The notes below the pieces were generated by a model, which saw only the letters and a program-made list of their open reading frames with translations, had not been told where the DNA came from and did no database searches. From the IMG/VR virus record IMGVR_UViG_3300035670_000045, positions 62,001-126,000 of that record: a stretch of DNA of 64,000 nt; one strand, written 5' to 3'. The stretch is from a virus. Positions 1 through 64,000 of the stretch are shown piece after piece; the stretch's first letter is position 1, and every line of letters begins with the position of its first letter. Both the position numbers and the translations under genes were made by a program.

Positions 1-155
1 CGAACGAGATGGCCACCCCGCTCCGTCTGCTCGAGCGCGGCCTCAAGTACCTCGAGCGCGCGCTCCCCGTGCTCGAGGAGAAGGAAGTCGCGGCCGTCCT
101 GAACGAGGCCTCGAGCATCTCCCTGGAGGAGATCGAGGAAGAGGCCGCCCAGTGA
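1..155 (+). CDS. 3' end of a hypothetical protein (partial)
   Basis: Only the last 50 codons are in the window, read from base 3 to the TGA at 153-155. The tail is helical and charged, rich in Leu, Glu and Ala, and ends in a run of acidic residues (EEIEEEAAQ). The next gene starts with a GTG that overlaps this stop by four bases, so the two are translationally coupled. No function can be given from the fragment. Confidence 0.7.
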   Translation, partial: NEMATPLRLLERGLKYLERALPVLEEKEVAAVLNEASSISLEEIEEEAAQ

Positions 156-463
156 GTGGCCGGGGCGCCATCCTGCTCAGTGAACTGCTGACCAAGATGC
201 GCCCCTGGTTCACCCACATCCGACGGGCCACCCACGCGTCTGACCTTCAGGTCGAGCCGGGTGCGCACGCTGGGGAGTTCGCCCTTCGGATTCGCGGTCT
301 CGGCAAAGATGCACCCTGGGAGTACACGTCCGTGTTCTCTCAGGGTCGTGTCTTTGGCGCCACGTACCCGATGGGGCCGGAAGCGTGGTCGCCACATCAG
401 CGGCCATGCGACTTCGCTCGCGAGGTGATTCGCGAGGTCCTGACCCACCGCGGGTTCCTGTAG
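152..463 (+). CDS. hypothetical protein, 103 aa
   Basis: The GTG start lies in a GTGA overlap with the previous stop, the dominant arrangement in this operon. The protein is soluble, with Trp/His/Arg-rich stretches and no membrane segment or cysteine pair. I do not recognise a domain. It is the second visible gene of a plus-strand operon that runs without real gaps to about 9.1 kb. Confidence 0.7.
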   Translation: MSGRGAILLSELLTKMRPWFTHIRRATHASDLQVEPGAHAGEFALRIRGLGKDAPWEYTSVFSQGRVFGATYPMGPEAWSPHQRPCDFAREVIREVLTHRGFL

Positions 464-477
464 GGTACACTCGGCAC

Positions 478-855
478 ATGGACATCACGCTGACAGAGCA
501 GGAGTACTTGGCCCTGGTCGCCCTGGCGCGAGATGCGTTGAAAGGGGAGACCAACAAGACGCTGGCTCTCGAGGAGACCCTCAAGAGCATAGAGGCCCGC
601 GCAGGTTTGCGCAGGTTTCTCCTGGTCGTGAGGTGGGAGGACCTTGGCCTGAACCCGCCGCCCTACTCCGCGGAGTTCATCGACTCGTACCCTGCGGCGC
701 TGGAGGGGCGAATCGAGAGAGCGGATCGACCCATCGCCAAAGCGGACGTGGTCGCCTACGTGGCTACGAAGGCTCGACGTGCCGGAGAGATCTACGTCAC
801 CCGGGACCCGGCGGGCCGGGCCGGGTGGTCGAAGCTGAGTCAGTTTTTCCCATGA
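478..855 (+). CDS. hypothetical protein, 125 aa
   Basis: The ATG at 478 is chosen over more upstream in-frame codons because those would run through the end of the preceding gene. The protein has a predicted helical N-terminal half (residues 5-45, Leu/Glu/Ala rich) and a C-terminal half with several aromatic residues. Its stop overlaps the ATG of the zinc-ribbon gene that follows. No domain recognised. Confidence 0.7.
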   Translation: MDITLTEQEYLALVALARDALKGETNKTLALEETLKSIEARAGLRRFLLVVRWEDLGLNPPPYSAEFIDSYPAALEGRIERADRPIAKADVVAYVATKARRAGEIYVTRDPAGRAGWSKLSQFFP

Positions 856-1148
856 AATGCCTGAACTGCAGCCGTGAGATGTCGCCCGACGAGGGCAAGC
901 TGTTCGCGCAGGTCCTTGTCTGCCCCGAGTGTTACACACTCGCGGTTCGCACAACGGAACGTATCGAGTCCGAGCTGCGTGCATGTCTTGCGCTGGTACG
1001 CGACCAGATTCGTGTGAAGCTCATTCAGGGGGAGCTCCGGGCCCCACCTCAGGTGGAGACTCCGCCAATGAGCAAGGCGGACCTGTTACGCGCCATGGCC
1101 GAACGATACAGTGCAGGTCATGCAAGTACTCGCGAACCAAACGACTGA
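852..1148 (+). CDS. zinc-ribbon hypothetical protein, 98 aa
   Basis: The ATG overlaps the previous stop by four bases (ATGA). A Cys-x2-Cys pair at residues 3-6 and a second Cys-Pro-x-Cys pair near residue 25 form a classic N-terminal zinc ribbon (MKCLNCSREM ... VCPEC). The rest is a helix with Arg and Glu. Zinc ribbons of this type commonly bind nucleic acid or protein partners. It is one of at least five small zinc-ribbon proteins in the first 9 kb. Confidence 0.75.
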   Translation: MKCLNCSREMSPDEGKLFAQVLVCPECYTLAVRTTERIESELRACLALVRDQIRVKLIQGELRAPPQVETPPMSKADLLRAMAERYSAGHASTREPND

Positions 1149-1371
1149 CGCGCACCAGCTTCGGTGCACGTTCTGCGGCATGACACAGCAGGTGGTGTAC
1201 CCCCTTGGGTGCCGACTGCGTCCGGGCGACCCCGCCATTCTGATGGACGACGAACCTTCCGTAGGGAGATGCACCCGATGTTCGAGGACCGTGATGGTAG
1301 TGGAGGAAGCTCCGAGCCCGCCGCCGCCGGTGTCATACGACCCCGTTGGGATACACAAGAAAATCAGGTGA
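1111..1371 (+). CDS. zinc-ribbon hypothetical protein, 86 aa
   Basis: It has two Cys-x2-Cys pairs (CTFC near residue 19 and CTRC near residue 54), followed by a proline-rich stretch. This is a small zinc ribbon whose partner is unknown. The start is uncertain: GTG at 1111 overlaps the previous gene by 38 bases and an in-frame ATG lies at 1120. Its stop is overlapped by the GTG of the next gene. Confidence 0.65.
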   Translation: MQVMQVLANQTTDAHQLRCTFCGMTQQVVYPLGCRLRPGDPAILMDDEPSVGRCTRCSRTVMVVEEAPSPPPPVSYDPVGIHKKIR

Positions 1372-1772
1372 CCCTGCACCGGCGAGGTTGGGCCAGCTAC
1401 GTGGGTAGAACGGGCAACTTCCGGTGCGTAGCAGAGCGACTGGAGTGGGACTACGGCACCTTCACGGTGTACGAGGCGCGAGAAGTCCGTCTGAGCCAGA
1501 TCGCTGCCTTGACATTGCTGCAGGGGGGCAGCCTGGTCGACATATTCGATGGATCCTTCGCGCTGACGCCGGGGGCGGGAGGCAAGGCGAAGCCCATGCT
1601 GTTGGCGGGGGCAGACCCTCCAAGCCTGGTGCGTCCGATGCCGACCATCGCGAAGGTGGCGCTCGTCTCCGTGGTCAGCCTCACCGACGATGGGATCGAG
1701 CTCCACGTCCTGCGCGCCAAACTGTTCCACGATCTCGTGGCTCACAACCTGTTCCGTCCTGGTGTGACATGA
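1368..1772 (+). CDS. hypothetical protein, 134 aa
   Basis: The GTG start overlaps the preceding TGA (GTGA). The protein is mainly beta-type, with alternating hydrophobic and polar residues and a Gly/Ala/Pro-rich loop in the middle. No motif is recognised. It ends in an ATGA overlap with the frameshift gene at 1769, so it may be co-translated with the tail assembly protein. Confidence 0.65.
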   Translation: MTLHRRGWASYVGRTGNFRCVAERLEWDYGTFTVYEAREVRLSQIAALTLLQGGSLVDIFDGSFALTPGAGGKAKPMLLAGADPPSLVRPMPTIAKVALVSVVSLTDDGIELHVLRAKLFHDLVAHNLFRPGVT

Positions 1773-2965
1773 AAAAAGCCCCCGACCCGAAGATCGACCC
1801 GTCCGTCACGCTGAGCCCGGCGGCGATGAAGTACCTCCACAACCGCCAAGACCGTATGGCGGCAGGGGCCCCGGTACGGCCTGCCACACAGGGTCCTCCG
1901 ATTCCTCGGCTCGACCTGGCCCCCGAGGAAACGGGGGTTCCCATGTCCATGGCACAGCACGCCGCGATGCAGCGGCAGCACCTCCCCCAGGCGCAAGGTG
2001 GGCCCGTACCTCAGTCCATCTTCGGCTCTCCAGGTGCCGCCCCGCGGACTGAGGCACCGGGGGCCGGCATCGAAGCGAACGACCTCTTGCCTCCGGAAGC
2101 GATGCGGGACCCGGAGTACCGCGACGGGATCAACGCCTCACTCGCGATCAACCAGCCGGGGCTCGCACACAAGTACGGGGTCGTGCGGAACGGCGTTCAT
2201 ATCCCACCGAAGGTGGTTCGGGGTTCGCGACCTGGTCAGCTCAGCGACGCCACCCTCGAGGGCCTGAACGCTATCCGGGAGCTCGAGCAGCAGCAGGCGC
2301 AGGCTGCGGCCTCCGCGCAAGCCCAGGACATCGACCGGCAAGCCACTGCAGCATCGCAGAGTCGGATCGGCGGTGGCGCGCCTCCCCCTCCCCCGACCCC
2401 TCCTCGGGACATCATGGACGCCATCGAGGACCAGCACGCGAAGCGGCGCATCGACAGCTTCGACTACGAGCGTCTCGTGGACCTGGTCACAAAGGACCTG
2501 CTCTCGAACGATGACGAGCGGATGGCGGTGGAGTCCCGACTCGAGCCCCTCAAGCTGGAGACCCTCATCCGGTTTGGGTACATCGAGCAGCGCATCCCGA
2601 TCATTCCAGGGTCGTACGAGCCCACGTTCATCTCGTACGATGGGCAAGTCGACCTCAACGTGAAGCGTCTGATCTTCACGGAGCGGTTCCGGGATGGGCG
2701 GGTCGACCTCGAGGCAGCCGACCGCTACTACATCGACAGGTTTTCGATGATGGCGGTCGCCTGTGGCCTCTCCGCCATCAACGAGGTCAAGTACCCCGGA
2801 GTCACGGACCGGGACGGGAACTTCGACGAGAAGTTGTTCTACGCGAAGTTGGACAAGGTTCTCCGCCTCCCGTTCCACATGATCATCAGCCTCTCGGTGC
2901 ACTTCCAGTGGTTCGACATCCGCGTGCGGAAGCTGTTCCAAGGGGCCAACCTAAAAAATTCCTAG
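1769..2965 (+). CDS. probable tail assembly chaperone, zero-frame product (398 aa)
   Basis: The ATG is in an ATGA overlap. The first ~230 residues are low-complexity and rich in Pro, Gln, Ala and Gly; the last ~165 residues are ordered, with the sequence HFQWFDIRVRKLF close to the C-terminus. The zero frame stops at TAG 2963-2965, right after the slippery run at 2953-2959. A long -1 frame without a credible start of its own continues to 3354. Short and frameshifted products are the hallmark of tail assembly chaperones (lambda G/GT type), which load onto the tape measure during tail assembly. The tape-measure candidate lies 9.6 kb downstream, farther than usual. The family call is inference; the frameshift layout is seen directly. 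Confidence 0.6.
   Translation: MKKAPDPKIDPSVTLSPAAMKYLHNRQDRMAAGAPVRPATQGPPIPRLDLAPEETGVPMSMAQHAAMQRQHLPQAQGGPVPQSIFGSPGAAPRTEAPGAGIEANDLLPPEAMRDPEYRDGINASLAINQPGLAHKYGVVRNGVHIPPKVVRGSRPGQLSDATLEGLNAIRELEQQQAQAAASAQAQDIDRQATAASQSRIGGGAPPPPPTPPRDIMDAIEDQHAKRRIDSFDYERLVDLVTKDLLSNDDERMAVESRLEPLKLETLIRFGYIEQRIPIIPGSYEPTFISYDGQVDLNVKRLIFTERFRDGRVDLEAADRYYIDRFSMMAVACGLSAINEVKYPGVTDRDGNFDEKLFYAKLDKVLRLPFHMIISLSVHFQWFDIRVRKLFQGANLKNS
2953..2959 (+). promoter_or_regulatory. -1 programmed ribosomal frameshift site
   Basis: The zero-frame codons are CTA AAA AAT, giving the heptamer A AAA AAT, an exact X-XXY-YYZ slippery site, followed by TCC and the TAG stop at 2963. The -1 frame is open from 2908 to 3354. 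A GC-rich stretch follows, but I did not identify a convincing pseudoknot by eye. Confidence 0.65.
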
Positions 2966-3354
2966 AGACTCCCGAGGGGTGGGCGATCGCGACGCTTTTG
3001 GGCGCCACGCTTTCCCGGCCTCCAATCCCCGGCTCTGCTCGGGAGTCCGTCCTCATCGAGTACTACCTCCGACTCGACGAAATCAACTACGCGCGTGACC
3101 TCGCTCAGGCGCAGCTCGCTCTCGACCCCAAGGAGGGGGCCAAGCGATTCGATGAGTTCCGCCATGTTCAGTTCCCATGGCTACGCACTGCGCAAAAGCG
3201 GGAGCGAGAGAAGGTCGTAACGGAGCTCCAAAAGTGGGCCAAGAGTGGGCCGATCCAAATCTCACGGAATGCATCAGATGTCCCTCGGCAGAAGGTCGGG
3301 GTGAGCTACCTAAAGAAGGCCGAATATGACCGACGGAACCGCCGTACGCAGTGA
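2953..3354 (+). CDS. -1 frameshift extension of the tail assembly protein
   Basis: After a -1 slip at A AAA AAT, reading continues as ...K-K-F-L-E-T-P-E-G-W and stops at TGA 3352-3354, adding about 130 residues and giving a fused product near 528 aa. The frame opens at 2908, but the only candidate start is a GTG buried in the upstream gene, with no Shine-Dalgarno sequence and no ATG in the body. The extension is helical, with a basic C-terminal part (FPWLRTAQKREREKVV). Normal -1 frameshift products of this type are made in minor amounts. An independent gene is the less likely alternative. Confidence 0.6.
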   Translation, partial: KKFLETPEGWAIATLLGATLSRPPIPGSARESVLIEYYLRLDEINYARDLAQAQLALDPKEGAKRFDEFRHVQFPWLRTAQKREREKVVTELQKWAKSGPIQISRNASDVPRQKVGVSYLKKAEYDRRNRRTQ

Positions 3355-3751
3355 TGGACTTCGACTCTGCCCCAACTGTGGGGAAGCCAACGTGGATTAC
3401 ACCCCGGTGGCGGGGCCCTCTGGGGATGCAAGCTGCCGCGCATGTATGTGGCACGGCAAGGCGTACCAGCTCGTGATGGTGATGGGCACGGAGGGCGCTG
3501 GCTTGGCCGCGGCTCACACCGTACGCCTGGCGTTCATTCGGACGGTGGGAACTGCGTTCGAGGCGAAGTTCGCAGAGTGGGCGATTCAGAGCGGGTTCCT
3601 CGACCCCAAGTCCCCCACCTTCCAGGCGGAGGCGCTACTCCTCCTCAAAGCGGGTATCAACGGGGCCTACTTCTCCATCCTGCAGCAGGTGGTGGAGATG
3701 AAGGACGCGGAGGCGGCGGCTCGCGCAAAGGCCAAGGAGAGTACCCAGTGA
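3326..3751 (+). CDS. zinc-ribbon hypothetical protein, 141 aa
   Basis: The ATG overlaps the end of the frameshift extension by 29 bases. A Cys-x2-Cys at residues 15-18 (CPNC) and a Cys-x2-Cys near 37-40 (CRAC) form a zinc ribbon; the C-terminal 80 residues are a long helical region ending in AEAAARAKAKES. The function is unknown. Its stop overlaps the GTG of the next gene. Confidence 0.7.
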   Translation: MTDGTAVRSDGLRLCPNCGEANVDYTPVAGPSGDASCRACMWHGKAYQLVMVMGTEGAGLAAAHTVRLAFIRTVGTAFEAKFAEWAIQSGFLDPKSPTFQAEALLLLKAGINGAYFSILQQVVEMKDAEAAARAKAKESTQ

Positions 3752-4002
3752 GCGATGACGAGAGGCTCTTCTGCTACCGCGACCAGAACCGGCAGTGTGA
3801 CGCCACATGCGTGGCGTACCTGGTGACACGCCCCGAAGGTGACGACTACGCCAATGCGCCTTGGGCGCAGTGTGTGGAGCTCACCAGCGCGCACCGGTCG
3901 GCGAAGCACCTGACCATCTTGGCTAAGCTTGTCGACGACCGAAACAAGAAGGACCACATTCGTAGCCAGGACCTGGCGCGGGTTGGGAGCACAAAGCTGT
4001 GA
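3748..4002 (+). CDS. hypothetical protein, 84 aa
   Basis: The GTG start is in a GTGA overlap. The N-terminal half carries four cysteines (near residues 9, 16, 20 and 41) that could bind a metal, though the spacing is not a standard ribbon. The C-terminal half is basic and helical. It is followed by another GTG overlap. No family recognised. Confidence 0.65.
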   Translation: MSDDERLFCYRDQNRQCDATCVAYLVTRPEGDDYANAPWAQCVELTSAHRSAKHLTILAKLVDDRNKKDHIRSQDLARVGSTKL

Positions 4003-4262
4003 AACTGGAGCTACTCGGAATCGCGATGTCCTACCCAGTGGGCGGGCAGCCTATCGGTGTACTGACCCTGTCTGTGGCGGGAGGTCCCCAGTTCGATGCC
4101 CTGACGACGGTCGACATCGCACATCAGCTGATCCAGGCATCCGCCGTGCCCCCGCCGCTTCCACCCGCCCCCACTACCGGGACGGCTACAGCGGTCAGCT
4201 CCCCTCCCGTGGCCCCCGCAGACGAAGAGGACCCGTTCGATGCGATCGGGGAGCAGGCGTAG
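3999..4262 (+). CDS. hypothetical protein, 87 aa
   Basis: The GTG overlaps the previous stop. Residues 1-48 are compact and beta-rich; residues 49-75 are a proline/alanine/threonine linker; the end is acidic (DEEDPFDAIGEQA). A short globular domain with an acidic tail suggests a protein-binding peptide, but no family is recognised. Confidence 0.65.
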   Translation: MKLELLGIAMSYPVGGQPIGVLTLSVAGGPQFDALTTVDIAHQLIQASAVPPPLPPAPTTGTATAVSSPPVAPADEEDPFDAIGEQA

Positions 4263-4684
4263 TGCTGCTCTTTGCCTGTGCCGGATGCCCCATGGCGGTA
4301 CGGTGCATGGACTTGCCCGACGGAGTGGTCCCAAGCGAGATCCCGAACAGCGCGGAGTGCACCAAGTGCGGGTCCAGCTTCAGTATGATTCCCGAGCGGA
4401 TGGCGGCGCCTGAGGCCCTCAACGCGCTCGAGATTCGAGACCTGACGTTCGAGGAGCTGTACTACTGGAGCGCCACGGGCACGCTACCCAACGAGCGGCC
4501 CGCGGATACCGCCTCGGTCACTTCCGCTCTGGTCGGGCGGGCCATCACGTCGATTGGGGTGGATCGTCGGGTGCAGGGCGCCACTGTGGTGACTCACCTC
4601 GTACTCGATGACGGTACCCGGGTATACTTCGGAGCATCCCCCTACGGCGCAGTGGTGTACCGTCTGGCTGGAAAACTCACATGA
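4262..4684 (+). CDS. zinc-ribbon hypothetical protein, 140 aa
   Basis: The GTG at 4262 shares its first base with the last base of the preceding TAG. Cysteines at residues 6, 9 and 14 and a Cys-x2-Cys pair near 32-35 (CTKC) are consistent with one or two zinc sites. The C-terminal half is beta-rich, ending in a VVTHLVLDDGTRVYFG strand pair. The next ATG overlaps the stop. Confidence 0.65.
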   Translation: MLLFACAGCPMAVRCMDLPDGVVPSEIPNSAECTKCGSSFSMIPERMAAPEALNALEIRDLTFEELYYWSATGTLPNERPADTASVTSALVGRAITSIGVDRRVQGATVVTHLVLDDGTRVYFGASPYGAVVYRLAGKLT

Positions 4685-5334
4685 AAGAGCTCTGGTTCCG
4701 GTACCAACGAGAAGGCGAGTTCTATTCCGGGGCGTTCTCCGACGGCGAGGACAGTACCCCGCACCAGCTTGTCGTTCGAGTCAGCTGGGAGCAGCTGCTC
4801 CGTGCTTTGGCTCGAGAGATTGCTGCAACTCCAGCGGGTACCCCGCTGCTACTCGTGCGGGCCGACCACCCCGCGATGTTCCCTTCTCGCATCCCGGATG
4901 AGACCGTGGAGCTGTTCCGTACAGACCCCGTGTCCGCCATTCGGGAGTGGACCGTACGGTCAGCAGATTACCGCCGCGCGCAGGTGCCTCCTCCTGTTCC
5001 CGCGGGTCATTCCGTACTGGCCCGCATGTTTGGGGAGTACCTCTACCTCCCGATGGACCCAAAGCGCATGCGGGTAGAATCCCCGGTCACGGGGGAGATG
5101 GAGGAGGTGTCCAGCCTGCACTTCCGAGACGGGTCAGGGTGGATCCCACTTCGACATGTGGCCCAGCAGTGGGTCTTGTGTTCTGTCGAAGATCTTCTAC
5201 TCTCCTCGAAGGCAGACAAGTTCTACTTGCCACGCCCGTGGAACGAGCATGGTGAGTGGATTTCCCGCTCCCAGCTGTGGGGCAAGTTGTCCCGTTACCG
5301 GACTGAGGTCCAGAAAGCCGTGGCTGACCTATGA
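4681..5334 (+). CDS. hypothetical protein, 217 aa
   Basis: The ATG is in an ATGA overlap. It is a mixed alpha/beta protein with many aromatic residues and no cysteine pair or membrane segment; the centre contains FGEYLYLPMD and the end is a basic helix (GKLSRYRTEVQKAV). I do not recognise it. Its place among tail-assembly and GroES-like genes makes a role in virion morphogenesis possible but unproven. Confidence 0.7.
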   Translation: MKELWFRYQREGEFYSGAFSDGEDSTPHQLVVRVSWEQLLRALAREIAATPAGTPLLLVRADHPAMFPSRIPDETVELFRTDPVSAIREWTVRSADYRRAQVPPPVPAGHSVLARMFGEYLYLPMDPKRMRVESPVTGEMEEVSSLHFRDGSGWIPLRHVAQQWVLCSVEDLLLSSKADKFYLPRPWNEHGEWISRSQLWGKLSRYRTEVQKAVADL

Positions 5335-5702
5335 GCAACCCGTCACACCAACCCCGCCTCCCCATGCACGACGCTCCCCATTCCGCTTCGGCGGCGACGC
5401 AAGTGCAGGGCGCCGTGAAGATCGAGTACTACGCAGTCCAGCGGACCCAGGTCAACCCCCGCACCGGCAACGTCGAGAAAGTCCAAGAGATCTGCTTCGA
5501 CTTCCTCGGCACCATGTTCGTCGTCCCGGGCTCGGCCGAAGCGCTCAAGCAAGCCCCTGCGTACACGCCCGAGATGCGCCGGGATGTGCTCCGTGCAGCC
5601 GATGCCACCGCGAAGCTCGAACCCACCACGCCGTCGATCGACCCCCCCGCGGCCAAATCGGGCGTCTCGGCCATCGCCATCGCGAACGCCGTCCCGCGAT
5701 GA
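5331..5702 (+). CDS. hypothetical protein, 123 aa
   Basis: The ATG is in an ATGA overlap. The N-terminal ~22 residues are polar and probably flexible. A central beta segment (KIEYYAVQRTQV ... EICFDFLGTMFVV) is followed by an Ala/Pro/Thr-rich tail. It sits directly before the GroES-like gene, whose ATG overlaps its stop. No domain recognised. Confidence 0.65.
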   Translation: MSNPSHQPRLPMHDAPHSASAATQVQGAVKIEYYAVQRTQVNPRTGNVEKVQEICFDFLGTMFVVPGSAEALKQAPAYTPEMRRDVLRAADATAKLEPTTPSIDPPAAKSGVSAIAIANAVPR

Positions 5703-6025
5703 GCGTTCGACCCTACGGAGGCCATGTGCTGGTGCGGGAGCACCCTCGGGCCAAGAAGAGCAAGGTGCTCGAGCTCATCACGAACGAGTCCAACGTGCTC
5801 ACGGGTGAGGTGCTCCAAGTGGGCCCCGGCGCGGTGGGGAAGAAGGGCCGGGTGGCCCCCACCGTGCGGGTAGGGGAAAAGGTGGCATTCCTCCGCTGGC
5901 ACAAGGAGCACCAGGCCGGACGCGCCGTGCAGCACGCCCTGGAGGGGGAAGGGGAAGGCCTGAGCATCCTCAGTGAACGAGACATCCTATTCGTCTACGA
6001 CGGCGACATCGAGGTGGACACGTGA
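5699..6025 (+). CDS. groES: GroES-like co-chaperonin, 108 aa
   Basis: The small beta-barrel Cpn10 pattern is visible: an N-terminal RPYGGHVLVRE strand, a central GEVLQVGPG, then VRVGEKVAFLRW, and a C-terminal LSILSERDILFVYDGD matching the 'eeDILAVie' end of GroES. Length (108 aa) fits the family (about 95-111 aa). Co-chaperonins cap the chaperonin folding chamber; T4 gp31 does this for capsid folding with host GroEL. No GroEL-like gene is in the window, so use of the host chaperonin is likely. The ATG overlaps the previous stop. Confidence 0.8.
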   Translation: MSVRPYGGHVLVREHPRAKKSKVLELITNESNVLTGEVLQVGPGAVGKKGRVAPTVRVGEKVAFLRWHKEHQAGRAVQHALEGEGEGLSILSERDILFVYDGDIEVDT

Positions 6026-6282
6026 AACTCGTAGTGCATGGCCTGGACGGGGTGCAGGTGAACTACATGTTCCTGCCTACGTTCATCGGGTTCAACGCCG
6101 TCGTGAAGACGGAGATCGAAACCAAGCTCGTGGAGAAGTTCGCAGGGCAGACCATGACGCCCAGCCTCCTCGAGAAGATGCACCGGTGGGTCCTCGCCTA
6201 CTTGTGCGAGCGATTCCCCATCCCCGGTCTTCAAGAGTACTTGGAGGCAATCCGTCACGTCGACGACGGGGTGTCACCTTGA
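6022..6282 (+). CDS. hypothetical protein, 86 aa
   Basis: The GTG start overlaps the stop of the GroES-like gene. The protein has a beta-rich start and a helical C-terminal half (LLEKMHRWVLAYLCERF). No recognised motif. The following gene begins with a TTG that overlaps this stop. Confidence 0.65.
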   Translation: MKLVVHGLDGVQVNYMFLPTFIGFNAVVKTEIETKLVEKFAGQTMTPSLLEKMHRWVLAYLCERFPIPGLQEYLEAIRHVDDGVSP

Positions 6283-6782
6283 GTCAGAAGTCGGTTCAAA
6301 TCCCTGCGCACTCCGGTGTGCAGGGGTTCCTACGCACCATCGAGCAGATCCTGCGTCTTCGCGGCCTGGGGTGGATTCGGGCGGACCGGACGGGGCTCGT
6401 CACGTACGAGTACGACTCGGGGGACGAAGACGTGTTCGCGCAGATCGAGGATGCCGCGTCGCCCAAGGGGCTGGTGTCGAAAATCGATCTCATGGAGCTG
6501 GTGCTCGAGAAGGGGGAAGACCCTGTGATCCGACTGCTCGAAGAAGCGGACGGGCTCCACATGTACCCGACCCTGTTCTTGGCCAGCGACCCGCGGGACA
6601 TTCAGCGCCGACTCAAGCAGGCGGTCAATGGCCGGTTTCGACACACCATCCTGGGGGTCCCCATCGAGGCCTACAGCGAGATGGGGAAAGACCGCCTGGT
6701 GCTTTTCGCAGGAAAAGACGTGCGAGGCGACACGCAGTCCAGTACAGCAGGATTCGCGGTCATTCTTCCAGACGAGGTGTGA
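6279..6782 (+). CDS. hypothetical protein, 167 aa (TTG start)
   Basis: The TTG at 6279 is chosen because it lies in the four-base TTGA overlap typical of this operon and there is no better ATG near the N-terminus. The protein is alpha/beta, acidic in the middle (YDSGDEDVFAQIED), with a LFLASDPRDIQRRL segment. No domain recognised. Confidence 0.65.
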   Translation: MSQKSVQIPAHSGVQGFLRTIEQILRLRGLGWIRADRTGLVTYEYDSGDEDVFAQIEDAASPKGLVSKIDLMELVLEKGEDPVIRLLEEADGLHMYPTLFLASDPRDIQRRLKQAVNGRFRHTILGVPIEAYSEMGKDRLVLFAGKDVRGDTQSSTAGFAVILPDEV

Positions 6783-6783
6783 G

Positions 6784-7299
6784 ATGGGTCTACGCCACCT
6801 GATCGAGTCAATGGGTGTGTTGCCGGAAGGCACCATCGCGGAGCAGCGTCGATGGTGCCCGGATGACGTTCAGAGCGAAGAGGTGGGCGAGCTCACCACG
6901 AAGCTCAAGATCCTGACCCCGGAGCAAATTCGAGCCGAGTTGGCCCGCTTGGTCGACGAGCTCGGGTATGTCGCAATCCGAAAGACGGACCTCGATGCGT
7001 ACGCTGCGTTTGCGCGACACCCCAAGGAAGGGGAGCTCGTCATGTACGACGAGCGGGCTCGTGCGAAACGGAGCAAGGTCACCTACGCCCGGCACAGCGC
7101 GGGGTACCTGATCCATGTGCACGGCCTGACCCAGTCCGTGGTGGACGGCATGTTGTACGTCATGACCGACGGGAAGTCCCACCTCTGCATCGAGGAGGAC
7201 ACCCAGGTGTACTTCGGGGAGGGCTCGGAGGTGGTGTACCTCGGGGATGCGCCCGAGTTCCTCTACCTCAAACCCGCAAGCGTGGAGCAGTCGAAATGA
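6784..7299 (+). CDS. hypothetical protein, 171 aa
   Basis: It starts at the ATG one base after the preceding stop. An N-terminal helical region (residues 35-60, EQIRAELARLVDELG) is followed by a beta-rich second half. No cysteine pairs or membrane segments. It is overlapped at its stop by the next gene (ATGA). Confidence 0.7.
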   Translation: MGLRHLIESMGVLPEGTIAEQRRWCPDDVQSEEVGELTTKLKILTPEQIRAELARLVDELGYVAIRKTDLDAYAAFARHPKEGELVMYDERARAKRSKVTYARHSAGYLIHVHGLTQSVVDGMLYVMTDGKSHLCIEEDTQVYFGEGSEVVYLGDAPEFLYLKPASVEQSK

Positions 7300-7709
7300 G
7301 AACGGAGCAGGACCGCATGGTCACCACCCTGACGCTGGCGGGTGGCCTGGCAGTGTCAAACGTCGTGGAAGAGGGCGCCACCCTGGTGTGCACCGGCAGA
7401 GTCGAAAAGTCGGGTCAGCTTCGCTGGCAGAAGTTCCTGCACGAGCTGTTGGAGTCGGCGGAGCAGGCGCCGTGGAGCGTGGATGTCAGCCTCGCGTACT
7501 TCCTCTCGGAGGACAAGTCCCTGAAGTACAATTGGCGCTTGATCTTCCAAGGTCCTTGGGCCGGAGTGCTCGCGCGGTTCGAGCCACGTAGCCAGACGCC
7601 TTTGGAGGAGCTCGAGCTGGTCCCCGCGCCTGTCCGTGGCGTCAGCGGCACTGGCAAGGGCATCCAACCTGCTGACCCGTCCGCGTACACAGGGGGTCAA
7701 CGTGGGTAG
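7296..7709 (+). CDS. hypothetical protein, 137 aa
   Basis: The ATG is in an ATGA overlap. The N-terminal two thirds are compact; the last 35 residues are Pro/Gly/Gln-rich. The centre contains PWSVDVSLAYFLSEDKSLKYNW. The end overlaps the GTG start of the next gene by eight bases. No function can be assigned. Confidence 0.65.
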   Translation: MRTEQDRMVTTLTLAGGLAVSNVVEEGATLVCTGRVEKSGQLRWQKFLHELLESAEQAPWSVDVSLAYFLSEDKSLKYNWRLIFQGPWAGVLARFEPRSQTPLEELELVPAPVRGVSGTGKGIQPADPSAYTGGQRG

Positions 7710-8346
7710 GTACCAAGAGCTCACCACCAAGTTCCTCGAGCTACAGCGCGACCCCGATGCCCAACGAGAGGCACAGAAAAAGGAAGAAGCGCTCACGGAG
7801 AAGCGCCTCGAGAAACTCGGGCATGGCAGGTACAAGCTCGAGCTCATGTTCGGCCCGGACCGCCGCCAAGGACAGTCGTACGTCGGTCAGCTCCAGTTCT
7901 TCGAGTCCGGTGCTTGGGTGAGTGGGCAGGGCGACATCAAGGTCTACCTGTGCCCGGGCAAGGAGCGGAAGGGGAACGGCTGCGAGGCGTTCATCCCGTC
8001 GGAGTCCAACCAATACGACCAAGCGTACTGCGCTGCCTGCGGGTCGGTGTGGTCCTCCGAGGAGCTCTACGGCGAGATCGTGGGCAAGTTCTCGACGGCC
8101 CGCTGGGCGGACCTTCTCGAGAAGTACTTCAACCGCTTCCACCGCAACTGCGACATCTACGTGAAGCACGTCACTGGTGACCTCCAGGGCGCAACGCGCA
8201 CGGAGATCAACCGGCAAGCGGGGGGTGACGCCATCGAATCGGCGAAGGAGAAAGTCGAGACCTCGATGTACCTTCTGCACCGAATTATCGCGGACTCCCG
8301 CTACACCGGTGTAAACTCGGTGTTCAAGGCATTCCTCAACGGGTGA
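7702..8346 (+). CDS. zinc-ribbon hypothetical protein, 214 aa
   Basis: Start GTG at 7702 avoids a long overlap with the previous gene. Cysteines at about residues 82 and 91 and a Cys-x2-Cys pair at about 106-109 (YCAACGSVW) form a likely zinc ribbon in the middle. The C-terminal part is helical (TARWADLLEKYFNRFHRNCDIYVKHV). This may be a virion or nucleic-acid-binding protein; the family is not recognised. Confidence 0.7.
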   Translation: MGRYQELTTKFLELQRDPDAQREAQKKEEALTEKRLEKLGHGRYKLELMFGPDRRQGQSYVGQLQFFESGAWVSGQGDIKVYLCPGKERKGNGCEAFIPSESNQYDQAYCAACGSVWSSEELYGEIVGKFSTARWADLLEKYFNRFHRNCDIYVKHVTGDLQGATRTEINRQAGGDAIESAKEKVETSMYLLHRIIADSRYTGVNSVFKAFLNG

Positions 8347-8798
8347 CCATGGACAGCGAGTACCTCCGCCTCAACTACGAAAAGGCCGTCATTGCGTGCT
8401 TGGCGGAGCATCTTCGCGCGTACGTGGGGGAGCGGCCCAAAACGATCGAGGCTACGGACCTGCCCATCGCGAACGCCCAGGTTCCGGAGAGCCTGGTCAT
8501 GGACATGCTCCGCCAGCTTCATCGGGAGGTTCACCTCCGAGAGGACAAGTTGGCGGAGTTCAGGCTCGCACGGAAAGAGACAAAGCCCCTGTTCTCGGAC
8601 TCGCCGGACGAGCCTGCTGCCCCGAGTCCACCGAAGAAGAAAAAGAAGAAAAAGAAGGCGTCTACCGCCGACACCGCACCACCGAGCACAGGTGTTGCGG
8701 ACGTTCAGGAGCTGCACACCGATGGAATCGACCCAAGAGAAAGCACAGTCGAGCTGCGAGACGACCCCGAGCTCGAGCCCAAGTCCGCAGCCGGGTGA
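8343..8798 (+). CDS. hypothetical protein with poly-lysine tract, 151 aa
   Basis: GTG 8343 (GTGA overlap) or ATG 8349 may be the start. The first ~80 residues are helical; eight consecutive lysines follow at 8634-8657, then an acidic, Pro/Ser-rich tail. The tail coding region overlaps the start of the next gene by 77 bases in another frame. The +1 frame is open through the poly-A/G tract to 9093, so a fused product is conceivable. No domain recognised. Confidence 0.65.
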   Translation: MTMDSEYLRLNYEKAVIACLAEHLRAYVGERPKTIEATDLPIANAQVPESLVMDMLRQLHREVHLREDKLAEFRLARKETKPLFSDSPDEPAAPSPPKKKKKKKKASTADTAPPSTGVADVQELHTDGIDPRESTVELRDDPELEPKSAAG

Positions 8799-9093
8799 GA
8801 TCGAGCAACTTCGGAAGCGAGTCGGCCACGTCGCGGACGCCGTCAACCACAACGCCCAAATCGCGTTCGAGTGCGTTGTCGCGCTTCAGGTCCAGAACCG
8901 AGCCCTTCGGATGGCGATCGAGGACATGGTCTCGGGCCGTATTCGGGTAGTCAGCCCCGGAGTCTACGACCACGAGGCGTACGTACAGGACGCGGTGGCC
9001 GCCCTGAAGGCGGAGGATGCCGAGCGTACCTCCACCATGGCGCCCCCCAACACGCCGACGCCGGTCCCGCCGTCAGCGGACCTTCAGAAATAG
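8722..9093 (+). CDS. hypothetical protein, 123 aa
   Basis: The ATG at 8722 lies within the end of the previous gene. The first ~25 residues are Ser/Pro/Gln-rich, then a coiled-coil-like helix (EIEQLRKRVGHVADAVNHN), a second helix, and a Pro/Thr-rich tail. Its last 21 bases overlap the end of the convergent acetyltransferase gene. It closes the left plus-strand operon; I see no terminator hairpin. Confidence 0.6.
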   Translation: MESTQEKAQSSCETTPSSSPSPQPGEIEQLRKRVGHVADAVNHNAQIAFECVVALQVQNRALRMAIEDMVSGRIRVVSPGVYDHEAYVQDAVAALKAEDAERTSTMAPPNTPTPVPPSADLQK

Positions 9094-9549
9094 GGCGTCC
9101 TCGACCTGGTCCCGCAGCGGCCGTTGCATCACCCAGCTGTCGCTGTCTTCCCCGACGATGTGGAGCCCGTTCTTCAAGTAGAAGTGCATGGCTCCCGTGT
9201 TGTTCTTGCGAACATGCAACGTCAAGTACCCCACCGACGCCTCGCGGTCGTGCTCTCGCAGTAGGAGCTCCAGGAGGGCCTGCCCGACGCCCCTCCGAAC
9301 ATGGGTAGGGACCACTGCCAGTCGGGTGATCTCCAGGAGGCCTTCGTCCCGACGTGCTAGCAGGTACCCCACGATACGACCTTGCACCCAGACGGCGTAC
9401 CCGGAGCCCTTCTCGAGCTCGACCCTGACTTGTTTGGCGTCGAAGCCGTTGTCGAACATAGTGAGGTCCAACACGGACACTTCGTCCGCATGGGTCACAT
9501 TCAACGGCCCGAATTTCCACGTCTCTTGGGAGGCAGCTGTGTCCGACAT
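9073..9549 (-). CDS. GNAT-family N-acetyltransferase, 158 aa
   Basis: The acetyl-CoA signature is clear: an ITRLAVVPTHVRRGVGQALLE stretch around residues 74-94 containing the Q/R-x2-G-x-G/A pyrophosphate loop (R86-G-V-G-Q-A), then a beta strand and NNTGAMHFYLKNGL, the typical RimI-like motif B. GNAT enzymes transfer an acetyl group to amines of proteins or small molecules; the substrate is unknown. The ATG at 9549 is preferred over a longer Ser-rich extension that is antisense to the plus gene 9539-9784. It ends convergently, overlapping the gene at 8722. Confidence 0.75.
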   Translation of the reverse strand: MSDTAASQETWKFGPLNVTHADEVSVLDLTMFDNGFDAKQVRVELEKGSGYAVWVQGRIVGYLLARRDEGLLEITRLAVVPTHVRRGVGQALLELLLREHDREASVGYLTLHVRKNNTGAMHFYLKNGLHIVGEDSDSWVMQRPLRDQVEDALFLKVR

Positions 9550-9784
9550 CCAGGTTACCGTACCACGACCTTTGACCCCCCAGCAGCTCAAGGCGGCGGT
9601 GGAGGAGGAGCTGCTCGAGTTCGACACGGAGTTCCAGTCCTTGGGCAACTCCCCCGTCATGGCGTACGAGAAGGCCATCCTCCGCACCTACCTCCTCCTC
9701 CGCCTGGCTAAAAAAGAGGACGACCCAGCCGCCGCCCCCGAGGGGGCGGCAGCCGGTACGGGTCAGGGTCCGACTTCGACCTGA
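9539..9784 (+). CDS. small hypothetical protein, 81 aa
   Basis: A GTG start gives a compact helical protein (LKAAVEEELLEFDTEFQSL, then MAYEKAILRTYLLLRLAKKED) with an Ala/Gly/Pro tail. It overlaps the start of the acetyltransferase gene head to head by 11 bases and the 3' end of the minus-strand gene at 9763 by 22 bases. The amphipathic helical pattern looks like real coding sequence. It would be the only plus-strand gene within the minus-strand island. Its promoter is not evident. Confidence 0.5.
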   Translation: MSDIQVTVPRPLTPQQLKAAVEEELLEFDTEFQSLGNSPVMAYEKAILRTYLLLRLAKKEDDPAAAPEGAAAGTGQGPTST

Positions 9785-10293
9785 GCCAACCATCCGCGGG
9801 CCGTGTACTCGTGGGGTCGCACGGGCAAGGGCCCGTCGGCACCCGGAGTGACACGCCGCAGGCGAGCGGTCATCAGCAGCTCGTCGGAGGGCATCACCCC
9901 CGTCGGGCGTTCGATGGTCAGTTTGGCGATGTGTGGCACCACGAAGAACCGACGAGCTCCAGCCACCTGAAGCTCGAGCACCCCTTCCCCTTCCACACGC
10001 ACGGGGATGGGTGTGCCGTCCTCCTGCTCCCCGGGTGGCAAGTCCACGGCGAGCAGAACGGCGCCATCGCAGGGGCGCCACTGGGAGGACACCACCAGGC
10101 GGTCGTTCCTGACGGCGACATCCCCGCCGGCCAGGAGGATACGCGACCCGTGCCACGTGGTCGGGGCGATGTGGGCGATCTCCCGAATCACCCGCTGCAG
10201 GGTGTACGCATCGAGCGACACCTGCGTATCGTGAGGTAGTGCGACTTCGATACCAGCGTGCAGCCCCTCGTCACTGATTGTGTAGAACTCCAT
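9763..10293 (-). CDS. hypothetical protein, 176 aa
   Basis: The ATG has a purine-rich site, GGAAGAAAC, just upstream, and a GGGGATAAGAG motif 38-48 bases upstream. Almost the same leader precedes the gene at 10410. The protein is beta-rich (long stretches of alternating hydrophobics such as GVLELQVAGARRFFVVPHIAKLTI) without cysteine pairs or membrane segments. A single-domain beta protein of unknown function. Confidence 0.7.
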   Translation of the reverse strand: MEFYTISDEGLHAGIEVALPHDTQVSLDAYTLQRVIREIAHIAPTTWHGSRILLAGGDVAVRNDRLVVSSQWRPCDGAVLLAVDLPPGEQEDGTPIPVRVEGEGVLELQVAGARRFFVVPHIAKLTIERPTGVMPSDELLMTARLRRVTPGADGPLPVRPHEYTARGWLAQVEVGP

Positions 10294-10330
10294 GTGTTTC
10301 TTCCGTACAGGCAGTACGGCTCCTTCAATT

Positions 10331-10341
10331 CTCTTATCCCC
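10331..10341 (-). promoter_or_regulatory. GGGGATAAGAG promoter candidate
   Basis: The minus-strand sequence GGGGATAAGAG lies 38 bases upstream of the ATG at 10293 and directly downstream of the terminator of the gene at 10410. Same motif as at 10881, 11253, 11751, 11908, 12361 and eight plus-strand sites. Confidence 0.6.
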
Positions 10342-10347
10342 GGTCAG

Positions 10348-10403
10348 CTAAAGAAGTGGACACTGAATCGGGCCGCTGGCAGGCGGCCCGTCAGGTCACT
10401 TCT
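10348..10403 (-). terminator. hairpin terminator after gene 10410-10844
   Basis: On the minus strand an inner stem CGGGCCGC/GCGGCCCG is wrapped by an outer stem AGAAGTG/CACTTCT and followed by TTTAG. It separates the gene at 10410 from the promoter motif of the next gene. Confidence 0.6.
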
Positions 10404-10409
10404 TTCGGC

Positions 10410-10844
10410 TCAGGACGCTGGCGCCACTTCCTGGGGTTTGGTGATTTCGATGGCCGCGTCCAGCCCCGCAATCACCCCTTTACCGAACGCCTCTTCCGCA
10501 CGTTCCTCCGCCGCCTGTTTCTTCTCTTCGACGATCTCGTTGCCAATCGCACGCCCGGCCATGGTGCCGATGGCGAACCCCACGACGGCACCCGCACCAG
10601 CGCCCAGGTTTGCGCCGATGGTCGTCACCGCATTGGCCGTGTCTTCGCTCACGCCTTCGCCGTCGTGCAGCTTCGGGAGGAGCGTAGCGGCCGTCACCGC
10701 TGCACCCACCACGGACCCCACCAGCATGCCGATGGTAGCCCCGCCGAGTCCGCCCGCGCCGGCGAGGGCCGCACGCCGCATCTTCGCCTCGTTGACCTCG
10801 CTCGAGACCATCACGCGCGCCTTCACACCATTGAACTTGCTCAT
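10410..10844 (-). CDS. glycine-zipper hypothetical protein, 144 aa
   Basis: ATG with the same leader (GGAAGAAACAC) as gene 9763. Residues 28-100 hold two Gly/Ala-rich hydrophobic segments (GAGGLGGATIGMLVGSVVGAA and GANLGAGAGAVVGFAIGTMAG), each with repeated small-x3-small spacing, the glycine-zipper pattern of membrane-associating helices. The C-terminal part is a charged helix (EEKKQAAEERAEEA). Probably a membrane-associated phage protein. It stands between its own promoter motif and terminator. The gene at 11333 has a similar pattern and may be a distant relative. Confidence 0.7.
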   Translation of the reverse strand: MSKFNGVKARVMVSSEVNEAKMRRAALAGAGGLGGATIGMLVGSVVGAAVTAATLLPKLHDGEGVSEDTANAVTTIGANLGAGAGAVVGFAIGTMAGRAIGNEIVEEKKQAAEERAEEAFGKGVIAGLDAAIEITKPQEVAPAS

Positions 10845-10880
10845 GTGTTTCTTCCGTACAACCGTACGGCTCCTTCAACT

Positions 10881-10890
10881 CTCTTATCCC
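10881..10890 (-). promoter_or_regulatory. GGGATAAGAG promoter candidate
   Basis: Minus-strand GGGATAAGAG 37 bases upstream of the ATG at 10844. The sequence between motif and ATG closely resembles the one in front of gene 9763 (GTACGG repeats and GGAAGAAACAC), suggesting duplicated leaders. Confidence 0.6.
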
Positions 10891-10916
10891 TGACTTGGTA
10901 CGTGTATTGCGCACAT

Positions 10917-10942
10917 ACCTAAAGAACCGGCACTTGCCGGCT
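10917..10942 (-). terminator. hairpin terminator after gene 10950-11237
   Basis: On the minus strand the stem AGCCGGC/GCCGGTT with an AAGT loop is followed by CTTTAGG. It lies directly after the stop of the gene at 10950. Confidence 0.6.
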
Positions 10943-10949
10943 GGGCGGG

Positions 10950-11237
10950 TCAGAGGCCGCCCCCCTCACGCAGGTCCTGCTTGGCCACCAGCTCCCGAAT
11001 CAAGTAGATGCCTTCACCCTTGGATAGCTCCTGCAGGTCTTCCTTGGTGAATTGGACGGTCAGGACGACTTTCTCCGTCCGGACCTGCTCCTTGAGTGCA
11101 TTGAGTGCCTCAGGCGAAAGGGCGCTCTCGAGCGCCGTTTTCGTGCGCTCGACCACCATACGGCGCCGAGCCATCGACCACACCATCGTGCCCGTGTTGA
11201 CCAACCGAGCCACCGCAAGCATCGTCTGAAAAATCAT
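10950..11237 (-). CDS. hypothetical protein with N-terminal hydrophobic segment, 95 aa
   Basis: The ATG is preceded by GGAGGATACAC, an RBS leader it shares with the gene at 11893. Residues 1-20 (IFQTMLAVARLVNTGTMVW) are moderately hydrophobic and may anchor the protein in the membrane; basic residues follow, then a helix and a C-terminal TKEDLQELSKGEGIYLIRELV. Function unknown. It is a single-gene unit between a GGGGATAAGAA motif and a terminator. Confidence 0.7.
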   Translation of the reverse strand: MIFQTMLAVARLVNTGTMVWSMARRRMVVERTKTALESALSPEALNALKEQVRTEKVVLTVQFTKEDLQELSKGEGIYLIRELVAKQDLREGGGL

Positions 11238-11252
11238 GTGTATCCTCCACTA

Positions 11253-11263
11253 TTCTTATCCCC
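11253..11263 (-). promoter_or_regulatory. GGGGATAAGAA promoter candidate
   Basis: Minus-strand GGGGATAAGAA 16 bases before the ATG at 11237. Upstream on the same strand lies TACATATTCCACCG (11279-11292), a 14-base sequence that recurs at 12528-12541 upstream of another copy of the motif. Confidence 0.6.
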
Positions 11264-11300
11264 GGTTTACTCTCCAACCGGTGGAATATGTAAGGGCACA

Positions 11301-11332
11301 CCTAAAAAGAAGGGGGCTCAGGCCCCCCTTCT
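11301..11332 (-). terminator. hairpin terminator after gene 11333-11893
   Basis: On the minus strand a G-run and C-run stem (GAAGGGGGG...CCCCCTTC with a short loop) is followed by TTTTTAGG. A strong intrinsic terminator touching the stop codon. Confidence 0.7.
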
Positions 11333-11893
11333 TCACTTCGCGCGGAGCATGTTCCGCGCGAACCGGGCGGCCGATCCTCCGAGGACCGCGCCTGCCGTGG
11401 CACTCGAGGCGATGATGGACTTCCCGCCTTCCGTGCGGGGGATGGCCGTACCGTCCTCGGCCGTGGCCGAGGTCAGCTTGGCGCCGATGGCCGCACCGAT
11501 GGCCGCACCGAAGAGCGCACCACCCATGGTGATGGCGCTTTCCGTGGCCACTTCGCGCCGGGTGGGCTCGAGGCGGGCGAGGCGGGCGTGAACTTCACGC
11601 ACCTCGTGCCCGACGATGCGCTCGACCGTGTCCGAGACATCCCGCACGATGCGGTCGTGCTCGGGGATGGTGGTCTCGTTTTTGGTGAACTCTTGCTGGG
11701 TCTGCTTCATGTGGTCCTCCTTGTTGTCCCCGTTAGGGGTTCCTTCATGTCTCTTATCCCTGGATTGACCGGGATTTTGCGACTTCGGCATGGCGTACGT
11801 GTCCGCCATGGACGTCATCTCTCCTGCCCAGATGACCCCGCGACGCGGGTTGCGGTTTCGGGGGGTGCTCCGTGCGTGCTCCTGGGTATGCAT
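11333..11893 (-). CDS. glycine/alanine-rich hypothetical protein, 186 aa, with a second in-frame start at 11710
   Basis: Two translation starts are supported. ATG 11893 has GGAGGATACAC in front and a GATAAGAA motif at 11908. ATG 11710, in the same frame, has AAGGAGG in front and its own GGGATAAGAG motif at 11751-11760; it gives a 125-residue product. The first 61 residues of the long form are polar and basic; the C-terminal 80 residues contain a Gly/Ala-rich hydrophobic zipper (GGALFGAAIGAAIGAKL) and GAVLGGSAARFARNMLRAK, suggesting membrane association. Either two isoforms are made or only the short form is real. Confidence 0.6.
   Translation of the reverse strand: MHTQEHARSTPRNRNPRRGVIWAGEMTSMADTYAMPKSQNPGQSRDKRHEGTPNGDNKEDHMKQTQQEFTKNETTIPEHDRIVRDVSDTVERIVGHEVREVHARLARLEPTRREVATESAITMGGALFGAAIGAAIGAKLTSATAEDGTAIPRTEGGKSIIASSATAGAVLGGSAARFARNMLRAK
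11751..11760 (-). promoter_or_regulatory. GGGATAAGAG promoter candidate inside a longer reading frame
   Basis: Minus-strand GGGATAAGAG lies 41 bases upstream of the ATG at 11710, inside the reading frame that opens at 11893. It would drive the 125-residue form alone. Confidence 0.55.
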
Positions 11894-11907
11894 GTGTATC
11901 CTCCATG

Positions 11908-11919
11908 CTTCTTATCCCC
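11908..11919 (-). promoter_or_regulatory. GGGGATAAGAAG promoter candidate
   Basis: Minus-strand GGGGATAAGAAG 15 bases upstream of the ATG at 11893, immediately after the terminator of the gene at 11971. The following GGAGGATACAC is the ribosome binding site. Confidence 0.6.
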
Positions 11920-11936
11920 GAAACTCGGCGGACATA

Positions 11937-11966
11937 GCTAAAGAGGAAGGCGTCTGTGCCTTCCTC
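11937..11966 (-). terminator. hairpin terminator after gene 11971-12315
   Basis: On the minus strand the perfect nine-base stem GAGGAAGGC/GCCTTCCTC with a six-base loop is followed by TTTAGC. Confidence 0.7.
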
Positions 11967-11970
11967 CGCT

Positions 11971-12315
11971 CTACGCCGAGAGCACCACCCTGCGCATCAC
12001 CGGGGAGTACCTGGTGACCGTGTTGACGATCTCCACGTACAGCCGGTGCACATCCGCTGGGATGGGTGCCGACGACCACATGCGGACTTCCTGCCGGGCG
12101 TGGTCCACCGTGGCGGAAGCCACGGGTGTCGCCCCTTTCAAGCTCACGTCCACCGTTGTCCAAGTGAAGATGGCAGAGGGCCGTACGCTGAGCTCCCACG
12201 CGCCAGCGTGCGCTACAACTCCACCGTGAGGGGTTCGCTCGGCCTCCTTGTGCATCTGGAGCACCCGAACGAGTACTCCAGCCAACATCTCGTCCCGTAC
12301 TTCGTCCATTTCCAT
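11971..12315 (-). CDS. hypothetical protein, 114 aa
   Basis: ATG with an AAGGAG ribosome binding site ten bases upstream and a GGGGATAAGAG motif at 12361. The first 30 residues are a helix (MEMDEVRDEMLAGVLVRVLQMHKEAE); the rest is beta-rich and ends RYSPVMRRVVLSA. No domain recognised. A single-gene transcription unit with its own terminator. Confidence 0.7.
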   Translation of the reverse strand: MEMDEVRDEMLAGVLVRVLQMHKEAERTPHGGVVAHAGAWELSVRPSAIFTWTTVDVSLKGATPVASATVDHARQEVRMWSSAPIPADVHRLYVEIVNTVTRYSPVMRRVVLSA

Positions 12316-12360
12316 GGGCGTACTCCTTCAAGGCCCCGAAAAGTCGGGGGTGTTCTACTT

Positions 12361-12371
12361 CTCTTATCCCC
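12361..12371 (-). promoter_or_regulatory. GGGGATAAGAG promoter candidate
   Basis: Minus-strand GGGGATAAGAG 46 bases upstream of the ATG at 12315. It is preceded by CCTCCTTTC, also present in the putative small RNA just upstream. Confidence 0.6.
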
Positions 12372-12401
12372 GAAAGGAGGGCACCGCGGGCAGTGGTGTA
12401 G

Positions 12402-12441
12402 CTAAAAGAAACGACGCCAGGAGCCACCCTGACGTCGTTTC
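12402..12441 (-). terminator. hairpin terminator of a gene-less transcript
   Basis: On the minus strand GAAACGACGTCAG pairs with CTGGCGTCGTTTC (12 of 13 positions), followed by TTTTAGC. There is no coding sequence between it and the promoter motif at 12495. Confidence 0.65.
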
Positions 12442-12490
12442 CGAGACCCTACGACCCGAAAGGAGGAGGAAACACCGCCGCAAAGCCTCT
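12402..12490 (-). ncRNA. putative small RNA between promoter motif and terminator
   Basis: A GTGATAAGAGC motif at 12495-12506 and the terminator at 12402-12441 would bound a minus-strand transcript of roughly 85-90 nt. About 45 nt precede the hairpin, too short for a gene. The unpaired part contains CCUCCUUUC, complementary to Shine-Dalgarno sequences. It could be a regulatory RNA or the relic of a deleted gene. No promoter or RNA was tested; boundaries are inferred. Confidence 0.35.
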
Positions 12491-12494
12491 CACA

Positions 12495-12506
12495 GCTCTT
12501 ATCACC
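12495..12506 (-). promoter_or_regulatory. GATAAGAG promoter candidate (variant)
   Basis: Minus-strand GGTGATAAGAGC, the least typical minus-strand copy. The 14-base TACATATTCCACCG lies 21 bases upstream, as it also does near the motif at 11253. Confidence 0.45.
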
Positions 12507-12580
12507 ACACCCCACCTGCTTTTGCAGCGGTGGAATATGTATCCGGCCCCAGGGGGTAAGGCGCGTGGTACCCTTAGGCC

Positions 12581-15500
12581 ATGCCGTTTTTGACTGCCGC
12601 TGATGCCATCGCGGGCATGAACGCTGCCCAGCACACCTCCATGTTGAACGGCCTGATGCCGTTCAACACCCAGGCGGAGCAGCTCGCTGGCGGCCTCATG
12701 TCCCGCGGAGCGGCGGTCGGGTCTCCCTTGATGGGGGCGGCGAGTGGCCTTCTCGGTCTGGACCCGTTGTCCATCGGCATGCGGATGGGCACAGCCGCGT
12801 ATAGCTCCAACATGGTGGGGTTGGCGGGTGCAGCGGGCATCGGAATCGCTGGCGCAGGTGCAGCGGGCATCGCCGGAATCGGTGCGTCCTACATCGGCGG
12901 CCAGATGCAGATGGGCGCCCAGCAGCAGATGCAACTGAACCAGGGCTTGCGCCAGAACTACAACTTCATGAACGCCCAAGGCGGAATGGGGTTCACTTCG
13001 AATCAAGGGTTTCAGATCGGCAGCCACATCCGGTCCATGACGGAGCAGGCTGGCCCGGGCGGGGAGCACTACGGGTTCGATGAGCTCTCGCGCATCGCAC
13101 AGAACATGGGGCGTATTGGGGGTGGACAGGGGGTTCGGACCGTCGAGGAGTTCCGATCCAAGTTCAAAGAGACCCTCGACACCCTGAAAAAGGTCAGCCA
13201 CGAGCTCGGGGGTACGCTCGAGGACGCCATGAAGGCCATGCAGAGCATGAAAGGCTCAGGCATCTTCAAGGCGGCAGACCAGGCCAAGATGGCGATGGAC
13301 ATGCGTGTGGGCGCCGTTGCTGGTGGAATGGCTACCAGCGAGCTCGCAGGCATGGCGTCCATCGGGTCCCAGATCTCTCGAGCGATCGGAGGCCTGGGCA
13401 GGTCGGGCGCGAACGCCGGGATCCGGACCATCTCGCAGATCGGGTCTGCACAGGCGGTGGGTGCCCTCTCGGAGGAGGACATCTACAACGCCACGGGGTT
13501 GAACGGGGCGGAAGGCAGGCAGGCCTTGGCGACCTCCCAGCTGCAGCAGAGCGCCAGGTTCCTCCACTCCTCCAAGGGCAGGTACTTCCTGGCATCTGTC
13601 GCCGGGAAAGACGGCCAGTTGAACGAGAACGCGGTGGGGGAGTGGATGGCCGGCGGCGCCATGACTACGGGGCGTACGGCCGAGATGGCACACCAGAACC
13701 TCGCGGGCGTCGGGCGGGCGAACTTCATCCGAAACGAGGGACGCCTACGCGGGGAAGCCCTGAGTAAATTCGGGGGCCTGGCCCAGTCGATGGCCCTTCA
13801 GCAGTGGTTGGCCTCCCGGGGGCATGACCCGAACAACATGGACGACAGGTCCATGCTGGCGTTCCAGCGGTTCACCGGGATGGGCCGAGACGAGGCGGAC
13901 GCGGCGATCAAGCAGATCAACCACATGCCCGAGATCCTCGCCAACATGCGGGAGACAGAGCGTGGCCTGGGTGTTGCGGATGCCATGCAGCGCCAACGTG
14001 CGACCACGGGAATCGAGGGCCTCAAGAAGAAGGCGGAGCACCTCAAGGAGCACACGAACAACGCGTTCCAGCAGGCCGGGGCTCGCGTCCTCAAGGCAGG
14101 GTCCAACGAGCTCGAGCGTTGGTTCAACGCCATGTCGGACGTGTACACCCAGACGGTGACCGAGGGCCTGGACCAGGCTGTGCGCCAGATGGAAACGTCC
14201 ACCGATAAGGCGCAGACGATGAAGGACTTCCGGCGCTCCTTCGGCTCCGGCGGGCATCGACCTGGCGGCTCGGCTGCAGACCGCGCAAACGGTGCAGCGG
14301 GGACCGCCCTTCGCGCCGCAAACAGTGGCTTTGGCGGATCTGCGTCCATGGGGCTGGGCGCTGCCAACAGCGACATGATCAAGCGGGCGTCCATCGGCGC
14401 GTCGTTCGACCCGAACGACCCCAACGGGGCGGACAACGCCCTCTTGGCGTTCCAGAAGGGGCTAAGCGGGGATGTGCTGAGTCAGTTCCAGGCGATCAAG
14501 AAGCGGGAGGACCGTATTGGGTTCATGCAGAACCTACAGATGGGTGCTGGGGTGAACTCCGACGCCACGATGGCTGCCACCCTGTCCCGTCGGAAGATGC
14601 AGTACGGCGGACCCACAAGCGGTTCGAGGTCCGAGGCGGATGCCCTCGATGAGCAGGCGGCCCTGCTCTTCGGTCGTCGGTCCCGCACCGACGGGGTGCG
14701 CGAGGCCGACATGAGCACTGGGGAGCGCCTCCTGACCGACATGTTCACTGGAAACGCGGTGGTCGGAGGGGCCGTGGCCAGCCTCTTCAAGGGCGGGAGG
14801 GGTGCGCCCTCCGTCAGCGAGTCGCGCACCCGTACGGCTGGCGCGGTTTCCCGCTTCTACGACCGCATCACCGGTCGGGCAGAGTACGACGAGGGCGCTG
14901 CCGGCCTCCTGAACGACCGCCGGACCAAGGACATGATCGCCGACCTCTACCAGGGGGACGACGACGACAAGAAGCTCGCACGCAGTCGGATGTACGACGA
15001 AGTTCAGAAAATGCGGACCGGGGCTGCAGGCGGGAAGCTGAGCAACGCGGACCAGGGGAAGGTGGCAGCTTTGTCTGCCATGGCTCTGGCCTCGGACCCC
15101 GAGTACAAGAAGCTGATGGAGGACATGAACTCCGGGAAGGCGTCTCCGGCGGACTCCTCGCGCGTTGCCGAGGAGATGCGCCGTCTGACCGGGAACCCAA
15201 GCTTGAGTGACTCCGACGTCAACAAGCTCGTCGGGGTGGGCCTCAACGGGGGGTCGATCGCTGTCCGTGACCGGCAGGCAAAGGACTTCGAAGCCTACGC
15301 CTCGAAGCTTCGGGTACGTACGGAGGACGAGAAGAACCGACTCCAGAGCTACGGAAGTGCGGTGCGTGGAAAGGACGGCAAGCTCACCGTCACCGGCGTG
15401 GGCAAGGAGCGGTCGGACTTCACCGACTCCATCGCCTCGGACATGACCAACATCCTGAATCGCTCGAACGTCACGTCGGATGACGTTCGCGGGACGTTGG

Positions 15501-16060
15501 CTGCCCAAGACGACTTGAACGCCAAGATCGCCGGCGCCTCCATGAAGGACCGTGAGCTCGTCGCGCGGAAGTTCGTCGGTACGGCCGCGGGAGATGCAGC
15601 TGCCCGCTCGCTGAGCGCGGAGCGCCGGTTCAAGGGAGCGGCCAAGCGGTACGGCAGCATCGGCGGAGCTGTCGAGTCGATGTTCGGCTTCGACATGGAC
15701 CAGTCGGAGGCGGCACGCCTGAAGGGTATGAGCGCGGACGAGCAGTCCGGGTACCTCGCCCAGAAAATGGGCCTGTCGAAGGAAGAGACCGAGCGTCTCA
15801 AGTCGGCCATGGGCGAGAAGAACGACGGTCTTCGCGCGTCGCGCCTCGAAGAGCTCAAAGCCGGCCTCAAGGGCAAGGCGGCCGAGCAGCTCAAGGAGCG
15901 CGAGGAAGGAAAACGGGACCCCAACGTGGTACAGCTCGAGAAGATCCGCGAGAACGCGGAGAAGCAGTCGGGGTACCTCAAGGCGATGGCCACCATCGCC
16001 GTTGGTTCGGACCAGAAGCTCCAAGAGCTCGTCAACAAGAAGGACCCGGAGAAGACATGA
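12581..16060 (+). CDS. probable tape measure protein, 1159 aa
   Basis: A long, almost entirely helical protein, the usual form of the protein that sets phage tail length. Residues ~60-120 are a Gly/Ala-rich hydrophobic region (VGLAGAAGIGIAGAGAAGIAG), a common tape-measure feature thought to help form the DNA channel. The rest is rich in Met, Gln, Ala and Lys with coiled-coil stretches, ending in a charged helix. The next gene overlaps its stop and two tail-structural candidates follow. No peptidase or lysozyme domain was noticed. At about 1160 residues, the usual 1.5 angstrom per residue relation would imply a tail in the range of 170 nm. Confidence 0.6.
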   Translation: MPFLTAADAIAGMNAAQHTSMLNGLMPFNTQAEQLAGGLMSRGAAVGSPLMGAASGLLGLDPLSIGMRMGTAAYSSNMVGLAGAAGIGIAGAGAAGIAGIGASYIGGQMQMGAQQQMQLNQGLRQNYNFMNAQGGMGFTSNQGFQIGSHIRSMTEQAGPGGEHYGFDELSRIAQNMGRIGGGQGVRTVEEFRSKFKETLDTLKKVSHELGGTLEDAMKAMQSMKGSGIFKAADQAKMAMDMRVGAVAGGMATSELAGMASIGSQISRAIGGLGRSGANAGIRTISQIGSAQAVGALSEEDIYNATGLNGAEGRQALATSQLQQSARFLHSSKGRYFLASVAGKDGQLNENAVGEWMAGGAMTTGRTAEMAHQNLAGVGRANFIRNEGRLRGEALSKFGGLAQSMALQQWLASRGHDPNNMDDRSMLAFQRFTGMGRDEADAAIKQINHMPEILANMRETERGLGVADAMQRQRATTGIEGLKKKAEHLKEHTNNAFQQAGARVLKAGSNELERWFNAMSDVYTQTVTEGLDQAVRQMETSTDKAQTMKDFRRSFGSGGHRPGGSAADRANGAAGTALRAANSGFGGSASMGLGAANSDMIKRASIGASFDPNDPNGADNALLAFQKGLSGDVLSQFQAIKKREDRIGFMQNLQMGAGVNSDATMAATLSRRKMQYGGPTSGSRSEADALDEQAALLFGRRSRTDGVREADMSTGERLLTDMFTGNAVVGGAVASLFKGGRGAPSVSESRTRTAGAVSRFYDRITGRAEYDEGAAGLLNDRRTKDMIADLYQGDDDDKKLARSRMYDEVQKMRTGAAGGKLSNADQGKVAALSAMALASDPEYKKLMEDMNSGKASPADSSRVAEEMRRLTGNPSLSDSDVNKLVGVGLNGGSIAVRDRQAKDFEAYASKLRVRTEDEKNRLQSYGSAVRGKDGKLTVTGVGKERSDFTDSIASDMTNILNRSNVTSDDVRGTLAAQDDLNAKIAGASMKDRELVARKFVGTAAGDAAARSLSAERRFKGAAKRYGSIGGAVESMFGFDMDQSEAARLKGMSADEQSGYLAQKMGLSKEETERLKSAMGEKNDGLRASRLEELKAGLKGKAAEQLKEREEGKRDPNVVQLEKIRENAEKQSGYLKAMATIAVGSDQKLQELVNKKDPEKT

Positions 16061-16320
16061 GATCCCTACTCTTCCAAGGCCAGAGCACCCTTCGCGAGCC
16101 GGTGAACTGTGGTCCTGGGCGCCAGGAGGTCGAGACCGCGGTCACGCACCAGGGCCGTACCTACCGCATGATTCTCCGCGACAAGACCGTGGAGCTCGAC
16201 CCGTACCTCGTCCTCGTCAAGGCGGCGGCGTTCGCGGTCAAGACTGGCGAGCCCTACATGGGCAGGCCAGTCACTCGGGACGTGCGCCGAATCTACACCC
16301 GTAACAGCACTTCGAGCTGA
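16057..16320 (+). CDS. hypothetical protein, 87 aa
   Basis: The ATG overlaps the tape-measure stop. It is a small basic protein, mostly beta then helix (VELDPYLVLVKAAAFAV), ending in a polar tail. Its position between tape measure and tail structural genes suggests a tail accessory role, but the sequence itself is not recognised. Confidence 0.65.
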   Translation: MRSLLFQGQSTLREPVNCGPGRQEVETAVTHQGRTYRMILRDKTVELDPYLVLVKAAAFAVKTGEPYMGRPVTRDVRRIYTRNSTSS

Positions 16321-16328
16321 GGATCACC

Positions 16329-17921
16329 GTGGCGGTCTACATCGAACTGGTCACCGAGCTCGGGAAACAAACCAACCTCTCTGGCAAGGAGAAGGCGGGG
16401 AAAGCATCTGTTCGACGCCCATTGCGTGGCATCGAGCTCAAGGAGGACGCCTACGCCTACATCAAGCTGGTGAAGCGGGATGGTACGGCCATCGAGCTCT
16501 TGGACTCGAGCGCGTACTCCGGGAAGAGCGAGGAGTACTCGAACTTCATCCTCACGAGCGTCACTGACCAGCGGATGGAGAAGCAGCAGCTCATCGAGAC
16601 CTTCGGAGCGGACTACCTGATGCTGTTCGGGGAGGCGCCGCACTTCCTCCAGGTCTCCGCCATGCTCTTGGACACCCACGACTTCGACTGGAAGGCGGAG
16701 TTTCTGGAGAACTACGACAAGTACCTTCGTGGGACGAAAGCCATCGAGCAAGGGGCACGGGCGTACCTCTTCTACAACGGGGCCATCGTCGAAGGGTACA
16801 TGCTGAACACCAGCATTGCCGAGGATGCGACCCAACAGCACCTCGTCCCCATGAGCTTCCAGTTCTTCGTGACGAACTACCAGGTGGTGCGAGTCACAGA
16901 GGACTCCGGGAACTTCCCGGTGCGCTCGAGCGTGGTGCTGCCCGACGGCATCACGGTGGACGACCTGCGCTCCCCCCTGAGCGGAGAGCTCATGGACGCC
17001 CTCTTGGCCAATGGGGACGGAGCCCAGTCCGGGTTCACCAACCAATCCTTGCCGTTCGACCAGCCGTTGCGCAGTCGAATCTCTGACAACTACGACGAGT
17101 ACACGGCCCCTCCGCCCAAGCTGCCAAGCCCCAACGAGGGGGACGAGTTGGCACGTCAGCTTCAGGAATCGGCCGAGAAGCTCGACAAGATGCTGGGTGA
17201 TCTGCAGCAGGCGTACGGCGTGGACCCGAACCAGTCCCACCACCCTGACACCATGCGTGGGCTCGGGTACGGCCCTTCGTTTGGCCGAGCGGGCGTGGGC
17301 ATCGGGGCGTTCGCGAGCGCTCGGGTAGGGGCATCGTTCGGGGCTCGGGTGGGGGCATCCGTGGGTGTGCGTGTCGGGGCTTTCGCTTCCGCCGGTGTCC
17401 GATTGGGGTTCAATGCAGGGGCCGGGGTGAGTCTCGGAGCAGGCGCCCGCGTGGGGTTCGGGGTAGGGGCCAGTGTTGGGGTTCGAGCCGGGGTCAACGT
17501 GGGCGGCTACTCGGGCTATGGGATGGGGATTGGGGCTCGCGCGGGTGTGGGCTTTGGCGTTGGCGTTGGGGCTCGTTTTGGGGTGCAGCCCAGTCTGAGC
17601 TCAGGGGCCTCGTTCGGGGCCGTCCCCTACGCCTCCCCGGGGGTGTACGGCGGGTCGTACGCCAACGCGTACCTCGGACAGTCTGGGTTGGGCGGTGGGT
17701 ACGCTGGGGCGAACGCCTCCCTGGGACCGTTGGGCGTCCCCGGGCTCATCTCGCTTGGTAGCTCGTACGCAGGGTCAACGGGACTGGGTGCCAGCATCCA
17801 CGTGGGCGGGACACCAAGCGCATTCGGGTTTGGTGCGTACGGCGGAGCCCTTACCAACACGGGGATACCGCCCCGCCCCGCGATCAACCTGTACTCGAAC
17901 TCGTGGGGTTGGCACTCGTGA
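16329..17921 (+). CDS. tail/baseplate structural protein with Gly-Val-Arg-Ala pseudo-repeat tail, 530 aa
   Basis: The GTG start follows a GAGGATCACC leader. Residues 1-200 form a conserved-looking domain with SNFILTSVTDQRMEKQQLIE, FGADYLMLFGEAPHFLQVS and NYDKYLRGTKAIEQGARAYL, a pattern I associate with structural proteins of several large phages; this is memory, not a search result. Residues ~270-315 are a linker. Residues ~320-460 are a striking low-complexity region of short repeats such as GVGVGAR, GASVGVRVGA and GFGVGAS. The end is Gly/Ser/Tyr-rich. The repeat region resembles fibre or amyloid-like repeats, and its role is unknown. Confidence 0.55.
   Translation: MAVYIELVTELGKQTNLSGKEKAGKASVRRPLRGIELKEDAYAYIKLVKRDGTAIELLDSSAYSGKSEEYSNFILTSVTDQRMEKQQLIETFGADYLMLFGEAPHFLQVSAMLLDTHDFDWKAEFLENYDKYLRGTKAIEQGARAYLFYNGAIVEGYMLNTSIAEDATQQHLVPMSFQFFVTNYQVVRVTEDSGNFPVRSSVVLPDGITVDDLRSPLSGELMDALLANGDGAQSGFTNQSLPFDQPLRSRISDNYDEYTAPPPKLPSPNEGDELARQLQESAEKLDKMLGDLQQAYGVDPNQSHHPDTMRGLGYGPSFGRAGVGIGAFASARVGASFGARVGASVGVRVGAFASAGVRLGFNAGAGVSLGAGARVGFGVGASVGVRAGVNVGGYSGYGMGIGARAGVGFGVGVGARFGVQPSLSSGASFGAVPYASPGVYGGSYANAYLGQSGLGGGYAGANASLGPLGVPGLISLGSSYAGSTGLGASIHVGGTPSAFGFGAYGGALTNTGIPPRPAINLYSNSWGWHS
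17281..17600 (+). repeat. degenerate in-frame GV/GA coding repeat
   Basis: About 320 bases encode tandem, imperfect Gly-Val-x-Val-Gly-Ala units within the gene at 16329. The DNA is correspondingly rich in GGGGC, GGGTG and GTTGGGG words. The repeats are imperfect at the DNA level and are described from the protein pattern. Confidence 0.6.
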
Positions 17922-20900
17922 CCGGCATCGCACAGCGAATCAAGATCCGACTCTTCGTCGAAGGCGTCGAAGTCCCGTGCATCTCTGCTTCCGTACAGGC
18001 CGCGCCGAACAGCCCGGTCATGTGCTCCATGCAGATCCTGCCACTTGCGGAGGCAACCCGCTTCGCACCCCGGTCCCTGGTACACCTGTTCTTTGTCGAC
18101 GAGTTCGACACAACCGTGCCGAATCTGCGCACGACCAACACGGACAAGTCGCCCGGCCCCACCGTGTACGAGCAGGTGAGGGAGCGACAGGGGCGTGAGC
18201 CCAACTTGGAGTTCGCGGAAAGCGACCTCAACGACTTCCGGCTGCAGAAGTACAAGCTGATGTTCGTTGGGGAGATCATGGGGTTCTCCTGGACGAAGAC
18301 CCCGCGGAATCGCGCGGTCGTGCTGCAGTGCGCCGACCTGTCGAACTACTGGGACTACGCGTACCAGCACAACAATACGGACTTGTTCGGCCCTGGGTAC
18401 AAGGCGATGTTCTCCGGCGGGTCCACGAACCTGTTCACGGACTTCTTGAGCTCGCCTGGCGAGATCATGTCGAAGATTCTCCAGACCCCCAGCGCCAGGT
18501 ACCCGGGGCTCAAGGGGTTGCTGGGCGGCATCGTCCACATGCTCGAGGCCATGGGTGGCTCGTACTACTACGACAAGAAGTTCGCGGGGCAGAACATCTT
18601 CTTCTCGATCGCGGAGCTCCGTCTCCACCTGACCCAGATGATCACGGCATTCGAGAAGGACCCGACGAGCTCGAGGCTGATGGGCGGTGGATGGGACCCG
18701 TTGTTCGGGAGGTCCTTGGGGAATCTCGGGGACCAGGCCAGCTTCCGCACCTGCGTCAGCAAGCTACAGAGCTTCATCTTCCATGAGACCTACGGGCAGC
18801 CTTGCCCACGATTTGTCCCAGGGACCGGGGGCTCTACGAGCGGGTTCAAGCGTACCCGCCTGAAAGAGATCCCGGAGCTCGTCGAGTTCTTGGTCAGTGC
18901 ACAGGCTCTTGCATCCACGCTGCAAGCTACCGTGGATGCGCTGGGGTCGGACGCCCCTGCGGAGACCCAGAGAGAGATCATCCGCCCGTTGATCGACCAA
19001 ATCCGAACCGCGGTGACGGGGTGCCAGACCATGGCGCGCTCTGCGGGCAGGGTGTCCGGAGAACACAAGGAGGTCGGCAAGAAGATCTCGGGTGTGTACT
19101 CCGCGGCGTCCACACTTCTCGGGCAGGTTCGTGCCCTTCTGGGCGGGGGTACCTCCCGGGCGTTGATCAACCCAAAGGATCCAACACGCCGGAAGGCGAT
19201 CGGGCTCCTGCAGAAGGTCATCGCACAGCTCAAGACACTCGAGCGGATGGAGTCGAACGTCACCCAGCGAAAGAACGCTATCCCGGCCACGCTGAAGCAG
19301 CAGATCTTCCGCCCGGACGTGTGGTTTTCCGCACCTCCACGCTGCAACGTGATCTTCCCCGACCACTACATGCAGCTCAGCTACAGTCGGCAGTTCATGG
19401 CCGAACCCTCTCGCCTATCCCTGAAGACCCATGACGAGTTCTTCGGGGAGGACGAGCTCTTCGACAACTTCTACTTCGCTCCGAAGTCTCCGACGGTACG
19501 TGAGCAGAAGAACACGCTCGCCAACATCCTCAGGAACGACCTGATGGACCACGAGCTCTTCACGGGGATCCTCCCCGTGTTCGAGAAGATGGGGGAGTTC
19601 AACATCTTCGGAGCTCGTGCGGGTGTGGTCGACGGCAAGGTGCCCAAGATCGGAATGGCCCAACGCACGACGAACTTCCTGTACTTCAAGTACCGGTTCG
19701 CTGCCCGTCAGTTGAGTGTGAACTGCCGGTTCAATCCCTATGTGGCGGTTGGGTTCCCAGGGCTCATTCTGGACCGGCACGTCGACGTCTCCACTCTCCG
19801 CTCGTACTCCCAGGCGAAGGGGGCCACCGCGCAAGGGGAGGCGTACGCCTCGAAGCTCCCCCCTATGCTTGGGACCCACTTCCTCGCGAACTTCACCGAG
19901 GTCTCCCACCAGATCGACCAACGGAACGGGGCAACGACGATCAACTGCTCGTACGCTCGAGAAGCAAACGAGTCTGTCGAATTCCTCGGAGCGAAGCAGG
20001 AGTCCGTGACAGGGGAGCGTCCGACGGACGAAGCGAAGGGCTTTCGGTCCACGGACGTGGCCGCCTTGTTCCCCCCGTTGATTGGGTCGATGGGTCCTGG
20101 CCAGGGTCGAATCACGGTCGTGGAGGATGTCACGTCGACGTACACCGTTGGTGGGTCGTCAAAGGCGCTACCCCTTCTTGGGGCCGACCGGGACAAGAAG
20201 ACCAAGCAGCTCACGCTGACCGTGCCTGTTGGGCAGCGCCTACTCGCGAAAGAGTACGGGGCTGCGGTCGTGCCGTACATCGGAGACGAGAACATCTTCG
20301 CCGAGTTCCGGGCGTACAAGGTCACGGAGACGATCACGAAGCAAACGCGTGAGACGGTGTACCTGCCACCCGAGGAGTACATCCGCCCGGGGTGGTACGG
20401 TGACTGCTGGGCCCCTTCGAAGATCAGCGAGGTCTACTACGACTTCTTCGGGGTGGGGGCGATCACCGAGGCCACCCAGATCCAGAACACGGACGGGAAC
20501 TTCGAGGGCGGCCTGTACGGCACGAACGATGCGGCGTCTCAGCTGCGTCAGATTGCGGATACCAACGAAGACCTGAAGGTCGCGAAGGACCAGATCATCG
20601 CGTTGTCTCAGACGAAGGATGCGACGATCGCTGACGCTGTCGCGCTCCTCGTCCTGACCTACAGCGTGGCGAAGCACGGGTCGTTCGACATTGAGGCGTT
20701 GATCAAGGCGTACACGTGGCGGCCCATCGCCACGCTGCTGGACATGTTCGGGTCGAACGACCTCATGCTCACGCCCGACGGGCTTGACGTCGCGCAGGGC
20801 ATCGAGGGGTTCCACTCCCGTGCGTTCGGGCCATGGGACAACCTCTTCGGATTGGTGCCACCGGAGATCAACGACATCCTCGACATCAAGGAGGGGTCGG

Positions 20901-20995
20901 CGGCGTCGAAGCGGGCGGACACCCGGAAACGTAAGCGCGACCTGGTGCTGGCCTACAAGGCTACCCTCGAGTTGGGTCGGGTCATCCTGGGCTGA
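17918..20995 (+). CDS. large tail/baseplate structural protein, 1025 aa
   Basis: The GTG start overlaps the preceding TGA (GTGA). The N-terminal ~120 residues look like a hub-type beta domain (IKIRLFVEGVEVPCISASVQ ... FVGEIMGFSW). A long helical middle contains KKISGVYSAASTLLGQVRALL. Residues ~450-600 include FSAPPRCNVIFPDHYMQLSYS and NFLYFKYRFAARQLSVNCRF, suggestive of baseplate hub or tail-sheath-contacting proteins of large phages. The C-terminus is basic (KRADTRKRKRD). The role as a virion structural protein is inferred from size, position and composition. Confidence 0.5.
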   Translation: MTGIAQRIKIRLFVEGVEVPCISASVQAAPNSPVMCSMQILPLAEATRFAPRSLVHLFFVDEFDTTVPNLRTTNTDKSPGPTVYEQVRERQGREPNLEFAESDLNDFRLQKYKLMFVGEIMGFSWTKTPRNRAVVLQCADLSNYWDYAYQHNNTDLFGPGYKAMFSGGSTNLFTDFLSSPGEIMSKILQTPSARYPGLKGLLGGIVHMLEAMGGSYYYDKKFAGQNIFFSIAELRLHLTQMITAFEKDPTSSRLMGGGWDPLFGRSLGNLGDQASFRTCVSKLQSFIFHETYGQPCPRFVPGTGGSTSGFKRTRLKEIPELVEFLVSAQALASTLQATVDALGSDAPAETQREIIRPLIDQIRTAVTGCQTMARSAGRVSGEHKEVGKKISGVYSAASTLLGQVRALLGGGTSRALINPKDPTRRKAIGLLQKVIAQLKTLERMESNVTQRKNAIPATLKQQIFRPDVWFSAPPRCNVIFPDHYMQLSYSRQFMAEPSRLSLKTHDEFFGEDELFDNFYFAPKSPTVREQKNTLANILRNDLMDHELFTGILPVFEKMGEFNIFGARAGVVDGKVPKIGMAQRTTNFLYFKYRFAARQLSVNCRFNPYVAVGFPGLILDRHVDVSTLRSYSQAKGATAQGEAYASKLPPMLGTHFLANFTEVSHQIDQRNGATTINCSYAREANESVEFLGAKQESVTGERPTDEAKGFRSTDVAALFPPLIGSMGPGQGRITVVEDVTSTYTVGGSSKALPLLGADRDKKTKQLTLTVPVGQRLLAKEYGAAVVPYIGDENIFAEFRAYKVTETITKQTRETVYLPPEEYIRPGWYGDCWAPSKISEVYYDFFGVGAITEATQIQNTDGNFEGGLYGTNDAASQLRQIADTNEDLKVAKDQIIALSQTKDATIADAVALLVLTYSVAKHGSFDIEALIKAYTWRPIATLLDMFGSNDLMLTPDGLDVAQGIEGFHSRAFGPWDNLFGLVPPEINDILDIKEGSAASKRADTRKRKRDLVLAYKATLELGRVILG

Positions 20996-21018
20996 CAGGG
21001 GTGTGGTAGACCTAAGGG

Positions 21019-24000
21019 GTGAGCTCGAAGAAAGACTCCCCTCAGCTGCAGCCGCACCAGCAACGAGTCGTCGATCGGATCTCCCGCGACGATCAGCCGG
21101 GGCTCATCGTGGCGCATGGGCTCGGAAGCGGGAAGTGCGTCCGAGGCGACACACCTATCCTCACGGACAGGGGTCTGCTGCAGATCCAGGACCTGTTCCC
21201 CAAAGGTATGGAGGTGGACGCAGAAGTCACCCTAGATGGGGGAGGCTACCAAGTCCTATCGCTCGTGAACGGAAAGACCCGGTGGTCAGCTGTGCGGGCC
21301 AGGTACGCGCAGAGGCTTAGCGCATCGGAGCGAACGATTCACGTCGTTACGGAACGAGGGTCAGAGGTGTGCGCTACGGGGGCGCACCCGCTCCTCGTGC
21401 TTCGCGCTGGCGTACCCACTTGGGTGCCCGCTCGTGAGGTCGCAGTTGGTGAGTGGGTTGTGATGCCAGACCTGGTGGATGGGTCCCCGTCCCCTACCCG
21501 GTTGGACTCGTCGTTGGCGGTATGCGCGGCTTGGCTGACCACAGAGGGCTGGGAGGACTCCAAGAAGCGCGGCAGCTTCGTGATCACTCAGCACGGTAAT
21601 CGGCCCATGCTCGAGAGCTTGCATCAGTGGTTGCGAGCTACCTACGGCGTTGGGCGGATCCGCGAGTCCGGGCATGACCTGGTTGCCTGCAGCAGGGCCC
21701 TGGCCGACGACCTGCAGGCCTGGGGGCACACCTGGGGGCTCAAGAGTGCGCACAAGAGGCTCCCGTACAGCATGCTGTCGGGGGGCTTCAGTATGACTCG
21801 GGAGGTCTTGCGCATCTGCTGGGAGGCTGAAGGTCACATCTCCGCTGCCAACGCGGAGATCACTTCAGCTTCTCGCTTTCTTATGGAGCAGTACCGGTAC
21901 CTGCTTTTACAGCTTGGAGGCAGGTCCTCTTGCAGGGCGAAATGGTCGATCGCCAGCAATGGCACCGGGCCCTATCGGGAGTACTGGAGGTCCTCGGTTT
22001 CCGGGGAGGACCTGGAGGCTCTAGCCCTAGCAGTCCGAGGCACCAAGAAGGGTCGCAAGTTGGAGGTCATCGCTGGCCGCAAGCGGAACCCAAACACGGG
22101 CGTCCCCGTCGACTGGCTGTACAAATTCTTGGACTTGAGCCCCAAGTTCTTTGGGTGCACTGCGAATAACAGACGTAGCGTGAGCAGAGCGTCCGCACTG
22201 CGAATGCTAGAGAAGTTGCAGTGGTTGGAGACTGGCACCGCGTTGGACTCGCTGCGGCTTGCAGTCAGCGGTCTAGGCGGTACCGCGCGCTCCTACGCTC
22301 AGAGGAACTTACGTGTGGCTGAGCGTAGATCCGAAGTTCGGGTCGCCAGGGAGCGTCTGTACGCCATCGTCTACGGCCCCTACCGATTCGAGCAGGTCGA
22401 GTCGACTACCCCCGGATCCGCTGGCGGGCTGGTCTACGACGTCGAGGTCGACTCGGACGTGTACGATCACAAGAACTATGTGGGGGGTTACGGTGGGTGG
22501 TACCTCCACAACACGCTCACGAGCATTGCCGCGCAAAAGGCGCTCGGAGTCCCTTCTCAAGTCGTAGCGCCGGCGGCCTTGCTGGGGAACTACTCGAAGG
22601 AGCAGAAGAAGCACTACGGGAAGGGTGCCAAGCCGGCGGACCTCGTGTCCATGCAGCAGGCCGCTCGTACAGGGGAGCTCGAGAACACCGCGCTTCGCGT
22701 CGTCGACGAGGCACATCGAGCTCGAGACCCCGGCACGGCCACCTACCGTGCCCTGCGGGATTCGCCGGCCGAGAAGCGGCTACTTCTTACAGGCTCCCCC
22801 TTCTACAACCACCCCAGTGACATCGCACCACTGCTGCGCATCGCCGCCGGGACCAGTCTGGTCCCGGAGGACAAGGCCGAGTTCACGAGCCGCTACATCT
22901 ACGACAAGCCGGTCAAGCCAGGGTTGTTCGACCGATTCGTGCACGGGGCGACCGGGGGCACAGTAGCCACTCTCCGCCCCGAACGTGCAGAGGAGCTCCG
23001 TGGAATCTTCTCGAAGTGGGTGGACCATCACCCCGGTACGCGTGAGCACTTCCCCGAGGTGGAGCATGTCGACGTCGATGTGCCGATGAGTGACGGACAA
23101 CGACGGGTGTACGACACGGTGATGGACGCGGCCCCGTCGTGGGTTGCCGCCAAAGTGCGGCGGGGTCTTCCTCCCGACAAGCAGGAAGCGAAGCAGCTCA
23201 ACGCGTTCCTGTCTGGAGCTCGTCAGATCAGCAACTCCACCGCCGGGTTCATCCCCGAAACTGACAAGGCTGAGGGGCCCAAAATCCAGAAGGCCTTCGA
23301 GAACCTCAAGAAGGAGCTCGACTCGAACCCCCGCTCGAAGGCGGTCGTCTACTCCAACTTCCTACAGGCGGGCATCAACCCGTACAAGGCCCACCTCCAG
23401 TCAGCAGGGATCCCGTTCGGTGAGTTCACCGGCGAGATGGGACGCGCGCAACGTGACCAGCTCGTTCGCGACTACAACGACAACAAGATCCGAGCTCTCC
23501 TACTGTCGTCCGCCGGTGGCGAGGGCCTGGACCTCAAAGGCACGCGGCTCTTGCAGGTGTTGGAGCCCCACTGGAACCGTGAGAAGCTACGGCAAGTCGA
23601 AGGCCGAGGTGCACGTTACATGAGCCACGCCGATCTACCCGAAGAAGAACGCAAGCTGCGCATCGAGAACTACATGTCTTCCCTGCCGGAAGGTACCATG
23701 GGGCGGCTCTGGCGCACCGTGTCCGGCCGGGAAAAGGACAAGTCGGTCGACCAGTACTTGGCGCAGATGTCGAACGACAAGGATGCGCTCATTGGTCAGT
23801 TCAAGGGACTGCTGCCCCAACACTCGAACGAGAAGGCTGCTGCAAATCGGTCGGTCAAAGAGTGGCGAGCACTCAACGCTGCGGGTGACACCGCAGGTGC
23901 AGACCATCTAGCCAAAGCGTATGGGGGTCTAGGCAACCAGCCTCGTTACCTGCGGGACATCTCGATCGGCGGCAGTGAGGCTGCAGTCGACCAGATGATG

Positions 24001-24963
24001 GGACGCGTGCAGAACCCAACGACAGGCGCGGTCAATGAGTCGGGGTATGTCGCCCGAAAGCTGTACAAACCTGACTCGGACATCACGCGAGGGGAGCACA
24101 CCAACCAGATGCTGCACCAAAAGCAGCAACTGACCGACGAGGCTCGCGCACTATCCCCTCAAGCCAAGTCGATGGTCCCTGACATGTACGGGCACAAGAC
24201 GATGGGGTCCGGCGGACTTCAGCGTACGATTAGTGACCATGAGTACGTGCCCGGGCTCACGGACATCAGGGGCTCCAGGGTGCAGACCCCTCAGGGGGCA
24301 CAGTGGTCACGCACGCCCAACGCACGCCGAACCGACCTCGAGGCCGTGCAGTCCACCGTCTTGAAGCCAATGGAGTCTCGCGGCAAAATGATGGCAGACA
24401 CCATTACTGCGCAGGGTACGAACTACGGGAACGTACTCAACTCCCCATCGGGACCGAAAGTCATGGACTTCCTCCCGATTGTGGAGGGCCAAAAGGACCA
24501 CATCTCTGACTCCTATCGGAAGTACGCCCCGACTTCTCCGTCAAAGTACACGGAGGGTGCGGCGGGTGCCAACCCCAACAAGCTGCAACGGGAACTGCGG
24601 CGTGAGGTATTCCGTCCTCAACAAGCAGTTTCGGAAGCCCCGGCACACATGCAGATGCAAGCGGCGGCTCACTTACGTGGGGAAGGCCCTGCACCTACCA
24701 CCGCACCAGCAAGGGCTCCTACGTCTTCCGTGTCTACGGCAGGTGCCCGCACCAGTGCGCCTGCGGCCCGAACCAGCATGCCGGCCCAGACGTCAGTACC
24801 AACTGTACGCCCCGCCCGGGTGAGCATCCACACTCCTGCGCCTACGATGCCTACCGTGCGGCCCAGTATGGGTGCAGCACTAAAGGGTCTGCAGACAAAA
24901 GCTACAAGCGTCCTCGGACGCGTTGCGACACAGGCCGGGAAGGCGGTTGCACATGCACACTGA
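21019..24963 (+). CDS. SNF2-like superfamily 2 helicase precursor with intein, 1314 aa
   Basis: GTG start with AAGGGG just upstream. The extein has Walker A HGLGSGK-T, interrupted after Lys39 by an intein (residues 40-498); DEAH at 563-566; LLLTGSP motif III; LLLSSAGGEGLDL motif V; and the QVEGRGAR motif VI, the set expected of SNF2/DEAH superfamily 2 translocases that move on double-stranded DNA using ATP. After splicing it would be about 855 aa. The last ~300 residues lack helicase motifs and end in an Ala/Pro/Thr/Ser-rich tail. The location within tail genes makes a virion-associated role conceivable, as for some large-phage helicases, but this is inference. ATP binding would require splicing because the P-loop Thr is the first residue after the intein. 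Confidence 0.85.
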   Translation: MSSKKDSPQLQPHQQRVVDRISRDDQPGLIVAHGLGSGKCVRGDTPILTDRGLLQIQDLFPKGMEVDAEVTLDGGGYQVLSLVNGKTRWSAVRARYAQRLSASERTIHVVTERGSEVCATGAHPLLVLRAGVPTWVPAREVAVGEWVVMPDLVDGSPSPTRLDSSLAVCAAWLTTEGWEDSKKRGSFVITQHGNRPMLESLHQWLRATYGVGRIRESGHDLVACSRALADDLQAWGHTWGLKSAHKRLPYSMLSGGFSMTREVLRICWEAEGHISAANAEITSASRFLMEQYRYLLLQLGGRSSCRAKWSIASNGTGPYREYWRSSVSGEDLEALALAVRGTKKGRKLEVIAGRKRNPNTGVPVDWLYKFLDLSPKFFGCTANNRRSVSRASALRMLEKLQWLETGTALDSLRLAVSGLGGTARSYAQRNLRVAERRSEVRVARERLYAIVYGPYRFEQVESTTPGSAGGLVYDVEVDSDVYDHKNYVGGYGGWYLHNTLTSIAAQKALGVPSQVVAPAALLGNYSKEQKKHYGKGAKPADLVSMQQAARTGELENTALRVVDEAHRARDPGTATYRALRDSPAEKRLLLTGSPFYNHPSDIAPLLRIAAGTSLVPEDKAEFTSRYIYDKPVKPGLFDRFVHGATGGTVATLRPERAEELRGIFSKWVDHHPGTREHFPEVEHVDVDVPMSDGQRRVYDTVMDAAPSWVAAKVRRGLPPDKQEAKQLNAFLSGARQISNSTAGFIPETDKAEGPKIQKAFENLKKELDSNPRSKAVVYSNFLQAGINPYKAHLQSAGIPFGEFTGEMGRAQRDQLVRDYNDNKIRALLLSSAGGEGLDLKGTRLLQVLEPHWNREKLRQVEGRGARYMSHADLPEEERKLRIENYMSSLPEGTMGRLWRTVSGREKDKSVDQYLAQMSNDKDALIGQFKGLLPQHSNEKAAANRSVKEWRALNAAGDTAGADHLAKAYGGLGNQPRYLRDISIGGSEAAVDQMMGRVQNPTTGAVNESGYVARKLYKPDSDITRGEHTNQMLHQKQQLTDEARALSPQAKSMVPDMYGHKTMGSGGLQRTISDHEYVPGLTDIRGSRVQTPQGAQWSRTPNARRTDLEAVQSTVLKPMESRGKMMADTITAQGTNYGNVLNSPSGPKVMDFLPIVEGQKDHISDSYRKYAPTSPSKYTEGAAGANPNKLQRELRREVFRPQQAVSEAPAHMQMQAAAHLRGEGPAPTTAPARAPTSSVSTAGARTSAPAARTSMPAQTSVPTVRPARVSIHTPAPTMPTVRPSMGAALKGLQTKATSVLGRVATQAGKAVAHAH
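21136..22512 (+). mobile_element. intein with LAGLIDADG-type endonuclease region, 459 aa
   Basis: The insert begins at Cys40 (CVRGDTPILTDRG, block A), continues with TGAHPLLVL (block B, Thr120 and His123), and ends VYDVEVDSDVYDHKNYVGG ... YLHN followed by Thr499, the block F/G ends with His-Asn. Between them, CAAWLTTEGW (Glu176) and CWEAEGHI (Glu271) match the two LAGLIDADG-type motifs with Glu in the acidic position. It sits between Lys39 and Thr499 in the Walker A motif, a well-known intein insertion point. The full Cys1, penultimate His, terminal Asn and Thr+1 set suggests active protein splicing. Confidence 0.85.
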
Positions 24964-25414
24964 CGAAAAAAGTGAGAGTGAGAAGCTGCGGGAGGTGCTC
25001 GAGCGCATCCGTACCCGCACTGAACGTACGGGCAACACGATCCCCTGGCATGACCGGGATCTGCGTGACGACAAGAACGAGTACGACCACATACCTAACA
25101 AGCTCGGGTCGGACCACCTGATGTTCCAGGCCTGCTTCGCCGAGCTCACGAAGACGGCGGGCAAAATCGTACGAGAGACCTCGCTGGCGATGACACGCTC
25201 GGGCAAGCGGCCTATCTCCGTCCAGAAGTTCCTCCAGAAGCTCGACAAGGGGGAGCTCGGGTGGAAGCTTGCGACCAAGTCCGGAGACGGAGATCCCACG
25301 CAGGAGTGGCCGCCCACCAAGCCGTTGCCCCAAAACGCGGTTGCCGGGGTCGACAAGGTCGACACCGCGCGGGTGTCCCGCCAGACCTTCACTTTCCCCG
25401 TGCTCTCTCGCTGA
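24953..25414 (+). CDS. hypothetical protein, 153 aa
   Basis: ATG 24953 overlaps the helicase end by 11 bases in another frame. Residues 1-30 are a charged helix (EKSESEKLREVLERIRTRTER); the middle contains WHDRDLRDDKNEYDHIPNKLG; the end is Pro/Thr-rich. Unrecognised. The close coupling to the helicase gene suggests a common function. Confidence 0.65.
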   Translation: MHTDEKSESEKLREVLERIRTRTERTGNTIPWHDRDLRDDKNEYDHIPNKLGSDHLMFQACFAELTKTAGKIVRETSLAMTRSGKRPISVQKFLQKLDKGELGWKLATKSGDGDPTQEWPPTKPLPQNAVAGVDKVDTARVSRQTFTFPVLSR

Positions 25415-25429
25415 GGTAGGATGGTCCGC

Positions 25430-25783
25430 ATGTCCCCCATCGATCCGCGTGTCCTTCAGGCGTTCAGCGAGGCCCTCACCAAGGAGGGGAGCGCGGGTGG
25501 CTACATGTCGCGCTTGGGGCAGCACCTGAAGGCGTCACCTCGTATGGGGCGGGTGGCTACCCACCTGGCGGACCATGGGCACGTCTACGACCTGGCCGGT
25601 CTTGGCGGGATGATGGGGCTCGAGGCAGCCCACGCCGCCCACTCCCTGAAGAAGGACCCCATGACGGGCAAGCGGGACTGGCGGGGTGCCCTCGAGTCGG
25701 GGGCCGAGGGTGCCTTCCTGGGCACGCTGGCGGCCCCAGTGGCGGCGAACCTCCTCCTCAAACGGCCAGGCGGGGCTCACTGA
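25430..25783 (+). CDS. hypothetical protein, 117 aa
   Basis: ATG 25430 is preferred because GAGGTAGG lies about ten bases upstream; an in-frame ATG at 25421 sits on that site. Residues ~40-65 are Gly/Ala/Leu/His-rich (VYDLAGLGGMMGLEAAHAAH) and residues ~95-110 hydrophobic (GAFLGTLAAPVAANLLL), a possible membrane-association pattern. Its stop shares a base with the next ATG. Confidence 0.65.
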   Translation: MSPIDPRVLQAFSEALTKEGSAGGYMSRLGQHLKASPRMGRVATHLADHGHVYDLAGLGGMMGLEAAHAAHSLKKDPMTGKRDWRGALESGAEGAFLGTLAAPVAANLLLKRPGGAH

Positions 25784-26490
25784 TGGTGTACGAGTACTTG
25801 CTCAAGTTCGCGCACGACGCCGGGCACACGAAGGCCGCTGCGGTTTCGGAGCAGGAAGCACGCGCGTCTCTCGACAGACTCGAGAACCTCGAGCGTGCTA
25901 AGCCGTCTGGCGCCCAGGTGGGCCGCTACGCTGCCGTGGGTGGGGGTGCAGCCGTGGGGGCCACCGCGCTGAAGGACCTGATCGCCAAGGGGCCTCGGGA
26001 CGTTCTCGGGGGGCCTGGGAAGCGCTTGCGCACGGTGGCGGCCAACGCGGTCGCGGGCGCCCTCACCTCGGGTGCAGTCCCGCTCGTCCGATCCCATCTC
26101 GACCAGGAAGCGGAGAAGCACAAGATCCGTGCGTTCCTGAAGCAGCCGGGGACCCCGACCCCTGGGGGGTCCCCCAAGGTCGCGGGGTGGGTGGAGTACG
26201 TCAAGCTCGCGGCCGGAGCCCCGACTCGCGGAGGGTTCATGATGGCGTCGGAGGTCCCTGCGTTCCGGCACCCGGACATCCAGCGCCCGATGCACCACAC
26301 GCGCCCTCAGCAGATCGTCGAGAAGATGGGCTCGGCCACCACACCCGCCGGCCGACTCTCGGCGTCTCGTCGTGTGGGCCTTCCGAAAGTGACGGCCCCG
26401 CCTGGGCCGGCCATCGCAGATACGGTGCCCACGTTCGGGCAGCGTCTGCCTGGTGCAAACAAGACGACCATCGGGAAAATGGGTGGGTGA
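25783..26490 (+). CDS. hypothetical protein, 235 aa
   Basis: The ATG overlaps the previous TGA by one base. A helical start (EQEARASLDRLENLERAK) is followed by a Gly/Ala hydrophobic stretch (GRYAAVGGGAAVGATAL), a second hydrophobic stretch near residue 90, then a Pro/Arg/Ala-rich second half. No domain recognised. It ends the tail-gene operon; the next gene has its own promoter motif. Confidence 0.65.
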   Translation: MVYEYLLKFAHDAGHTKAAAVSEQEARASLDRLENLERAKPSGAQVGRYAAVGGGAAVGATALKDLIAKGPRDVLGGPGKRLRTVAANAVAGALTSGAVPLVRSHLDQEAEKHKIRAFLKQPGTPTPGGSPKVAGWVEYVKLAAGAPTRGGFMMASEVPAFRHPDIQRPMHHTRPQQIVEKMGSATTPAGRLSASRRVGLPKVTAPPGPAIADTVPTFGQRLPGANKTTIGKMGG

Positions 26491-26507
26491 AAACGGCGTG
26501 ATGTACC

Positions 26508-26517
26508 GCGGATAAGA
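26508..26517 (+). promoter_or_regulatory. GCGGATAAGA promoter candidate
   Basis: The motif lies in the 70-base gap between the gene ending at 26490 and the ATG at 26561, with AAGGAGG further downstream. It fits the GGGATAAGA family seen 15 times in the window. Confidence 0.55.
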
Positions 26518-26560
26518 CTTGTGAGCGGCTGCCACGTGGCTCCGCCACAAGGAGGTACAC

Positions 26561-27154
26561 ATGACCATCAACGCCCCCGTCTACGTTTTTCCGCAGCAAC
26601 TGACCGAAGAGCAGCAGAAGGCCGTGTTCGCGTACACCCACCTGTACGCGAAGCTCGCCGCCTCCCTCTACGCGCTCGGGCCCCTCACCCACAACACCTC
26701 GCAGGAAGGAAGCGAGGTGGTGCAGATGAACGAGTGGCTCGCGGAGATCCAGATCCGCTACACCAAGTTCCGCGACGGGTTCGAGTCGCTCGACCCGCAG
26801 GTCGTGCATGACCAGTCGTGCCCCATCAAGTACATGGGGGAGATCGCGGACCACGGGCACGTCATGCGTGGGCGCATCCAAGCTCTCCGGGAGGGTTCCA
26901 CGAAGTTCGAGCTGAACGCCGAGCTCACGGCCATCGAAGCCGCCATCAAGAAAGCGGAGTCCGACGGGCTGGACTCCGACATCAAGTGGCCCCTGTTCCA
27001 GCAGACGTGGGCACGGCGTGCGAACGAGTTCCTGCGTGACAACGCTCACGTGTCCCGGGCGTTCAGCTTCTTGACCCTGACGGAGTACTTCGTCAATACG
27101 GCGAAGTTGCCCGCGCTGGCGAAGCGCATGCTTACCCATCCCTTGGGGGTATAA
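26561..27154 (+). CDS. hypothetical protein, 197 aa
   Basis: ATG with a strong AAGGAGG site (AAGGAGGTACACATG). The protein is predominantly helical: EEQQKAVFAYTHLYAKLAASLYAL, a second helix pair and a C-terminal LTEYFVNTAKLPALAKRML. It is the first gene of the unit that includes the sigma factor. No domain recognised; a helical adaptor or virion protein is possible. Confidence 0.75.
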   Translation: MTINAPVYVFPQQLTEEQQKAVFAYTHLYAKLAASLYALGPLTHNTSQEGSEVVQMNEWLAEIQIRYTKFRDGFESLDPQVVHDQSCPIKYMGEIADHGHVMRGRIQALREGSTKFELNAELTAIEAAIKKAESDGLDSDIKWPLFQQTWARRANEFLRDNAHVSRAFSFLTLTEYFVNTAKLPALAKRMLTHPLGV

Positions 27155-27161
27155 TCCGGCC

Positions 27162-27923
27162 ATGTCCAAGGTCGACGAGTTCCTGGAAGCGAAGCTGGCT
27201 GCTGGTGAAAAGCGGCGGCAACAAGAGCTCCAACACCTCGAGCAATGGCGGGAGTCGAAGGACCCTGCGCACCTCAAACCCTTGCTCCAGTCGTACGCCC
27301 CGGTCATCGCCGGGGCGATGCGGATGTACAAGGCGCCCGACGTGCCCGAGTCGGCCATGCGGGCGGAGCTCACGGAGATCGCGATCAAGGCTTTCGAAAG
27401 CTACGACCCGACGCGTGGAGCACAGCTCAACACCCACGTTCAGAACCACATGAAGAAGTCCATGCGGTTCAACGGCAAGTACCAGAACGTGGGGTACATC
27501 CCGCCGGAGCAGACCCAGTGGATCGGCAAGATCCAGCGCGCGCAGTCCGACTTGCAGGACTCGCTGAACCGTGCTCCGACGGACCACGAGATCGCCCAGC
27601 ACGTAGGGAACGGGTTGACCCCCCACATGGTCACACGCGTCAAAGGCAACCTGCGGGCAGACATCAACACGTCCGCGTTCGAGGAGGACCCGTTCGAGCA
27701 TGACGGGGCACGGGACCAGGAAGTGCTGTCCCTCCTGCCTTTGGCACTCGGGCCCAAGGACAAAGAGGTGTTCGCTTACCTCTACGGGGACAAGCAGGAC
27801 AAGGCCCCCATGCTCGGGGGTCGAGTCAACATGGGGGCGTTGGCGAAACAGCTCAACATGAGCAGCTCGCAGATCTCCCGATCCCACAAGGTCATCAAGG
27901 ACACCTACAAGAAGTACAGGTAA
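27162..27923 (+). CDS. sigma-70 family RNA polymerase sigma factor, 253 aa
   Basis: Region 2-like sequence is at residues ~72-110 (AFESYDPTRGAQLNTHVQNHMKKS, the 'yDPxrG.f.tya...ir..i' signature). Region 3 is at ~118-165 (LNRAPTDHEIAQHVG), and a region 4 helix-turn-helix is at ~190-250 (MGALAKQLNMSSSQISRSHKVIK). Sigma factors direct RNA polymerase to promoters. The 253-residue size and domain order fit a phage or alternative sigma factor lacking the large region 1. It is the obvious candidate reader of the GATAAGA motifs in this window, though no experiment connects them. It follows gene 26561 in the same unit. Confidence 0.8.
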   Translation: MSKVDEFLEAKLAAGEKRRQQELQHLEQWRESKDPAHLKPLLQSYAPVIAGAMRMYKAPDVPESAMRAELTEIAIKAFESYDPTRGAQLNTHVQNHMKKSMRFNGKYQNVGYIPPEQTQWIGKIQRAQSDLQDSLNRAPTDHEIAQHVGNGLTPHMVTRVKGNLRADINTSAFEEDPFEHDGARDQEVLSLLPLALGPKDKEVFAYLYGDKQDKAPMLGGRVNMGALAKQLNMSSSQISRSHKVIKDTYKKYR

Positions 27924-27925
27924 CC

Positions 27926-27935
27926 GAGGATAAGA
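27926..27935 (+). promoter_or_regulatory. GAGGATAAGA promoter candidate
   Basis: It lies two bases after the sigma-factor stop TAA and 18 bases before the ATG at 27954, with GGAGG as ribosome binding site downstream. Confidence 0.55.
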
Positions 27936-27953
27936 AAGCTGGAGGATTCCTAC

Positions 27954-28145
27954 ATGCAACTCGCCAGCTTTCTCTGCCTCGATGCCTACCGATTCACCGC
28001 GAAGCATGACCGCGCTGGGTACACCGTGACCGCTGTGCCCAAAAATCCGGGACCCGGGAAGAAAGGGTACGTGGTGTGCGCGGCCGACCTGGAAGCCGCG
28101 AGCAAGGAGCTCTACACAATGCTGGGCGTTCCTGTCCAGAAGTAG
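27954..28145 (+). CDS. small hypothetical protein, 63 aa
   Basis: ATG with a GGAGG site. The protein is compact and beta/alpha, with two cysteines far apart and AADLEAASKELYTML at the C-terminal end. It is a single-gene unit: GATAAGA motif upstream and a strong terminator at 28155-28180. Unknown function. Confidence 0.7.
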   Translation: MQLASFLCLDAYRFTAKHDRAGYTVTAVPKNPGPGKKGYVVCAADLEAASKELYTMLGVPVQK

Positions 28146-28154
28146 CGCTTCGAG

Positions 28155-28180
28155 CGCGCACCTCCGGGTGCGCGTTTTTT
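28155..28180 (+). terminator. intrinsic terminator after gene 27954-28145
   Basis: Perfect stem CGCGCACC/GGTGCGCG with a four-base loop, followed by a run of six T. Confidence 0.85.
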
Positions 28181-28189
28181 AGCTCCCTC

Positions 28190-28199
28190 CGGGATAAGT
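28190..28199 (+). promoter_or_regulatory. CGGGATAAGT promoter candidate
   Basis: The motif follows the terminator by nine bases and precedes the GGAGGT ribosome binding site and ATG at 28215, the same terminator-motif-gene order seen repeatedly on the minus strand. Confidence 0.55.
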
Positions 28200-28214
28200 C
28201 CCCTGGAGGTGCAC

Positions 28215-29330
28215 ATGCACAACGATCCGACGTACGTGGCGAAGATGGTTCAGCGGTTCTTCGAGGACGGTGAGGCCCAAGCGAGCAAGCTTGTCGCCAA
28301 CATCCGGGAAACGGTCATTCAGGACTACCTCGTGGCGCCGAGTCAGATGACGTTCCAACGCATGGAGAACGAGCAGCTTGGGCTCATGATCCCGATCCCA
28401 GGTCGACCCGTGACCCTGACGGTCCACAGCCATGCGCTCAGCCAGCTGTGCCAAAAGGTGGAAGTGCCCGGCGCGTACGTCCGGAAGCTGCTCCAGCGTG
28501 AGGCCAAGTGGGCGACGTCCCTGGCCGCTGCGAACCTCCAGGTGTGCTACCAGAACACGCCGGTCCCCCCGAACACGAAGTACCTCCACCGCGTCGTACG
28601 CGGAGAGCTCCGCGGGTTCCTGTCCCGTCGGTACAACCGGGACCTGGCGTCCGGGCCTCTCCTCGCCAAGTTCATGTCGGTCTGCCAAGAGGTGGGGGCC
28701 CGGCCCGTGAACGCCCGGTTCAACGCGGTGAAGAACGCCCTGATGTGTGCTCAGCCCCAAGCGTACGACGTCGGCGGGTCGTCCCCCGTCCTCATGGGGG
28801 TGGAGTGGGCGAACAGCGACTTCGGCTCGGGCCGGCACACCATCTCGTTGGCGGTTTGGACCACTAGCGGGAGCAAGTGGGTGCTGCAGGACGCGCTGAG
28901 CCAGGTACACATCGGCGGCATCATCAAGGACTCCGAGCTCGAGATGTCCGACCAGGTGCACGCTGCGGAGCTGGAGGCCCAATCTCTGGCCACCCGGGAC
29001 GTGATCCTGCAGCAGCTCAGCCCCGAAGGGATCGAGCGCGTCCTCGACGGGCTGAGGAAAGCACACGAGGAGCAGGTGGGGTGGGCCCAGATTCGCTCCA
29101 CCCTGGCGGGGTACCTCAACACGACGCAGCTTGGGGAAGCGAAGAACCTGTTCGACGAGGGAGTCGAGTACCTCCCCCCAACGAGGAACGGAAACACCTC
29201 CATGGCGTGGGCCCTCGAGGTGCTGGGGCACTTCGCCAAGAAGCAAGACTCGGAAGAGCGCAAGACCGAGCTCGAGGGTGCGGCGGGAATGGTGCTCGGA
29301 AAGTACATCCAGGTGAAGCAAGCGAGCTAG
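28215..29330 (+). CDS. DUF932-like hypothetical protein, 371 aa
   Basis: ATG 28215 has GGAGGT six bases upstream. The central region (LHRVVRGELRGFLSRRYNRDL and VGGSSPVLMGVEWANSDFGSG) resembles the plasmid/phage DUF932 family, whose members share an R-x2-L-S-x-R-Y pattern followed by a beta-rich domain and are of unknown biochemical role. The C-terminal third is helical (LDGLRKAHEEQVGWAQIRSTL). The family match is by eye. It starts a unit that includes the structural genes up to about 35.6 kb. Confidence 0.65.
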   Translation: MHNDPTYVAKMVQRFFEDGEAQASKLVANIRETVIQDYLVAPSQMTFQRMENEQLGLMIPIPGRPVTLTVHSHALSQLCQKVEVPGAYVRKLLQREAKWATSLAAANLQVCYQNTPVPPNTKYLHRVVRGELRGFLSRRYNRDLASGPLLAKFMSVCQEVGARPVNARFNAVKNALMCAQPQAYDVGGSSPVLMGVEWANSDFGSGRHTISLAVWTTSGSKWVLQDALSQVHIGGIIKDSELEMSDQVHAAELEAQSLATRDVILQQLSPEGIERVLDGLRKAHEEQVGWAQIRSTLAGYLNTTQLGEAKNLFDEGVEYLPPTRNGNTSMAWALEVLGHFAKKQDSEERKTELEGAAGMVLGKYIQVKQAS

Positions 29331-29340
29331 TATGCTGGGC

Positions 29341-29562
29341 ATGTCCCAAGCAGACCGAGACAAACGTCTGGACGAGCTTCTCGCGGCCGTGAATACCTAC
29401 GCGGACAAGCGGACGAAAGAGATCAACGACCGTGTGGCCCTTGCGAAGCGCATTCTGAAGGGCCGTACGGGGTCAGAACGCCTTGCAAACGCAGCAAACA
29501 ACGCTGCCAAATCAGCGGTCATCGAGTCCATCGATGACTTCCTAACCGGAGGAAACGGATGA
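29341..29562 (+). CDS. small coiled-coil protein, 73 aa
   Basis: ATG 29341; an in-frame ATG lies at 29332. The protein is almost fully helical and charged (DKRLDELLAAVNTYADKRTKEINDRV, then RLANAANNAAKSAVI). It could be a small structural or scaffolding component. Its stop is overlapped by the next gene. Confidence 0.6.
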   Translation: MSQADRDKRLDELLAAVNTYADKRTKEINDRVALAKRILKGRTGSERLANAANNAAKSAVIESIDDFLTGGNG

Positions 29563-29825
29563 GAAAAGTGGAGTTGGAAGATGTGGATCGCACGAAGCTC
29601 GAGAACCTCCGGCTTCGTGGTCGAAACCTGGAGCTCGAGATGCTCCAGCTCCGGAACCAGTCCACCGCCCTTGCCAAGAAGCGGGAAGATCTGCTCGTCG
29701 AGATGCAGGTCGTCCGAAAGTCGTTCCAGGAGAAGTACCAGATCGATTTGGGAACGGAGATGGTCAACGACCAGGGGTACGTCGTCCCCAACCCTGTCCC
29801 GCTCGTCGATCCCCAGGTAAAGTAG
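29559..29825 (+). CDS. coiled-coil protein, 88 aa
   Basis: The ATG overlaps the preceding TGA. Residues 5-58 form a strong coiled coil of heptads with Leu, Arg and Glu (LENLRLRGRNLELEMLQLRNQ). A short polar C-terminal tail follows. It may oligomerise with its neighbour. No family recognised. Confidence 0.65.
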   Translation: MRKVELEDVDRTKLENLRLRGRNLELEMLQLRNQSTALAKKREDLLVEMQVVRKSFQEKYQIDLGTEMVNDQGYVVPNPVPLVDPQVK

Positions 29826-29829
29826 AGGG

Positions 29830-30819
29830 ATGCTCACCACGGTCCTCTCCCCCAGCACGCACCAGATCGAGCTCCACATCGCCACCCCACTGTCGGAATG
29901 GCAGGGAAAGTGGACGCATGTCGAGGTCTGGCGCTCGGTGCTGGGGGAGGGGGGTCCGTACGAGCCCCTTTTTAGCCATACGGAGCTGCCTGCCAGGGTG
30001 CCCGTATACGGCGGGGACCGCACCACGCTCGATGGGGACACCGTGGACCTGACCGGGAAGACCCTCTCGTTGAAAATCGGGCAAACGCCGTGGGAGTTTG
30101 CTTACCCCGGCCCCTACCCGATGACCGTAAAGGCGTTGGCCGTACAGCTCGAGCTCGCCTTGCCCGTTAGGGCTTGGGTGGACTCTGACCGCCGCCTCGT
30201 ACTCGAGACGATTCAGGTCGGTGGGACCGCGCTCCTGGAGGTTCTACCGAGCGAGGCAGCAACGCTCCTTGGCCTCCCTACGTCCTCCCCGTCGAACATC
30301 TCCGCTGGAAAGCGCCGACCCTACGCGCTCGACCCTATGGAGCAGGAGCTCGTCGTAGCGGACCCGTTCGGAGACGATTCGTACTTCTACCAGAGCAGGT
30401 ACACGGACGGGGCCCTCGTCAGCGCCTGGTCCACCCCGGTATCTGGGCTCACGTCCCGACGGGAGGTCCCCGCCAGCAGCCTGGCGGTCGGGTACGTGCG
30501 CCTCTTTCAGGCGGGGGTACCCACCGCCGGACGTCGCGTTGTCGTACACCCCGTCCGAACACCGGATCCTGAGGGGGATTGGGCGGAGATCCAGCTACCC
30601 TTGGAGGGGCTGACGGATGGGGACGGGCGGGTGGAGTTCCAGTTGATGCGTGGACGTACGTACGACGTGTCCATCTCGGGCACGGGAAGCATCCGACGGG
30701 TCCGAGTCCCCATGACGGGGGCCGGGCCGTACTACCTCCTGGGGCCCGAGCTCGCTGTCGATGACGGCATGAGCATCCACAAGCTCGACATCGGATACGC
30801 TGACCGCCGAAACCCCTAG
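29830..30819 (+). CDS. beta-rich structural protein candidate, 329 aa
   Basis: ATG 29830. The whole protein is beta-sandwich-like with many Gly, Pro, Thr and Val residues, e.g. RVPVYGGDRTTLDGDTVDLTGKTLSL and VGYVRLFQAGVPTAGRRVVVHPV. The C-terminal third resembles an Ig-like or carboxypeptidase-regulatory-like domain (GRVEFQLMRGRTYDVSISGTG). Such domains decorate phage tails, fibres and baseplates. The next gene continues the same theme. Assignment as virion decoration is inference. Confidence 0.6.
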   Translation: MLTTVLSPSTHQIELHIATPLSEWQGKWTHVEVWRSVLGEGGPYEPLFSHTELPARVPVYGGDRTTLDGDTVDLTGKTLSLKIGQTPWEFAYPGPYPMTVKALAVQLELALPVRAWVDSDRRLVLETIQVGGTALLEVLPSEAATLLGLPTSSPSNISAGKRRPYALDPMEQELVVADPFGDDSYFYQSRYTDGALVSAWSTPVSGLTSRREVPASSLAVGYVRLFQAGVPTAGRRVVVHPVRTPDPEGDWAEIQLPLEGLTDGDGRVEFQLMRGRTYDVSISGTGSIRRVRVPMTGAGPYYLLGPELAVDDGMSIHKLDIGYADRRNP

Positions 30820-30827
30820 GAGGCCAC

Positions 30828-31697
30828 ATGTACTCGACGGTCAACCTCTACGCGATCGACAGCGTGACTCTGCTGCCTCTGCCGAACGCGGTGTTCAAGG
30901 TCTTGGATGCCACGAACCAGCAGCCGGTGGTGCTGCAAACGAGCTCAGCGGACGGGTCCGTGGGGCTCCTCCTCCCCGTAGGCGAGTACGAGGTGCGCGT
31001 GTTCCACTTCGGGACCGACTTTCACGGACCTCGACGGATTCAGGTGCAAGCAGACATCGAGTCCTTCGACTTCCCGGGAGAGAGGTATCACCCCACCGCG
31101 TCTCTCGATGCTCGCCTGTGTGTCGTGCACGGGCACTTTCGCCATTCCGACGGGCGGCCCTACAAGAACCTGGACCTACATGTGACCCCGCTGTTCGCGC
31201 CGATTTTGGTGGACGATGCAGCCGTTATGGGGGAGGACATGGTGGTCCGGACGGACGAGCGAGGCTGGGTACGCCTGCCCCTGATTCGTGGGGCAAAATA
31301 TCAGATCGATCTCGAAGGATACGACCACGGCCAAAAGACCGTGTACATTCCAGATGCAGCTCAATGGAATTTGCCGGACATCCTCTTCCCCCGCGTAGTG
31401 GCCTTGGAGTTTACGGACGCCGTCCGCCCTGTAGCGGTCAGTGTGGGGGAGGATGTCGAGCTGGATGTGAGTGTGGTGCTGTCCGATGGGCGTCGGGTCC
31501 CGCCTACGAGCCCAGACGTTCAATGGGCCAACAGCGATTCCCAGAAGCTGTACTACAGCTTTACGCCGACCTCCGTCATCCTTCGCGGCCTGGCTGCGGG
31601 GGATGTCACGCTTACAGCAACGTGCACCGCAACGAGCGTGTATTCCATCCCGCATCGGGACCTAACGGGGTCGCCCATCGACATTCGCGTGGCGTAA
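30828..31697 (+). CDS. Ig-like domain structural protein candidate, 289 aa
   Basis: ATG with AGGAGG in the leader. Residues ~1-85 carry a carboxypeptidase-regulatory-like pattern (TLLPLPNAVFKVLDATNQQPV ... LLLPVGEYEVRVFHFG), residues ~100-180 repeat it (GRPYKNLDLHVTPLF ... RTDERGWVRLPLIRGAKYQIDL), and the last ~90 residues look like a Big2-type Ig domain (VALEFTD ... LRGLAAGDVTLTATC). It is probably a secreted-type, virion-exposed adhesion or decoration protein. Neighbour of another beta-sandwich gene. Confidence 0.6.
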   Translation: MYSTVNLYAIDSVTLLPLPNAVFKVLDATNQQPVVLQTSSADGSVGLLLPVGEYEVRVFHFGTDFHGPRRIQVQADIESFDFPGERYHPTASLDARLCVVHGHFRHSDGRPYKNLDLHVTPLFAPILVDDAAVMGEDMVVRTDERGWVRLPLIRGAKYQIDLEGYDHGQKTVYIPDAAQWNLPDILFPRVVALEFTDAVRPVAVSVGEDVELDVSVVLSDGRRVPPTSPDVQWANSDSQKLYYSFTPTSVILRGLAAGDVTLTATCTATSVYSIPHRDLTGSPIDIRVA

Positions 31698-31711
31698 CCC
31701 CCACCACACTC

Positions 31712-32395
31712 ATGAATTGGGAGCGCCAACTCCTGAGCCTGCTGTTCTTCGACTTGGCGCTGCGCGTGTCGGACTTGCTCGTTCGGGTGACGACGCCATT
31801 GCCGGACACCCTTCCGCCTGCACCTCCGATGTCCCAGTCGGAGGTGCTAGCGCTTTGTGCGGACGTGGGTGACCTACGAGAGACCCCGAAAAAAGCACGG
31901 GAGCGCTCCTCGAAGAGAAGAAAGGCGAGCTCAGCGCCTCCAAGTGATAGGTCACCTCCCCTGCCAGAGACCCCGGCGTCCGACCTGAGTGATTCGGACC
32001 AACTGGTACAAGACGCCGTGGGGGCTAGGACTCTGCTGGTCGAGGTCATGAAGCGTGCGGCATACGATTGGGTGCTGTACCGCTCGAGCACCCGGTTGCC
32101 GCAAAAGAAGCTCGCGGAAGACGCTTACATCTGGCTTTTCCTGGAGCAGGAAGGGCACCTTCACTGGCGGCAGCGACAAGACTCCGAGAAGCAGGTCACC
32201 TCGTTCCTGGCCATCTGCGAGGTGTTCGACCTGGACCCAGAGGACATGCGTCGCAGATTTCGTACGCTCACACCAAGTAGGGTGCTGTCGTTCGGGCGGC
32301 CACCCAGCAAGACGCGAGACGAGGGGCATGGTACGGAGCTCCGGTCGTTCGTCGACTTGCCTCCCGAAAACGAAGAGTTCTTCGACGGCGGTTAG
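31712..32395 (+). CDS. hypothetical protein, 227 aa, with basic middle and helical C-domain
   Basis: ATG 31712. The first ~30 residues are hydrophobic (LLSLLFFDLALRVSDLLVRV), residues ~60-80 strongly basic (KKARERSSKRRKASS), and the C-terminal ~100 residues helical, including SFLAICEVFDLDPEDMRRRF. That last pattern resembles a domain with SF-x3-C-x4-L-x-D-P-x2-h-R that I recall from many uncharacterised GC-rich bacterial proteins; this is a by-eye resemblance. A role in DNA binding is possible. It lies between structural genes. Confidence 0.6.
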   Translation: MNWERQLLSLLFFDLALRVSDLLVRVTTPLPDTLPPAPPMSQSEVLALCADVGDLRETPKKARERSSKRRKASSAPPSDRSPPLPETPASDLSDSDQLVQDAVGARTLLVEVMKRAAYDWVLYRSSTRLPQKKLAEDAYIWLFLEQEGHLHWRQRQDSEKQVTSFLAICEVFDLDPEDMRRRFRTLTPSRVLSFGRPPSKTRDEGHGTELRSFVDLPPENEEFFDGG

Positions 32396-32410
32396 CGGTA
32401 AGATGCCCCC

Positions 32411-35400
32411 ATGTTCTCGGACGAGGAAATCCAGTCGGTCGTAGAGAAGTTGCTCCCGTCGACCGTCGCCCGTGGGTACACCGCGCTCGGGACTCGACGC
32501 ACCAGCCAACAACTGAGTAAGATCCAACAGTCGGCGGCTGCAGTACTGCTGCTCTACCCTGACAGCCCCTACTACCTGGCCAGCTTGCTCGCGTCCGACA
32601 TCGTGGGCGACGTTCGGGCACTGGGGGAGCGGTGTGCTCGGGTCACTTCACTGGTCGCCGCATTGCGACGACGCAGTGTGCCCGTGAACGACATCTCCGC
32701 AATGAGCAACGCCCGGGCAGCTCTTGTGGAGCTCGAGTCCGTAGTCCAGGGAGAATCCCCGTCGGACATCTCGAAGGTCCCGTCGTTCAATCGGTTCGAG
32801 CTCAACGTCAACCGGTTCCTGAAGAAGGTCGCCAGCAACGTGCGACAGAAGGGCCAGGTGGTCTACACCCGAGAGGAGGCCCACCAGCTGCTCCCGTCAG
32901 AGATCGAGCAGCTTTTGAGCTCGTTGGAGGCGCTGATTCAGCGGGTAGACGACCTCGCGAACGCACAGGCGGATTACCACGAGGTCGACCTGGCGCGGCG
33001 TGTCAGTACCCAGGTAGTCCAAAACGCGCGCTCCGTGCTGGCCGCCCGGGAGGCAGAGCTCTCTGCGCTGGGGCCCCAAGAGCGACTCAGCACCCTGCGG
33101 GAAGCAGTTCTCGAGCTCCTCGCGGTCAAGGGTGTCGTACGCACGTTCGGGTCGTTCCCGAAGCCGTCTCAGGGCATCGAGCTGTTTGGCCAGGGTGGCC
33201 CGTTCGCGGACAGCACCCGCCCAGCTACGGGAGGGGAGATCACCTGTCGGCCGGGCCCGTACTACATGACGCGTGGGAACACCGAGGGGGACAGTCGTAA
33301 CCTGCTCTACCTGCGCCTGGGCGGCCCCGTGCGGCGGATCGCCCTCACGGCGTCCATCGCTGGCGCCACTGTCACGAGGGGGAGTGGCAGCTTCCTCTCG
33401 GATGGGGTTGCTGTGGGGGACCGCGTCTACGTGACCTCGGGCCCGAGCGCCGGGGCAGTCCGACGGATCGACTCCGTAGGGGCCACTACGCTGACGTACT
33501 CCGGGGCCGTGCTGCCTCCGGGTAGCGCATCGATCTCCATCATCGTTGCGCCGGATGTGTTGTTGTACCTTCCGGCTACCCCGTTGCCCACTCTGCGCGG
33601 ATCCGCATTCGGCACGCTCACCGTGGTCGCCGGTACAAACGACAGCATGCGGTTTCGAGTCAACGGAGGTGCGCCGGTCAATGCCACGTTCCCGGTTGGG
33701 CCTCAGACCACAACCACCTTGGCTACCGCCATTGCGACAGCACTGACAGGCTCTCCGTTCACTGCCGGTACGTACTTCTTGACCATGGGGTTCGAGGGCC
33801 CCGTGATCGTGTCGGGCAACAACTTGACACTGAGCTACGGGAACTTCCCGCCGCTCATGCAAGTAGGCGACAGGGTACGGTTCATCGTGGGAGAGAACGC
33901 TGGAATCGAGCGTACGGTGACTGCGCTGTCGCCCAGCCCATCGAACTGCACCACGGTCACAGTCAGTGGGGGTGCCCTGAGCGCGGCACTAAGCGACCAC
34001 ATCCAGATTGGAAGGGACGAAGCCATCTGGGTCTACCCCACCAACCCGCTGACCTCGCTGCTGAACGACGACCGAGTCCTGCTCGAGCCCGTGGCTACAG
34101 CGGAGCAGGGTGCGGGGGTGCTGCTCGGCATGCCAGGCAGTCAGCTTGGCCGTGGGCAGCCTGCGTCGACCTCGCTTTTGGCGGAGTACATCAACGCCAA
34201 CAACGCCAAGGTGAGTGCTCGCGTTGCGTACACATCGATCTCCAACGGGCATGTGCTCCGCTCGGACACGTCCGACACCCGTAGGATCGTCGCGGTTCGC
34301 GCTAGCGGGCGAGTCACCTTGCCAGCCGGCACCTCCATGACGTTCTCCGATGTGGGTCAGGTACGAAATTCCACGCCGATGAGCGGGGACCGCCTGATCC
34401 TACGCAGTGGGCCGAACCTTGGAGTGTGCGGGACGGTGACAGGCGCTACAGCAACGAGCATCACGGTCACGTTCGACTCCCCTATCGGCGCGGGGGAGCA
34501 CAGCTACGAGCTGGGGTCGTCCTTCTCCGGGACTCTGGCGCGGGGGATGGCCGTACTTGTCCCCGAAGGCGTGAACTCGGGCTCGTACCTCATCAACGAG
34601 ATCAACCCACAGGCTCCGTTCGAAGTGACGATGCAGAGCTCGCTGGCCGTGTCGCGTGATTTCAACACCCACGTCACAGTTCCTGGGTACTTCGCGACGG
34701 AGCAACTCGTACTGTCAGCACGCTCCAAGGTGTTCCCTGCGTCCATCGCTCTGTTCAATCCAACCGGCACCTTCGCGCTCACACCCGAAGGTACGACGGC
34801 GTACGGCGTCACCCATCACTTCCGTGTACCTCAGGCGAATCGCAGCCTGACCCAGGGCGACCTACTTCAGCTCTACACCAGCAGCACAACCACGCCTGCG
34901 GTAGAGGCGGTGGTGGAAGAGGTTGGCAGTGACCTCGTGCTTCGGCTGGACCGCGAGGTGTCGGAGTTTCCACTCTTGTACACGTTCGCCGGGGCAGACG
35001 TTGCGCCTACTCCGAGTGCTCGAGCGCAGAACGCTCGCACGTACGACTTCCGTGCATTCCGCGAGCTCCTGCTTCAGTGGCGAGACACGTCCCCTGCGCG
35101 TAGCTTCGCCGCGTACAAGGCGGAGCTATCCCGTGTCACCAACTTGGCGCTGCGTAGCTCAAACCCCACACAGCTCGAGTGCGGGGATGTCGACACGACC
35201 ATTCAGCAGCTGTACGAGACGCTGACGGAGGTAGGTGCGGCACAGGGCGGCGTCCCTGTTACCGGGTGCCTCGAGTCCATCCTCGGCACGTACCAGGTCG
35301 AGAAGGAGACGGAGGTGGAAGCGTTACTTCGGACCTTCAAAGACCAGGGCGCGAACCGGGCGTACGACATGCTGTTGGGGTGCAAGTTCACGCAGTTCTT

Positions 35401-35602
35401 TGGCGTGTCTGGGGCGGACATGAGCTACGGCGGAGCAATGCAGTCTGCTATCCGCGAGATCTCCATCGAAGACATGCCTGTGGACAAGTTCGATCGATCC
35501 AACGCCTCGTCAGGAGACTTGGTGTCGTCGAGCCCCAGCGCGGACTACGAGTATGACGTGTCCGATTCCGACAACGTGGGTCACATCGACACGCCAGAGT
35601 AG
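32411..35602 (+). CDS. large virion structural protein candidate, 1063 aa
   Basis: The ATG is at 32411. Residues 1-260 are helical with coiled-coil segments (RTSQQLSKIQQSAAAVLLLY, SLEALIQRVDDLANA); residues ~270-780 are beta-rich, with repeats of the type GDRVYVTSGPSAGAVRRI, GDRVRFIVGENAGIERTV and GDRLILRSGPNLGVCGTV. These are three copies of a GDR-[VL]-x5-GxxxG-x6 module, suggesting internal duplication of a small beta domain. The C-terminal 250 residues are helical again. Size, architecture and context indicate a large baseplate, fibre or head-associated protein, not identifiable further. Confidence 0.55.
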   Translation: MFSDEEIQSVVEKLLPSTVARGYTALGTRRTSQQLSKIQQSAAAVLLLYPDSPYYLASLLASDIVGDVRALGERCARVTSLVAALRRRSVPVNDISAMSNARAALVELESVVQGESPSDISKVPSFNRFELNVNRFLKKVASNVRQKGQVVYTREEAHQLLPSEIEQLLSSLEALIQRVDDLANAQADYHEVDLARRVSTQVVQNARSVLAAREAELSALGPQERLSTLREAVLELLAVKGVVRTFGSFPKPSQGIELFGQGGPFADSTRPATGGEITCRPGPYYMTRGNTEGDSRNLLYLRLGGPVRRIALTASIAGATVTRGSGSFLSDGVAVGDRVYVTSGPSAGAVRRIDSVGATTLTYSGAVLPPGSASISIIVAPDVLLYLPATPLPTLRGSAFGTLTVVAGTNDSMRFRVNGGAPVNATFPVGPQTTTTLATAIATALTGSPFTAGTYFLTMGFEGPVIVSGNNLTLSYGNFPPLMQVGDRVRFIVGENAGIERTVTALSPSPSNCTTVTVSGGALSAALSDHIQIGRDEAIWVYPTNPLTSLLNDDRVLLEPVATAEQGAGVLLGMPGSQLGRGQPASTSLLAEYINANNAKVSARVAYTSISNGHVLRSDTSDTRRIVAVRASGRVTLPAGTSMTFSDVGQVRNSTPMSGDRLILRSGPNLGVCGTVTGATATSITVTFDSPIGAGEHSYELGSSFSGTLARGMAVLVPEGVNSGSYLINEINPQAPFEVTMQSSLAVSRDFNTHVTVPGYFATEQLVLSARSKVFPASIALFNPTGTFALTPEGTTAYGVTHHFRVPQANRSLTQGDLLQLYTSSTTTPAVEAVVEEVGSDLVLRLDREVSEFPLLYTFAGADVAPTPSARAQNARTYDFRAFRELLLQWRDTSPARSFAAYKAELSRVTNLALRSSNPTQLECGDVDTTIQQLYETLTEVGAAQGGVPVTGCLESILGTYQVEKETEVEALLRTFKDQGANRAYDMLLGCKFTQFFGVSGADMSYGGAMQSAIREISIEDMPVDKFDRSNASSGDLVSSSPSADYEYDVSDSDNVGHIDTPE
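33404..34470 (+). repeat. triplicated GDR...GxN/SxG beta module in gene 32411
   Basis: Three protein segments share the pattern G-D-R-[VL]-x5-G-x2-[AL]-G: near codons at 33416, 33870 and 34387. They are spaced about 450-520 bases apart and are followed by beta strands and a Ser/Thr-rich turn. The DNA copies are divergent, so the duplication is old. Confidence 0.5.
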
Positions 35603-35610
35603 AAACCCAC

Positions 35611-35622
35611 CCGCGATAAGAA
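35611..35622 (+). promoter_or_regulatory. CGCGATAAGA promoter candidate, near-leaderless
   Basis: The motif is only eight bases upstream of the ATG at 35628 and no Shine-Dalgarno sequence is visible between them. If it acts as a -10 element, transcription would start at or one base before the A of the ATG. Confidence 0.5.
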
Positions 35623-35627
35623 CTACG

Positions 35628-36131
35628 ATGGCAGAAAATCCTGTGCGGTACTTCTGGGTCATACGCGCTGGAGACGCCGCAAACCCACGGTACGTCCGAA
35701 AGCGGCGGAACGGTTCTCTGGTGCGGTTCACGTACCGCAAGTGGCGTCGTCGTAGGTTCCACACACGCAAGGCGGCACGCAACTTCCTCGCGTGCGTTCC
35801 ACCCCCTGCGTGTGTTGTACGTGTAAAGGCTCGTACGTACGCGTACACCCCGATGCTCAATGGCGGATCCCTAGGGGACTATCCCCACCGCAGAGCGGCA
35901 GCTGAGGTGCTGGCGCGCGCGGTCCTGGCCCTGGTCCCCACCATGCGGAAGGGTCGAGCCTCCGAGGTCATCCACCGGTACAACCGCCGAAGGAACGCGG
36001 GGTCAGCCGTGGCGTTCATCTCGGTCCGACGGGTCATCCCGATCACGTCCGACGGGGCACCCTCTTCCGACGAAGAGAGAGCTCCCGCCACACTTCTTCG
36101 AACGAGTCCCCGACGTAGAGCTCGGACGTGA
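35628..36131 (+). CDS. basic hypothetical protein, 167 aa
   Basis: ATG 35628 is chosen because it follows the GATAAGA motif; the frame is open upstream but inside the preceding gene. The protein is very basic in its first half (VRKRRNGSLVRFTYRKWRRRRFHTRKAARNFL), suggesting RNA or DNA binding, with a helical middle and an Arg-rich end. Its last 89 bases overlap an antisense minus-strand gene candidate. No domain recognised. Confidence 0.55.
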   Translation: MAENPVRYFWVIRAGDAANPRYVRKRRNGSLVRFTYRKWRRRRFHTRKAARNFLACVPPPACVVRVKARTYAYTPMLNGGSLGDYPHRRAAAEVLARAVLALVPTMRKGRASEVIHRYNRRRNAGSAVAFISVRRVIPITSDGAPSSDEERAPATLLRTSPRRRART

Positions 36132-36213
36132 GAAGGTCCACGCCCATCCACCGGTCATCCACCTGTTCGATTTCCAGCCAAAGGCTGAACACGGCCCGAT
36201 TGCTGTGTGACAT
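36043..36213 (-). CDS. small antisense protein candidate, 56 aa
   Basis: On the minus strand an ATG at 36213 opens a frame with a natural-looking sequence (AVFSLWLEIEQVDDRWMGVDLL and GDSFEEVWRELSLRRKRV). This resembles the beta-beta-beta-alpha pattern of small HicB-like proteins, with the GDSFEEVWREL helix typical of them. It overlaps the end of the plus-strand gene 35628 by 89 bases. No clear ribosome binding site. Either this or the end of the plus-strand frame could be spurious; I favour it being real because the pattern is typical of a fold. Confidence 0.4.
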   Translation of the reverse strand: MSHSNRAVFSLWLEIEQVDDRWMGVDLLTSELYVGDSFEEVWRELSLRRKRVPRRT

Positions 36214-36250
36214 CGACCCCATCATCCCACAGCCAGGAGTACGAGGAAGC

Positions 36251-36874
36251 ATGAACACCCGAATCGTCGTGCGAAGCCTTCGGATCCATGCGGAGTCGGG
36301 GCGACGGGATGCCCCTGACCCCCTAACCGCATCCCAGCGGGTGAATGGACCGGAAGAGATCCGCGCTCACCTGTACCGGGCGTATGCCACCCACCTGCAG
36401 CGGGAAGGCCTGTTCACCCCTGGGGTTCACCCACGGCTCCTGTTCACGAGCGCTGCCAAGTCCCTCCGCCAACAGATGCGGGAGGAGGAGCTCGTGTGGT
36501 CGAAGGCCCACGAGGAGGCGTACGGGAAGAGGCCCAACAAGCGTGCGGTCAACGCGTGGACGACGGCGTACCGTCGCCGCACCTTCCTCCCGCTGCTCTA
36601 CACGGCGCGCGGCACGGGTGTCTGGACCCTCGCCGTGGACCTCCTCGTCCAATTCGAGGCGTACACGCCAGAGCAGGGTACGTGGTGGCAGGACGCGGGA
36701 GCGTACCGATTCCACCTCGAGGGCATCCCCCTGCCTCCCCCAGCGTCCTGGTGCATCTTCCTTTGGGAGTACGGGCAGCGACGGGCACAGGAAGGGGAGC
36801 AAGTCCTCAAGTTGGCCCTGAGCCGTACCCCGGTCACCCAGGAACGCCACCTCCGCCTCGTGAAGTCAGAGTGA
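36251..36874 (+). CDS. hypothetical protein, 207 aa
   Basis: ATG with AGGAAGC upstream; a longer in-frame opening at 36128 would overlap the antisense candidate. The middle is helical and basic (EEIRAHLYRAYATHLQREGLF ... SLRQQMREEELVWSK), followed by a segment rich in Trp and Arg and a C-terminal basic helix. No catalytic motif recognised. Confidence 0.65.
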   Translation: MNTRIVVRSLRIHAESGRRDAPDPLTASQRVNGPEEIRAHLYRAYATHLQREGLFTPGVHPRLLFTSAAKSLRQQMREEELVWSKAHEEAYGKRPNKRAVNAWTTAYRRRTFLPLLYTARGTGVWTLAVDLLVQFEAYTPEQGTWWQDAGAYRFHLEGIPLPPPASWCIFLWEYGQRRAQEGEQVLKLALSRTPVTQERHLRLVKSE

Positions 36875-36905
36875 AGCGCCCCTACGGGGATCTTCATTGG
36901 GAGAG

Positions 36906-36951
36906 AGCTCGGTCTGGGAGCATGCCGATTCGGCATCCCGCCAACCGAGCT
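36906..36951 (+). other. nested hairpin
   Basis: AGCTCGGT (36906-36913) pairs with ACCGAGCT (36944-36951), enclosing a second stem GGG/CCC plus ATGCCG/CGGCAT with an ATT loop. No T-run follows, so a terminator is unlikely; an RNA structural element is possible. Confidence 0.5.
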
Positions 36952-37083
36952 GTTCCCCACACAAAGAATCCTTCAACACTACTTTCGTACGCGACTTTTT
37001 TCTGAGAGAGCTCTCCTCTCTATACAGATCAAGTACTTACGAGTGGTTTTTGTGTCGTTCTGCCCGAAAATCGACCCAACGCA

Positions 37084-37189
37084 CTTCCTTTTCAGAAGGT
37101 GCCTCTGGGAGGTTTTTTGGTGCTCCTGTCGTCTCTCGCGTTCGGAAAAACGCCCGAGAGACCAAAACAGGAACCTTCTGAAAAGGAAG
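37084..37189 (+). repeat. 17-base perfect inverted repeat closing a long hairpin that hides the RBS
   Basis: CTTCCTTTTCAGAAGGT at 37084-37100 is the exact reverse complement of the sequence at 37173-37189. Inside it, GTCTCTCG (37131-37138) pairs with CGAGAGAC (37155-37162) and CCTG with CAGG, so the whole forms one extended hairpin. The AAGGAAG Shine-Dalgarno of the gene at 37197 is in the 3' arm and would be sequestered. Confidence 0.65.
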
Positions 37190-37196
37190 CGATCTG

Positions 37197-37823
37197 ATGG
37201 CGAATCGTGGCAAGTCGTTACCGTTCGCGGTGCCGTTGCCCATGCTGTGGGCGGCGATGTACCACCTGTCGGCTCTCCTGCGTGGGGATCACCCGCTGGA
37301 GGGGCGGGAGGTTGACGTGCTGAAGGCCACCTTGGCGGTGCTGGTGTTCGAGATTCACCGGCAGTCGGTTGTCTGGGGCCCAGACTCGCTCGAGCTCCTG
37401 CGGAAGTTCCAGGCGTTCGGGTGGGGCTCGAGCGAGGTGGCGGTGTACCGCATGGCGGGGGAGGCGTACTGCCTCCGGGGCAAGAGTCAGCACGCCAGGG
37501 TGTTGGCTTCCGTGAAGGACCCGTACAAGCCCGACCGTCGGATGCTACGCGCTGTCTTTCGTCCTGACGACATTCGCCGGATGGGGGAGCTGCCCTCCGT
37601 GGGAGTGCCCCACACGGAAGTCGTCTTGGAGCTCGTATCCGACGCCGGGGTGTTCCCCCATGTGCAGCACCTTCGCACGGTCACCACCCTCTTGCTGCAG
37701 CTGCAGCAGTTCCCTCCCCCCGTATTCCCGACGGAGGAGGCTCGAGCGGAATACGCCGCTGCAGTCCTCGCCACCCGGGAAGCGCTGTCCACCACCCTTC
37801 AAACCCTCGAGGTCCCCCCATGA
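37197..37823 (+). CDS. hypothetical protein, 208 aa
   Basis: ATG preceded by AAGGAAG, which is part of the 37084-37189 hairpin; translation may therefore be controlled by RNA folding. The protein is largely helical (PLPMLWAAMYHLSALL ... VDVLKATLAVLVFEIHRQ) with a C-terminal helix pair (LRTVTTLLLQLQQF ... EEARAEYAAAVLATREALSTTL). No domain recognised. It overlaps the next gene. Confidence 0.7.
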   Translation: MANRGKSLPFAVPLPMLWAAMYHLSALLRGDHPLEGREVDVLKATLAVLVFEIHRQSVVWGPDSLELLRKFQAFGWGSSEVAVYRMAGEAYCLRGKSQHARVLASVKDPYKPDRRMLRAVFRPDDIRRMGELPSVGVPHTEVVLELVSDAGVFPHVQHLRTVTTLLLQLQQFPPPVFPTEEARAEYAAAVLATREALSTTLQTLEVPP

Positions 37824-38092
37824 GCGCCTTCGGTCGATTCGTCCTGTTCCTCGGCCACGTCAAGCACCTGGCCAAGCTCTACGCTGCCCCGGACCCCGAG
37901 ACCGTGTTCCTCGAGATTGGGGACGGCCCACCCACGCCGGAGCAGCTTACCCGGCTCGAGCACCACGTCATCCGCACCTCCGGTGACTACCGCGCCGGGC
38001 TCCAGACCATCTGGACGATCGCCCGCACCCTCCGGGTCCTTCGCCCTACCACGATCAGCATGCCGAGCTCCTCCAAGGACGACCTAAACTGA
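37820..38092 (+). CDS. hypothetical protein, 90 aa
   Basis: The ATG is in an ATGA overlap. The protein has two helices (FVLFLGHVKHLAKLY and QLTRLEHHVIRT) and ends in a Ser-rich tail. It stands immediately before the regulatory-looking palindromes and the large paralogous array. Unknown function. Confidence 0.65.
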   Translation: MSAFGRFVLFLGHVKHLAKLYAAPDPETVFLEIGDGPPTPEQLTRLEHHVIRTSGDYRAGLQTIWTIARTLRVLRPTTISMPSSSKDDLN

Positions 38093-38109
38093 CAACCCCG
38101 TAAACTTCA

Positions 38110-38162
38110 TTCGATCGAACGCTTTTCGTTCGATTGGGTGGGGGTAGGTCATTTGATCGAAA
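38110..38162 (+). promoter_or_regulatory. operator-like palindromes before the paralogue array
   Basis: TTCGATCGAA (38110-38119) is a perfect palindrome; ATCGAACG/CGTTCGAT (38114-38134) forms an eight-base hairpin; TTTGATCGAAA (38152-38162) is a third related site 42 bases from the first. They lie between gene 37820 and the array. A repressor or activator site is possible; a hairpin without T-run is the other reading. Confidence 0.4.
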
Positions 38163-38172
38163 GTTGGGCCGT

Positions 38173-38820
38173 ATGATCCAAGGAGTTTCCTCCGATCTGT
38201 CCGTCGGGCTTCAGCCGTATGCCGACGTGGTAGTGGAGTGGGTACCCAACCCAGGGGTACAGCTCAGCGAATTTCCAGGCGATCTGTCCGTGTGCCTGTC
38301 GATGTACACGACTATGCCTGGGTACGGTGGGTATGAGATCGCCGTGTTCACCGCACATGCCGTGAGTTCTGACCGCACGCGGGAACGGGCCGTTGTGGAG
38401 TGCTTCCCCTACGCGCACTACGAGCGGCTCGGGGCTTCCGAGGGGCTGTACCACCACTTCATGCGAACCTTGGAGCATGCCGAGCTCCTTGGGCAGGGGA
38501 CGCTCAATCAGTACTTCGGGGATGAGCCTCTTCACTACGGCACTTTCCAGAGTCCGTTTCACCGGATGCTGCAGCAGCTCCTGGAGGTGGAGGAGTACCC
38601 GTCACACCCCGTAGTTGACATCGAGGCAACGCTCGCCTCTTTCCGCGAGAACCCACTCAGGATGCTCGAGCATCTCGAGTTTCGTCATTGGCGAGGATTG
38701 GACCCGCATGGGACGTGCCCTAGCGGGTTCACACACCCTTCCCACCTCTTTGGCCTCGAAGGGTGTGTTTGCATGACAGAGCTCGGAACGTGGAACCGTA
38801 CCTTGTGGGGAGACATGTGA
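38173..38820 (+). CDS. CHCC-module family protein A1, 215 aa
   Basis: First gene of the array. Start ATG 38173 is uncertain, as no good Shine-Dalgarno is visible and GTG 38134 is also open. The C-terminal module is C182-P-S-G-F-T-H188-P-S-H191-L, then C198-V-C200, matching the superfamily register except that the downstream His is missing and its place holds a Trp-rich tail. The N-terminal part lacks the FxWSIxY strand found in later members but has a VCLSMYTTMPGYGGYEIAVF segment of similar hydrophobicity. Most divergent A member. Function unknown. Confidence 0.65.
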   Translation: MIQGVSSDLSVGLQPYADVVVEWVPNPGVQLSEFPGDLSVCLSMYTTMPGYGGYEIAVFTAHAVSSDRTRERAVVECFPYAHYERLGASEGLYHHFMRTLEHAELLGQGTLNQYFGDEPLHYGTFQSPFHRMLQQLLEVEEYPSHPVVDIEATLASFRENPLRMLEHLEFRHWRGLDPHGTCPSGFTHPSHLFGLEGCVCMTELGTWNRTLWGDM

Positions 38821-39404
38821 TGCGCATCCCCTACGACATGTTCAACGCCGTCTGCCACGAGTTCTTCCAGCGTAAGGTGCCCTACTTCTCCCCAAGTGTG
38901 GCAGACAACGCGGAGGATCTGGTCCTGTGCAGTATCCAACGGTTCAAGCGAAGTTCCGTTCTCTTGCAGATGTACGTCCAGATCGAGCCGGGGTGGAAGG
39001 ACGGTACCTTCAATGTGGCCACCGGCTCTTACATCTGGGTACTGCCAAGAGACTATGGGCAGGGTGTGGCCGCATCTATCGCTAAACACTCCCGAAGGCT
39101 GGACCGCGGGAGGTATCGTCCAGCGCAAAACACACTAACGTTCATCTCCCGTCCGTACCCGAGGTTGGTGGCCGCTTGCGTGTACCGGGATTGGTTGAAG
39201 TTCGATCAGCTTCTTTGGGCTGCCGTAACTCGACCGTCCCACGTGATCGATCTTACGTGGTCCGACAGGCCGTCTCACGTGTACCGCGAGGGTTGCCCGG
39301 AAGGACTCCTGCACCCGGCGCATTACGAGCGTGGTGGGTGTCTCTGCTCCACTTCGATGGACAGTGTTGCCCGGGTTTGCTGGGACCTGGAGGACTTTCC
39401 GTGA
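38820..39404 (+). CDS. CHCC-module family protein A2, 194 aa
   Basis: ATG 38820 overlaps the preceding TGA by one base. The C-terminal module is C159-P-E-G-L-L-H165-P-A-H168-Y, then C174-L-C176 (one residue shorter between H and the Cys pair than usual). The region upstream contains SSVLLQMYVQI and YIWVLPRDYGQG, probably equivalent to the two central strands of other members. The tail has a further Cys and Trp but no PLL-x2-W. Function unknown. Confidence 0.7.
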   Translation: MRIPYDMFNAVCHEFFQRKVPYFSPSVADNAEDLVLCSIQRFKRSSVLLQMYVQIEPGWKDGTFNVATGSYIWVLPRDYGQGVAASIAKHSRRLDRGRYRPAQNTLTFISRPYPRLVAACVYRDWLKFDQLLWAAVTRPSHVIDLTWSDRPSHVYREGCPEGLLHPAHYERGGCLCSTSMDSVARVCWDLEDFP

Positions 39405-40048
39405 ACACGATAGATAGCGCATGCCAGTTACGGCACCGGTCGGAGTCGGACGAGCGGTACGCTCAGTGGCTGGCCGGCCTACAGGCGTTCTCTTTCGAAT
39501 TCTCTGAGGCGCCTGCTGCCAGTAGTCACCCCGCCATCGGGCAGTACGTGTACAGGCCCGTGCGTGTTGTCACCGCAGGTACACACCTCCCCTCGGTCAT
39601 GGTGTTCGCCGTCGACATCCTACGGTTCTCGCGCAAGTCACGTGCAGGCACTTTCCACGGGCACTACCTCGTTGCATCCGTACTCAGTGCTGCGCTGCTG
39701 CCACCGCACGTGATTCTTCACGCGGAAATCCTCTACGAGAGTCGGAGGCCGTTCGCGAAGACCCAGAAGGTCAAGAGCAAGTACCGGGAGCTCATCAAGT
39801 ACCTGAGCCGACTACCTTGGGAAGCCCACAAGGTCTCCGTGTCGGAGGAGTGTTACATCCAACGGGCATACGCGGCTAAGATCTACGTACCCGGTGTGCC
39901 CGGAGGCGAAGACGTGCGCACTTCCGGCCCCTGCCGTACTGGTGTTACGCACCCGTACCACTTCAACGCGCTCGGGGTCTGCCTGTGTGGGGTGGACACT
40001 TCCGAGACGCTGCACGGTCCGATTCACGCGGCATGGGGGGTACATTGA
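39401..40048 (+). CDS. CHCC-module family protein A3, 215 aa
   Basis: GTG start in a GTGA overlap. Module: C178-R-T-G-V-T-H184-P-Y-H187-F, C194-L-C196, followed by His at about 205 and a C-terminal W. The central strand is SVMVFAVDILRFSRKS and is followed by a basic segment (KTQKVKSKYRELIKYL) not found in the others. The gene overlaps its neighbour by four bases. Function unknown. Confidence 0.7.
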   Translation: MNTIDSACQLRHRSESDERYAQWLAGLQAFSFEFSEAPAASSHPAIGQYVYRPVRVVTAGTHLPSVMVFAVDILRFSRKSRAGTFHGHYLVASVLSAALLPPHVILHAEILYESRRPFAKTQKVKSKYRELIKYLSRLPWEAHKVSVSEECYIQRAYAAKIYVPGVPGGEDVRTSGPCRTGVTHPYHFNALGVCLCGVDTSETLHGPIHAAWGVH

Positions 40049-40722
40049 TCCCGGTGATAGGAGAGCGTCCGTTGGAGCTCAGACCAATCGAGAAGCACGA
40101 GTTCATTCAGAAGGTACACAGCGCAATTGGGCCCATGTACCGCAGGAGCGGTACGTGGCCCTCCTACGTGTCCTCGATACGGGTCAACGCAGAATGCGCG
40201 TACGTGCAGTGGGTCCGTATGGAGGAGTACCACTGGTTGATCGCGTGTGACGTGTTCAGCGACCATGACGAGGGGTTCATTCACGTGTGGTACCTAGGGG
40301 CGGTACCACGTGCTCTCGAGTACGAGCCAGTCGAGGGGGTGCCCCAGCTGTCCGATAGGCCCGCCATACTCACCACGGCGGTAGTTCGCGGCAGGAAGAT
40401 GTGTCCGACGGCCGACTCTATTCGAGAGGTCTTCAGTGACTTCCGAGCTATCGTAGATGGGATCGTCGCGGGCTACTCCGTGTATGACTTGGAGGGCGCA
40501 TCGGGCAAGCCCAGCACCCTGATCGCCTCCAGGTTCCCATTCTCCCGTCGCAAGCACTTCACGCTGGGCTGGAGCGGTTCCCCGGATGCACCCACGGCGT
40601 GTAAGCGCGGCATCGCACACCCCCATCACTTCGACCATGAGGGGAGGTGCAGATGCTACTCCAACGCTCTCTGGCATGTGCCTCTATTCATGTCGTGGAT
40701 GAAAGAAAGCGTGGTGGACTAG
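40045..40722 (+). CDS. CHCC-module family protein A4, 225 aa
   Basis: TTG 40045 (overlap with stop, GGGGGGT upstream) is chosen; ATG 40033 is an alternative. Central strand is EEYHWLIACDVF, close to the FxWSIxYE of later members, and a D-x-E-G-F-I-H-V-W-Y follows. Module: C186-K-R-G-I-A-H192-P-H-H195-F-D, C202-R-C204, H211-V-P-L, W218. All positions of the register are intact. Function unknown. Confidence 0.65.
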   Translation: MIPVIGERPLELRPIEKHEFIQKVHSAIGPMYRRSGTWPSYVSSIRVNAECAYVQWVRMEEYHWLIACDVFSDHDEGFIHVWYLGAVPRALEYEPVEGVPQLSDRPAILTTAVVRGRKMCPTADSIREVFSDFRAIVDGIVAGYSVYDLEGASGKPSTLIASRFPFSRRKHFTLGWSGSPDAPTACKRGIAHPHHFDHEGRCRCYSNALWHVPLFMSWMKESVVD

Positions 40723-41382
40723 ATGACTCCCTTCCGGTTTGACCCATCAGAGCTGGGGCCTCTCGTACAGTCACTCCGTCAGGCAGCAATGTCTGTTGCC
40801 CTCGATTACGGCGCACGCGTAGTACTTCCGAAGGCCAGTCTAAGCGCTTCCACCTCCCCCACGGTGTACGACGTCTACGGGAAGTCGTTCCGATGGTCGA
40901 TCGTGTACGAGCGGGTACTCCACTGGGAAGGTGACCCCAACTCGTTCGACGAGCACCTGTACCTGCTCACGCTTCCGCGGGGTCAAGTCCCCACGACTGT
41001 TTGCATGTACGCGAAGGCGTCGTTCTCGTGTGCCCTCATCCCACCGCCTGACGCCTACGTGCCGTTGCTCCGGAAGGTGTTCTCCGACATCCATCGGTTC
41101 GATTCTGACCCCGTGGCTATCCACGCGCTGGACACGGCCAGGTCCCCGATTTCTCCCATCGGGGTCAACACCCGCAGCGGTTGGAGTGCTGTGGACTACA
41201 TCGACTTCGTTCGCCGTATGAAGTTGACCAGTTCCAGTATGGTTCGTGTTGAGTGTACGCAAGGCATCGTGCACCCTCACCACTTCGATGGCTTCGGGAA
41301 CTGCAGGTGCAGCCGGTATGCCGCCCATCACCGGCCTTTGCTGCGGCAATGGGGCAGGAGGTTTCTTTCCGTTGATCCGTGA
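40723..41382 (+). CDS. CHCC-module family protein A5, 219 aa
   Basis: ATG directly follows the previous TAG. It carries the typical A-subfamily architecture: N-terminal helix, GKSFRWSIVYERV strand (residues ~46-58), a second strand LYLLTLPRG, a helix ending VAIHALD, then module C178-T-Q-G-I-V-H184-P-H-H187-F-D, C194-R-C196, H203-R-P-L-L-x2-W. The module cysteines and histidines match an internal Cys-His-Cys-Cys metal site. Function unknown. Confidence 0.75.
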   Translation: MTPFRFDPSELGPLVQSLRQAAMSVALDYGARVVLPKASLSASTSPTVYDVYGKSFRWSIVYERVLHWEGDPNSFDEHLYLLTLPRGQVPTTVCMYAKASFSCALIPPPDAYVPLLRKVFSDIHRFDSDPVAIHALDTARSPISPIGVNTRSGWSAVDYIDFVRRMKLTSSSMVRVECTQGIVHPHHFDGFGNCRCSRYAAHHRPLLRQWGRRFLSVDP

Positions 41383-41992
41383 ACAAGAACGCCTACGCGC
41401 GCTGGACGTCGTGCGCGAGGTACTTTCTCGTACTTCAATCCCTGACAACATCTTCTGCCGCGTAGCGGACACCGTTACACGCCCATCGGATTACTCCGTA
41501 GAGCTGCTCACGGTGTACGGGCACCAGTACCGTTGGGTAGTAGAGTACTCTCCGTCTGGAAGGTTTGGGATCCCATCCGGCGTGCTACATCTAAACGCAC
41601 AGGCGGCCTGTACGGGTTCTGCGTGGGGGGATCCGCCCAACCATGTGATCTCTCTCGACAAGTACTCCTCCTACTCCCAGAAGTTGGATGGTACTGACGG
41701 GGAGTTGTCCGTCGAAGTAGTGCGCGCCGTACTCCGCTTGGTGTTTCTCCTTGAGGAGGATGAGTCGCGCATCTACGCCCCGCCTTGGACGGTGGAGGGT
41801 ACCGACGTTACTTTCCATGGGGCTAACGGCACGGGTGCCGGGTGGGGGGCGGTAAGCCCTCCCCCTCGTCGTGGGGGGAGTTGTCTCTGTGGCGTACTTC
41901 ACCCCCATCACTTTGACGTGTTTGGCGGGTGTCGGTGCTCGTTGGACGCCCTGATGCATTTGCCTCTCTTGCGGCTGTGGGGGGTAGCATGA
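41372..41992 (+). CDS. CHCC-module family protein A6, 206 aa (TTG start)
   Basis: TTG at 41372 has AGGAGGT nine bases upstream, overlapping the previous gene by 11 bases. Central strand GHQYRWVVEYS; second strand VLHLNAQA; module C171-L-C173-G-V-L-H177-P-H-H180-F-D, C187-R-C189, H196-L-P-L-L-x2-W. An extra Cys (173) lies inside the module. The helix VVRAVLRLVFLLEEDESRIY corresponds to the DPxxIHxLE region of other members. Confidence 0.7.
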   Translation: MIREQERLRALDVVREVLSRTSIPDNIFCRVADTVTRPSDYSVELLTVYGHQYRWVVEYSPSGRFGIPSGVLHLNAQAACTGSAWGDPPNHVISLDKYSSYSQKLDGTDGELSVEVVRAVLRLVFLLEEDESRIYAPPWTVEGTDVTFHGANGTGAGWGAVSPPPRRGGSCLCGVLHPHHFDVFGGCRCSLDALMHLPLLRLWGVA

Positions 41993-42594
41993 GGAATCGA
42001 GGATGGGACCAGGCTCTCTACCTCGAGGTTCGAGAGTTCATTCTGGACGCGGTGTGGTGCCAGTTGGCTTCTACACTCACTCCTGTGGCCTACCGCACAG
42101 TGTTGAGCGTGAGGAGAGGGCCCGAAGGCGGCTGGCTTGTCCTCCGTGTCTTCGGGAAGCTGTACACCTGGGGTCTCCTGTACTCCGCAAGTTTGGGTAG
42201 GGACATGTTTCGTTGGGAAGCTACCCCTGCCCACTGGGCGGATGACGACCCTCCCGCCCCGATCACTCCGTGGTACAGCGCCCAGAGGAGCACTGCGCCA
42301 GGTCACTCGCGCGTAGCCGCCGCCCAGGCCGCAGTGCGTGATCTGCTCGCGGATAGGGCTGACCTCGATGGGGATGTGATGGTGGTTTACTTCCGGAGCT
42401 ACGACAACTCGGACTCCGCTTCCTTACGTGGGCCGGGGTGGGATGCCCTGCGGTTCGACGGTCGCCGGGTAAGCCCGATGCGACCTTGTGCGAAGGGCAT
42501 CGTGCACCCTCACCACTTCGACCGGTACGGGGCATGCCGGTGTGCTTGTAGCGCCTCGCACCATGTCCCGCTCCTTGAGGCGTGGGACTTCTGA
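41989..42594 (+). CDS. CHCC-module family protein A7, 201 aa
   Basis: ATG in an ATGA overlap. The central strand is GKLYTWGLLYSASL; module C167-A-K-G-I-V-H173-P-H-H176-F-D, C183-R-C185-A-C187, H192-V-P-L-L-x2-W. The additional Cys187 makes a C-x-C-x-C. The middle helix (RVAAAQAAVRDLLADRAD) is the equivalent of the region before the module in other members. Function unknown. Confidence 0.7.
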   Translation: MRNRGWDQALYLEVREFILDAVWCQLASTLTPVAYRTVLSVRRGPEGGWLVLRVFGKLYTWGLLYSASLGRDMFRWEATPAHWADDDPPAPITPWYSAQRSTAPGHSRVAAAQAAVRDLLADRADLDGDVMVVYFRSYDNSDSASLRGPGWDALRFDGRRVSPMRPCAKGIVHPHHFDRYGACRCACSASHHVPLLEAWDF

Positions 42595-42611
42595 CCTTGG
42601 AGGTCGGGCCT

Positions 42612-43283
42612 ATGCATGATTCATCAGAGCGTGTGCAGGAGTTCGTGGTTTCCCACGTGACGCAGACCATGCGCGGGGTCATGTACTCCGTGGTTTTGCC
42701 GTACATTCCCCACACTCACAAGGTATTGGGGGATGCGCGCGTAGTGCTGGGCATCTTCTGCTCCGAGTTCCGTTGGAGCATCACGCACCACATGCGCCAC
42801 ATCGCTCGATCAGTGGGGGACCGCCTCCCATCTCCTATCGTCATGCACAGTTTTGGGCTATGGGTCACGTCCAACGCTTCGGTAGAGTCGGGCGTACCTG
42901 ATGACTACCCGAGCCCCATGTTTGGGACGGCCGTATTTGCATCAAGTCTGGCACCTATCGACCCATGGGTCATTGGGTTGGACATACTTCTCGACTTCAT
43001 CGTGGAGTGCGAGCTCGATCCAAGTCACATCCACACACTGGACGGTGCGCAGGGCGTTGCCCACCTTGATCGGGGCCAACCCAACTTGGAGGTAGTCCGT
43101 CCGGCAAACTCCTTCAGTGGATGGGATGCCCGGACGTACGGGTTTGGCGTCCCATTCCCACAAGAGCCCCCGTGCGCGCTCGGGGTGACCCACCCTCACC
43201 ATTTCGACCGTGCAGGGAACTGCCGGTGCCCCCCATGTGCCACCAAACATCAACCCCTACTCCGAAACTGGGTGCGACTTTGA
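42612..43283 (+). CDS. CHCC-module family protein A8, 223 aa
   Basis: ATG 42612 has GGAGGT about nine bases upstream; an in-frame ATG at 42582 is less likely. Central strand SEFRWSITHHM; DPSHIHTLDG in the helix before the module; module C188-A-L-G-V-T-H194-P-H-H197-F-D, C204-R-C206, H213-Q-P-L-L-x2-W, with an extra Cys209. The DPxxIHxL element is shared with A5, A10, A11 and A12. Function unknown. Confidence 0.75.
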   Translation: MHDSSERVQEFVVSHVTQTMRGVMYSVVLPYIPHTHKVLGDARVVLGIFCSEFRWSITHHMRHIARSVGDRLPSPIVMHSFGLWVTSNASVESGVPDDYPSPMFGTAVFASSLAPIDPWVIGLDILLDFIVECELDPSHIHTLDGAQGVAHLDRGQPNLEVVRPANSFSGWDARTYGFGVPFPQEPPCALGVTHPHHFDRAGNCRCPPCATKHQPLLRNWVRL

Positions 43284-43286
43284 GCT

Positions 43287-43916
43287 ATGTACTTGCGGTC
43301 TGAGCTCGACACGGATGAAGAGGAGCAGGCGTACGCAGCCCTCGAAGAGGTGATGTCTCTTCCGGAGTTCGGTCATCTGAACTGCAGATGGCCAGGACCT
43401 TGCGGTGCTCCGGGGGAGGTGCACCTTCTACGCGTGTACACTAACTTGTACGTTTGGGATGTGTTCTACGCCAAACCCAGTCCGGACGTTTCCCGTGTGG
43501 TGACGTTGCACTGCGGAATCCAGCTCGGTACACGGCACCCATCGAAGGGGCCTGGCCCAGTTGTGTTTGACATCTGGATGGAGGACCTGCCCGGCTACCA
43601 TAGCCTCACGTACATCAGCGCGCTGGCTGGCATGTTGCGTGCCGTGTTACGGCTCATTGTGCGTCTGGAGTCCGACGTTCGCGCCCTCTACTGGCGGGTA
43701 CCTCGGGTAGACGGCACCTGGGCGAACTACCGGGGGCGCGATCTCGTGTCAGCCCACTGGGAGCGTGAGGTGTTCGGGGCTGATCTTCGGCGGCGGTGTG
43801 CGCAGGGTGTAGTCCACCCCGACCACTTCGATGTGTCGGGTCATTGCAGGTGTTCCCCCGATGTGGATCTTCATCTGCCCTTGATGCGGGCGTGGGGGTT
43901 ACGTTCCCATGTATAA
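43287..43916 (+). CDS. CHCC-module family protein A9, 209 aa
   Basis: ATG 43287. Central strand TNLYVWDVFYAKP, second strand VVTLHCGIQLG, long helix LAGMLRAVLRLIVRLESDVRALYW, then module C171-A-Q-G-V-V-H177-P-D-H180-F-D, C187-R-C189, H196-L-P-L-M-x2-W. The gene overlaps the next by eight bases. All register positions are intact. Function unknown. Confidence 0.75.
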   Translation: MYLRSELDTDEEEQAYAALEEVMSLPEFGHLNCRWPGPCGAPGEVHLLRVYTNLYVWDVFYAKPSPDVSRVVTLHCGIQLGTRHPSKGPGPVVFDIWMEDLPGYHSLTYISALAGMLRAVLRLIVRLESDVRALYWRVPRVDGTWANYRGRDLVSAHWEREVFGADLRRRCAQGVVHPDHFDVSGHCRCSPDVDLHLPLMRAWGLRSHV

Positions 43917-44574
43917 GAGGTCGGAGCTGCCCATCACCCCCAACGAGGCCCGTACGCTGGAGCGGCAGATCCGGGAACAGGTCACATCCCAAGTCTTGGG
44001 CTCGAGTACGGCGGGTCGGCCAGGCGTTCATGTGGTTGGCGTCAATTCGGACCGCCTCTCTCCCAAGTCGATTGTGTGGATACAAGGCGCACTCTTCCTG
44101 TGGTCGATCTCCTACGAACGATGTGAGGAGCTATGGGTCGGCCCTGGGGAGGACGTCTTCGGGGGGAAGTTCGAGATGCTGGCGTTGGGTGCCAACGCCC
44201 TGCGGGAATCACAAGACGGCGTTGCGTTGGTGAGTGTCCGAGTCGCTGTCGCACAAGACCAAGTAGGCGCGGCAGTCCTTGGCCCTGAGCTGAGCAAGCT
44301 TGTCCACCTCATTTCTCGTTGCGAGCTTGCGCCCGAGCTCATTCACGAGCTCGAGCAGTCATGGGGAGGCTCCACCGCGCTTAACGAGGCCCCGTTCCTC
44401 CAAAGTCAGTTCGAGGACGGGTGGGCAGCACACGCTCCTTCAGAGAGGAAAGAGCCATGTCGTTGCTCCCGCGGGATAGTGCACCCGTTTCACTTCGACA
44501 TGCGGGGTCACTGCCGATGTGACTCCAACGCCACGTTCCACAAGCCACTTCTTCGTCACTGGCTCCGCACTTAG
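43909..44574 (+). CDS. CHCC-module family protein A10, 221 aa
   Basis: ATG 43909. Central strand GALFLWSISYERCEE, helix APELIHELEQ, module C186-S-R-G-I-V-H192-P-F-H195-F-D, C202-R-C204, H211-K-P-L-L-x2-W; a Cys two residues before C186 gives C-x-C at the start as well. The typical A-subfamily layout is complete. The gene is followed by AGGAGGT for the next one. Confidence 0.75.
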   Translation: MYKRSELPITPNEARTLERQIREQVTSQVLGSSTAGRPGVHVVGVNSDRLSPKSIVWIQGALFLWSISYERCEELWVGPGEDVFGGKFEMLALGANALRESQDGVALVSVRVAVAQDQVGAAVLGPELSKLVHLISRCELAPELIHELEQSWGGSTALNEAPFLQSQFEDGWAAHAPSERKEPCRCSRGIVHPFHFDMRGHCRCDSNATFHKPLLRHWLRT

Positions 44575-44584
44575 GAGGTGCACC

Positions 44585-45217
44585 TTGTCGTACCGCACCT
44601 TGACCCCATTACCCACAAGTGTCGGCAGCCGTATTGCGGAAGAGCTCATGGAGGGTGTACAGGCGAGGGTGGGTGAGTTCATCCCCTCTTTCTTCTTCAG
44701 TGAGTACCGCGTGTCTATCGAGGTCAGCGGTCGCCACTTTCTGTGGTCCATTGTGTACGAGATGTGGTGCTCGGATGAGGATACGCACCCTGGCATCGGG
44801 GACGGCATCCTGGAGCTACGCGCCTGGCCTTGGGGGTACAGCGGCAGTACCCCAGCGGTAGTGGCACGCGTGCCCGTCCCAATTCGAGATGGTCACCGTG
44901 ACTTCTCGCGGTTGGACAGGATCTGTAGCGCTCTGACACGGTGCGATGCCGACCCGCGGAACATCCACCAGTACGAGGGTACGGGGCGGTACCCCCTGTT
45001 AGTGTCAGAGATTCCGGGCATCCTCCGTACTGCCCCCGGGTGGCGAGCCACGGGGAAACCTCCGAGCCCACCCACCCCTTGTCCGAAGGGTGTAGCCCAC
45101 CCTTTTCACTACGACTGCTTCGGTTCGTGTCGGTGTGCTTCCGATGTCGTCATCCACTACCCGCTGCTCCAGCAGTGGCTAAACCCCACCGTGGCACCCC
45201 CACGTGGCTCTCCGTAG
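44585..45217 (+). CDS. CHCC-module family protein A11, 210 aa (TTG start)
   Basis: TTG at 44585 has AGGAGGT five bases upstream. Central strand GRHFLWSIVYEMWCSDEDTH, second strand GILELRAWPWG, DPRNIHQYEG, module C166-P-K-G-V-A-H172-P-F-H175-Y-D, C182-R-C184, H191-Y-P-L-L-x2-W. It is very close to A12: both have RxLTPLPxSV at the N-terminus and the WCSD-x-DTHPG-x-GDGIL block, so the pair is a recent tandem duplication. Function unknown. Confidence 0.75.
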   Translation: MSYRTLTPLPTSVGSRIAEELMEGVQARVGEFIPSFFFSEYRVSIEVSGRHFLWSIVYEMWCSDEDTHPGIGDGILELRAWPWGYSGSTPAVVARVPVPIRDGHRDFSRLDRICSALTRCDADPRNIHQYEGTGRYPLLVSEIPGILRTAPGWRATGKPPSPPTPCPKGVAHPFHYDCFGSCRCASDVVIHYPLLQQWLNPTVAPPRGSP

Positions 45218-45803
45218 TCTGACCCCTCTGCCCCGCAGTGTTCGCAGGTACATCGCGGATGTTATCGAGAGGGGCCTCCCATCGACGGTGTGGGGGAGGT
45301 ATTTCGTCAACCCCCTCATCTCTTCCGAGAATCGCGCGGGAGTAGAAATCTCGAGTCGGTACTTCCTCTGGTCCATCCTGTACGAGATGTGGTGCTCGGA
45401 TGGGGACACCCACCCCGGGGTTGGTGATGGCATTCTGAAGCTGTGGGCCTGGCCGTGGGGGTGCGCACGCACTACCCCCGCTCTCGTCGCAACTGTTCCC
45501 GTGAATAGCTCCCGTGACTTTTCCGGGCTGCCCCACCTATGCGACGTCCTCCTCGCCTGTGAAGAGAATCCGTGCCACATCCACAAGTTTGAAAGCGCAC
45601 ATCTGCACTCTACTAGGGTGCAGAGTATCCACGGCATACCGGTGGTGCACTCGGGGTGGCAAGCTTCCGGCAAAGTCGGGGTGCCGCCCTTCGCTTGCCC
45701 CCACGGGCTTGTCCACCCCTACCACTATGACTTCTTCGGCCGGTGCCGTTGTGAGTCGAACGCCGTCATTCACTACCCACTGCTTGTCCAGTGGGGTTTC
45801 TGA
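45204..45803 (+). CDS. CHCC-module family protein A12, 199 aa
   Basis: GTG start within the last codons of A11. Central strand SRYFLWSILYEMWCSDGDTH, GDGILKLWAWPWG, ENPCHIHKFES, module C165-P-H-G-L-V-H171-P-Y-H174-Y-D, C181-R-C183, H190-Y-P-L-L-x2-W. Closest paralogue is A11. It ends the twelve-gene array; the next gene (45820) has no such module. Confidence 0.75.
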   Translation: MALRSLTPLPRSVRRYIADVIERGLPSTVWGRYFVNPLISSENRAGVEISSRYFLWSILYEMWCSDGDTHPGVGDGILKLWAWPWGCARTTPALVATVPVNSSRDFSGLPHLCDVLLACEENPCHIHKFESAHLHSTRVQSIHGIPVVHSGWQASGKVGVPPFACPHGLVHPYHYDFFGRCRCESNAVIHYPLLVQWGF

Positions 45804-45819
45804 TTTTTGGAGAAAGAAC

Positions 45820-47217
45820 ATGCGCCCCATCCACACCATCGAGCTCTCGAACCTGCGCTTCTTCGAGTACGCCAAGATCGCGTTGCCCGCACGAGACCCG
45901 CGGGCGGTCATCCAATTGCCGCCGGGCATCGCCGTCCGCGAGCTGCACGACCATCTGTACCAAACGTACACGGAGGACTCCAACGTGCTGCCACACAACA
46001 CGCTCGGGCAGCCTACGACCGTCGCCTTTCGGGGTAAGAAATGGCACGTGACCCTCGTCCGGGAGCGTACGAAGCCCACCCCCCTCATGGTTCGCTATGG
46101 GGTCCAAGCCGGGGATGTCACCCCCATGGTGTCCGTTCTCGATCCCGTCTCCTTCAACTTTCGATCGGGGTACCTCGAGCGCGAGCTCGGGGACGACTAC
46201 GCGAAGTTCGTCCAGCTCCTCCCCCAAGTGGCCGCTCTGTTGGCCAACGCGGTGATCTACAACCTCTTCGTGCTCCACGTGCCTGGGCAGGGGGTCACCA
46301 TCTCCCTCCAGCGGAAGGAAAACCCAGGCCCCGTCGTGTGGCTCCCCCTCGAGCACGCGGATGCCCACCTCCAGCGGGCGGTCATCGCGGCGGCCCACCT
46401 CCTCTGCCTCTTCTTCCTCCGGGAACGGGCCCAGGACCGCCATTGGTCCCTCAACGACACCCGCGGGCTCATCCTCCTCACCACGGGACGCTACCGCATC
46501 CGCCCCACCGGGCTCGGGAAGCTCATCTCCCCCTCCAACCCCCGCCCCATCCAAAACATCCATCTCGCCGAATGGGATGACCCCCTCGCGGGCCAAGAAC
46601 CCTCCTTCCCCTCCCGCCTAAGCCACCTCACCGTCCTCAACCCCTTCGTGCCCCCTCCCCCCGCCGTGTACGAGTCCGACCCCTCACCCCCGGAGGAGCC
46701 CACCCCTGACGTGGAGGTCTCCGAGCAGCCCTCGAGTGTAGGTGAGGGTGAGGTGGTGGAGTGTGAGGAGCCGAGTGATGTGGAGCCAGTGGTGCGAAAG
46801 GAGGAGCATGTGGTGACGTACCACGCAGACGTTGATGTGGTGCCGGTGGGGTTCGAGCAGTTGCTGAAGGCGTTGCCCGACTTGCTGTACCCGGGTGATG
46901 TTGGGGCGTTCATGTCGCAATGCACGGCGTACAGTGGTGTGTACAGCAAGTACTCGAACATGCCGAACTACGCGACGACTGCGGGGCTTGCGCTGAAGTT
47001 CGCGTTGGGCTCGGTGGAGCGATTGGGCTCGTACTACCACGAGCAAGCGACCGCGCGTGTGCTCCTGGAGGTCTCGAAGCTAGTGGCACGGAACTCGCGC
47101 ACACTCACGCTCGAGTACGTAGACGCTGGGGGCGCTCCGGCGCCTTCCCAGAGTCTGGAAGCCCAGGCCAAAACTCCGAAAACGAAGGACGCCCGTATTA
47201 GCTTGCGGCAGGGATAA
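45820..47217 (+). CDS. hypothetical protein, 465 aa
   Basis: ATG with GGAGA in the leader. Residues ~1-250 are ordered alpha/beta with a notable helix (AHLLCLFFLRERAQDRHW); residues ~280-345 are acidic and Pro/Glu/Val-rich (PPEEPTPDVEVSEQPSSVGEG ... EVVECEEPSDVEPVV); residues ~350-440 are helical again, including AFMSQCTAYSGVYSKYSNMPN and LGSVERLGSYYHEQATARVL. No family recognised. The end of the gene lies within a GGGATAAGAG motif: its stop TAA is part of it. Confidence 0.65.
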   Translation: MRPIHTIELSNLRFFEYAKIALPARDPRAVIQLPPGIAVRELHDHLYQTYTEDSNVLPHNTLGQPTTVAFRGKKWHVTLVRERTKPTPLMVRYGVQAGDVTPMVSVLDPVSFNFRSGYLERELGDDYAKFVQLLPQVAALLANAVIYNLFVLHVPGQGVTISLQRKENPGPVVWLPLEHADAHLQRAVIAAAHLLCLFFLRERAQDRHWSLNDTRGLILLTTGRYRIRPTGLGKLISPSNPRPIQNIHLAEWDDPLAGQEPSFPSRLSHLTVLNPFVPPPPAVYESDPSPPEEPTPDVEVSEQPSSVGEGEVVECEEPSDVEPVVRKEEHVVTYHADVDVVPVGFEQLLKALPDLLYPGDVGAFMSQCTAYSGVYSKYSNMPNYATTAGLALKFALGSVERLGSYYHEQATARVLLEVSKLVARNSRTLTLEYVDAGGAPAPSQSLEAQAKTPKTKDARISLRQG

Positions 47218-47220
47218 GAG
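47211..47220 (+). promoter_or_regulatory. GGGATAAGAG promoter candidate
   Basis: Exact copy of the minus-strand consensus. The TAA in the motif is also the stop codon of gene 45820. A hairpin follows between this motif and the next gene. Confidence 0.6.
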
Positions 47221-47238
47221 TACGGGAACACCCACCGG

Positions 47239-47288
47239 GGCTGTGAGTACTTCCGCACGCCGGGGTACTCACAGCCTTTCCTTTTAGG
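47239..47288 (+). terminator. hairpin in the leader: attenuator or terminator
   Basis: A perfect 12-base stem, GGCTGTGAGTAC/GTACTCACAGCC, with a 14-base loop is followed by TTTCCTTTTAGG. It lies downstream of the promoter motif at 47211 and upstream of the ATG at 47297, so it either terminates the preceding unit or attenuates the new one. Confidence 0.6.
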
Positions 47289-47296
47289 AGAGTCAC

Positions 47297-47812
47297 ATGG
47301 CCAAGTCGAACTTCGGCAACATCGTCCCCAATCCGCATCCGAAGACCGTTCCAGTCATGAAGTTGCCCGTGTCGTTCAGGCACATCTGTGAGGTCTTCCC
47401 AGAGCTCTCCGACATGTACGTGGGGAACTTCATCGACTGGGCCGGCGTTGGGCAGTACAACGGGCTGTACCATTCCTACCGCTGTGTGTCCGGGGCCAAG
47501 CTCACGTTGCTCGACGCGTTCCGTGCGGTCGAGCGGATCGCCAAGGAGACCGACGAGCTCCGCGCATCGTCCGGGGAGATTGCGTTGCGGTTTCACACGC
47601 TCTTGGTGGACATCCCAAAGCAGATTCTCGAGGAGTACGAGCAGCGGTGCCAGAAGCGCATCGAGTGGGAGGTGGTGGAGGACATGCGCTCGTTTGCCAG
47701 TGAGGAGTTTCACGGGCGCGGGTGTAGCAAGAGCACGTGCTCCGAGGATTGTCTGTGCGCCCCCTGCCGCGCTCGAGTTGCGCTGCAGCGTATGGCGGAG
47801 AACGTGCCGTGA
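47297..47812 (+). CDS. hypothetical protein with C-terminal Cys cluster, 171 aa
   Basis: ATG with AGGAG upstream. Residues ~1-140 are helical and hydrophobic/aromatic; the C-terminal end is Cys-rich (GCSKSTCSEDCLCAPCRARV, five Cys in 18 residues), a probable metal-binding or disulfide element different from the CHCC module. It begins an operon with two B-subfamily genes directly downstream (GTG overlap). Function unknown. Confidence 0.7.
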   Translation: MAKSNFGNIVPNPHPKTVPVMKLPVSFRHICEVFPELSDMYVGNFIDWAGVGQYNGLYHSYRCVSGAKLTLLDAFRAVERIAKETDELRASSGEIALRFHTLLVDIPKQILEEYEQRCQKRIEWEVVEDMRSFASEEFHGRGCSKSTCSEDCLCAPCRARVALQRMAENVP

Positions 47813-48552
47813 GTCGTAGGGCGCGGATGTTCTGGCCCCTGACGTTGGGGGACGAAGTTCTGAAGTTTGACTCGGAAGCCATGTTCGCGGAGTACCAGGA
47901 GGGCGTGTGGTTCGTCGTTCGGTTTCGACCAAGTGGCCGCACACACTTCGTGTGCGACGTTCGTAGGTTGGATCTTTCGGAAGTCGAACCGGGCGATGTG
48001 CAGTGTGCGCTGCGCTCGTTTGGGTACGTCATGGGTCACGACGAGGACATCCGAGCGTTGGGGAAGGGCGTTCGGCCCTACTACCCGCTGGACGGGCAGA
48101 GCGTCCGTCTTGGGAAGGACGGCATCGCCCTGAAGGTTGCTTGTGCGATCGAGTACGGGTTGGGTGCAGTGATCCACACGGCTATGGGGCACACTCGGCA
48201 CGAAGTGCTCAACTCGGCGATCATTGCCGCCAACCGGCTGATGGACCGCCCCTCGGAGCTCGAGGAGGTGTTGGACCTTTCGCACGAGTGGTACGGGGGG
48301 ACCGTTCGGGAAGTCGGGGCGGGGTACTTAGGGTCCCCGAAAGAGCAGCGGGTGCTCGAGTACCACATCGACCCCTTCCCGGGCTGTACGCTCGGCATCC
48401 TTCACCCCACACACTACTGGCCCAACCGCAGGTGCAAGTGCTCGGATCGGGTACATCGTGACGTGATGCACGAGCTTGGGTGGTCCGACCTCGTGACGTT
48501 GTCCTCTATTCCGTTGCGCAAGTTCACGCCGGAAGACACGAGGGTGCTGTGA
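47809..48552 (+). CDS. CHCC-module family protein B1, 247 aa
   Basis: GTG start in a GTGA overlap. N-terminal part with GVWFVVRFRPSGRTHF and CDVRRLDLSE, the B-subfamily core; then a helix ending EVLNSAIIAANRLM. Module: C193-T-L-G-I-L-H199-P-T-H202-Y-W, C209-K-C211, H216 and ELGW. The residues after the module (KFTPEDTRVL) extend beyond the A-type end. Function unknown. Confidence 0.75.
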   Translation: MSRRARMFWPLTLGDEVLKFDSEAMFAEYQEGVWFVVRFRPSGRTHFVCDVRRLDLSEVEPGDVQCALRSFGYVMGHDEDIRALGKGVRPYYPLDGQSVRLGKDGIALKVACAIEYGLGAVIHTAMGHTRHEVLNSAIIAANRLMDRPSELEEVLDLSHEWYGGTVREVGAGYLGSPKEQRVLEYHIDPFPGCTLGILHPTHYWPNRRCKCSDRVHRDVMHELGWSDLVTLSSIPLRKFTPEDTRVL

Positions 48553-49295
48553 GCGGGAAAGTTGGCCCCACCAAGGATTGGCAGTTACTTCCGAAGCCAG
48601 GGCACGGGTTTATCGGGCAGCCCGACACGTACGCTCGGCGGCATGGTGCGGGGGTTTGGTACATACTTCGATTCCGAAAGCCGCACCCACAGGACATCGA
48701 CCAGGGGTCCACGTGCGACGTTCGTCGACTGGACCTGTCGGAGACGAGCAAAGAGGAGCTCGAGAAGGCTCTTCACTTTTGCGGAATCGTGAAGGACCGC
48801 GTGGGGCGCTTGTGGGTAGATCCGGGTCATGGGGCCGAGCTTGTCGGGAACTACCGAGATGTCATCGAGGCCATCGAAGTGGCCTGCGCAAACCGGTACG
48901 GGCTTGGTGTGTTGCTGCGTACGATTCACCGGAAAGACCCGGCGAAAGCATACCGGGAGGCTCGTCGTGCTGCTGAGCGGTTCATGTCCAGCCCGGCGAC
49001 GCTTGAAGCTGAGCTCGATCGACTTCTCGAGCATGACGTGGGGAGCTATCTGCGGGGGCTCGGGATCAGCCTTACCCATATGGTGGAGACCCGCAGAATG
49101 GGCCCCGCAGTCATGCCCCCTAGTTGCACGATGGGCATCACTCATCCGAAGCACTACTGGCGGAACGGCAGCTGTAAGTGCGCAAACAAGGTACATCGAA
49201 GTGTGATGCTCGAGCTCGGGTGGGTGGGCTCGCGTAGGCTGCAGCACATCCCTGTGCAGCCGTTTTCACCAGAGGTGATCAGGCCATGGCGATGA
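48549..49295 (+). CDS. CHCC-module family protein B2, 248 aa
   Basis: GTG overlaps the stop of B1. Core: GVWYILRFRKPHPQDID then TCDVRRLDLSET; helix AYREARRAAERFMSSPATLEAELD; module C193-T-M-G-I-T-H199-P-K-H202-Y-W, C209-K-C211, H216-R-S-V-M-x-ELGW. It is the closest relative of B1; the shared R-x-D-L-S-E core and the spacing show tandem duplication. Function unknown. Confidence 0.75.
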   Translation: MSGKVGPTKDWQLLPKPGHGFIGQPDTYARRHGAGVWYILRFRKPHPQDIDQGSTCDVRRLDLSETSKEELEKALHFCGIVKDRVGRLWVDPGHGAELVGNYRDVIEAIEVACANRYGLGVLLRTIHRKDPAKAYREARRAAERFMSSPATLEAELDRLLEHDVGSYLRGLGISLTHMVETRRMGPAVMPPSCTMGITHPKHYWRNGSCKCANKVHRSVMLELGWVGSRRLQHIPVQPFSPEVIRPWR

Positions 49296-50110
49296 ACTAC
49301 GTGCGTGCGCCCCTCTTCTGGGAGATCGTCACTGGGGTCCCTCGTCCTGGTGGGTACCAAATATGGTCGATGGGCCCTGGCGAGTACCAAGGGGGCGTGT
49401 GGAAGCTACTGCACACTGGGAGCACGTGGGTGGTCATCCGGGTTGGTGAGTTCGGCACGGGAGCCGACATGAAGTTCCATGCCACGGCTTACTTGATTGA
49501 TCTGCGTGAGACACCCGACGCGGTGATCGACTACGCTCTTCTACAGGCTGGGATCCTTCGCGGTCCGAACGGGGATTTGCACTACGTGAAGTGGGGCCTT
49601 GCATTGGCCCCAGTGCCTGGGGGGATGATCTGTCGATGGCCTGGAGCATCGCGCGTCATCGTGGCCTCCATGGCTGCCAGCAGCATGGGGGTGTGGTTGC
49701 ACAGTTGTGGCGGCCCCAGTGCGCAGTCTGTATTCGACGTCGCCCAGGATCAGGTCGATGTGTACCTCCGTGACCCGGTTACCCTCGAGGCCCACTTGGA
49801 GTCCAAGTACTCGCATTCGGGTACGACTCACCGGGAGGCGGCGGCGGGGTACTCCGTTGACCGTTCGGGCTGGGGGCTCTCGCACATTAAACCGCTGGGA
49901 CGGCCAGCCCGCCCCCCTTGCCCTCTTGGTGTCACCCATCCCGGGCACTACTGGCAGGACGGCTCCTGTCGGTGTGACGACCATATGCACCACGAGGTCA
50001 TGGGTCAGTTGGGGTGGAAAACGTTCGATGCGTCCAAACTTCCGCCCCGCAAGAAGTTCTATCCGCGGCTTGGCCCGCTTGACTGCATTACCTCTACGGT
50101 ACCCTCATGA
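49286..50110 (+). CDS. CHCC-module family protein B3, 274 aa
   Basis: ATG 49286, or 49292, after a GAGGTGATCAGG leader. Core: GVWKLLHTGSTWVVIRVGEF and ATAYLIDLRETPD; helix FDVAQDQVDVYLRDPVTLEAHLE; module C212-P-L-G-V-T-H218-P-G-H221-Y-W, C228-R-C230, H235-H-E-V-M-x-QLGW. It has a longer C-terminal tail (FDASKLPPRKKFYPRL) like B1 and B2. Function unknown. Confidence 0.75.
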   Translation: MAMNYVRAPLFWEIVTGVPRPGGYQIWSMGPGEYQGGVWKLLHTGSTWVVIRVGEFGTGADMKFHATAYLIDLRETPDAVIDYALLQAGILRGPNGDLHYVKWGLALAPVPGGMICRWPGASRVIVASMAASSMGVWLHSCGGPSAQSVFDVAQDQVDVYLRDPVTLEAHLESKYSHSGTTHREAAAGYSVDRSGWGLSHIKPLGRPARPPCPLGVTHPGHYWQDGSCRCDDHMHHEVMGQLGWKTFDASKLPPRKKFYPRLGPLDCITSTVPS

Positions 50111-50928
50111 GTAAAGTCACTGGCATTGCCCTGCAGAATGTCTACCCGTTCGCCGACTACGCACTCACGTTCCTCAGTTCTTTCACCCCGTTGTTGGTCA
50201 TGCCCGTCGGGGTCAATCCGGCGTTCTTGGCGAACATTGTGGGCTGGGCACTTCGGAGCCGGGATGGCGAATCCGCTCCGCGTCTACCCCGGAATGATCC
50301 AGCACTTCCTTCCACGGTAATTGTGGCCGGTAAGGGGTGGTCCGTGTCGGTGGTGACTGAGCCAAGCTCCACGTCCTCCACAGCCAGGCATAGCTACAAG
50401 GCCTCCATGCCCCCTACTGTCACCTACGAGCCCGCGTTGCGTCCACGCGATTGGGGGCATGTTGCCGGTGATTGGCGGAGGGTCAACGAGTTGCGTAGCA
50501 TCCGCGAGCGCGTGCTCAACACTCTGTGCCCCGCGTACGGTGGGTACCGCGTAGGTCTGCGTGACATCGAGTGTGCCGACGGTGGGCCGCCTGAAGTACA
50601 AGCCGCGTTGGTTCAGAAGCCGGCTGCCGTTCAAGTCGATGATCCGAACTTCCTGGACTGGGCCATCCTGTCTCCCCACCTGAAGGACTCGGTGTATCTC
50701 GCACATCGACTCGCGGTCCGCTACATGAACTGGAACAGCAGTGGCCGGCCCGGTAGCTGCATGACCGTGGTGACCTACGGCGGCTTCTTGAACCCGAAGA
50801 CCATCGCCAAGGCGTTGTGCCCAGATCGCCCGCCGAGCGTGCAGGTCATCCACTTCGCGGAAGAGGAGGGCACCCAGCCTGCACTCAAGGTGACCCCACA
50901 GCATCTGCCTATGAGGAAGGTCACGTGA
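50107..50928 (+). CDS. hypothetical protein, 273 aa
   Basis: ATG in an ATGA overlap. The protein lies among B-family genes but has no CHCC module. The N-terminal half is alpha/beta (YPFADYALTFLSSFTPLLVM), with a Ser/Thr-rich linker, and the C-terminal end includes VTYGGFLNPKTIAKAL and a KVTPQHLPMRKV tail. No domain recognised. It overlaps the RadC-like gene. Confidence 0.65.
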   Translation: MSKVTGIALQNVYPFADYALTFLSSFTPLLVMPVGVNPAFLANIVGWALRSRDGESAPRLPRNDPALPSTVIVAGKGWSVSVVTEPSSTSSTARHSYKASMPPTVTYEPALRPRDWGHVAGDWRRVNELRSIRERVLNTLCPAYGGYRVGLRDIECADGGPPEVQAALVQKPAAVQVDDPNFLDWAILSPHLKDSVYLAHRLAVRYMNWNSSGRPGSCMTVVTYGGFLNPKTIAKALCPDRPPSVQVIHFAEEEGTQPALKVTPQHLPMRKVT

Positions 50929-51416
50929 GCCGCAGCAAGCCGATCCGAGTGCCCAGGTATGAGCTGTGCCTCAAGCGGGTAGGTACCATCTCGCTGCCTC
51001 TCCTCAGAGTGAGCACGCCGATGGATGCCGCAGAGGTCATCTACCACGCGATCGGGATGTCCCCTGTGGAGGTGGCTTTGCTTGTTGGGTGCAACGGGCA
51101 GGGCCACGTAGTAGGCCTCTCACGGATTGCCTCTACCGCTTCAACCAGCGTCCTCCACTTGGATGCGTGCGGGCTTGTGCGCGCAGCCCTCAACTTCCCG
51201 ACTGCGGTGAGTTTCATCTGGGCGCACAATCATCCGGCGGGCGATCCCTTCCCGAGCTCGGCGGACTTTACGGTGTTCAACCGGGTGAGAGAGCTCTTCA
51301 AGCTCGTCAACCTCCCGCTTCAGGACCAGGTGATCGTGTGCCCGGATCCGGAGAGGTTCTGGAGCGAAACGTGGCACGGCACCAAGAGCTCCACAGACGA
51401 AAATCCGAAAACGTAG
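50925..51416 (+). CDS. RadC-like (JAB/MPN) protein, 163 aa
   Basis: GTG start in a GTGA overlap. Residues ~98-114 read IWAHNHPAGDPFPSSAD, the RadC H-x-H-P-x-G-D-x2-P-S-x2-D motif of the JAMM/MPN metalloprotease-like fold (H101, H103, D114); the following helix (VFNRVRELFKLVNLPLQDQVIV) also fits. RadC-family proteins are widespread on mobile elements; despite the old name their biochemical role is unresolved. The N-terminal helix-hairpin-helix of cellular RadC is absent, so this is the JAB domain alone, as in many phage and plasmid copies. Confidence 0.8.
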   Translation: MSRSKPIRVPRYELCLKRVGTISLPLLRVSTPMDAAEVIYHAIGMSPVEVALLVGCNGQGHVVGLSRIASTASTSVLHLDACGLVRAALNFPTAVSFIWAHNHPAGDPFPSSADFTVFNRVRELFKLVNLPLQDQVIVCPDPERFWSETWHGTKSSTDENPKT

Positions 51417-51427
51417 CGGACATAAGA
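51417..51427 (+). promoter_or_regulatory. GGACATAAGA promoter candidate (variant)
   Basis: It follows the stop of the RadC-like gene and lies 44 bases before the ATG at 51471. The CATAAGA core has C in place of G, making this the most divergent copy. A hairpin (GGAGGGCC/GGCCCTCC) follows it. Confidence 0.4.
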
Positions 51428-51431
51428 CCCT

Positions 51432-51454
51432 CGGAGGGCCTCTACGGCCCTCCA
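51432..51454 (+). other. leader hairpin of gene 51471
   Basis: GGAGGGCC pairs with GGCCCTCC around a CTCTAC-type loop (approximately 51432-51454). It is GC-rich, has no T-run and precedes the AAGGAGGG ribosome binding site; it may stabilise or regulate the leader. Confidence 0.4.
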
Positions 51455-51470
51455 TCCCCAAGGAGGGCAG

Positions 51471-51833
51471 ATGCAACAGACCTGGAAAGTCGTCAACAAA
51501 GGGCGGGTCATCGAAGAGCACCCCACAGCCGTCCAAGCCCACAGGGCGATGCTGGTCCTCGCGGCTCATGACCTTCGGAACGGGCGGGTGTCCCACGCTT
51601 CGGTCACGCCGCAGGACTACCCGTTGCCCGCCTGGAAGGAGCTCGACATGCCTCCGTGGGCGGAGGAGGTACTGCTCGGGGAAGAGCTCCCGGAAGGGCC
51701 CATGCCCGAAGCGAAGCGGTCCCAGGCGGCGGTGGATACGATCCTCGCAATTCGGGAGGTGTCCAAGACACTTGGGGAGGAGCGAACGCAAGCTCTCATC
51801 CAGTCGAGGGAGTGGAAGCTTCCCGCGCCCTGA
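51471..51833 (+). CDS. hypothetical protein, 120 aa
   Basis: ATG with AAGGAGGG upstream. The first 45 residues are basic (WKVVNKGRVIEEHPTAVQAHRAMLVLAAHDL), followed by an acidic, Pro-rich middle (PLPAWKELDMPPWAEEVLLGEELPEG) and a helical C-terminal end. It is transcribed as one gene between a leader hairpin and a strong terminator. No family recognised. Confidence 0.7.
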   Translation: MQQTWKVVNKGRVIEEHPTAVQAHRAMLVLAAHDLRNGRVSHASVTPQDYPLPAWKELDMPPWAEEVLLGEELPEGPMPEAKRSQAAVDTILAIREVSKTLGEERTQALIQSREWKLPAP

Positions 51834-51837
51834 GGTG

Positions 51838-51867
51838 CACCCCGCTTCGGCGGGGTGTTCTTTTTTT
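51838..51867 (+). terminator. intrinsic terminator after gene 51471-51833
   Basis: Perfect eight-base stem CACCCCGC/GCGGGGTG with a TTCG loop, followed by TTCTTTTTTT. One of the best terminators in the window. Confidence 0.85.
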
Positions 51868-51885
51868 GCTACCACGAGGTGTGTA

Positions 51886-52251
51886 GTGCACAAGTTCCCA
51901 TTGCCTGGGTCGCCCGAACGGGCCGAGCTCCAGGGGAAGTACACGTCCTCTCTGAAGGAAAAAGGCCGCATCACACTGGGCGAAGCGATCCGAATCGCGC
52001 ATGCGCTCGGGATGCCCGATCCCCCGTCTGCAGCGCTGGTCGTGATCCACACGTTGCCCCACGTGCGGATGTTCGCCGTGGACTACGAGGGGGAAGTCCC
52101 GCGGGTACTCCGTGGGGAGGAGCTCTCCGAAGCCTTCGAGTCCCTCCTGGACAAGACCGCTGCTGCCCAAGCCCGTGCGGAAAGCATCGAAGTCGTGTTC
52201 TCTCTGTCTGAAGTAGCCGCGCTGCCACCGCGGCTGGAGAAATCGCCATGA
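51886..52251 (+). CDS. hypothetical protein, 121 aa (GTG start)
   Basis: GTG 51886 is preceded by GAGGTG and lies after the terminator. Residues ~1-45 are helical and basic (ERAELQGKYTSSLKEKGRITLGEAIRIAHAL), the middle is a beta stretch (ALVVIHTLPHVRMFAVDYEG), and the end helical. No domain recognised. It starts a long operon that runs to 57730. No GATAAGA motif is visible before it. Confidence 0.65.
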   Translation: MHKFPLPGSPERAELQGKYTSSLKEKGRITLGEAIRIAHALGMPDPPSAALVVIHTLPHVRMFAVDYEGEVPRVLRGEELSEAFESLLDKTAAAQARAESIEVVFSLSEVAALPPRLEKSP

Positions 52252-52481
52252 ACAACATGACCCCGAAAGAGCTCGCGAACATGCTGCGTGCTGCAGCGGA
52301 CCGAGTGGAGGCGTGCGGGCACGTCAGTGGGAGGCTCGCCCTTGGCATGTCCCGCAAGGTCACCTACAACACGATCTCCGGGAACCTGGACAAGCACGGG
52401 GAGGGTACCCTGCGGCTCACTTGTTCCCTGACGGGCACGTTCCCCATCCCCACCACACCCCCATCGTCCGAGGGCAAATGA
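52248..52481 (+). CDS. small hypothetical protein, 77 aa
   Basis: ATG in an ATGA overlap. N-terminal helix (PKELANMLRAAADRVEAC) followed by a beta stretch with Thr and Ser. No motif recognised. It overlaps the next ATG. Confidence 0.6.
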   Translation: MNNMTPKELANMLRAAADRVEACGHVSGRLALGMSRKVTYNTISGNLDKHGEGTLRLTCSLTGTFPIPTTPPSSEGK

Positions 52482-52813
52482 GCTACAGAAAGTCAGAACC
52501 ACCGCCGGGTCTCGTGGATGCTCAGGCCGCATACATCAAGGCCGAGAAGCTTGCAGAGGCCGCTGCAGCCGACCAGCAGACTGCGGAGGTGGATCGTAAG
52601 GAGGCTGCAGGTTTCCTGCGGGCGTGTGCAGTCCTCCTGTGCATCGGGTTTGCGGGCGCGTACTACTTCATGCACCGGTGGCAGCCCTCCGTGTGCATCG
52701 ACACCGCCCACTACAGGGAGTCGGGGGTGCAGTGCCCCCCGGGTGCCGTGATCGAAGTACCCAACTTCGACTACGTGGTGTGCCGCTGCGTCCGGAAGGA
52801 CGACGCCAAGTGA
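52478..52813 (+). CDS. single-pass membrane protein candidate, 111 aa
   Basis: ATG in an ATGA overlap. Residues ~1-43 are a charged helix, residues ~45-68 (AGFLRACAVLLCIGFAGAYYFM) a clear membrane-spanning segment, and the C-terminal ~40 residues contain four cysteines (near residues 73, 86, 101 and 103). An N-in, C-out anchored small protein, possibly disulfide-bonded outside the membrane. Function unknown. Confidence 0.65.
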   Translation: MSYRKSEPPPGLVDAQAAYIKAEKLAEAAAADQQTAEVDRKEAAGFLRACAVLLCIGFAGAYYFMHRWQPSVCIDTAHYRESGVQCPPGAVIEVPNFDYVVCRCVRKDDAK

Positions 52814-53232
52814 CGATGCGCATCGTGGGGATGTGTCCGCGTAAGCGGAAGGTCTCCGTGTGCGTGCTCGACTCCCACCCCGATGGTCTGCGATTCGTGA
52901 AGGCGGGGTACCACGACGTCACCCGCGAAGCCATCGCTGCAGCTCTCTCCGTGTTTTCCGGGAAGGAAAGTCGGCGGTTGATCGCCGTGGAGGTCAGTCC
53001 GAAGTACCCCGTGGTGTCCGGGGTCTGCATCGGCCTTTCGTGGCCCAACCAAGTCGGCCTGATGGTCTCCAGCGAGCTGACTCGTTCGATGACGATGCTG
53101 CTCGATGTCGAGAAGGTGATGCGGGACCTCATCCCGGATTGGCCCCCGAAGTTGAAGAACCACTTCCGTTCGGCAGTGCTCGCTGGACTGATCGAGCACA
53201 AGGTCAGAACGGACGAGGAGAAGCCCAAATGA
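52810..53232 (+). CDS. hypothetical protein, possibly RuvC-like, 140 aa
   Basis: GTG 52810 (GTGA overlap) or ATG 52816. The beta-rich first half (MRIVGMCPRKRKVSVCVLD) and a central strand with acidic residue (RRLIAVEVSPKYP), followed by a helix and IPDWPPKLKNHFRSAVLAGLIE at the end, loosely resemble the RNase H-like RuvC fold. However, the first catalytic Asp is not present, so an active nuclease is doubtful. I regard this as a weak structural suggestion. Confidence 0.6.
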   Translation: MTMRIVGMCPRKRKVSVCVLDSHPDGLRFVKAGYHDVTREAIAAALSVFSGKESRRLIAVEVSPKYPVVSGVCIGLSWPNQVGLMVSSELTRSMTMLLDVEKVMRDLIPDWPPKLKNHFRSAVLAGLIEHKVRTDEEKPK

Positions 53233-53804
53233 AGCTGCGCGTAGAGTACAGTGTGACCACGGACAACGCGATGATCCCGAACGTGCTGCCGTGGGCGCCA
53301 ACCTTCGAGGATTGCGAGGATTCCGAAGTGATGGGCGGCCGAGTAATGGGTCAAGTGCGTACCCTCATCTCGGCTGTGAAAGCTGCAGCTGCAGCCCCCG
53401 ACGACCCCAAGGCCCAGGCCCGGTTGCGCACCGCCGTGACGAAGGTGACCAAGGCGGAGAACGCGCTCATCAAGTTCGTCAGCAAGCCCGCCCAGGCGCA
53501 GAAGAAACCCAATGGCAAGCCGCAGAAGACCCGAGATAAGAAGAGCGGTACCCCGAGAGTCAGGTACTACATCAACTCGTACGACGACGTGTTCCCTCTT
53601 GTCTCTGGTGTGACGAGGGAGCTCGAGATGCCGAGCAGCGCCGTGATGCGGACGTTCGCGAAGGTTCTTCGTCGGCTGTTGAACGCGAAAGACCTCGCAG
53701 AAATCCGCATTGCGAGCGCACAGCTTCGGTTGGTCGAAGCTGCCGCCATCCGGTCGGTACAGGCAAAGGCAAAAGAGAACGGCACGTTCAGGGAGTGTAG
53801 GTAA
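53229..53804 (+). CDS. hypothetical protein, 191 aa
   Basis: ATG in an ATGA overlap. Residues ~1-20 are beta-type; a helix with Ala/Lys-rich repeats (VRTLISAVKAAAAAPDDPKAQARLRTAVTKV) spans ~42-75; a basic, Lys/Pro-rich linker (KKPNGKPQKTRDKKSG) follows; the C-terminal 80 residues are helical. It could be a nucleic-acid-binding or scaffolding protein. Unrecognised. Confidence 0.65.
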   Translation: MKLRVEYSVTTDNAMIPNVLPWAPTFEDCEDSEVMGGRVMGQVRTLISAVKAAAAAPDDPKAQARLRTAVTKVTKAENALIKFVSKPAQAQKKPNGKPQKTRDKKSGTPRVRYYINSYDDVFPLVSGVTRELEMPSSAVMRTFAKVLRRLLNAKDLAEIRIASAQLRLVEAAAIRSVQAKAKENGTFRECR

Positions 53805-54214
53805 TGGCCCTGTTCAACTTCACATGTGTCAGCGTGGATCCCGAGGGCCCCGCGATCAACGTCGAGGCGGAGGACTGGGAGACTGCGGTGCAGCTCTACC
53901 AAATCCACCCTAGCCATGTTCGGCCCATCGGTCACGGGCGTCGAGTCCCGAACAGCAACGAGCTCGCCGTGTTCGCCACGATTCGGTGGACGTGCGAGGA
54001 CGGTGAGCAAGGGGAGTCACTCTCCCGCGCGTTCTTCCGCGCTATCCCTCGCCGTGGTGGGGTGATGATCAAGGGGGGTATCGAGCCTCTCGCCTCCTTT
54101 GCTGAGCGCATCGGGTGGGAAGGCAAGCCGGAGGAGCTCTTCGCGGAATGGGACGGGCAAGAGAGCTGGGATGAGGCCGAAGTTAGGACCGCCCGGGAGA
54201 GGGCAAAGAAATGA
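53804..54214 (+). CDS. hypothetical protein, 136 aa
   Basis: The ATG shares a base with the preceding TAA. The protein is mixed alpha/beta: MALFNFTCVSVDPEGP, a central LAVFATIRWTCEDGEQ and an acidic helix (FAEWDGQESWDEAEV). No domain recognised. Operon member with a four-base overlap to the next gene. Confidence 0.65.
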   Translation: MALFNFTCVSVDPEGPAINVEAEDWETAVQLYQIHPSHVRPIGHGRRVPNSNELAVFATIRWTCEDGEQGESLSRAFFRAIPRRGGVMIKGGIEPLASFAERIGWEGKPEELFAEWDGQESWDEAEVRTARERAKK

Positions 54215-54546
54215 GCGACCCGTCATCCCCGTTCGGCCACAAGCAAGTGACCGTGTGGGTTGTGGACGACGACAGCTTCCGCCTCCTCGAAGATGGGCCA
54301 CGTACCGTCACGGGGGACTTGAACCAATCGGGGTACGTCATCACCCCCGCGCGGTGGCTCAAGTTGGGGGTGCAGTGCTTTCTGACGGAACAGGAAGCGG
54401 CGGACGCGGGGCAGTGCTGGGTGGAGCGCGAGCTGCGTCGGATGGAAGTCGAAACCGAACGGCTGCATCGGGCACAGCGCGCCCTGGAGATCTGGGCCTC
54501 ACGCATACCGAAACCGAAAAGAAAGGAAGGCACGGATGGCAGGTAA
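54211..54546 (+). CDS. hypothetical protein, 111 aa
   Basis: ATG in an ATGA overlap. Beta-type N-terminal half (KQVTVWVVDDDSFRLLED), a short loop, and a C-terminal helix rich in Arg/Glu (CWVERELRRMEVETERLHRAQRAL). It overlaps the exonuclease gene by 11 bases. Unrecognised. Confidence 0.6.
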   Translation: MSDPSSPFGHKQVTVWVVDDDSFRLLEDGPRTVTGDLNQSGYVITPARWLKLGVQCFLTEQEAADAGQCWVERELRRMEVETERLHRAQRALEIWASRIPKPKRKEGTDGR

Positions 54547-55099
54547 GCTGAAGCTGGTGTGGCTCGATTTGGAGACCACGGGGCTCGATCCGGAGAAGGA
54601 CTACATCCTGGAGATCGCGGGGTCGGTCGCCGACTTCGAGGCACCGTTTCGCCCGTTGTGGGAATTCCACGGGGTGTTCGCAGTGACCCCCGAGAAGTTG
54701 TCCCGCATGGACGACCACGTGTGGCGGATGCACACGGACAACAAGCTCCTCGAGGAGTGTGACAAGTCCATCCTGTCCGTGCAGGAAATGTCGGCGAGCC
54801 TGGCCGCTTACTTCCCGCCGGCCCACCCGGACGAGCGACCCATTCTCGCGGGGTCCAACATCGGGTTCGACAAGGCGTTCCTGAAGCACCACATGCCCGA
54901 GTTCCACTTGCGGCTGTCCCACCGCCTCTACGATGTCAGCTCGATCAAGCTCTTCGCCCGGTCGTTCGGGATGCCGAGGATCCCGCAGACGCACACTCAC
55001 CGCGCGAAGGCGGATGTCGCGGAGAGCATGCAGCATGCGCAGGACGTGGCCAACTACTTCCTCCACGCACGCTCGGAAACCGAGAAGGGCGCAACATGA
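54536..55099 (+). CDS. orn: oligoribonuclease-like DEDDh 3'-5' exonuclease, 187 aa
   Basis: The DEDDh exonuclease set is visible: VWLDLETTGLDP (D11, E13), AGSNIGFDKAFLKHHMP (D112), YDVSSIK, and HRAKADV (H155, D160). Order and length (187 aa; bacterial Orn about 181 aa) match oligoribonuclease, which degrades two- to five-nucleotide RNAs and supplies nucleotides. The SNIGFD block and 'YDVSSIK' are typical of Orn as opposed to the larger DnaQ proofreading group. ATG 54536 overlaps the previous gene; a phage copy may help nucleotide recycling. Confidence 0.85.
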   Translation: MAGKLKLVWLDLETTGLDPEKDYILEIAGSVADFEAPFRPLWEFHGVFAVTPEKLSRMDDHVWRMHTDNKLLEECDKSILSVQEMSASLAAYFPPAHPDERPILAGSNIGFDKAFLKHHMPEFHLRLSHRLYDVSSIKLFARSFGMPRIPQTHTHRAKADVAESMQHAQDVANYFLHARSETEKGAT

Positions 55100-55344
55100 G
55101 CTACCAAGTAAGTGCCGCCACCCTGCTTTTCGTCAACCTGACCGACGAGGAAGCCAAGCAGCTTCAAACGGACGTGGAGGCCCTCATCCTGAAGGGGGAA
55201 CGCGGCCCCATCAACTCGACTGCGTTCAAGATGTGGGCCACCGTGTGTGGGTACTCCGAGAACCAAGAGCTCCTCATGTACTCCACGGTGTATCCGCAGC
55301 GTGCTCTTCTCTCGCTCTTGCTTCGCAAGGAGGAGAAGGGGTGA
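55096..55344 (+). CDS. small hypothetical protein, 82 aa
   Basis: ATG in an ATGA overlap with the exonuclease gene. Helical; contains TDEEAKQLQTDVEALI and a hydrophobic C-terminal segment (PQRALLSLLLRKEEKG). No domain recognised. Confidence 0.6.
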   Translation: MSYQVSAATLLFVNLTDEEAKQLQTDVEALILKGERGPINSTAFKMWATVCGYSENQELLMYSTVYPQRALLSLLLRKEEKG

Positions 55345-55568
55345 GCTCCACTGAGGTCCCCAGTGTGGCTCTGTCCGCCGGCGGCGGGGAATTCCCGGTG
55401 CTCGCGGCGGGGGACCGTGTGCACGCGATCGGTACCCCACACAACCAAGTCGGTGAAGTGATCTCTGTTCTGGGCCCCGAGTACATCGGGTGGGCGTACG
55501 TGCGGTGGCCGGATTGTACGGACTGGGCGCTGGCGTCCACTCTTCGGGTGGTGAGCTATGCCCGTTAA
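55341..55568 (+). CDS. small hypothetical protein, 75 aa
   Basis: GTG in a GTGA overlap. A small beta-type protein (FPVLAAGDRVHAIGTPHNQVG ... YIGWAYVRWPD) reminiscent of SH3-like barrels in its GDRV-x-A-I-G pattern, but too short for a family call. It overlaps the B4 gene by 11 bases. Confidence 0.6.
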   Translation: MSSTEVPSVALSAGGGEFPVLAAGDRVHAIGTPHNQVGEVISVLGPEYIGWAYVRWPDCTDWALASTLRVVSYAR

Positions 55569-56319
55569 GCTCGTCGAAAGCAATTCTGACGGAGGGTGGT
55601 GCCCCACCGGCTGGTTCCCGTTGCCTTCCATTTCGGTCAGGCGGCCTGTCTACGGAGATGACGCGATGTGGGCGCGTCGTATGTGGGATGGCTCGTACTT
55701 CGTGCTGAAGATCCAGAAGACCAGTCGAATCCGTGCGGTGTTCAAGTGTGTCCTCGTACGCATCGATCTTCGGGAAACCACACAGCAAGCGCTGAATCGT
55801 GCGCTGGCACGCCTTGGCTCCGGCTTCCGTTTGCGGGGCAAGCAGCTTTACACGCATTTTCGGAATGAGCTGGCGTTTCCCCGTCTGAGTGACGTGCGGC
55901 TCAAGTGCCTGGAGGCGCTGGCTCAGGACGGCCGCGGGGCCGTATTGCATACGGAGGTCGGTAGAGTCGCAGGTCGGGTTTTGGCGAAGTGCGAGCGCGC
56001 AGCGTACGGGCTCGAGCACGACCCCGTTCGTCTCGAGCGCGAGCTCGACAAGCCGTGGACCTACCATGCGACCATTTGGACAGGCACCAACCGTGAGTAC
56101 GGCGCTGGCGCAGGCGACCAGATGTTTCAAGTCCCACTTGCCACGCGTACGTGTAGAGCGGGTCTTCTGTTTCCAGAGCATTACTGGGCCAACGGGGGGT
56201 GCAAGTGTGGCGACGCTGTGCACCGTCAGACTCTGCTGTGGTGGGGAATCCCGACGGACGATCAGTACAGGGAAGTCCCACCCCCTTCCATTCGGGATGT
56301 TGTTCAATGGGACGTCTAA
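55558..56319 (+). CDS. CHCC-module family protein B4, 253 aa
   Basis: ATG 55558. Core: MWDGSYFVLKIQ and CVLVRIDLRETTQQALNRAL, matching the B-subfamily R-x-D-L-x-E motif; helix VAGRVLAKCERAAYGLEHDPVRLERELD; module C199-R-A-G-L-L-F205-P-E-H208-Y-W, C215-K-C217, H222. The first module His is replaced by Phe, which argues that it is not an essential metal ligand. It lies far from B1-B3, separated by unrelated genes. Confidence 0.75.
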   Translation: MPVKLVESNSDGGWCPTGWFPLPSISVRRPVYGDDAMWARRMWDGSYFVLKIQKTSRIRAVFKCVLVRIDLRETTQQALNRALARLGSGFRLRGKQLYTHFRNELAFPRLSDVRLKCLEALAQDGRGAVLHTEVGRVAGRVLAKCERAAYGLEHDPVRLERELDKPWTYHATIWTGTNREYGAGAGDQMFQVPLATRTCRAGLLFPEHYWANGGCKCGDAVHRQTLLWWGIPTDDQYREVPPPSIRDVVQWDV

Positions 56320-56801
56320 AGCCCAGGCCTAGTGTGAAGTTGCCCCGGAACTCCAGTTCCGTCTGCGTGTCACCCCACTCCGCGACGTCCATCGAACTCC
56401 TCGGCGGGGTGACCCGTAACGGGGTCACGGTGTCCAAAGGCGAGTTCGAGGCGATGCAGCGCCTCTACCGCATGAAGAAGGAGAAGCAGGTGAAGCGTCC
56501 GCCGGAGCCCGTGCCTCCGAAGAGCTCCGCGTTCCCAAGTGACCGAGAGTACGCGCAGGCTCTCTCCCAGTACGAGGAGGCCCACGCCCGTTGGCGAAAG
56601 TGGGAGGACCCCTCGGTCCTCCTCCAAGCGGGCGCGGACGTGGGCACGTTCCGCTGCGCAGAAGAAGACGGTCTACGCATGGTCGCGTGGATCGCCAAGT
56701 TCGCGTCACCAGGGGAAGACCCGCTGAAGGTCCTGGTGCGGATGGCTGCAGACGCTGGACTAGACGCCTCTTCGGATCTGGAGTGGGCAGAGGAGGAGTA
56801 G
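56307..56801 (+). CDS. hypothetical protein, 164 aa
   Basis: ATG within the end of B4. The first third is beta-type with one Cys, the second third is helical and basic (GEFEAMQRLYRMKKEKQVKRPPEPV), and the end is acidic (LEWAEEE). The YAQALSQYEEAHARWRKWEDP segment is a charged helix. No domain recognised. Confidence 0.65.
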   Translation: MGRLKPRPSVKLPRNSSSVCVSPHSATSIELLGGVTRNGVTVSKGEFEAMQRLYRMKKEKQVKRPPEPVPPKSSAFPSDREYAQALSQYEEAHARWRKWEDPSVLLQAGADVGTFRCAEEDGLRMVAWIAKFASPGEDPLKVLVRMAADAGLDASSDLEWAEEE

Positions 56802-56808
56802 GGTCAAC

Positions 56809-57195
56809 ATGAGCGACAAAACCACCAACGACATCAGCATCCCGGCCATCGACAACTGGGTCGTCGTCCACATGTGCAACGGGAGACGGTACATTGGGGT
56901 CCCCGACAGCCCTGGGCTGGTGCGTGAGGTCACGATGCACACGGCGTACAGCCCCCTGCTTCCGGTGACCCTCGAGATGACGTTCGAGCTCTTCACGGGG
57001 GACATCCCCCAGGGCGCACCTCACGCGCTCATGCTTCGAGGTGTCGACGGGATCCACGGGCCTGTCACGATGCACCTCACACCCATGGCGGTCTACGCCT
57101 GCACGGACTTGTCCACTCGAGCTCGAGCCCAGGTGTGGGGGCTGCTGCAGGCTGCAATGCGGGCATGTGCCGAACCCAAGGAGGCGACACCATGA
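56809..57195 (+). CDS. hypothetical protein, 128 aa
   Basis: ATG with a GAGTAGGG leader, one of the few non-overlapping starts in this operon. Beta-rich (NWVVVHMCNGRRYIGVPDSPG ... TLEMTFELFTG), ending in a helix (QVWGLLQAAMRACAE). The first half with V-V-H-M-x-N-G and Y-I-G-V-P has an Sm-like/SH3-like look; this is only a suggestion. It overlaps the next gene. Confidence 0.65.
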   Translation: MSDKTTNDISIPAIDNWVVVHMCNGRRYIGVPDSPGLVREVTMHTAYSPLLPVTLEMTFELFTGDIPQGAPHALMLRGVDGIHGPVTMHLTPMAVYACTDLSTRARAQVWGLLQAAMRACAEPKEATP

Positions 57196-57446
57196 GCGAC
57201 CGAAAAGATCCCCAAGGATTCGAGGTACGTGTGACCTACCTCGGGGGTGGCAACGGGTACGGTATACGCGTTATCCGCGATGGGAAGATCTGGCGGGAGA
57301 CCCGCGTGGACAGCAAGGGCGACATCGCTGCAGCCATCAAGTCGGAGCTCCGCTGGATCGACAAGGGCGGTTCCCCCTCCGACATGGCGAGCGCCTCCCG
57401 TGACCGGTGGTACAAGAAGTGGCTGCGGCGTATGGGGATGCTGTGA
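57192..57446 (+). CDS. small hypothetical protein, 84 aa
   Basis: ATG in an ATGA overlap. Beta then helix (FEVRVTYLGGGNGYGIRVIRDG ... DIAAAIKSELRWIDKG) with a basic C-terminal end (RDRWYKKWLRRM). It may bind nucleic acid. Unrecognised. Confidence 0.6.
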   Translation: MSDRKDPQGFEVRVTYLGGGNGYGIRVIRDGKIWRETRVDSKGDIAAAIKSELRWIDKGGSPSDMASASRDRWYKKWLRRMGML

Positions 57447-57730
57447 GCACTCGGTTCCCAACCATCACGGACCTCTTGGAGCTCTGGCTGAAGACGCACT
57501 ACGCGGGCAAGTACGCGGTTGTCTTCCACGGCCCGTTGCACGGAGACGAGTGTGTGGAGCGTTCGATCACCAAGTGGTTCCCATCCGCGTCTCACGAGCT
57601 CATCTTCTGCGAGGCTGCAGTCCTCGAGTGTCCCACGCACGAAGCGGCGATAAGTACCCTGAGGGACACGAAAAAGGACCACCCCTACCTCACGGTGTGG
57701 GACGGTACTCGAATCGTGAGCCATCACTGA
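57443..57730 (+). CDS. small hypothetical protein, 95 aa
   Basis: GTG in a GTGA overlap. A helical start (TITDLLELWLKTHYAGKYAVVFHG), a beta middle (SHELIFCEAAVLEC) and a polar end. The last gene before the operon terminator at 57745. No domain recognised. Confidence 0.6.
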   Translation: MSTRFPTITDLLELWLKTHYAGKYAVVFHGPLHGDECVERSITKWFPSASHELIFCEAAVLECPTHEAAISTLRDTKKDHPYLTVWDGTRIVSHH

Positions 57731-57744
57731 CAGGAGCCACCCCC

Positions 57745-57788
57745 GAGCCGCTCCCCACTTCGGTGGGGTCAGCGGCTCTTTTCCTTTT
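57745..57788 (+). terminator. intrinsic terminator of the 51.9-57.7 kb operon
   Basis: Outer stem GAGCCGCT/AGCGGCTC, inner stem CCCCAC/GTGGGG with a TTCG loop, followed by TTTTCCTTTT. The T-run and the following TCACATG context resemble the leader hairpin of the gene at 47297. Confidence 0.8.
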
Positions 57789-57797
57789 GGTAATCAC

Positions 57798-58250
57798 ATG
57801 AGCAGACACAGTAATTACGCCACACAGAACATCCCCCCGTGCACGGGATGTGGCGGACCCAACAGTTATTGGCACACGGCACACTACTTGTGCCCGAGGT
57901 GCTGGTTCCTCCTCTGTCGTGAGCGTCGCGTCCATTTGGAGGACGCGACGGACCAAATGGTGTCGCTGTACGGTGTAACGTGCTCGGGGCACGTGGGCAG
58001 CGGACCGTTCTTCCTTGCGTCCCGAGACATCGTGGGTGCGCGCACAGAGTGGCTTCACGGGGAGATGTTCCCGTTCGGCGAGGGGCAGCAGCGCTTCGTG
58101 GGGATGAGGTGGGAGCGCGACGTGCTCAAAGCCTTCCGCTTCCGTACGGAGGAGGAGGCGCTTCTCGCTGCCAAGTCCCCTGTCCCCATGTACCTCGATG
58201 GGTACGTGGACTACAAAGTGCGGGTGATCCCGCACGCGGCGGTGAAGTGA
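57798..58250 (+). CDS. zinc-ribbon hypothetical protein, 150 aa
   Basis: ATG 57798 right after the terminator. Cys-x2-Cys (CTGC, residues 15-18) and Cys-x2-Cys (CPRC, near 32-35) form an N-terminal zinc ribbon with an intervening His. The rest is beta-rich and aromatic. It is followed by the B5 gene (GTG overlap). Possibly a nucleic-acid-binding protein; unrecognised. Confidence 0.7.
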   Translation: MSRHSNYATQNIPPCTGCGGPNSYWHTAHYLCPRCWFLLCRERRVHLEDATDQMVSLYGVTCSGHVGSGPFFLASRDIVGARTEWLHGEMFPFGEGQQRFVGMRWERDVLKAFRFRTEEEALLAAKSPVPMYLDGYVDYKVRVIPHAAVK

Positions 58251-58885
58251 GTCTATTACCCCCGTGGGGTGGGTCGCTCTTTCAGTCGGACCCGTGGAGG
58301 TCCTACCCCCCTATGCACCCCCCGTTCCTCCACGTGTGGCACCGGTCCATCTCGTACTACAGCACACCCATTGGGGAGCACCTCGTGGCGGACATCCGCA
58401 GGTTCCCAGGCGCGATTCCTGAGTACCTCGGCGTGTTGACCTACGTGAATCTGCAGGTCGTCACGGAGGACTACTTGGCGGGGATCGCTCACCGGTACGG
58501 GTACAACTACACGTACCACTCCCCCATCCTTACCCCCACGCAGCATCACTGGCCGTACTGCCCGCTGACGACACTCGCCGCATTCGCGGCCATGACCAAC
58601 GACCACCCGCAGGTGGAGAGGATCGCATTGCCGAGTGTGGACGCGGTGCGTGCACACCTGGAAGAAGCCGCGGATGCACTCATCATGTCCCCCATGCAGC
58701 TGGAGGACCGGGTCCGCGCTTGGTACCCAGACGGGTTCTATCCTGCACCGGAACGCATCCCGAGGCGCACATGTCCGAGGGGTGTACTGTACCCAGGGCA
58801 CTACTCCATCGATGGTGGATGCCGGTGTGTAGAGCCCTTGCATACGCGTGCGGGTCAACAGCGTTGGGGTATCATCCTGGGATGA
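58247..58885 (+). CDS. CHCC-module family protein B5, 212 aa
   Basis: GTG in a GTGA overlap. The N-terminal part is aromatic, with YYSTPIGEHLVADIRRF in place of the B core; helix ALIMSPMQLEDRVRAWY; module C176-P-R-G-V-L-Y182-P-G-H185-Y, C192-R-C194, H199. The first His is replaced by Tyr. The sequence before the module is divergent from B1-B4, so it is a distant member. Function unknown. Confidence 0.7.
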   Translation: MSLLPPWGGSLFQSDPWRSYPPMHPPFLHVWHRSISYYSTPIGEHLVADIRRFPGAIPEYLGVLTYVNLQVVTEDYLAGIAHRYGYNYTYHSPILTPTQHHWPYCPLTTLAAFAAMTNDHPQVERIALPSVDAVRAHLEEAADALIMSPMQLEDRVRAWYPDGFYPAPERIPRRTCPRGVLYPGHYSIDGGCRCVEPLHTRAGQQRWGIILG

Positions 58886-59238
58886 AAACCGCCGAGCTCC
58901 TGTCCCCGGACGCTGTGATCCAATTTGCCCGTGAGCCCAACGGTAACCGACTCGCCGTCATGCATTGCCCTGGGTGTGGGGAGCGCCACTTCGTGAGAGT
59001 GGACGGCCCACACAAGTGGGGGTTCAACGAGGACGTGGCCCGTCCTACGTTCAGCCCGAGCGTGCTCGTCCGAGCTCGAGCTTCCGACCCCACCGACCCC
59101 GACGCGGTTGCGATCGAGTCCGTGTGTCACTTCCACGTTCGTGAGGGCAACATCGACTACCTGGGGGACTGCACGCACAAGTTGGCGGGCACATCCCAGC
59201 GTATGGTGCCCGTGGTTGCGTGGCCTTCACTGGGATAA
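58882..59238 (+). CDS. DUF6527-like zinc-binding protein, 118 aa
   Basis: ATG in an ATGA overlap. The sequence HCPGCGERHFVRVDGPHKW and a later VCHFHVREGNIDYLGDCTH form the Cys/His set of small phage proteins often annotated DUF6527 or, wrongly, ammonia monooxygenase. ARPTFSPSVLV is also typical. It likely binds zinc; the biochemical role is not known. Its stop TAA is embedded in the next GATAAGA motif. Confidence 0.6.
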   Translation: MKTAELLSPDAVIQFAREPNGNRLAVMHCPGCGERHFVRVDGPHKWGFNEDVARPTFSPSVLVRARASDPTDPDAVAIESVCHFHVREGNIDYLGDCTHKLAGTSQRMVPVVAWPSLG

Positions 59239-59240
59239 GA
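59231..59240 (+). promoter_or_regulatory. TGGGATAAGA promoter candidate
   Basis: Matches the consensus and includes the stop codon (TAA) of gene 58882, as does the copy at 47211. GAGGTG and the ATG at 59256 follow. Confidence 0.55.
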
Positions 59241-59255
59241 CATGTGAGGTGATCG

Positions 59256-59567
59256 ATGCGTGACCTGCCGTGTATCCCTGTGTTCGCTTCCGTACGGGAG
59301 GTGCACACCGTGTGCCTCCCAAGCTTCCCTTGCCTACTTGGGGATCCCAGTGCCGATGCGTTTTGGGCGACTTATTTGGTCGTCCCCGACGCTAGGAAGT
59401 ACAGCGTGATTCGCATTTCCGGTCTCGGTGTTGCATCCACGGAGGTACGTGGGGTGACGCTTCAGGGTGCAAGGGCGTTTATTCGCAAGCATTCCCCATC
59501 CCCGTGGCGTCCGATTTCCGACGAAGAGTTGACCAGAAAAATTGGGAAGAAGAGGAAGGCTAGGTGA
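59256..59567 (+). CDS. small hypothetical protein, 103 aa
   Basis: ATG with GAGGTG upstream. Beta-rich N-terminal half (VFASVREVHTVCLPSFPCLLG ... ATYLVVPDARKYSVIRI), ending in a basic tail (KIGKKRKAR). First gene of the unit that includes three CHCC proteins. No domain recognised. Confidence 0.65.
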   Translation: MRDLPCIPVFASVREVHTVCLPSFPCLLGDPSADAFWATYLVVPDARKYSVIRISGLGVASTEVRGVTLQGARAFIRKHSPSPWRPISDEELTRKIGKKRKAR

Positions 59568-59878
59568 CCGTGAAGGACTTCGCGAGTGTGTTGTTCTCCA
59601 CCGAGTCGGCGTTGCTCGTGATGGCTACCCTTCTCCTGCTCGTGTCCCACTTGTTTCATGTGCGGCTTCGGCAGTACCGGCAGTGGCAGGCCCACTGCAC
59701 ACATATCGAGAGGCAGATCCGGGACCTGGACCGACTCATTCATCGACACTGGGTGCTGTACCTCACCTACCTGCACCGTGGGGAGGACAAGAAGGCGATG
59801 GCCGAGTTGGACTTTATCGAAAAATGGGAGGCGGACGTGCAAGGGCTGGAGATCGAGCTCCGCTACTGGACGAAGTGA
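59564..59878 (+). CDS. membrane-anchored coiled-coil protein candidate, 104 aa
   Basis: GTG start in a GTGA overlap. Residues ~13-32 (ESALLVMATLLLLVSHLFHV) form an N-terminal membrane segment; the remaining ~70 residues are a helix (QWQAHCTHIERQIRDLDRLIHR ... WEADVQGLEIELRYW). A type II-like membrane protein of unknown function. Confidence 0.65.
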   Translation: MTVKDFASVLFSTESALLVMATLLLLVSHLFHVRLRQYRQWQAHCTHIERQIRDLDRLIHRHWVLYLTYLHRGEDKKAMAELDFIEKWEADVQGLEIELRYWTK

Positions 59879-60672
59879 TGGGGGCGTCTCGTCATCCAAG
59901 TTTCAAACGCATCATTTCTGCTCTTCGAACATCTCCGGCAGGCCTGTCCAGGCGGATGGATTATCTACTCTCTCCCGACTGGGATCTGTTCCGTGACGGG
60001 TTCTCTCCGAGCGATGTAGCCGTCGATCCGAGTGGGAACACGTTGAGTTTGTATCCTCTCTCGAACACGGAGTGGTACGGCGTGCTGTACCACGGCAGCA
60101 AGCACACCGCCCTCTCTGGGGATTGTCATGTCCTGCGGGTTGACTTGACCGAAGCTCACCCAACCAGGGTGCAGTCCGCTATCCGCAAGCTCGTCCAAGA
60201 CAGCCTGTCAGGCCCTGAGGTCGTGGACGCGGCGAAAGCCGTTTCCGCTGGAGTAGTAGGGCGTGCCCTTGCCCGGAACGCCGTGGGTGCCGTCGTTCTT
60301 CACGAGCACGCATTCGCTACACTGGCGTACTTCGCTACCGGACCTATGTACGAAGTTCTGGGGGCTGCGAGGGAATCGGCCAGGTACTTTCTCCGTAGCC
60401 CCTACAGTGTAGAGCAACTGCTCGAGCAGGTGTCCGGACGGTACACCATGCGGGACTACGGTACGTTTCCGTACCGTAGGGACTCGCCACCGAAGTCCAG
60501 TGTGCAGGGTACGAGTGCGTGCCCTCTTGGGATCACAGCCCCCCAGCACTACTGGGTGGACGGTCAGTGCAAGTGCGGGGACGTTGTGCATTCCAGGTCA
60601 ATGCAAGAGCTATGGTCCATTCAGTCCTCGGCCCAGAATCAACGGTATGTTGTCCGGTCACCGCGCCGGTGA
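59878..60672 (+). CDS. CHCC-module family protein B6, 264 aa
   Basis: ATG overlaps the previous TGA by one base. Core: EWYGVLYHGSKHTALSG and CHVLRVDLTEAHP, matching the B-subfamily motif (R-x-D-L-x-E, with V); helix AARESARYFLRSPYSVEQLLEQ; module C215-P-L-G-I-T-A221-P-Q-H224-Y-W, C231-K-C233, H238 and ELW. The first module His is Ala here. A positive register otherwise. Function unknown. Confidence 0.75.
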   Translation: MGASRHPSFKRIISALRTSPAGLSRRMDYLLSPDWDLFRDGFSPSDVAVDPSGNTLSLYPLSNTEWYGVLYHGSKHTALSGDCHVLRVDLTEAHPTRVQSAIRKLVQDSLSGPEVVDAAKAVSAGVVGRALARNAVGAVVLHEHAFATLAYFATGPMYEVLGAARESARYFLRSPYSVEQLLEQVSGRYTMRDYGTFPYRRDSPPKSSVQGTSACPLGITAPQHYWVDGQCKCGDVVHSRSMQELWSIQSSAQNQRYVVRSPRR

Positions 60673-60689
60673 TCTTCACGAGGTTTGTC

Positions 60690-60944
60690 ATGGAAAAGGA
60701 TGTGGCTCGTCTCGAGTACCGGCTCATGCTGCTGGTGCTGCTGGTGTCGTACGTGTCGATCATCATCGGGCAGGCTTCATCCTGGCTCGAGTGGGGTTGT
60801 GGTTCCGTGGTGCTACTCCAGCTGACGATCGGCGTGTACGTCGTGTTGGGGGACATCCGGGACATCTGCCGCGTTTGGGTTCTGCACGAGTTGCTCCAGG
60901 AGCTGCACCGCCCTCTGTGGCAAGGTAGGTCGGCTAGTGAGTAG
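60690..60944 (+). CDS. membrane protein candidate, 84 aa
   Basis: ATG with GAGGT upstream. Two hydrophobic segments (LMLLVLLVSYVSIIIGQ and CGSVVLLQLTIGVYVVL) suggest a two-pass membrane protein. A charged, helical end follows. Function unknown. It partly overlaps the B7 gene. Confidence 0.65.
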   Translation: MEKDVARLEYRLMLLVLLVSYVSIIIGQASSWLEWGCGSVVLLQLTIGVYVVLGDIRDICRVWVLHELLQELHRPLWQGRSASE

Positions 60945-61668
60945 CCGTATCCGGGACCGGCCCGACGCCGTCACACTTATTGACGAGTGGGGGACTATAC
61001 TCCCTTCGCAGGTCACGCGCGGGTGGTCGCGCACAACTTTCGGCGATTCGTTGCCCATATACTACCGAGACGATCCTCCGGCTCCGTTGGTGGTGCTTTG
61101 CCTGCGGGAGGAGACAGCCCACGGGTTCGCTGTGGAGGTCCACGTCGTGCCCTACATCCTCATCAACAAGGCATCCGGGGCAAGGCTTGTACGCGAGTAC
61201 CAGAAGAAATGGCGGGTGGAACTGAGTAAGGATACGCAGGAGCGCGCGCTGTTCTCCCAGATGCTTCGAGAGTTCGGCAACTTTAGCGCTCACAGTCGTG
61301 TTGTGTGCGGCAAGACACTACGCGAGGCGAAGACGGCTGCGATGGTGGAGGGGAGACGTCTGCAGGCCAACCTGGAGTGGCTTTTCACTCTTTACTGCCA
61401 ACACCAGCCTTTTGTAGCGGAAGAACGCCCAGTGGCGTGCCCTGCTGGGATCATTCACCCCACTCACTTCAGCACGGGCGCAAGGTCCTGCATGTGCGGC
61501 ATTTTCGAGTACGAATCAACACAGCGCAAAGTGTGGGGTGCCCCCTCGTGGGTGGGGAGGTACCGTAAGCACCTTGTCCGTACATGGAGAGAGATGCGCA
61601 AGCTGAAGGTGCTTGGTGTTGACTTTGGTAGCCGCGAGCTCGACAAGCTCGATGATCGGAGCCCATGA
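60937..61668 (+). CDS. CHCC-module family protein B7, 243 aa
   Basis: GTG 60937. The N-terminal part includes LVVLCLREETAHGFAVEVHVVPYILINKA; helix LREAKTAAMVEGRRLQANLEWLF; module C168-P-A-G-I-I-H174-P-T-H177-F, C185-M-C187 (one residue longer before the Cys pair), with no clear downstream His. The C-terminus is a long basic helix. A divergent member. Function unknown. Confidence 0.7.
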   Translation: MSSRIRDRPDAVTLIDEWGTILPSQVTRGWSRTTFGDSLPIYYRDDPPAPLVVLCLREETAHGFAVEVHVVPYILINKASGARLVREYQKKWRVELSKDTQERALFSQMLREFGNFSAHSRVVCGKTLREAKTAAMVEGRRLQANLEWLFTLYCQHQPFVAEERPVACPAGIIHPTHFSTGARSCMCGIFEYESTQRKVWGAPSWVGRYRKHLVRTWREMRKLKVLGVDFGSRELDKLDDRSP

Positions 61669-62483
61669 ACCGCGACAAAAAGAACCCCCCTTCCATCGGG
61701 GAGATGCTCACCGACATTCGGGAAGAGTGGGTCACAACACCTCCTGATCTGCTGTGGCAATTGGGTCCGCCCGCTGGGGCGACGGACGAAGAGTCCAGCG
61801 GCTGGGAGTACCCCGTGTGGTTTTTCCCGTTGCAGCACCATCCTGGTGGGTTCGCGCTACTGCGGGGGTATGCTCACTCGGGCCTCACGAACGACTGGGG
61901 TGAGCCTCTTGTGCAGGCCACGTTGAGCGTGTTGTTCGTGGACGAGGTGCACTACCTCACCGTAAAGGACGCTCTTGACCGTGCCCGCATGGAGATGACG
62001 CTCGACCACAGGTCAACTTACGGCGTCTCCATTCACCCTCGGCACACGCGTGCACCCGTTGGGCTCACATACACCCAGCGACTTGCGCTGATGCACGCGC
62101 TGGTGAAGTACGGGCACATGGGGGAGGGACTGCTGACGACGCGTACCCATGACCTGGCGGCACTTCGGGAGCAGGTTTGTGAGAAGGTGCGTGAATGGTC
62201 TACCCCGGAGGGGCTCTACCGGTTGGACAGACAGCTCGAGCAGGCGCTCTGCCTCTCGTTGCTAGGGGGCCTGGGCCCCACGGACGTCGGTTGCCCCAAT
62301 GGGGTTGTTCACCCGCTGCATTGGAGGGGGTACACCTGCCGTTGCTTGGACGTGCGCCACGCACCCGTAGCAGGCGGGTGGTGGGTGTTGCAGCCTGAGG
62401 GCAGGTGTGTGCGCCCACTGGGGGGATCGGGGTGGCGGGAGGTGCTGGACCTTCACTGCCCCGAAGTGGACTTCGTACTCTGA
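61665..62483 (+). CDS. CHCC-module family protein B8, 272 aa
   Basis: ATG in an ATGA overlap. The N-terminal half is unlike the other members (WEYPVWFFPLQHHPGGFALLRGYAHSG). The module is C210-P-N-G-V-V-H216-P-L-H219-W, C225-R-C227, H232, with one residue fewer than usual before the Cys pair, then GGWW and a Cys-containing tail. It is the last family member seen in the window. Confidence 0.7.
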   Translation: MNRDKKNPPSIGEMLTDIREEWVTTPPDLLWQLGPPAGATDEESSGWEYPVWFFPLQHHPGGFALLRGYAHSGLTNDWGEPLVQATLSVLFVDEVHYLTVKDALDRARMEMTLDHRSTYGVSIHPRHTRAPVGLTYTQRLALMHALVKYGHMGEGLLTTRTHDLAALREQVCEKVREWSTPEGLYRLDRQLEQALCLSLLGGLGPTDVGCPNGVVHPLHWRGYTCRCLDVRHAPVAGGWWVLQPEGRCVRPLGGSGWREVLDLHCPEVDFVL

Positions 62484-62503
62484 CGTCTTTCCACTTTCAT
62501 TGC

Positions 62504-62513
62504 GGGGATAAGA
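62504..62513 (+). promoter_or_regulatory. GGGGATAAGA promoter candidate
   Basis: Exact consensus copy in the 64-base gap between the genes ending at 62483 and starting at 62548, with GAGGAGG downstream as ribosome binding site. Confidence 0.6.
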
Positions 62514-62547
62514 CTCGGGGTAGTCTACCGCTACTCGAGGAGGCGAC

Positions 62548-62844
62548 ATGTGCGAAGTGAGTGAAGATGTCCACCCTGTGTGCACCGACGAGCAGCTCGC
62601 GACGATGCGAGCTCGTGGCGGGAGATGGGCCGGTTACCAGTGCAAGGCGCTGGACAGTAGCCAGGCGGGTACCTACGTGTTCCTGAAGTTTGGGCCTGGG
62701 TGCACGTACGAAGCTCCCCCCATGCATGCGCCCGACGGGGTCTACGGTACGGGCTGGAAGTTCCGGTTGCAGGGCGAGCTCGACCTGCACACGGGGCAGC
62801 TTCGGCCGTGGCGAGATGCGCCCGCAGACGGGGTTCAGTCGTGA
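62548..62844 (+). CDS. hypothetical protein, 98 aa
   Basis: ATG with GAGGAGG upstream. A beta-rich protein with several Cys (residues 2, 12, 32, 52) and an aromatic C-terminal half (GTGWKFRLQGELDLHTGQLRPW). Not recognised. It begins the last visible operon. Confidence 0.65.
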   Translation: MCEVSEDVHPVCTDEQLATMRARGGRWAGYQCKALDSSQAGTYVFLKFGPGCTYEAPPMHAPDGVYGTGWKFRLQGELDLHTGQLRPWRDAPADGVQS

Positions 62845-63212
62845 ACCCGCCACGGCCTCCGCGTGCGTGTACCCACCCCATCACGGAAGCGACCCGCAGG
62901 GCGCTGAACGAGCAGCTGGGCGAGGCCATCCGGGCGGTGCTGAACCGCCCCGTGTCGACCCCCGACAAGGAGGTGAACTACGAGGGGCTGACGTTCGAGG
63001 AGTGGCTGCGGGCTGCCGTCCCCGGGTACAACAAGGACGCCACGTTCCTGCTGTGCCTGGTGCGTGAGTGGGAGGCAGGAGTCGATCCGACCGAGCTGCG
63101 CTTCAGCCGGCATGCCTCCCTTCGTACGCTCTCCGTGCACGATCGTCTGGCGGAAGCCAAGCAGCGGCAACGGGACGAGAAGGACTACCCCACGAAGGAG
63201 CCCGGGAAGTGA
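62841..63212 (+). CDS. hypothetical protein, 123 aa
   Basis: GTG in a GTGA overlap. Helical; residues ~15-40 (ITEATRRALNEQLGEAIRAVLNRP) and a C-terminal charged helix (HDRLAEAKQRQRDEKDYPTKE). A C-T-H-P at the start recalls the HP of the CHCC module but lacks its other residues. Unrecognised. Confidence 0.65.
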   Translation: MNPPRPPRACTHPITEATRRALNEQLGEAIRAVLNRPVSTPDKEVNYEGLTFEEWLRAAVPGYNKDATFLLCLVREWEAGVDPTELRFSRHASLRTLSVHDRLAEAKQRQRDEKDYPTKEPGK

Positions 63213-63670
63213 CTCGCCGCGCCGACCGACCGATGCGTAGCCCATTCGTCCGCGCGTGCATGTGCTACTACCTCTACAACCTGCCCCGTTCATGCTGCGT
63301 GTGCGGGCGCCAGACTGCGAAACGTACTACGGAAGAGGACACCACAATGGGCTACATGCCGTCAGGATTCGAAGACTGTGAGGCTGCGACCGAGGTAGTG
63401 GAGGAGCTGCGGCGAGCTCGAGGCCGCTTCCCCACGTTCCACTCGGCGCACGAGGGCGCTTCCATCTTGCGGGAGGAGTTCGAGGAGCTCTGGGACGTGG
63501 TGAAGCAGGGTGGGTCCAGCCCTCGCTCCGTGAAGGCCATGCGGAAGGAAGCCATCCAGGTCGCGGCTATGGCCCTCCGGTTCATCGAGGACGTGTGTGA
63601 CAAGCCGGAAGTCGCGGAGGTGGGTACCCGTGCCAAGACGAGGAAGCCGCGTGGACGCCGCCCAGCCTGA
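63209..63670 (+). CDS. MazG-like NTP pyrophosphohydrolase candidate, 153 aa
   Basis: GTG 63209 (GTGA overlap); an internal ATG at 63347 would give 107 aa. Residues ~75-135 contain HEGASILREEFEELWDVVKQ and MRKEAIQVAAMALRFIEDV, the E-x-x-E-x-x and E-x6-D patterns of the all-alpha MazG/NTP-PPase superfamily that sanitises nucleotide pools. The N-terminal ~45 residues hold a Cys-x-Cys and a CC-x-C group that may bind zinc. The enzymatic call is by motif only. Confidence 0.6.
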   Translation: MTRRADRPMRSPFVRACMCYYLYNLPRSCCVCGRQTAKRTTEEDTTMGYMPSGFEDCEAATEVVEELRRARGRFPTFHSAHEGASILREEFEELWDVVKQGGSSPRSVKAMRKEAIQVAAMALRFIEDVCDKPEVAEVGTRAKTRKPRGRRPA

Positions 63671-63908
63671 CGCGCAGAAGGAAGCGCTCACGGCAGCCAT
63701 CAAGAAGCTCGGTGTCGATCATCCGGAGATCGACGCCAAGCAGATGCTGCGGGACTTCGAGGAGTTCTATGCGGAGTGCCCGCACGTGGAGGCCGCATAC
63801 TCGTACATCATCCACAACGCGGAGTCGTACATGCGGAAAGAGGGGCCTGTCTCCGAGCAGATCGGGTTGACCCTCGCGGGCATGTTCACTCCGCGGTCCC
63901 GAAGGTGA
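63651..63908 (+). CDS. small hypothetical protein, 85 aa
   Basis: GTG at 63651 overlaps the previous gene by 20 bases. Helical (DAQKEALTAAIKKLGVDHPEI ... MLRDFEEFYAECPHVEAAYSYI) with a polar end. Unrecognised. Coupled to the next gene by a four-base overlap. Confidence 0.6.
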   Translation: MDAAQPDAQKEALTAAIKKLGVDHPEIDAKQMLRDFEEFYAECPHVEAAYSYIIHNAESYMRKEGPVSEQIGLTLAGMFTPRSRR

Positions 63909-64000
63909 GCCCGATGGTTCGGGTCTACCAGAGCGACCAAACCGCGGAGGAGTGGGTCCAGCACTGGCAGCTCGGGTTGGTTCGGTTCCGGGGCGTCGCC
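63905..64000 (+). CDS. 5' end of a hypothetical protein (partial)
   Basis: GTG in a GTGA overlap; 32 codons are visible before the window ends. The start reads MSPMVRVYQSDQTAEEWVQHW, with two Trp and no motif. Nothing more can be said. Confidence 0.55.
   Translation, partial: MSPMVRVYQSDQTAEEWVQHWQLGLVRFRGVA

Follow-up and report, generated by a model that had tools for sequence, protein, structure and literature searches.

What does a phage do with a long series of related genes whose products diverge strongly over most of their length, and what is contributed by the short Cys/His module with which each of them ends? This question is raised by the window, by which we mean the whole 64,000-nucleotide stretch of DNA analysed here (positions 62,001 to 126,000 of the IMG/VR record IMGVR_UViG_3300035670_000045). 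The record is linear, 126,743 bp long and comes from an uncultured bacterial virus. It is a large tailed-phage genome that encodes a gpA-like large terminase (TerL), a fused beta/beta' RNA polymerase and a DnaB-like helicase, and homing-endonuclease (intein-like) inserts sit in the genes for the latter two.

The sequence-only reading had described twenty genes ending in one register. All 20 were confirmed on the plus strand between 38173 and 62483 of the window, each with the Cys/His module at its end, but the count was short by one gene. Specifically, a profile built from the 20 members recovered a 21st at positions 125905-126606 of the record (63905-64606 in window numbering), which straddles the window end, so that its first 96 bases are the last 96 of the window. 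Since the linear record ends 137 bases past this gene, the array may continue. As judged from the sequence, the family therefore numbers at least 21 clustered copies in one phage; the 21 genes add up to 14.4 kb of sequence, or roughly 11% of the record. The members are as follows, where groups A and B denote the sets joined by profile HMMs of the region before the module. Note that GTG or TTG serves as the start codon in several of them, where the start is uncertain.

A1, 38173..38820, plus strand, 215 aa, ending in CPSGFTHPSHLFGLEGCVC...W; start codon uncertain
A2, 38820..39404, plus strand, 194 aa, CPEGLLHPAHYERGGCLC with the shortest gap; its ATG overlaps the A1 stop
A3, 39401..40048, plus strand, 215 aa, CRTGVTHPYHFNALGVCLC; its GTG start overlaps the A2 stop
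A4, 40045..40722, plus strand, 225 aa, group A
A5, 40723..41382, plus strand, 219 aa, group A
A6, 41372..41992, plus strand, 206 aa, group A; start uncertain
A7, 41989..42594, plus strand, 201 aa, group A
A8, 42612..43283, plus strand, 223 aa, group A
A9, 43287..43916, plus strand, 209 aa, group A
A10, 43909..44574, plus strand, 221 aa, group A
A11, 44585..45217, plus strand, 210 aa, group A; modelled
A12, 45204..45803, plus strand, 199 aa, group A; neighbour and closest paralogue of A11 (51% identity)
B1, 47827..48552, plus strand, 241 aa, group B; modelled
B2, 48549..49295, plus strand, 248 aa, group B; neighbour and closest paralogue of B1 (38%)
B3, 49292..50110, plus strand, 272 aa, group B
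B4, 55558..56319, plus strand, 253 aa, group B; Phe replaces the His before Pro
B5, 58247..58885, plus strand, 212 aa, B-type module; Tyr replaces the His before Pro; pre-module region outside the HMM groups
B6, 59878..60672, plus strand, 264 aa, group B; Ala replaces the His before Pro; module closely resembles a stand-alone gene of another phage (see below)
C1, 60937..61668, plus strand, 243 aa, longer tail after the module; pre-module region outside the HMM groups
C2, 61665..62483, plus strand, 272 aa, CPNGVVHPLHWRGYTCRC; pre-module region outside the HMM groups
D1 (the 21st member), 63905..64000 and on to 64606 of the window (126606 of the record), plus strand, 233 aa, CPRGIVHPLHYGDMWAGCRC...W

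The module consensus was C-x2-G-x3-P-x-H-[FYLW]-x4-6-C-x-C followed by an invariant Trp. The pattern C-x2-G-x3-P-x-H-x(6,12)-C-x-C matched 18 of the 20 genes, always on the plus strand, as compared with 0.0 matches expected from 20 mononucleotide shuffles, and a version with widened gaps gave exactly 20 matches and zero copies in the remaining 62 kb of the record. Seven module residues were invariant over the 21 paralogues, namely Cys1, Gly4, Pro8, His10, both Cys of the C-x-C pair and the downstream Trp. The first six had been recognised earlier in all twenty genes and hold for the 21st as well, but the Trp, which had been called merely frequent, is present throughout, and the gap after the aromatic residue is 4-6 residues rather than the 5-7 given before, with x4 in the modules at 39294.. 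and 62292.. and x6 in those at 61438.. and of the 21st member. In 18 of the 21 members a His stands before the Pro; B4, B5 and B6 have instead Phe, Tyr and Ala, respectively, as previously noted. A His downstream of C-x-C is likewise kept in 18 members, and a basic residue, Arg or Lys, separates the last two Cys in 17. Outside the module, only the start Met is invariant across all members. Net charge ranges from -15 to +11.5, with basic C-terminal regions in many members; this wide spread is compatible with varied targets but proves nothing.

We next consider the sequence that precedes the module. In each member, some 150-215 residues of variable sequence precede a module of about 35-40 residues, and sequence identity was about 50% (48-52%) in the module as compared with 20% (group A) and 24% (group B) before it, in agreement with the strong upstream divergence reported from the letters. 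In BLASTP comparisons the module connected all members, and many members aligned over their full length within groups. HMMs of the pre-module regions joined A4-A12 and, separately, B1-B4 with B6; they linked groups A and B neither to each other nor to A1-A3, B5, C1, C2 or D1, and profile-profile comparison with hhalign did not join the two groups either. When the module was held fixed and the rest was shuffled, residual signal immediately upstream of the module persisted in a few members (B3 against the group A profile, p 0.002; Fisher combined p 0.003 in one direction and 0.10 in the other). The proteins may thus share an ancestor over their entire length. Because the pre-module regions form at least two groups that resist joining by profile methods, the sequence comparisons better support one constant module with several variable domains than one fold. 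The weak shuffle-test signal means that the variable parts may nevertheless be a single fold at extreme divergence and, if so, the picture of different targets would be weakened.

Structure models were built for A11 and B1. In the A11 model, built on 21 sequences (pLDDT 72.8, pTM 0.71), a long helix is followed by five strands and two helices; a poorly predicted linker leads into the module, which ends in a helix and is itself at low to moderate local confidence. The B1 model had a pLDDT of 63.5 overall, with block means of 88-93 for residues 191-230, which comprise the module and its helix; this short helix follows the last putative ligands. Foldseek searches with these models of moderate or low confidence found nothing in the PDB at E <= 0.001, and the A11 model matched no predicted viral structure in BFVD at the same threshold.

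The arrangement of the genes points to their origin. Adjacent pairs scored 54.9 bits on average, as compared with 34.7 in permuted gene orders, and none of 20000 permutations reached as high a value. Both of the closest pairs, A11/A12 and B1/B2, are adjacent. Within group A alone the order signal was weak (p 0.08). The clustering of paralogues by gene order shows tandem duplication. Overall dN/dS (NG86) was 0.25 for A11/A12 and 0.36 for B1/B2; the values were 0.11 and 0.18 in the module and 0.30 and 0.44 in the remainder, all of them rough since dS was 1.5-2.5 and near saturation. The rough estimates indicate clear purifying constraint on these two pairs, weaker before the module. The proposal of rapid diversification stands as far as the much greater divergence of the pre-module regions is concerned, but dN/dS in the closest two pairs was well below 1. 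All 21 frames are intact at low pairwise identity, 51% in the closest pair. A test that joined 14 members in the home record found no paralogue family larger than three in five sister genomes, so that a single phage with an expansion to over 20 paralogues appears unusual.

As for the genomic setting, a terminase search yielded 57 contigs, of which one was 99% identical (36 kb only) and the others were about 46-59% identical, several being 100-195 kb long. Genes at 0-97.6 kb of the record had many homologues in five of these sister genomes, with conserved order; the called frames beyond 97.6 kb (about 35.6 kb in the window), including the array, had zero homologues across these five. By this comparison, the array is located in a lineage-specific region. 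It adjoins non-structural genes, encoding a RadC-like JAB protein and a DnaQ-like exonuclease, and lies outside the conserved block that holds the terminase and tail-like genes. All array genes are on the plus strand, as are most conserved genes at 17-83 kb of the record. In A1-A12 and B1-B3, the start and stop codons of successive genes overlap or lie no more than about 20 bases apart, which fits coupled expression. Promoter and terminator scans showed no sigma-70-like site and no upstream motif common to the genes.

We also searched for relatives elsewhere. The full-family profile found members in none of 29 sister records, while the same approach gave 21 in the home record, and the module profile had no real match over 39 sister records. 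Tblastn against cultured phages gave no member, the rows of one such search being at E 1-9; none was found in the plasmids searched, by the strict pattern in bacterial genomes, or in 396 genomes of the phylum of Micromonospora, a set without a positive control. Several candidates were discarded: L014 and L118 were chance matches in frames broken by stops, L013 was an unrelated frame, L119 was probably a chance match, and the Micromonospora candidate (L123) was an unrelated membrane protein with a short string in common. The family had not been recognised in the initial reading, and no significant profile match was found in Pfam, PHROG or NCBIfam (modules in the case of NCBIfam), nor any match in PDB sequences or, for full proteins, in PADLOC, a library of defence rather than counter-defence proteins. 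Neither helix-turn-helix or other DNA-binding families nor HNH or other enzyme families were matched. One member hit RINGv (PF12906) at E 2 over its full length and 0.21 for the module, below the curated cut-off, and the RING-variant identity was rejected on that account. In the papers searched, no comparable phage family was described.

Peptide and DNA pattern scans of IMG/VR revealed kin in a single record. The relaxed DNA pattern gave three matches, the one real match being IMGVR_UViG_3300044705_000115 (hereafter G032, 130 kb), whose TerL is only 24% identical to that of the home phage, indicating a distant relationship. Its single-copy gene encodes 51 aa with no N-terminal domain, MRVRLSTCPLGILAPQHFREDGTCRCDDPKHVEMKRWGWVWNERQGRWEAP, and has ATGA and TGATG overlaps with the genes on either side. 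The protein reads C-x2-G-x3-P-x-H-F-x5-C-R-C...H...W, keeping every module invariant; it is 29-50% identical to the window modules and also agrees with them outside the pattern, at the Gly before C-R-C, the later His and the Trp. A family profile built without it scored the gene at E 1.6e-9, a value to be read in light of the match having been pre-selected by pattern. Its occurrence as a free-standing 51-aa gene makes the module most likely an autonomous domain, either fused to other sequences in the home lineage or deprived of them in that of G032. The stand-alone copy would also be a minimal domain with which structural work could start.

These observations lead us to a tentative explanation, which we favour while rating it somewhat short of probable: a zinc-stabilised docking module would be common to a set of adaptors with different target-binding parts, acting in host takeover or counter-defence. 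The array is a lineage-specific family of accessory proteins that arose by tandem duplication. The module probably binds zinc, folding around one ion, and the invariance of Cys1, His10, Cys17 and Cys19 suggests them as likely ligands; the His that follows C-x-C in nearly all members might serve instead. The constant module would dock on one partner, from phage or host, while the variable parts would bind different targets, so that translationally coupled genes would supply a panel of adaptors or inhibitors. We infer the docking, the targets and the timing of expression, and a constrained module with a varied remainder, in coupled genes of an accessory region, is best read as docking plus varied targeting. 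An adaptor or host-target role, as suggested before, seems reasonable to infer from the sequence. Against the favoured reading, the members may be redundant copies. The full single-partner scheme, in which an undescribed zinc module that occurs elsewhere as a small protein of its own would have been joined to a number of unrelated N-terminal domains and multiplied to 21 genes or more, seems unlikely.

Other functions would also account for part of the data. The module could be a nucleic-acid-binding zinc finger, and the proteins regulators of the phage's multisubunit-type RNA polymerase or of host transcription. The small Cys/His module, the Arg or Lys between its last two Cys in most members, the many basic C-terminal regions and the phage's own fused beta/beta' enzyme agree with such a role, but the overall charge range and the failure to match any DNA-binding family do not, and we regard it as unlikely. 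We would put a little lower a role in the virion, in which the proteins would be packaged or ejected and the module would be a packaging tag. Varied cargo with a constant tag at the C-terminus is what one would expect in that case, and the genes share the strand of most conserved genes; however, they stand apart from the terminase/tail-like block and next to the RadC-like and exonuclease genes.

That the invariant His and Cys form a catalytic metal site, in an enzyme family (e.g., nuclease or hydrolase) with many substrates, is improbable. The module is only about 35 residues long and occurs alone in G032, it contains no invariant acidic residue, and nothing beyond it is invariant save the start Met; enzymatic readings, including HNH, are ranked low because no motif or family matches. 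The tandem order signal and the confinement, so far, to one phage would both be explained if genes of little individual function had multiplied in tandem at a flexible genome end, as a selfish or nearly neutral expansion. Nevertheless, 21 intact frames at low identity, dN/dS below 1 in both testable pairs and module invariants kept in all members argue against this, and such an expansion seems to us improbable too.

To return to docking by a zinc-stabilised module, known systems offer partial parallels. Small zinc-binding modules such as the treble clef, the zinc knuckle and RING-like domains are Cys/His-rich and about 35-40 residues long. The present module resembles them in size, in Cys/His content and in the short helix that the B1 model places behind the last putative ligands, but its first half-site contains a single Cys, the second being replaced by Gly, and no profile of these domains matched beyond the weak RINGv hit of one member. 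PHROG 7369 (63 positions) gave a weak, non-significant match (E 0.068) to one member of 20, covering residues 216-252 of B4 and thus C-x-C and the tail only. The gene in G032 differs from the home array of at least 21 members with variable parts in lacking the N-terminal part and in being single copy. Poxvirus ankyrin proteins, which belong to a eukaryotic virus and have other folds, occur as many paralogues per genome, with a variable target part and a constant C-terminal F-box-like recruiter; the likeness lies in paralogue number and in the pairing of a variable part with a constant C-terminal piece, and is an analogy of working principle only. The module's binding partner, once found, would make the role of all 21 genes testable together. 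If the single-partner scheme were true, the array would be a phage counterpart of such viral modular adaptor repertoires, in which the same machinery is recruited to different host targets.

Two blocks of array genes are each followed directly, at the 3' end, by an extra gene:

Window 45820-47217: extra gene directly 3' of array genes A1-A12
Window 50107-50928: extra gene directly 3' of array genes B1-B3

Pairwise comparison of the two genes gave a collinear alignment with a match of 23% over 303 columns (E 0.001-0.002), and they look like diverged paralogues of one another. Given this apparent paralogy of the genes 3' of A1-A12 and B1-B3, the arrangement hints at block duplication, in which array genes would have been copied together with the gene 3' of them.

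A strong 17-pair inverted repeat (window 47237-47278), a candidate terminator or processing site, lies in the gap that separates the gene that ends at 47217 from the following one, just 5' of the B block. The array region also contains a RadC-like JAB-domain protein (window 50925-51416; E 2.5e-14).

Other genes of the record, in which L008, L009 and L010 denote stretches, are as follows:

L008:2074-4533: DnaB-like helicase of 819 aa, encoded on the minus strand
L009:49-6603 (record 20049-26603): gene for a fused beta/beta' RNA polymerase subunit
L010:4321-7569 (record 44321-47569): 1082-aa protein, N-terminal ferritin-like domain (E 1.1e-7)
Window 21019-24963: helicase, 1314 aa

The RNA polymerase gene is split by an intein-like insert with a LAGLIDADG domain. 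The DnaB-like helicase contains a homing-endonuclease-like insert, which is likely a second intein in the same phage. As for the 1314-aa helicase, its best matches in sister genomes (56-62%) fall at varied positions, which suggests a mobile or intein-bearing stretch.
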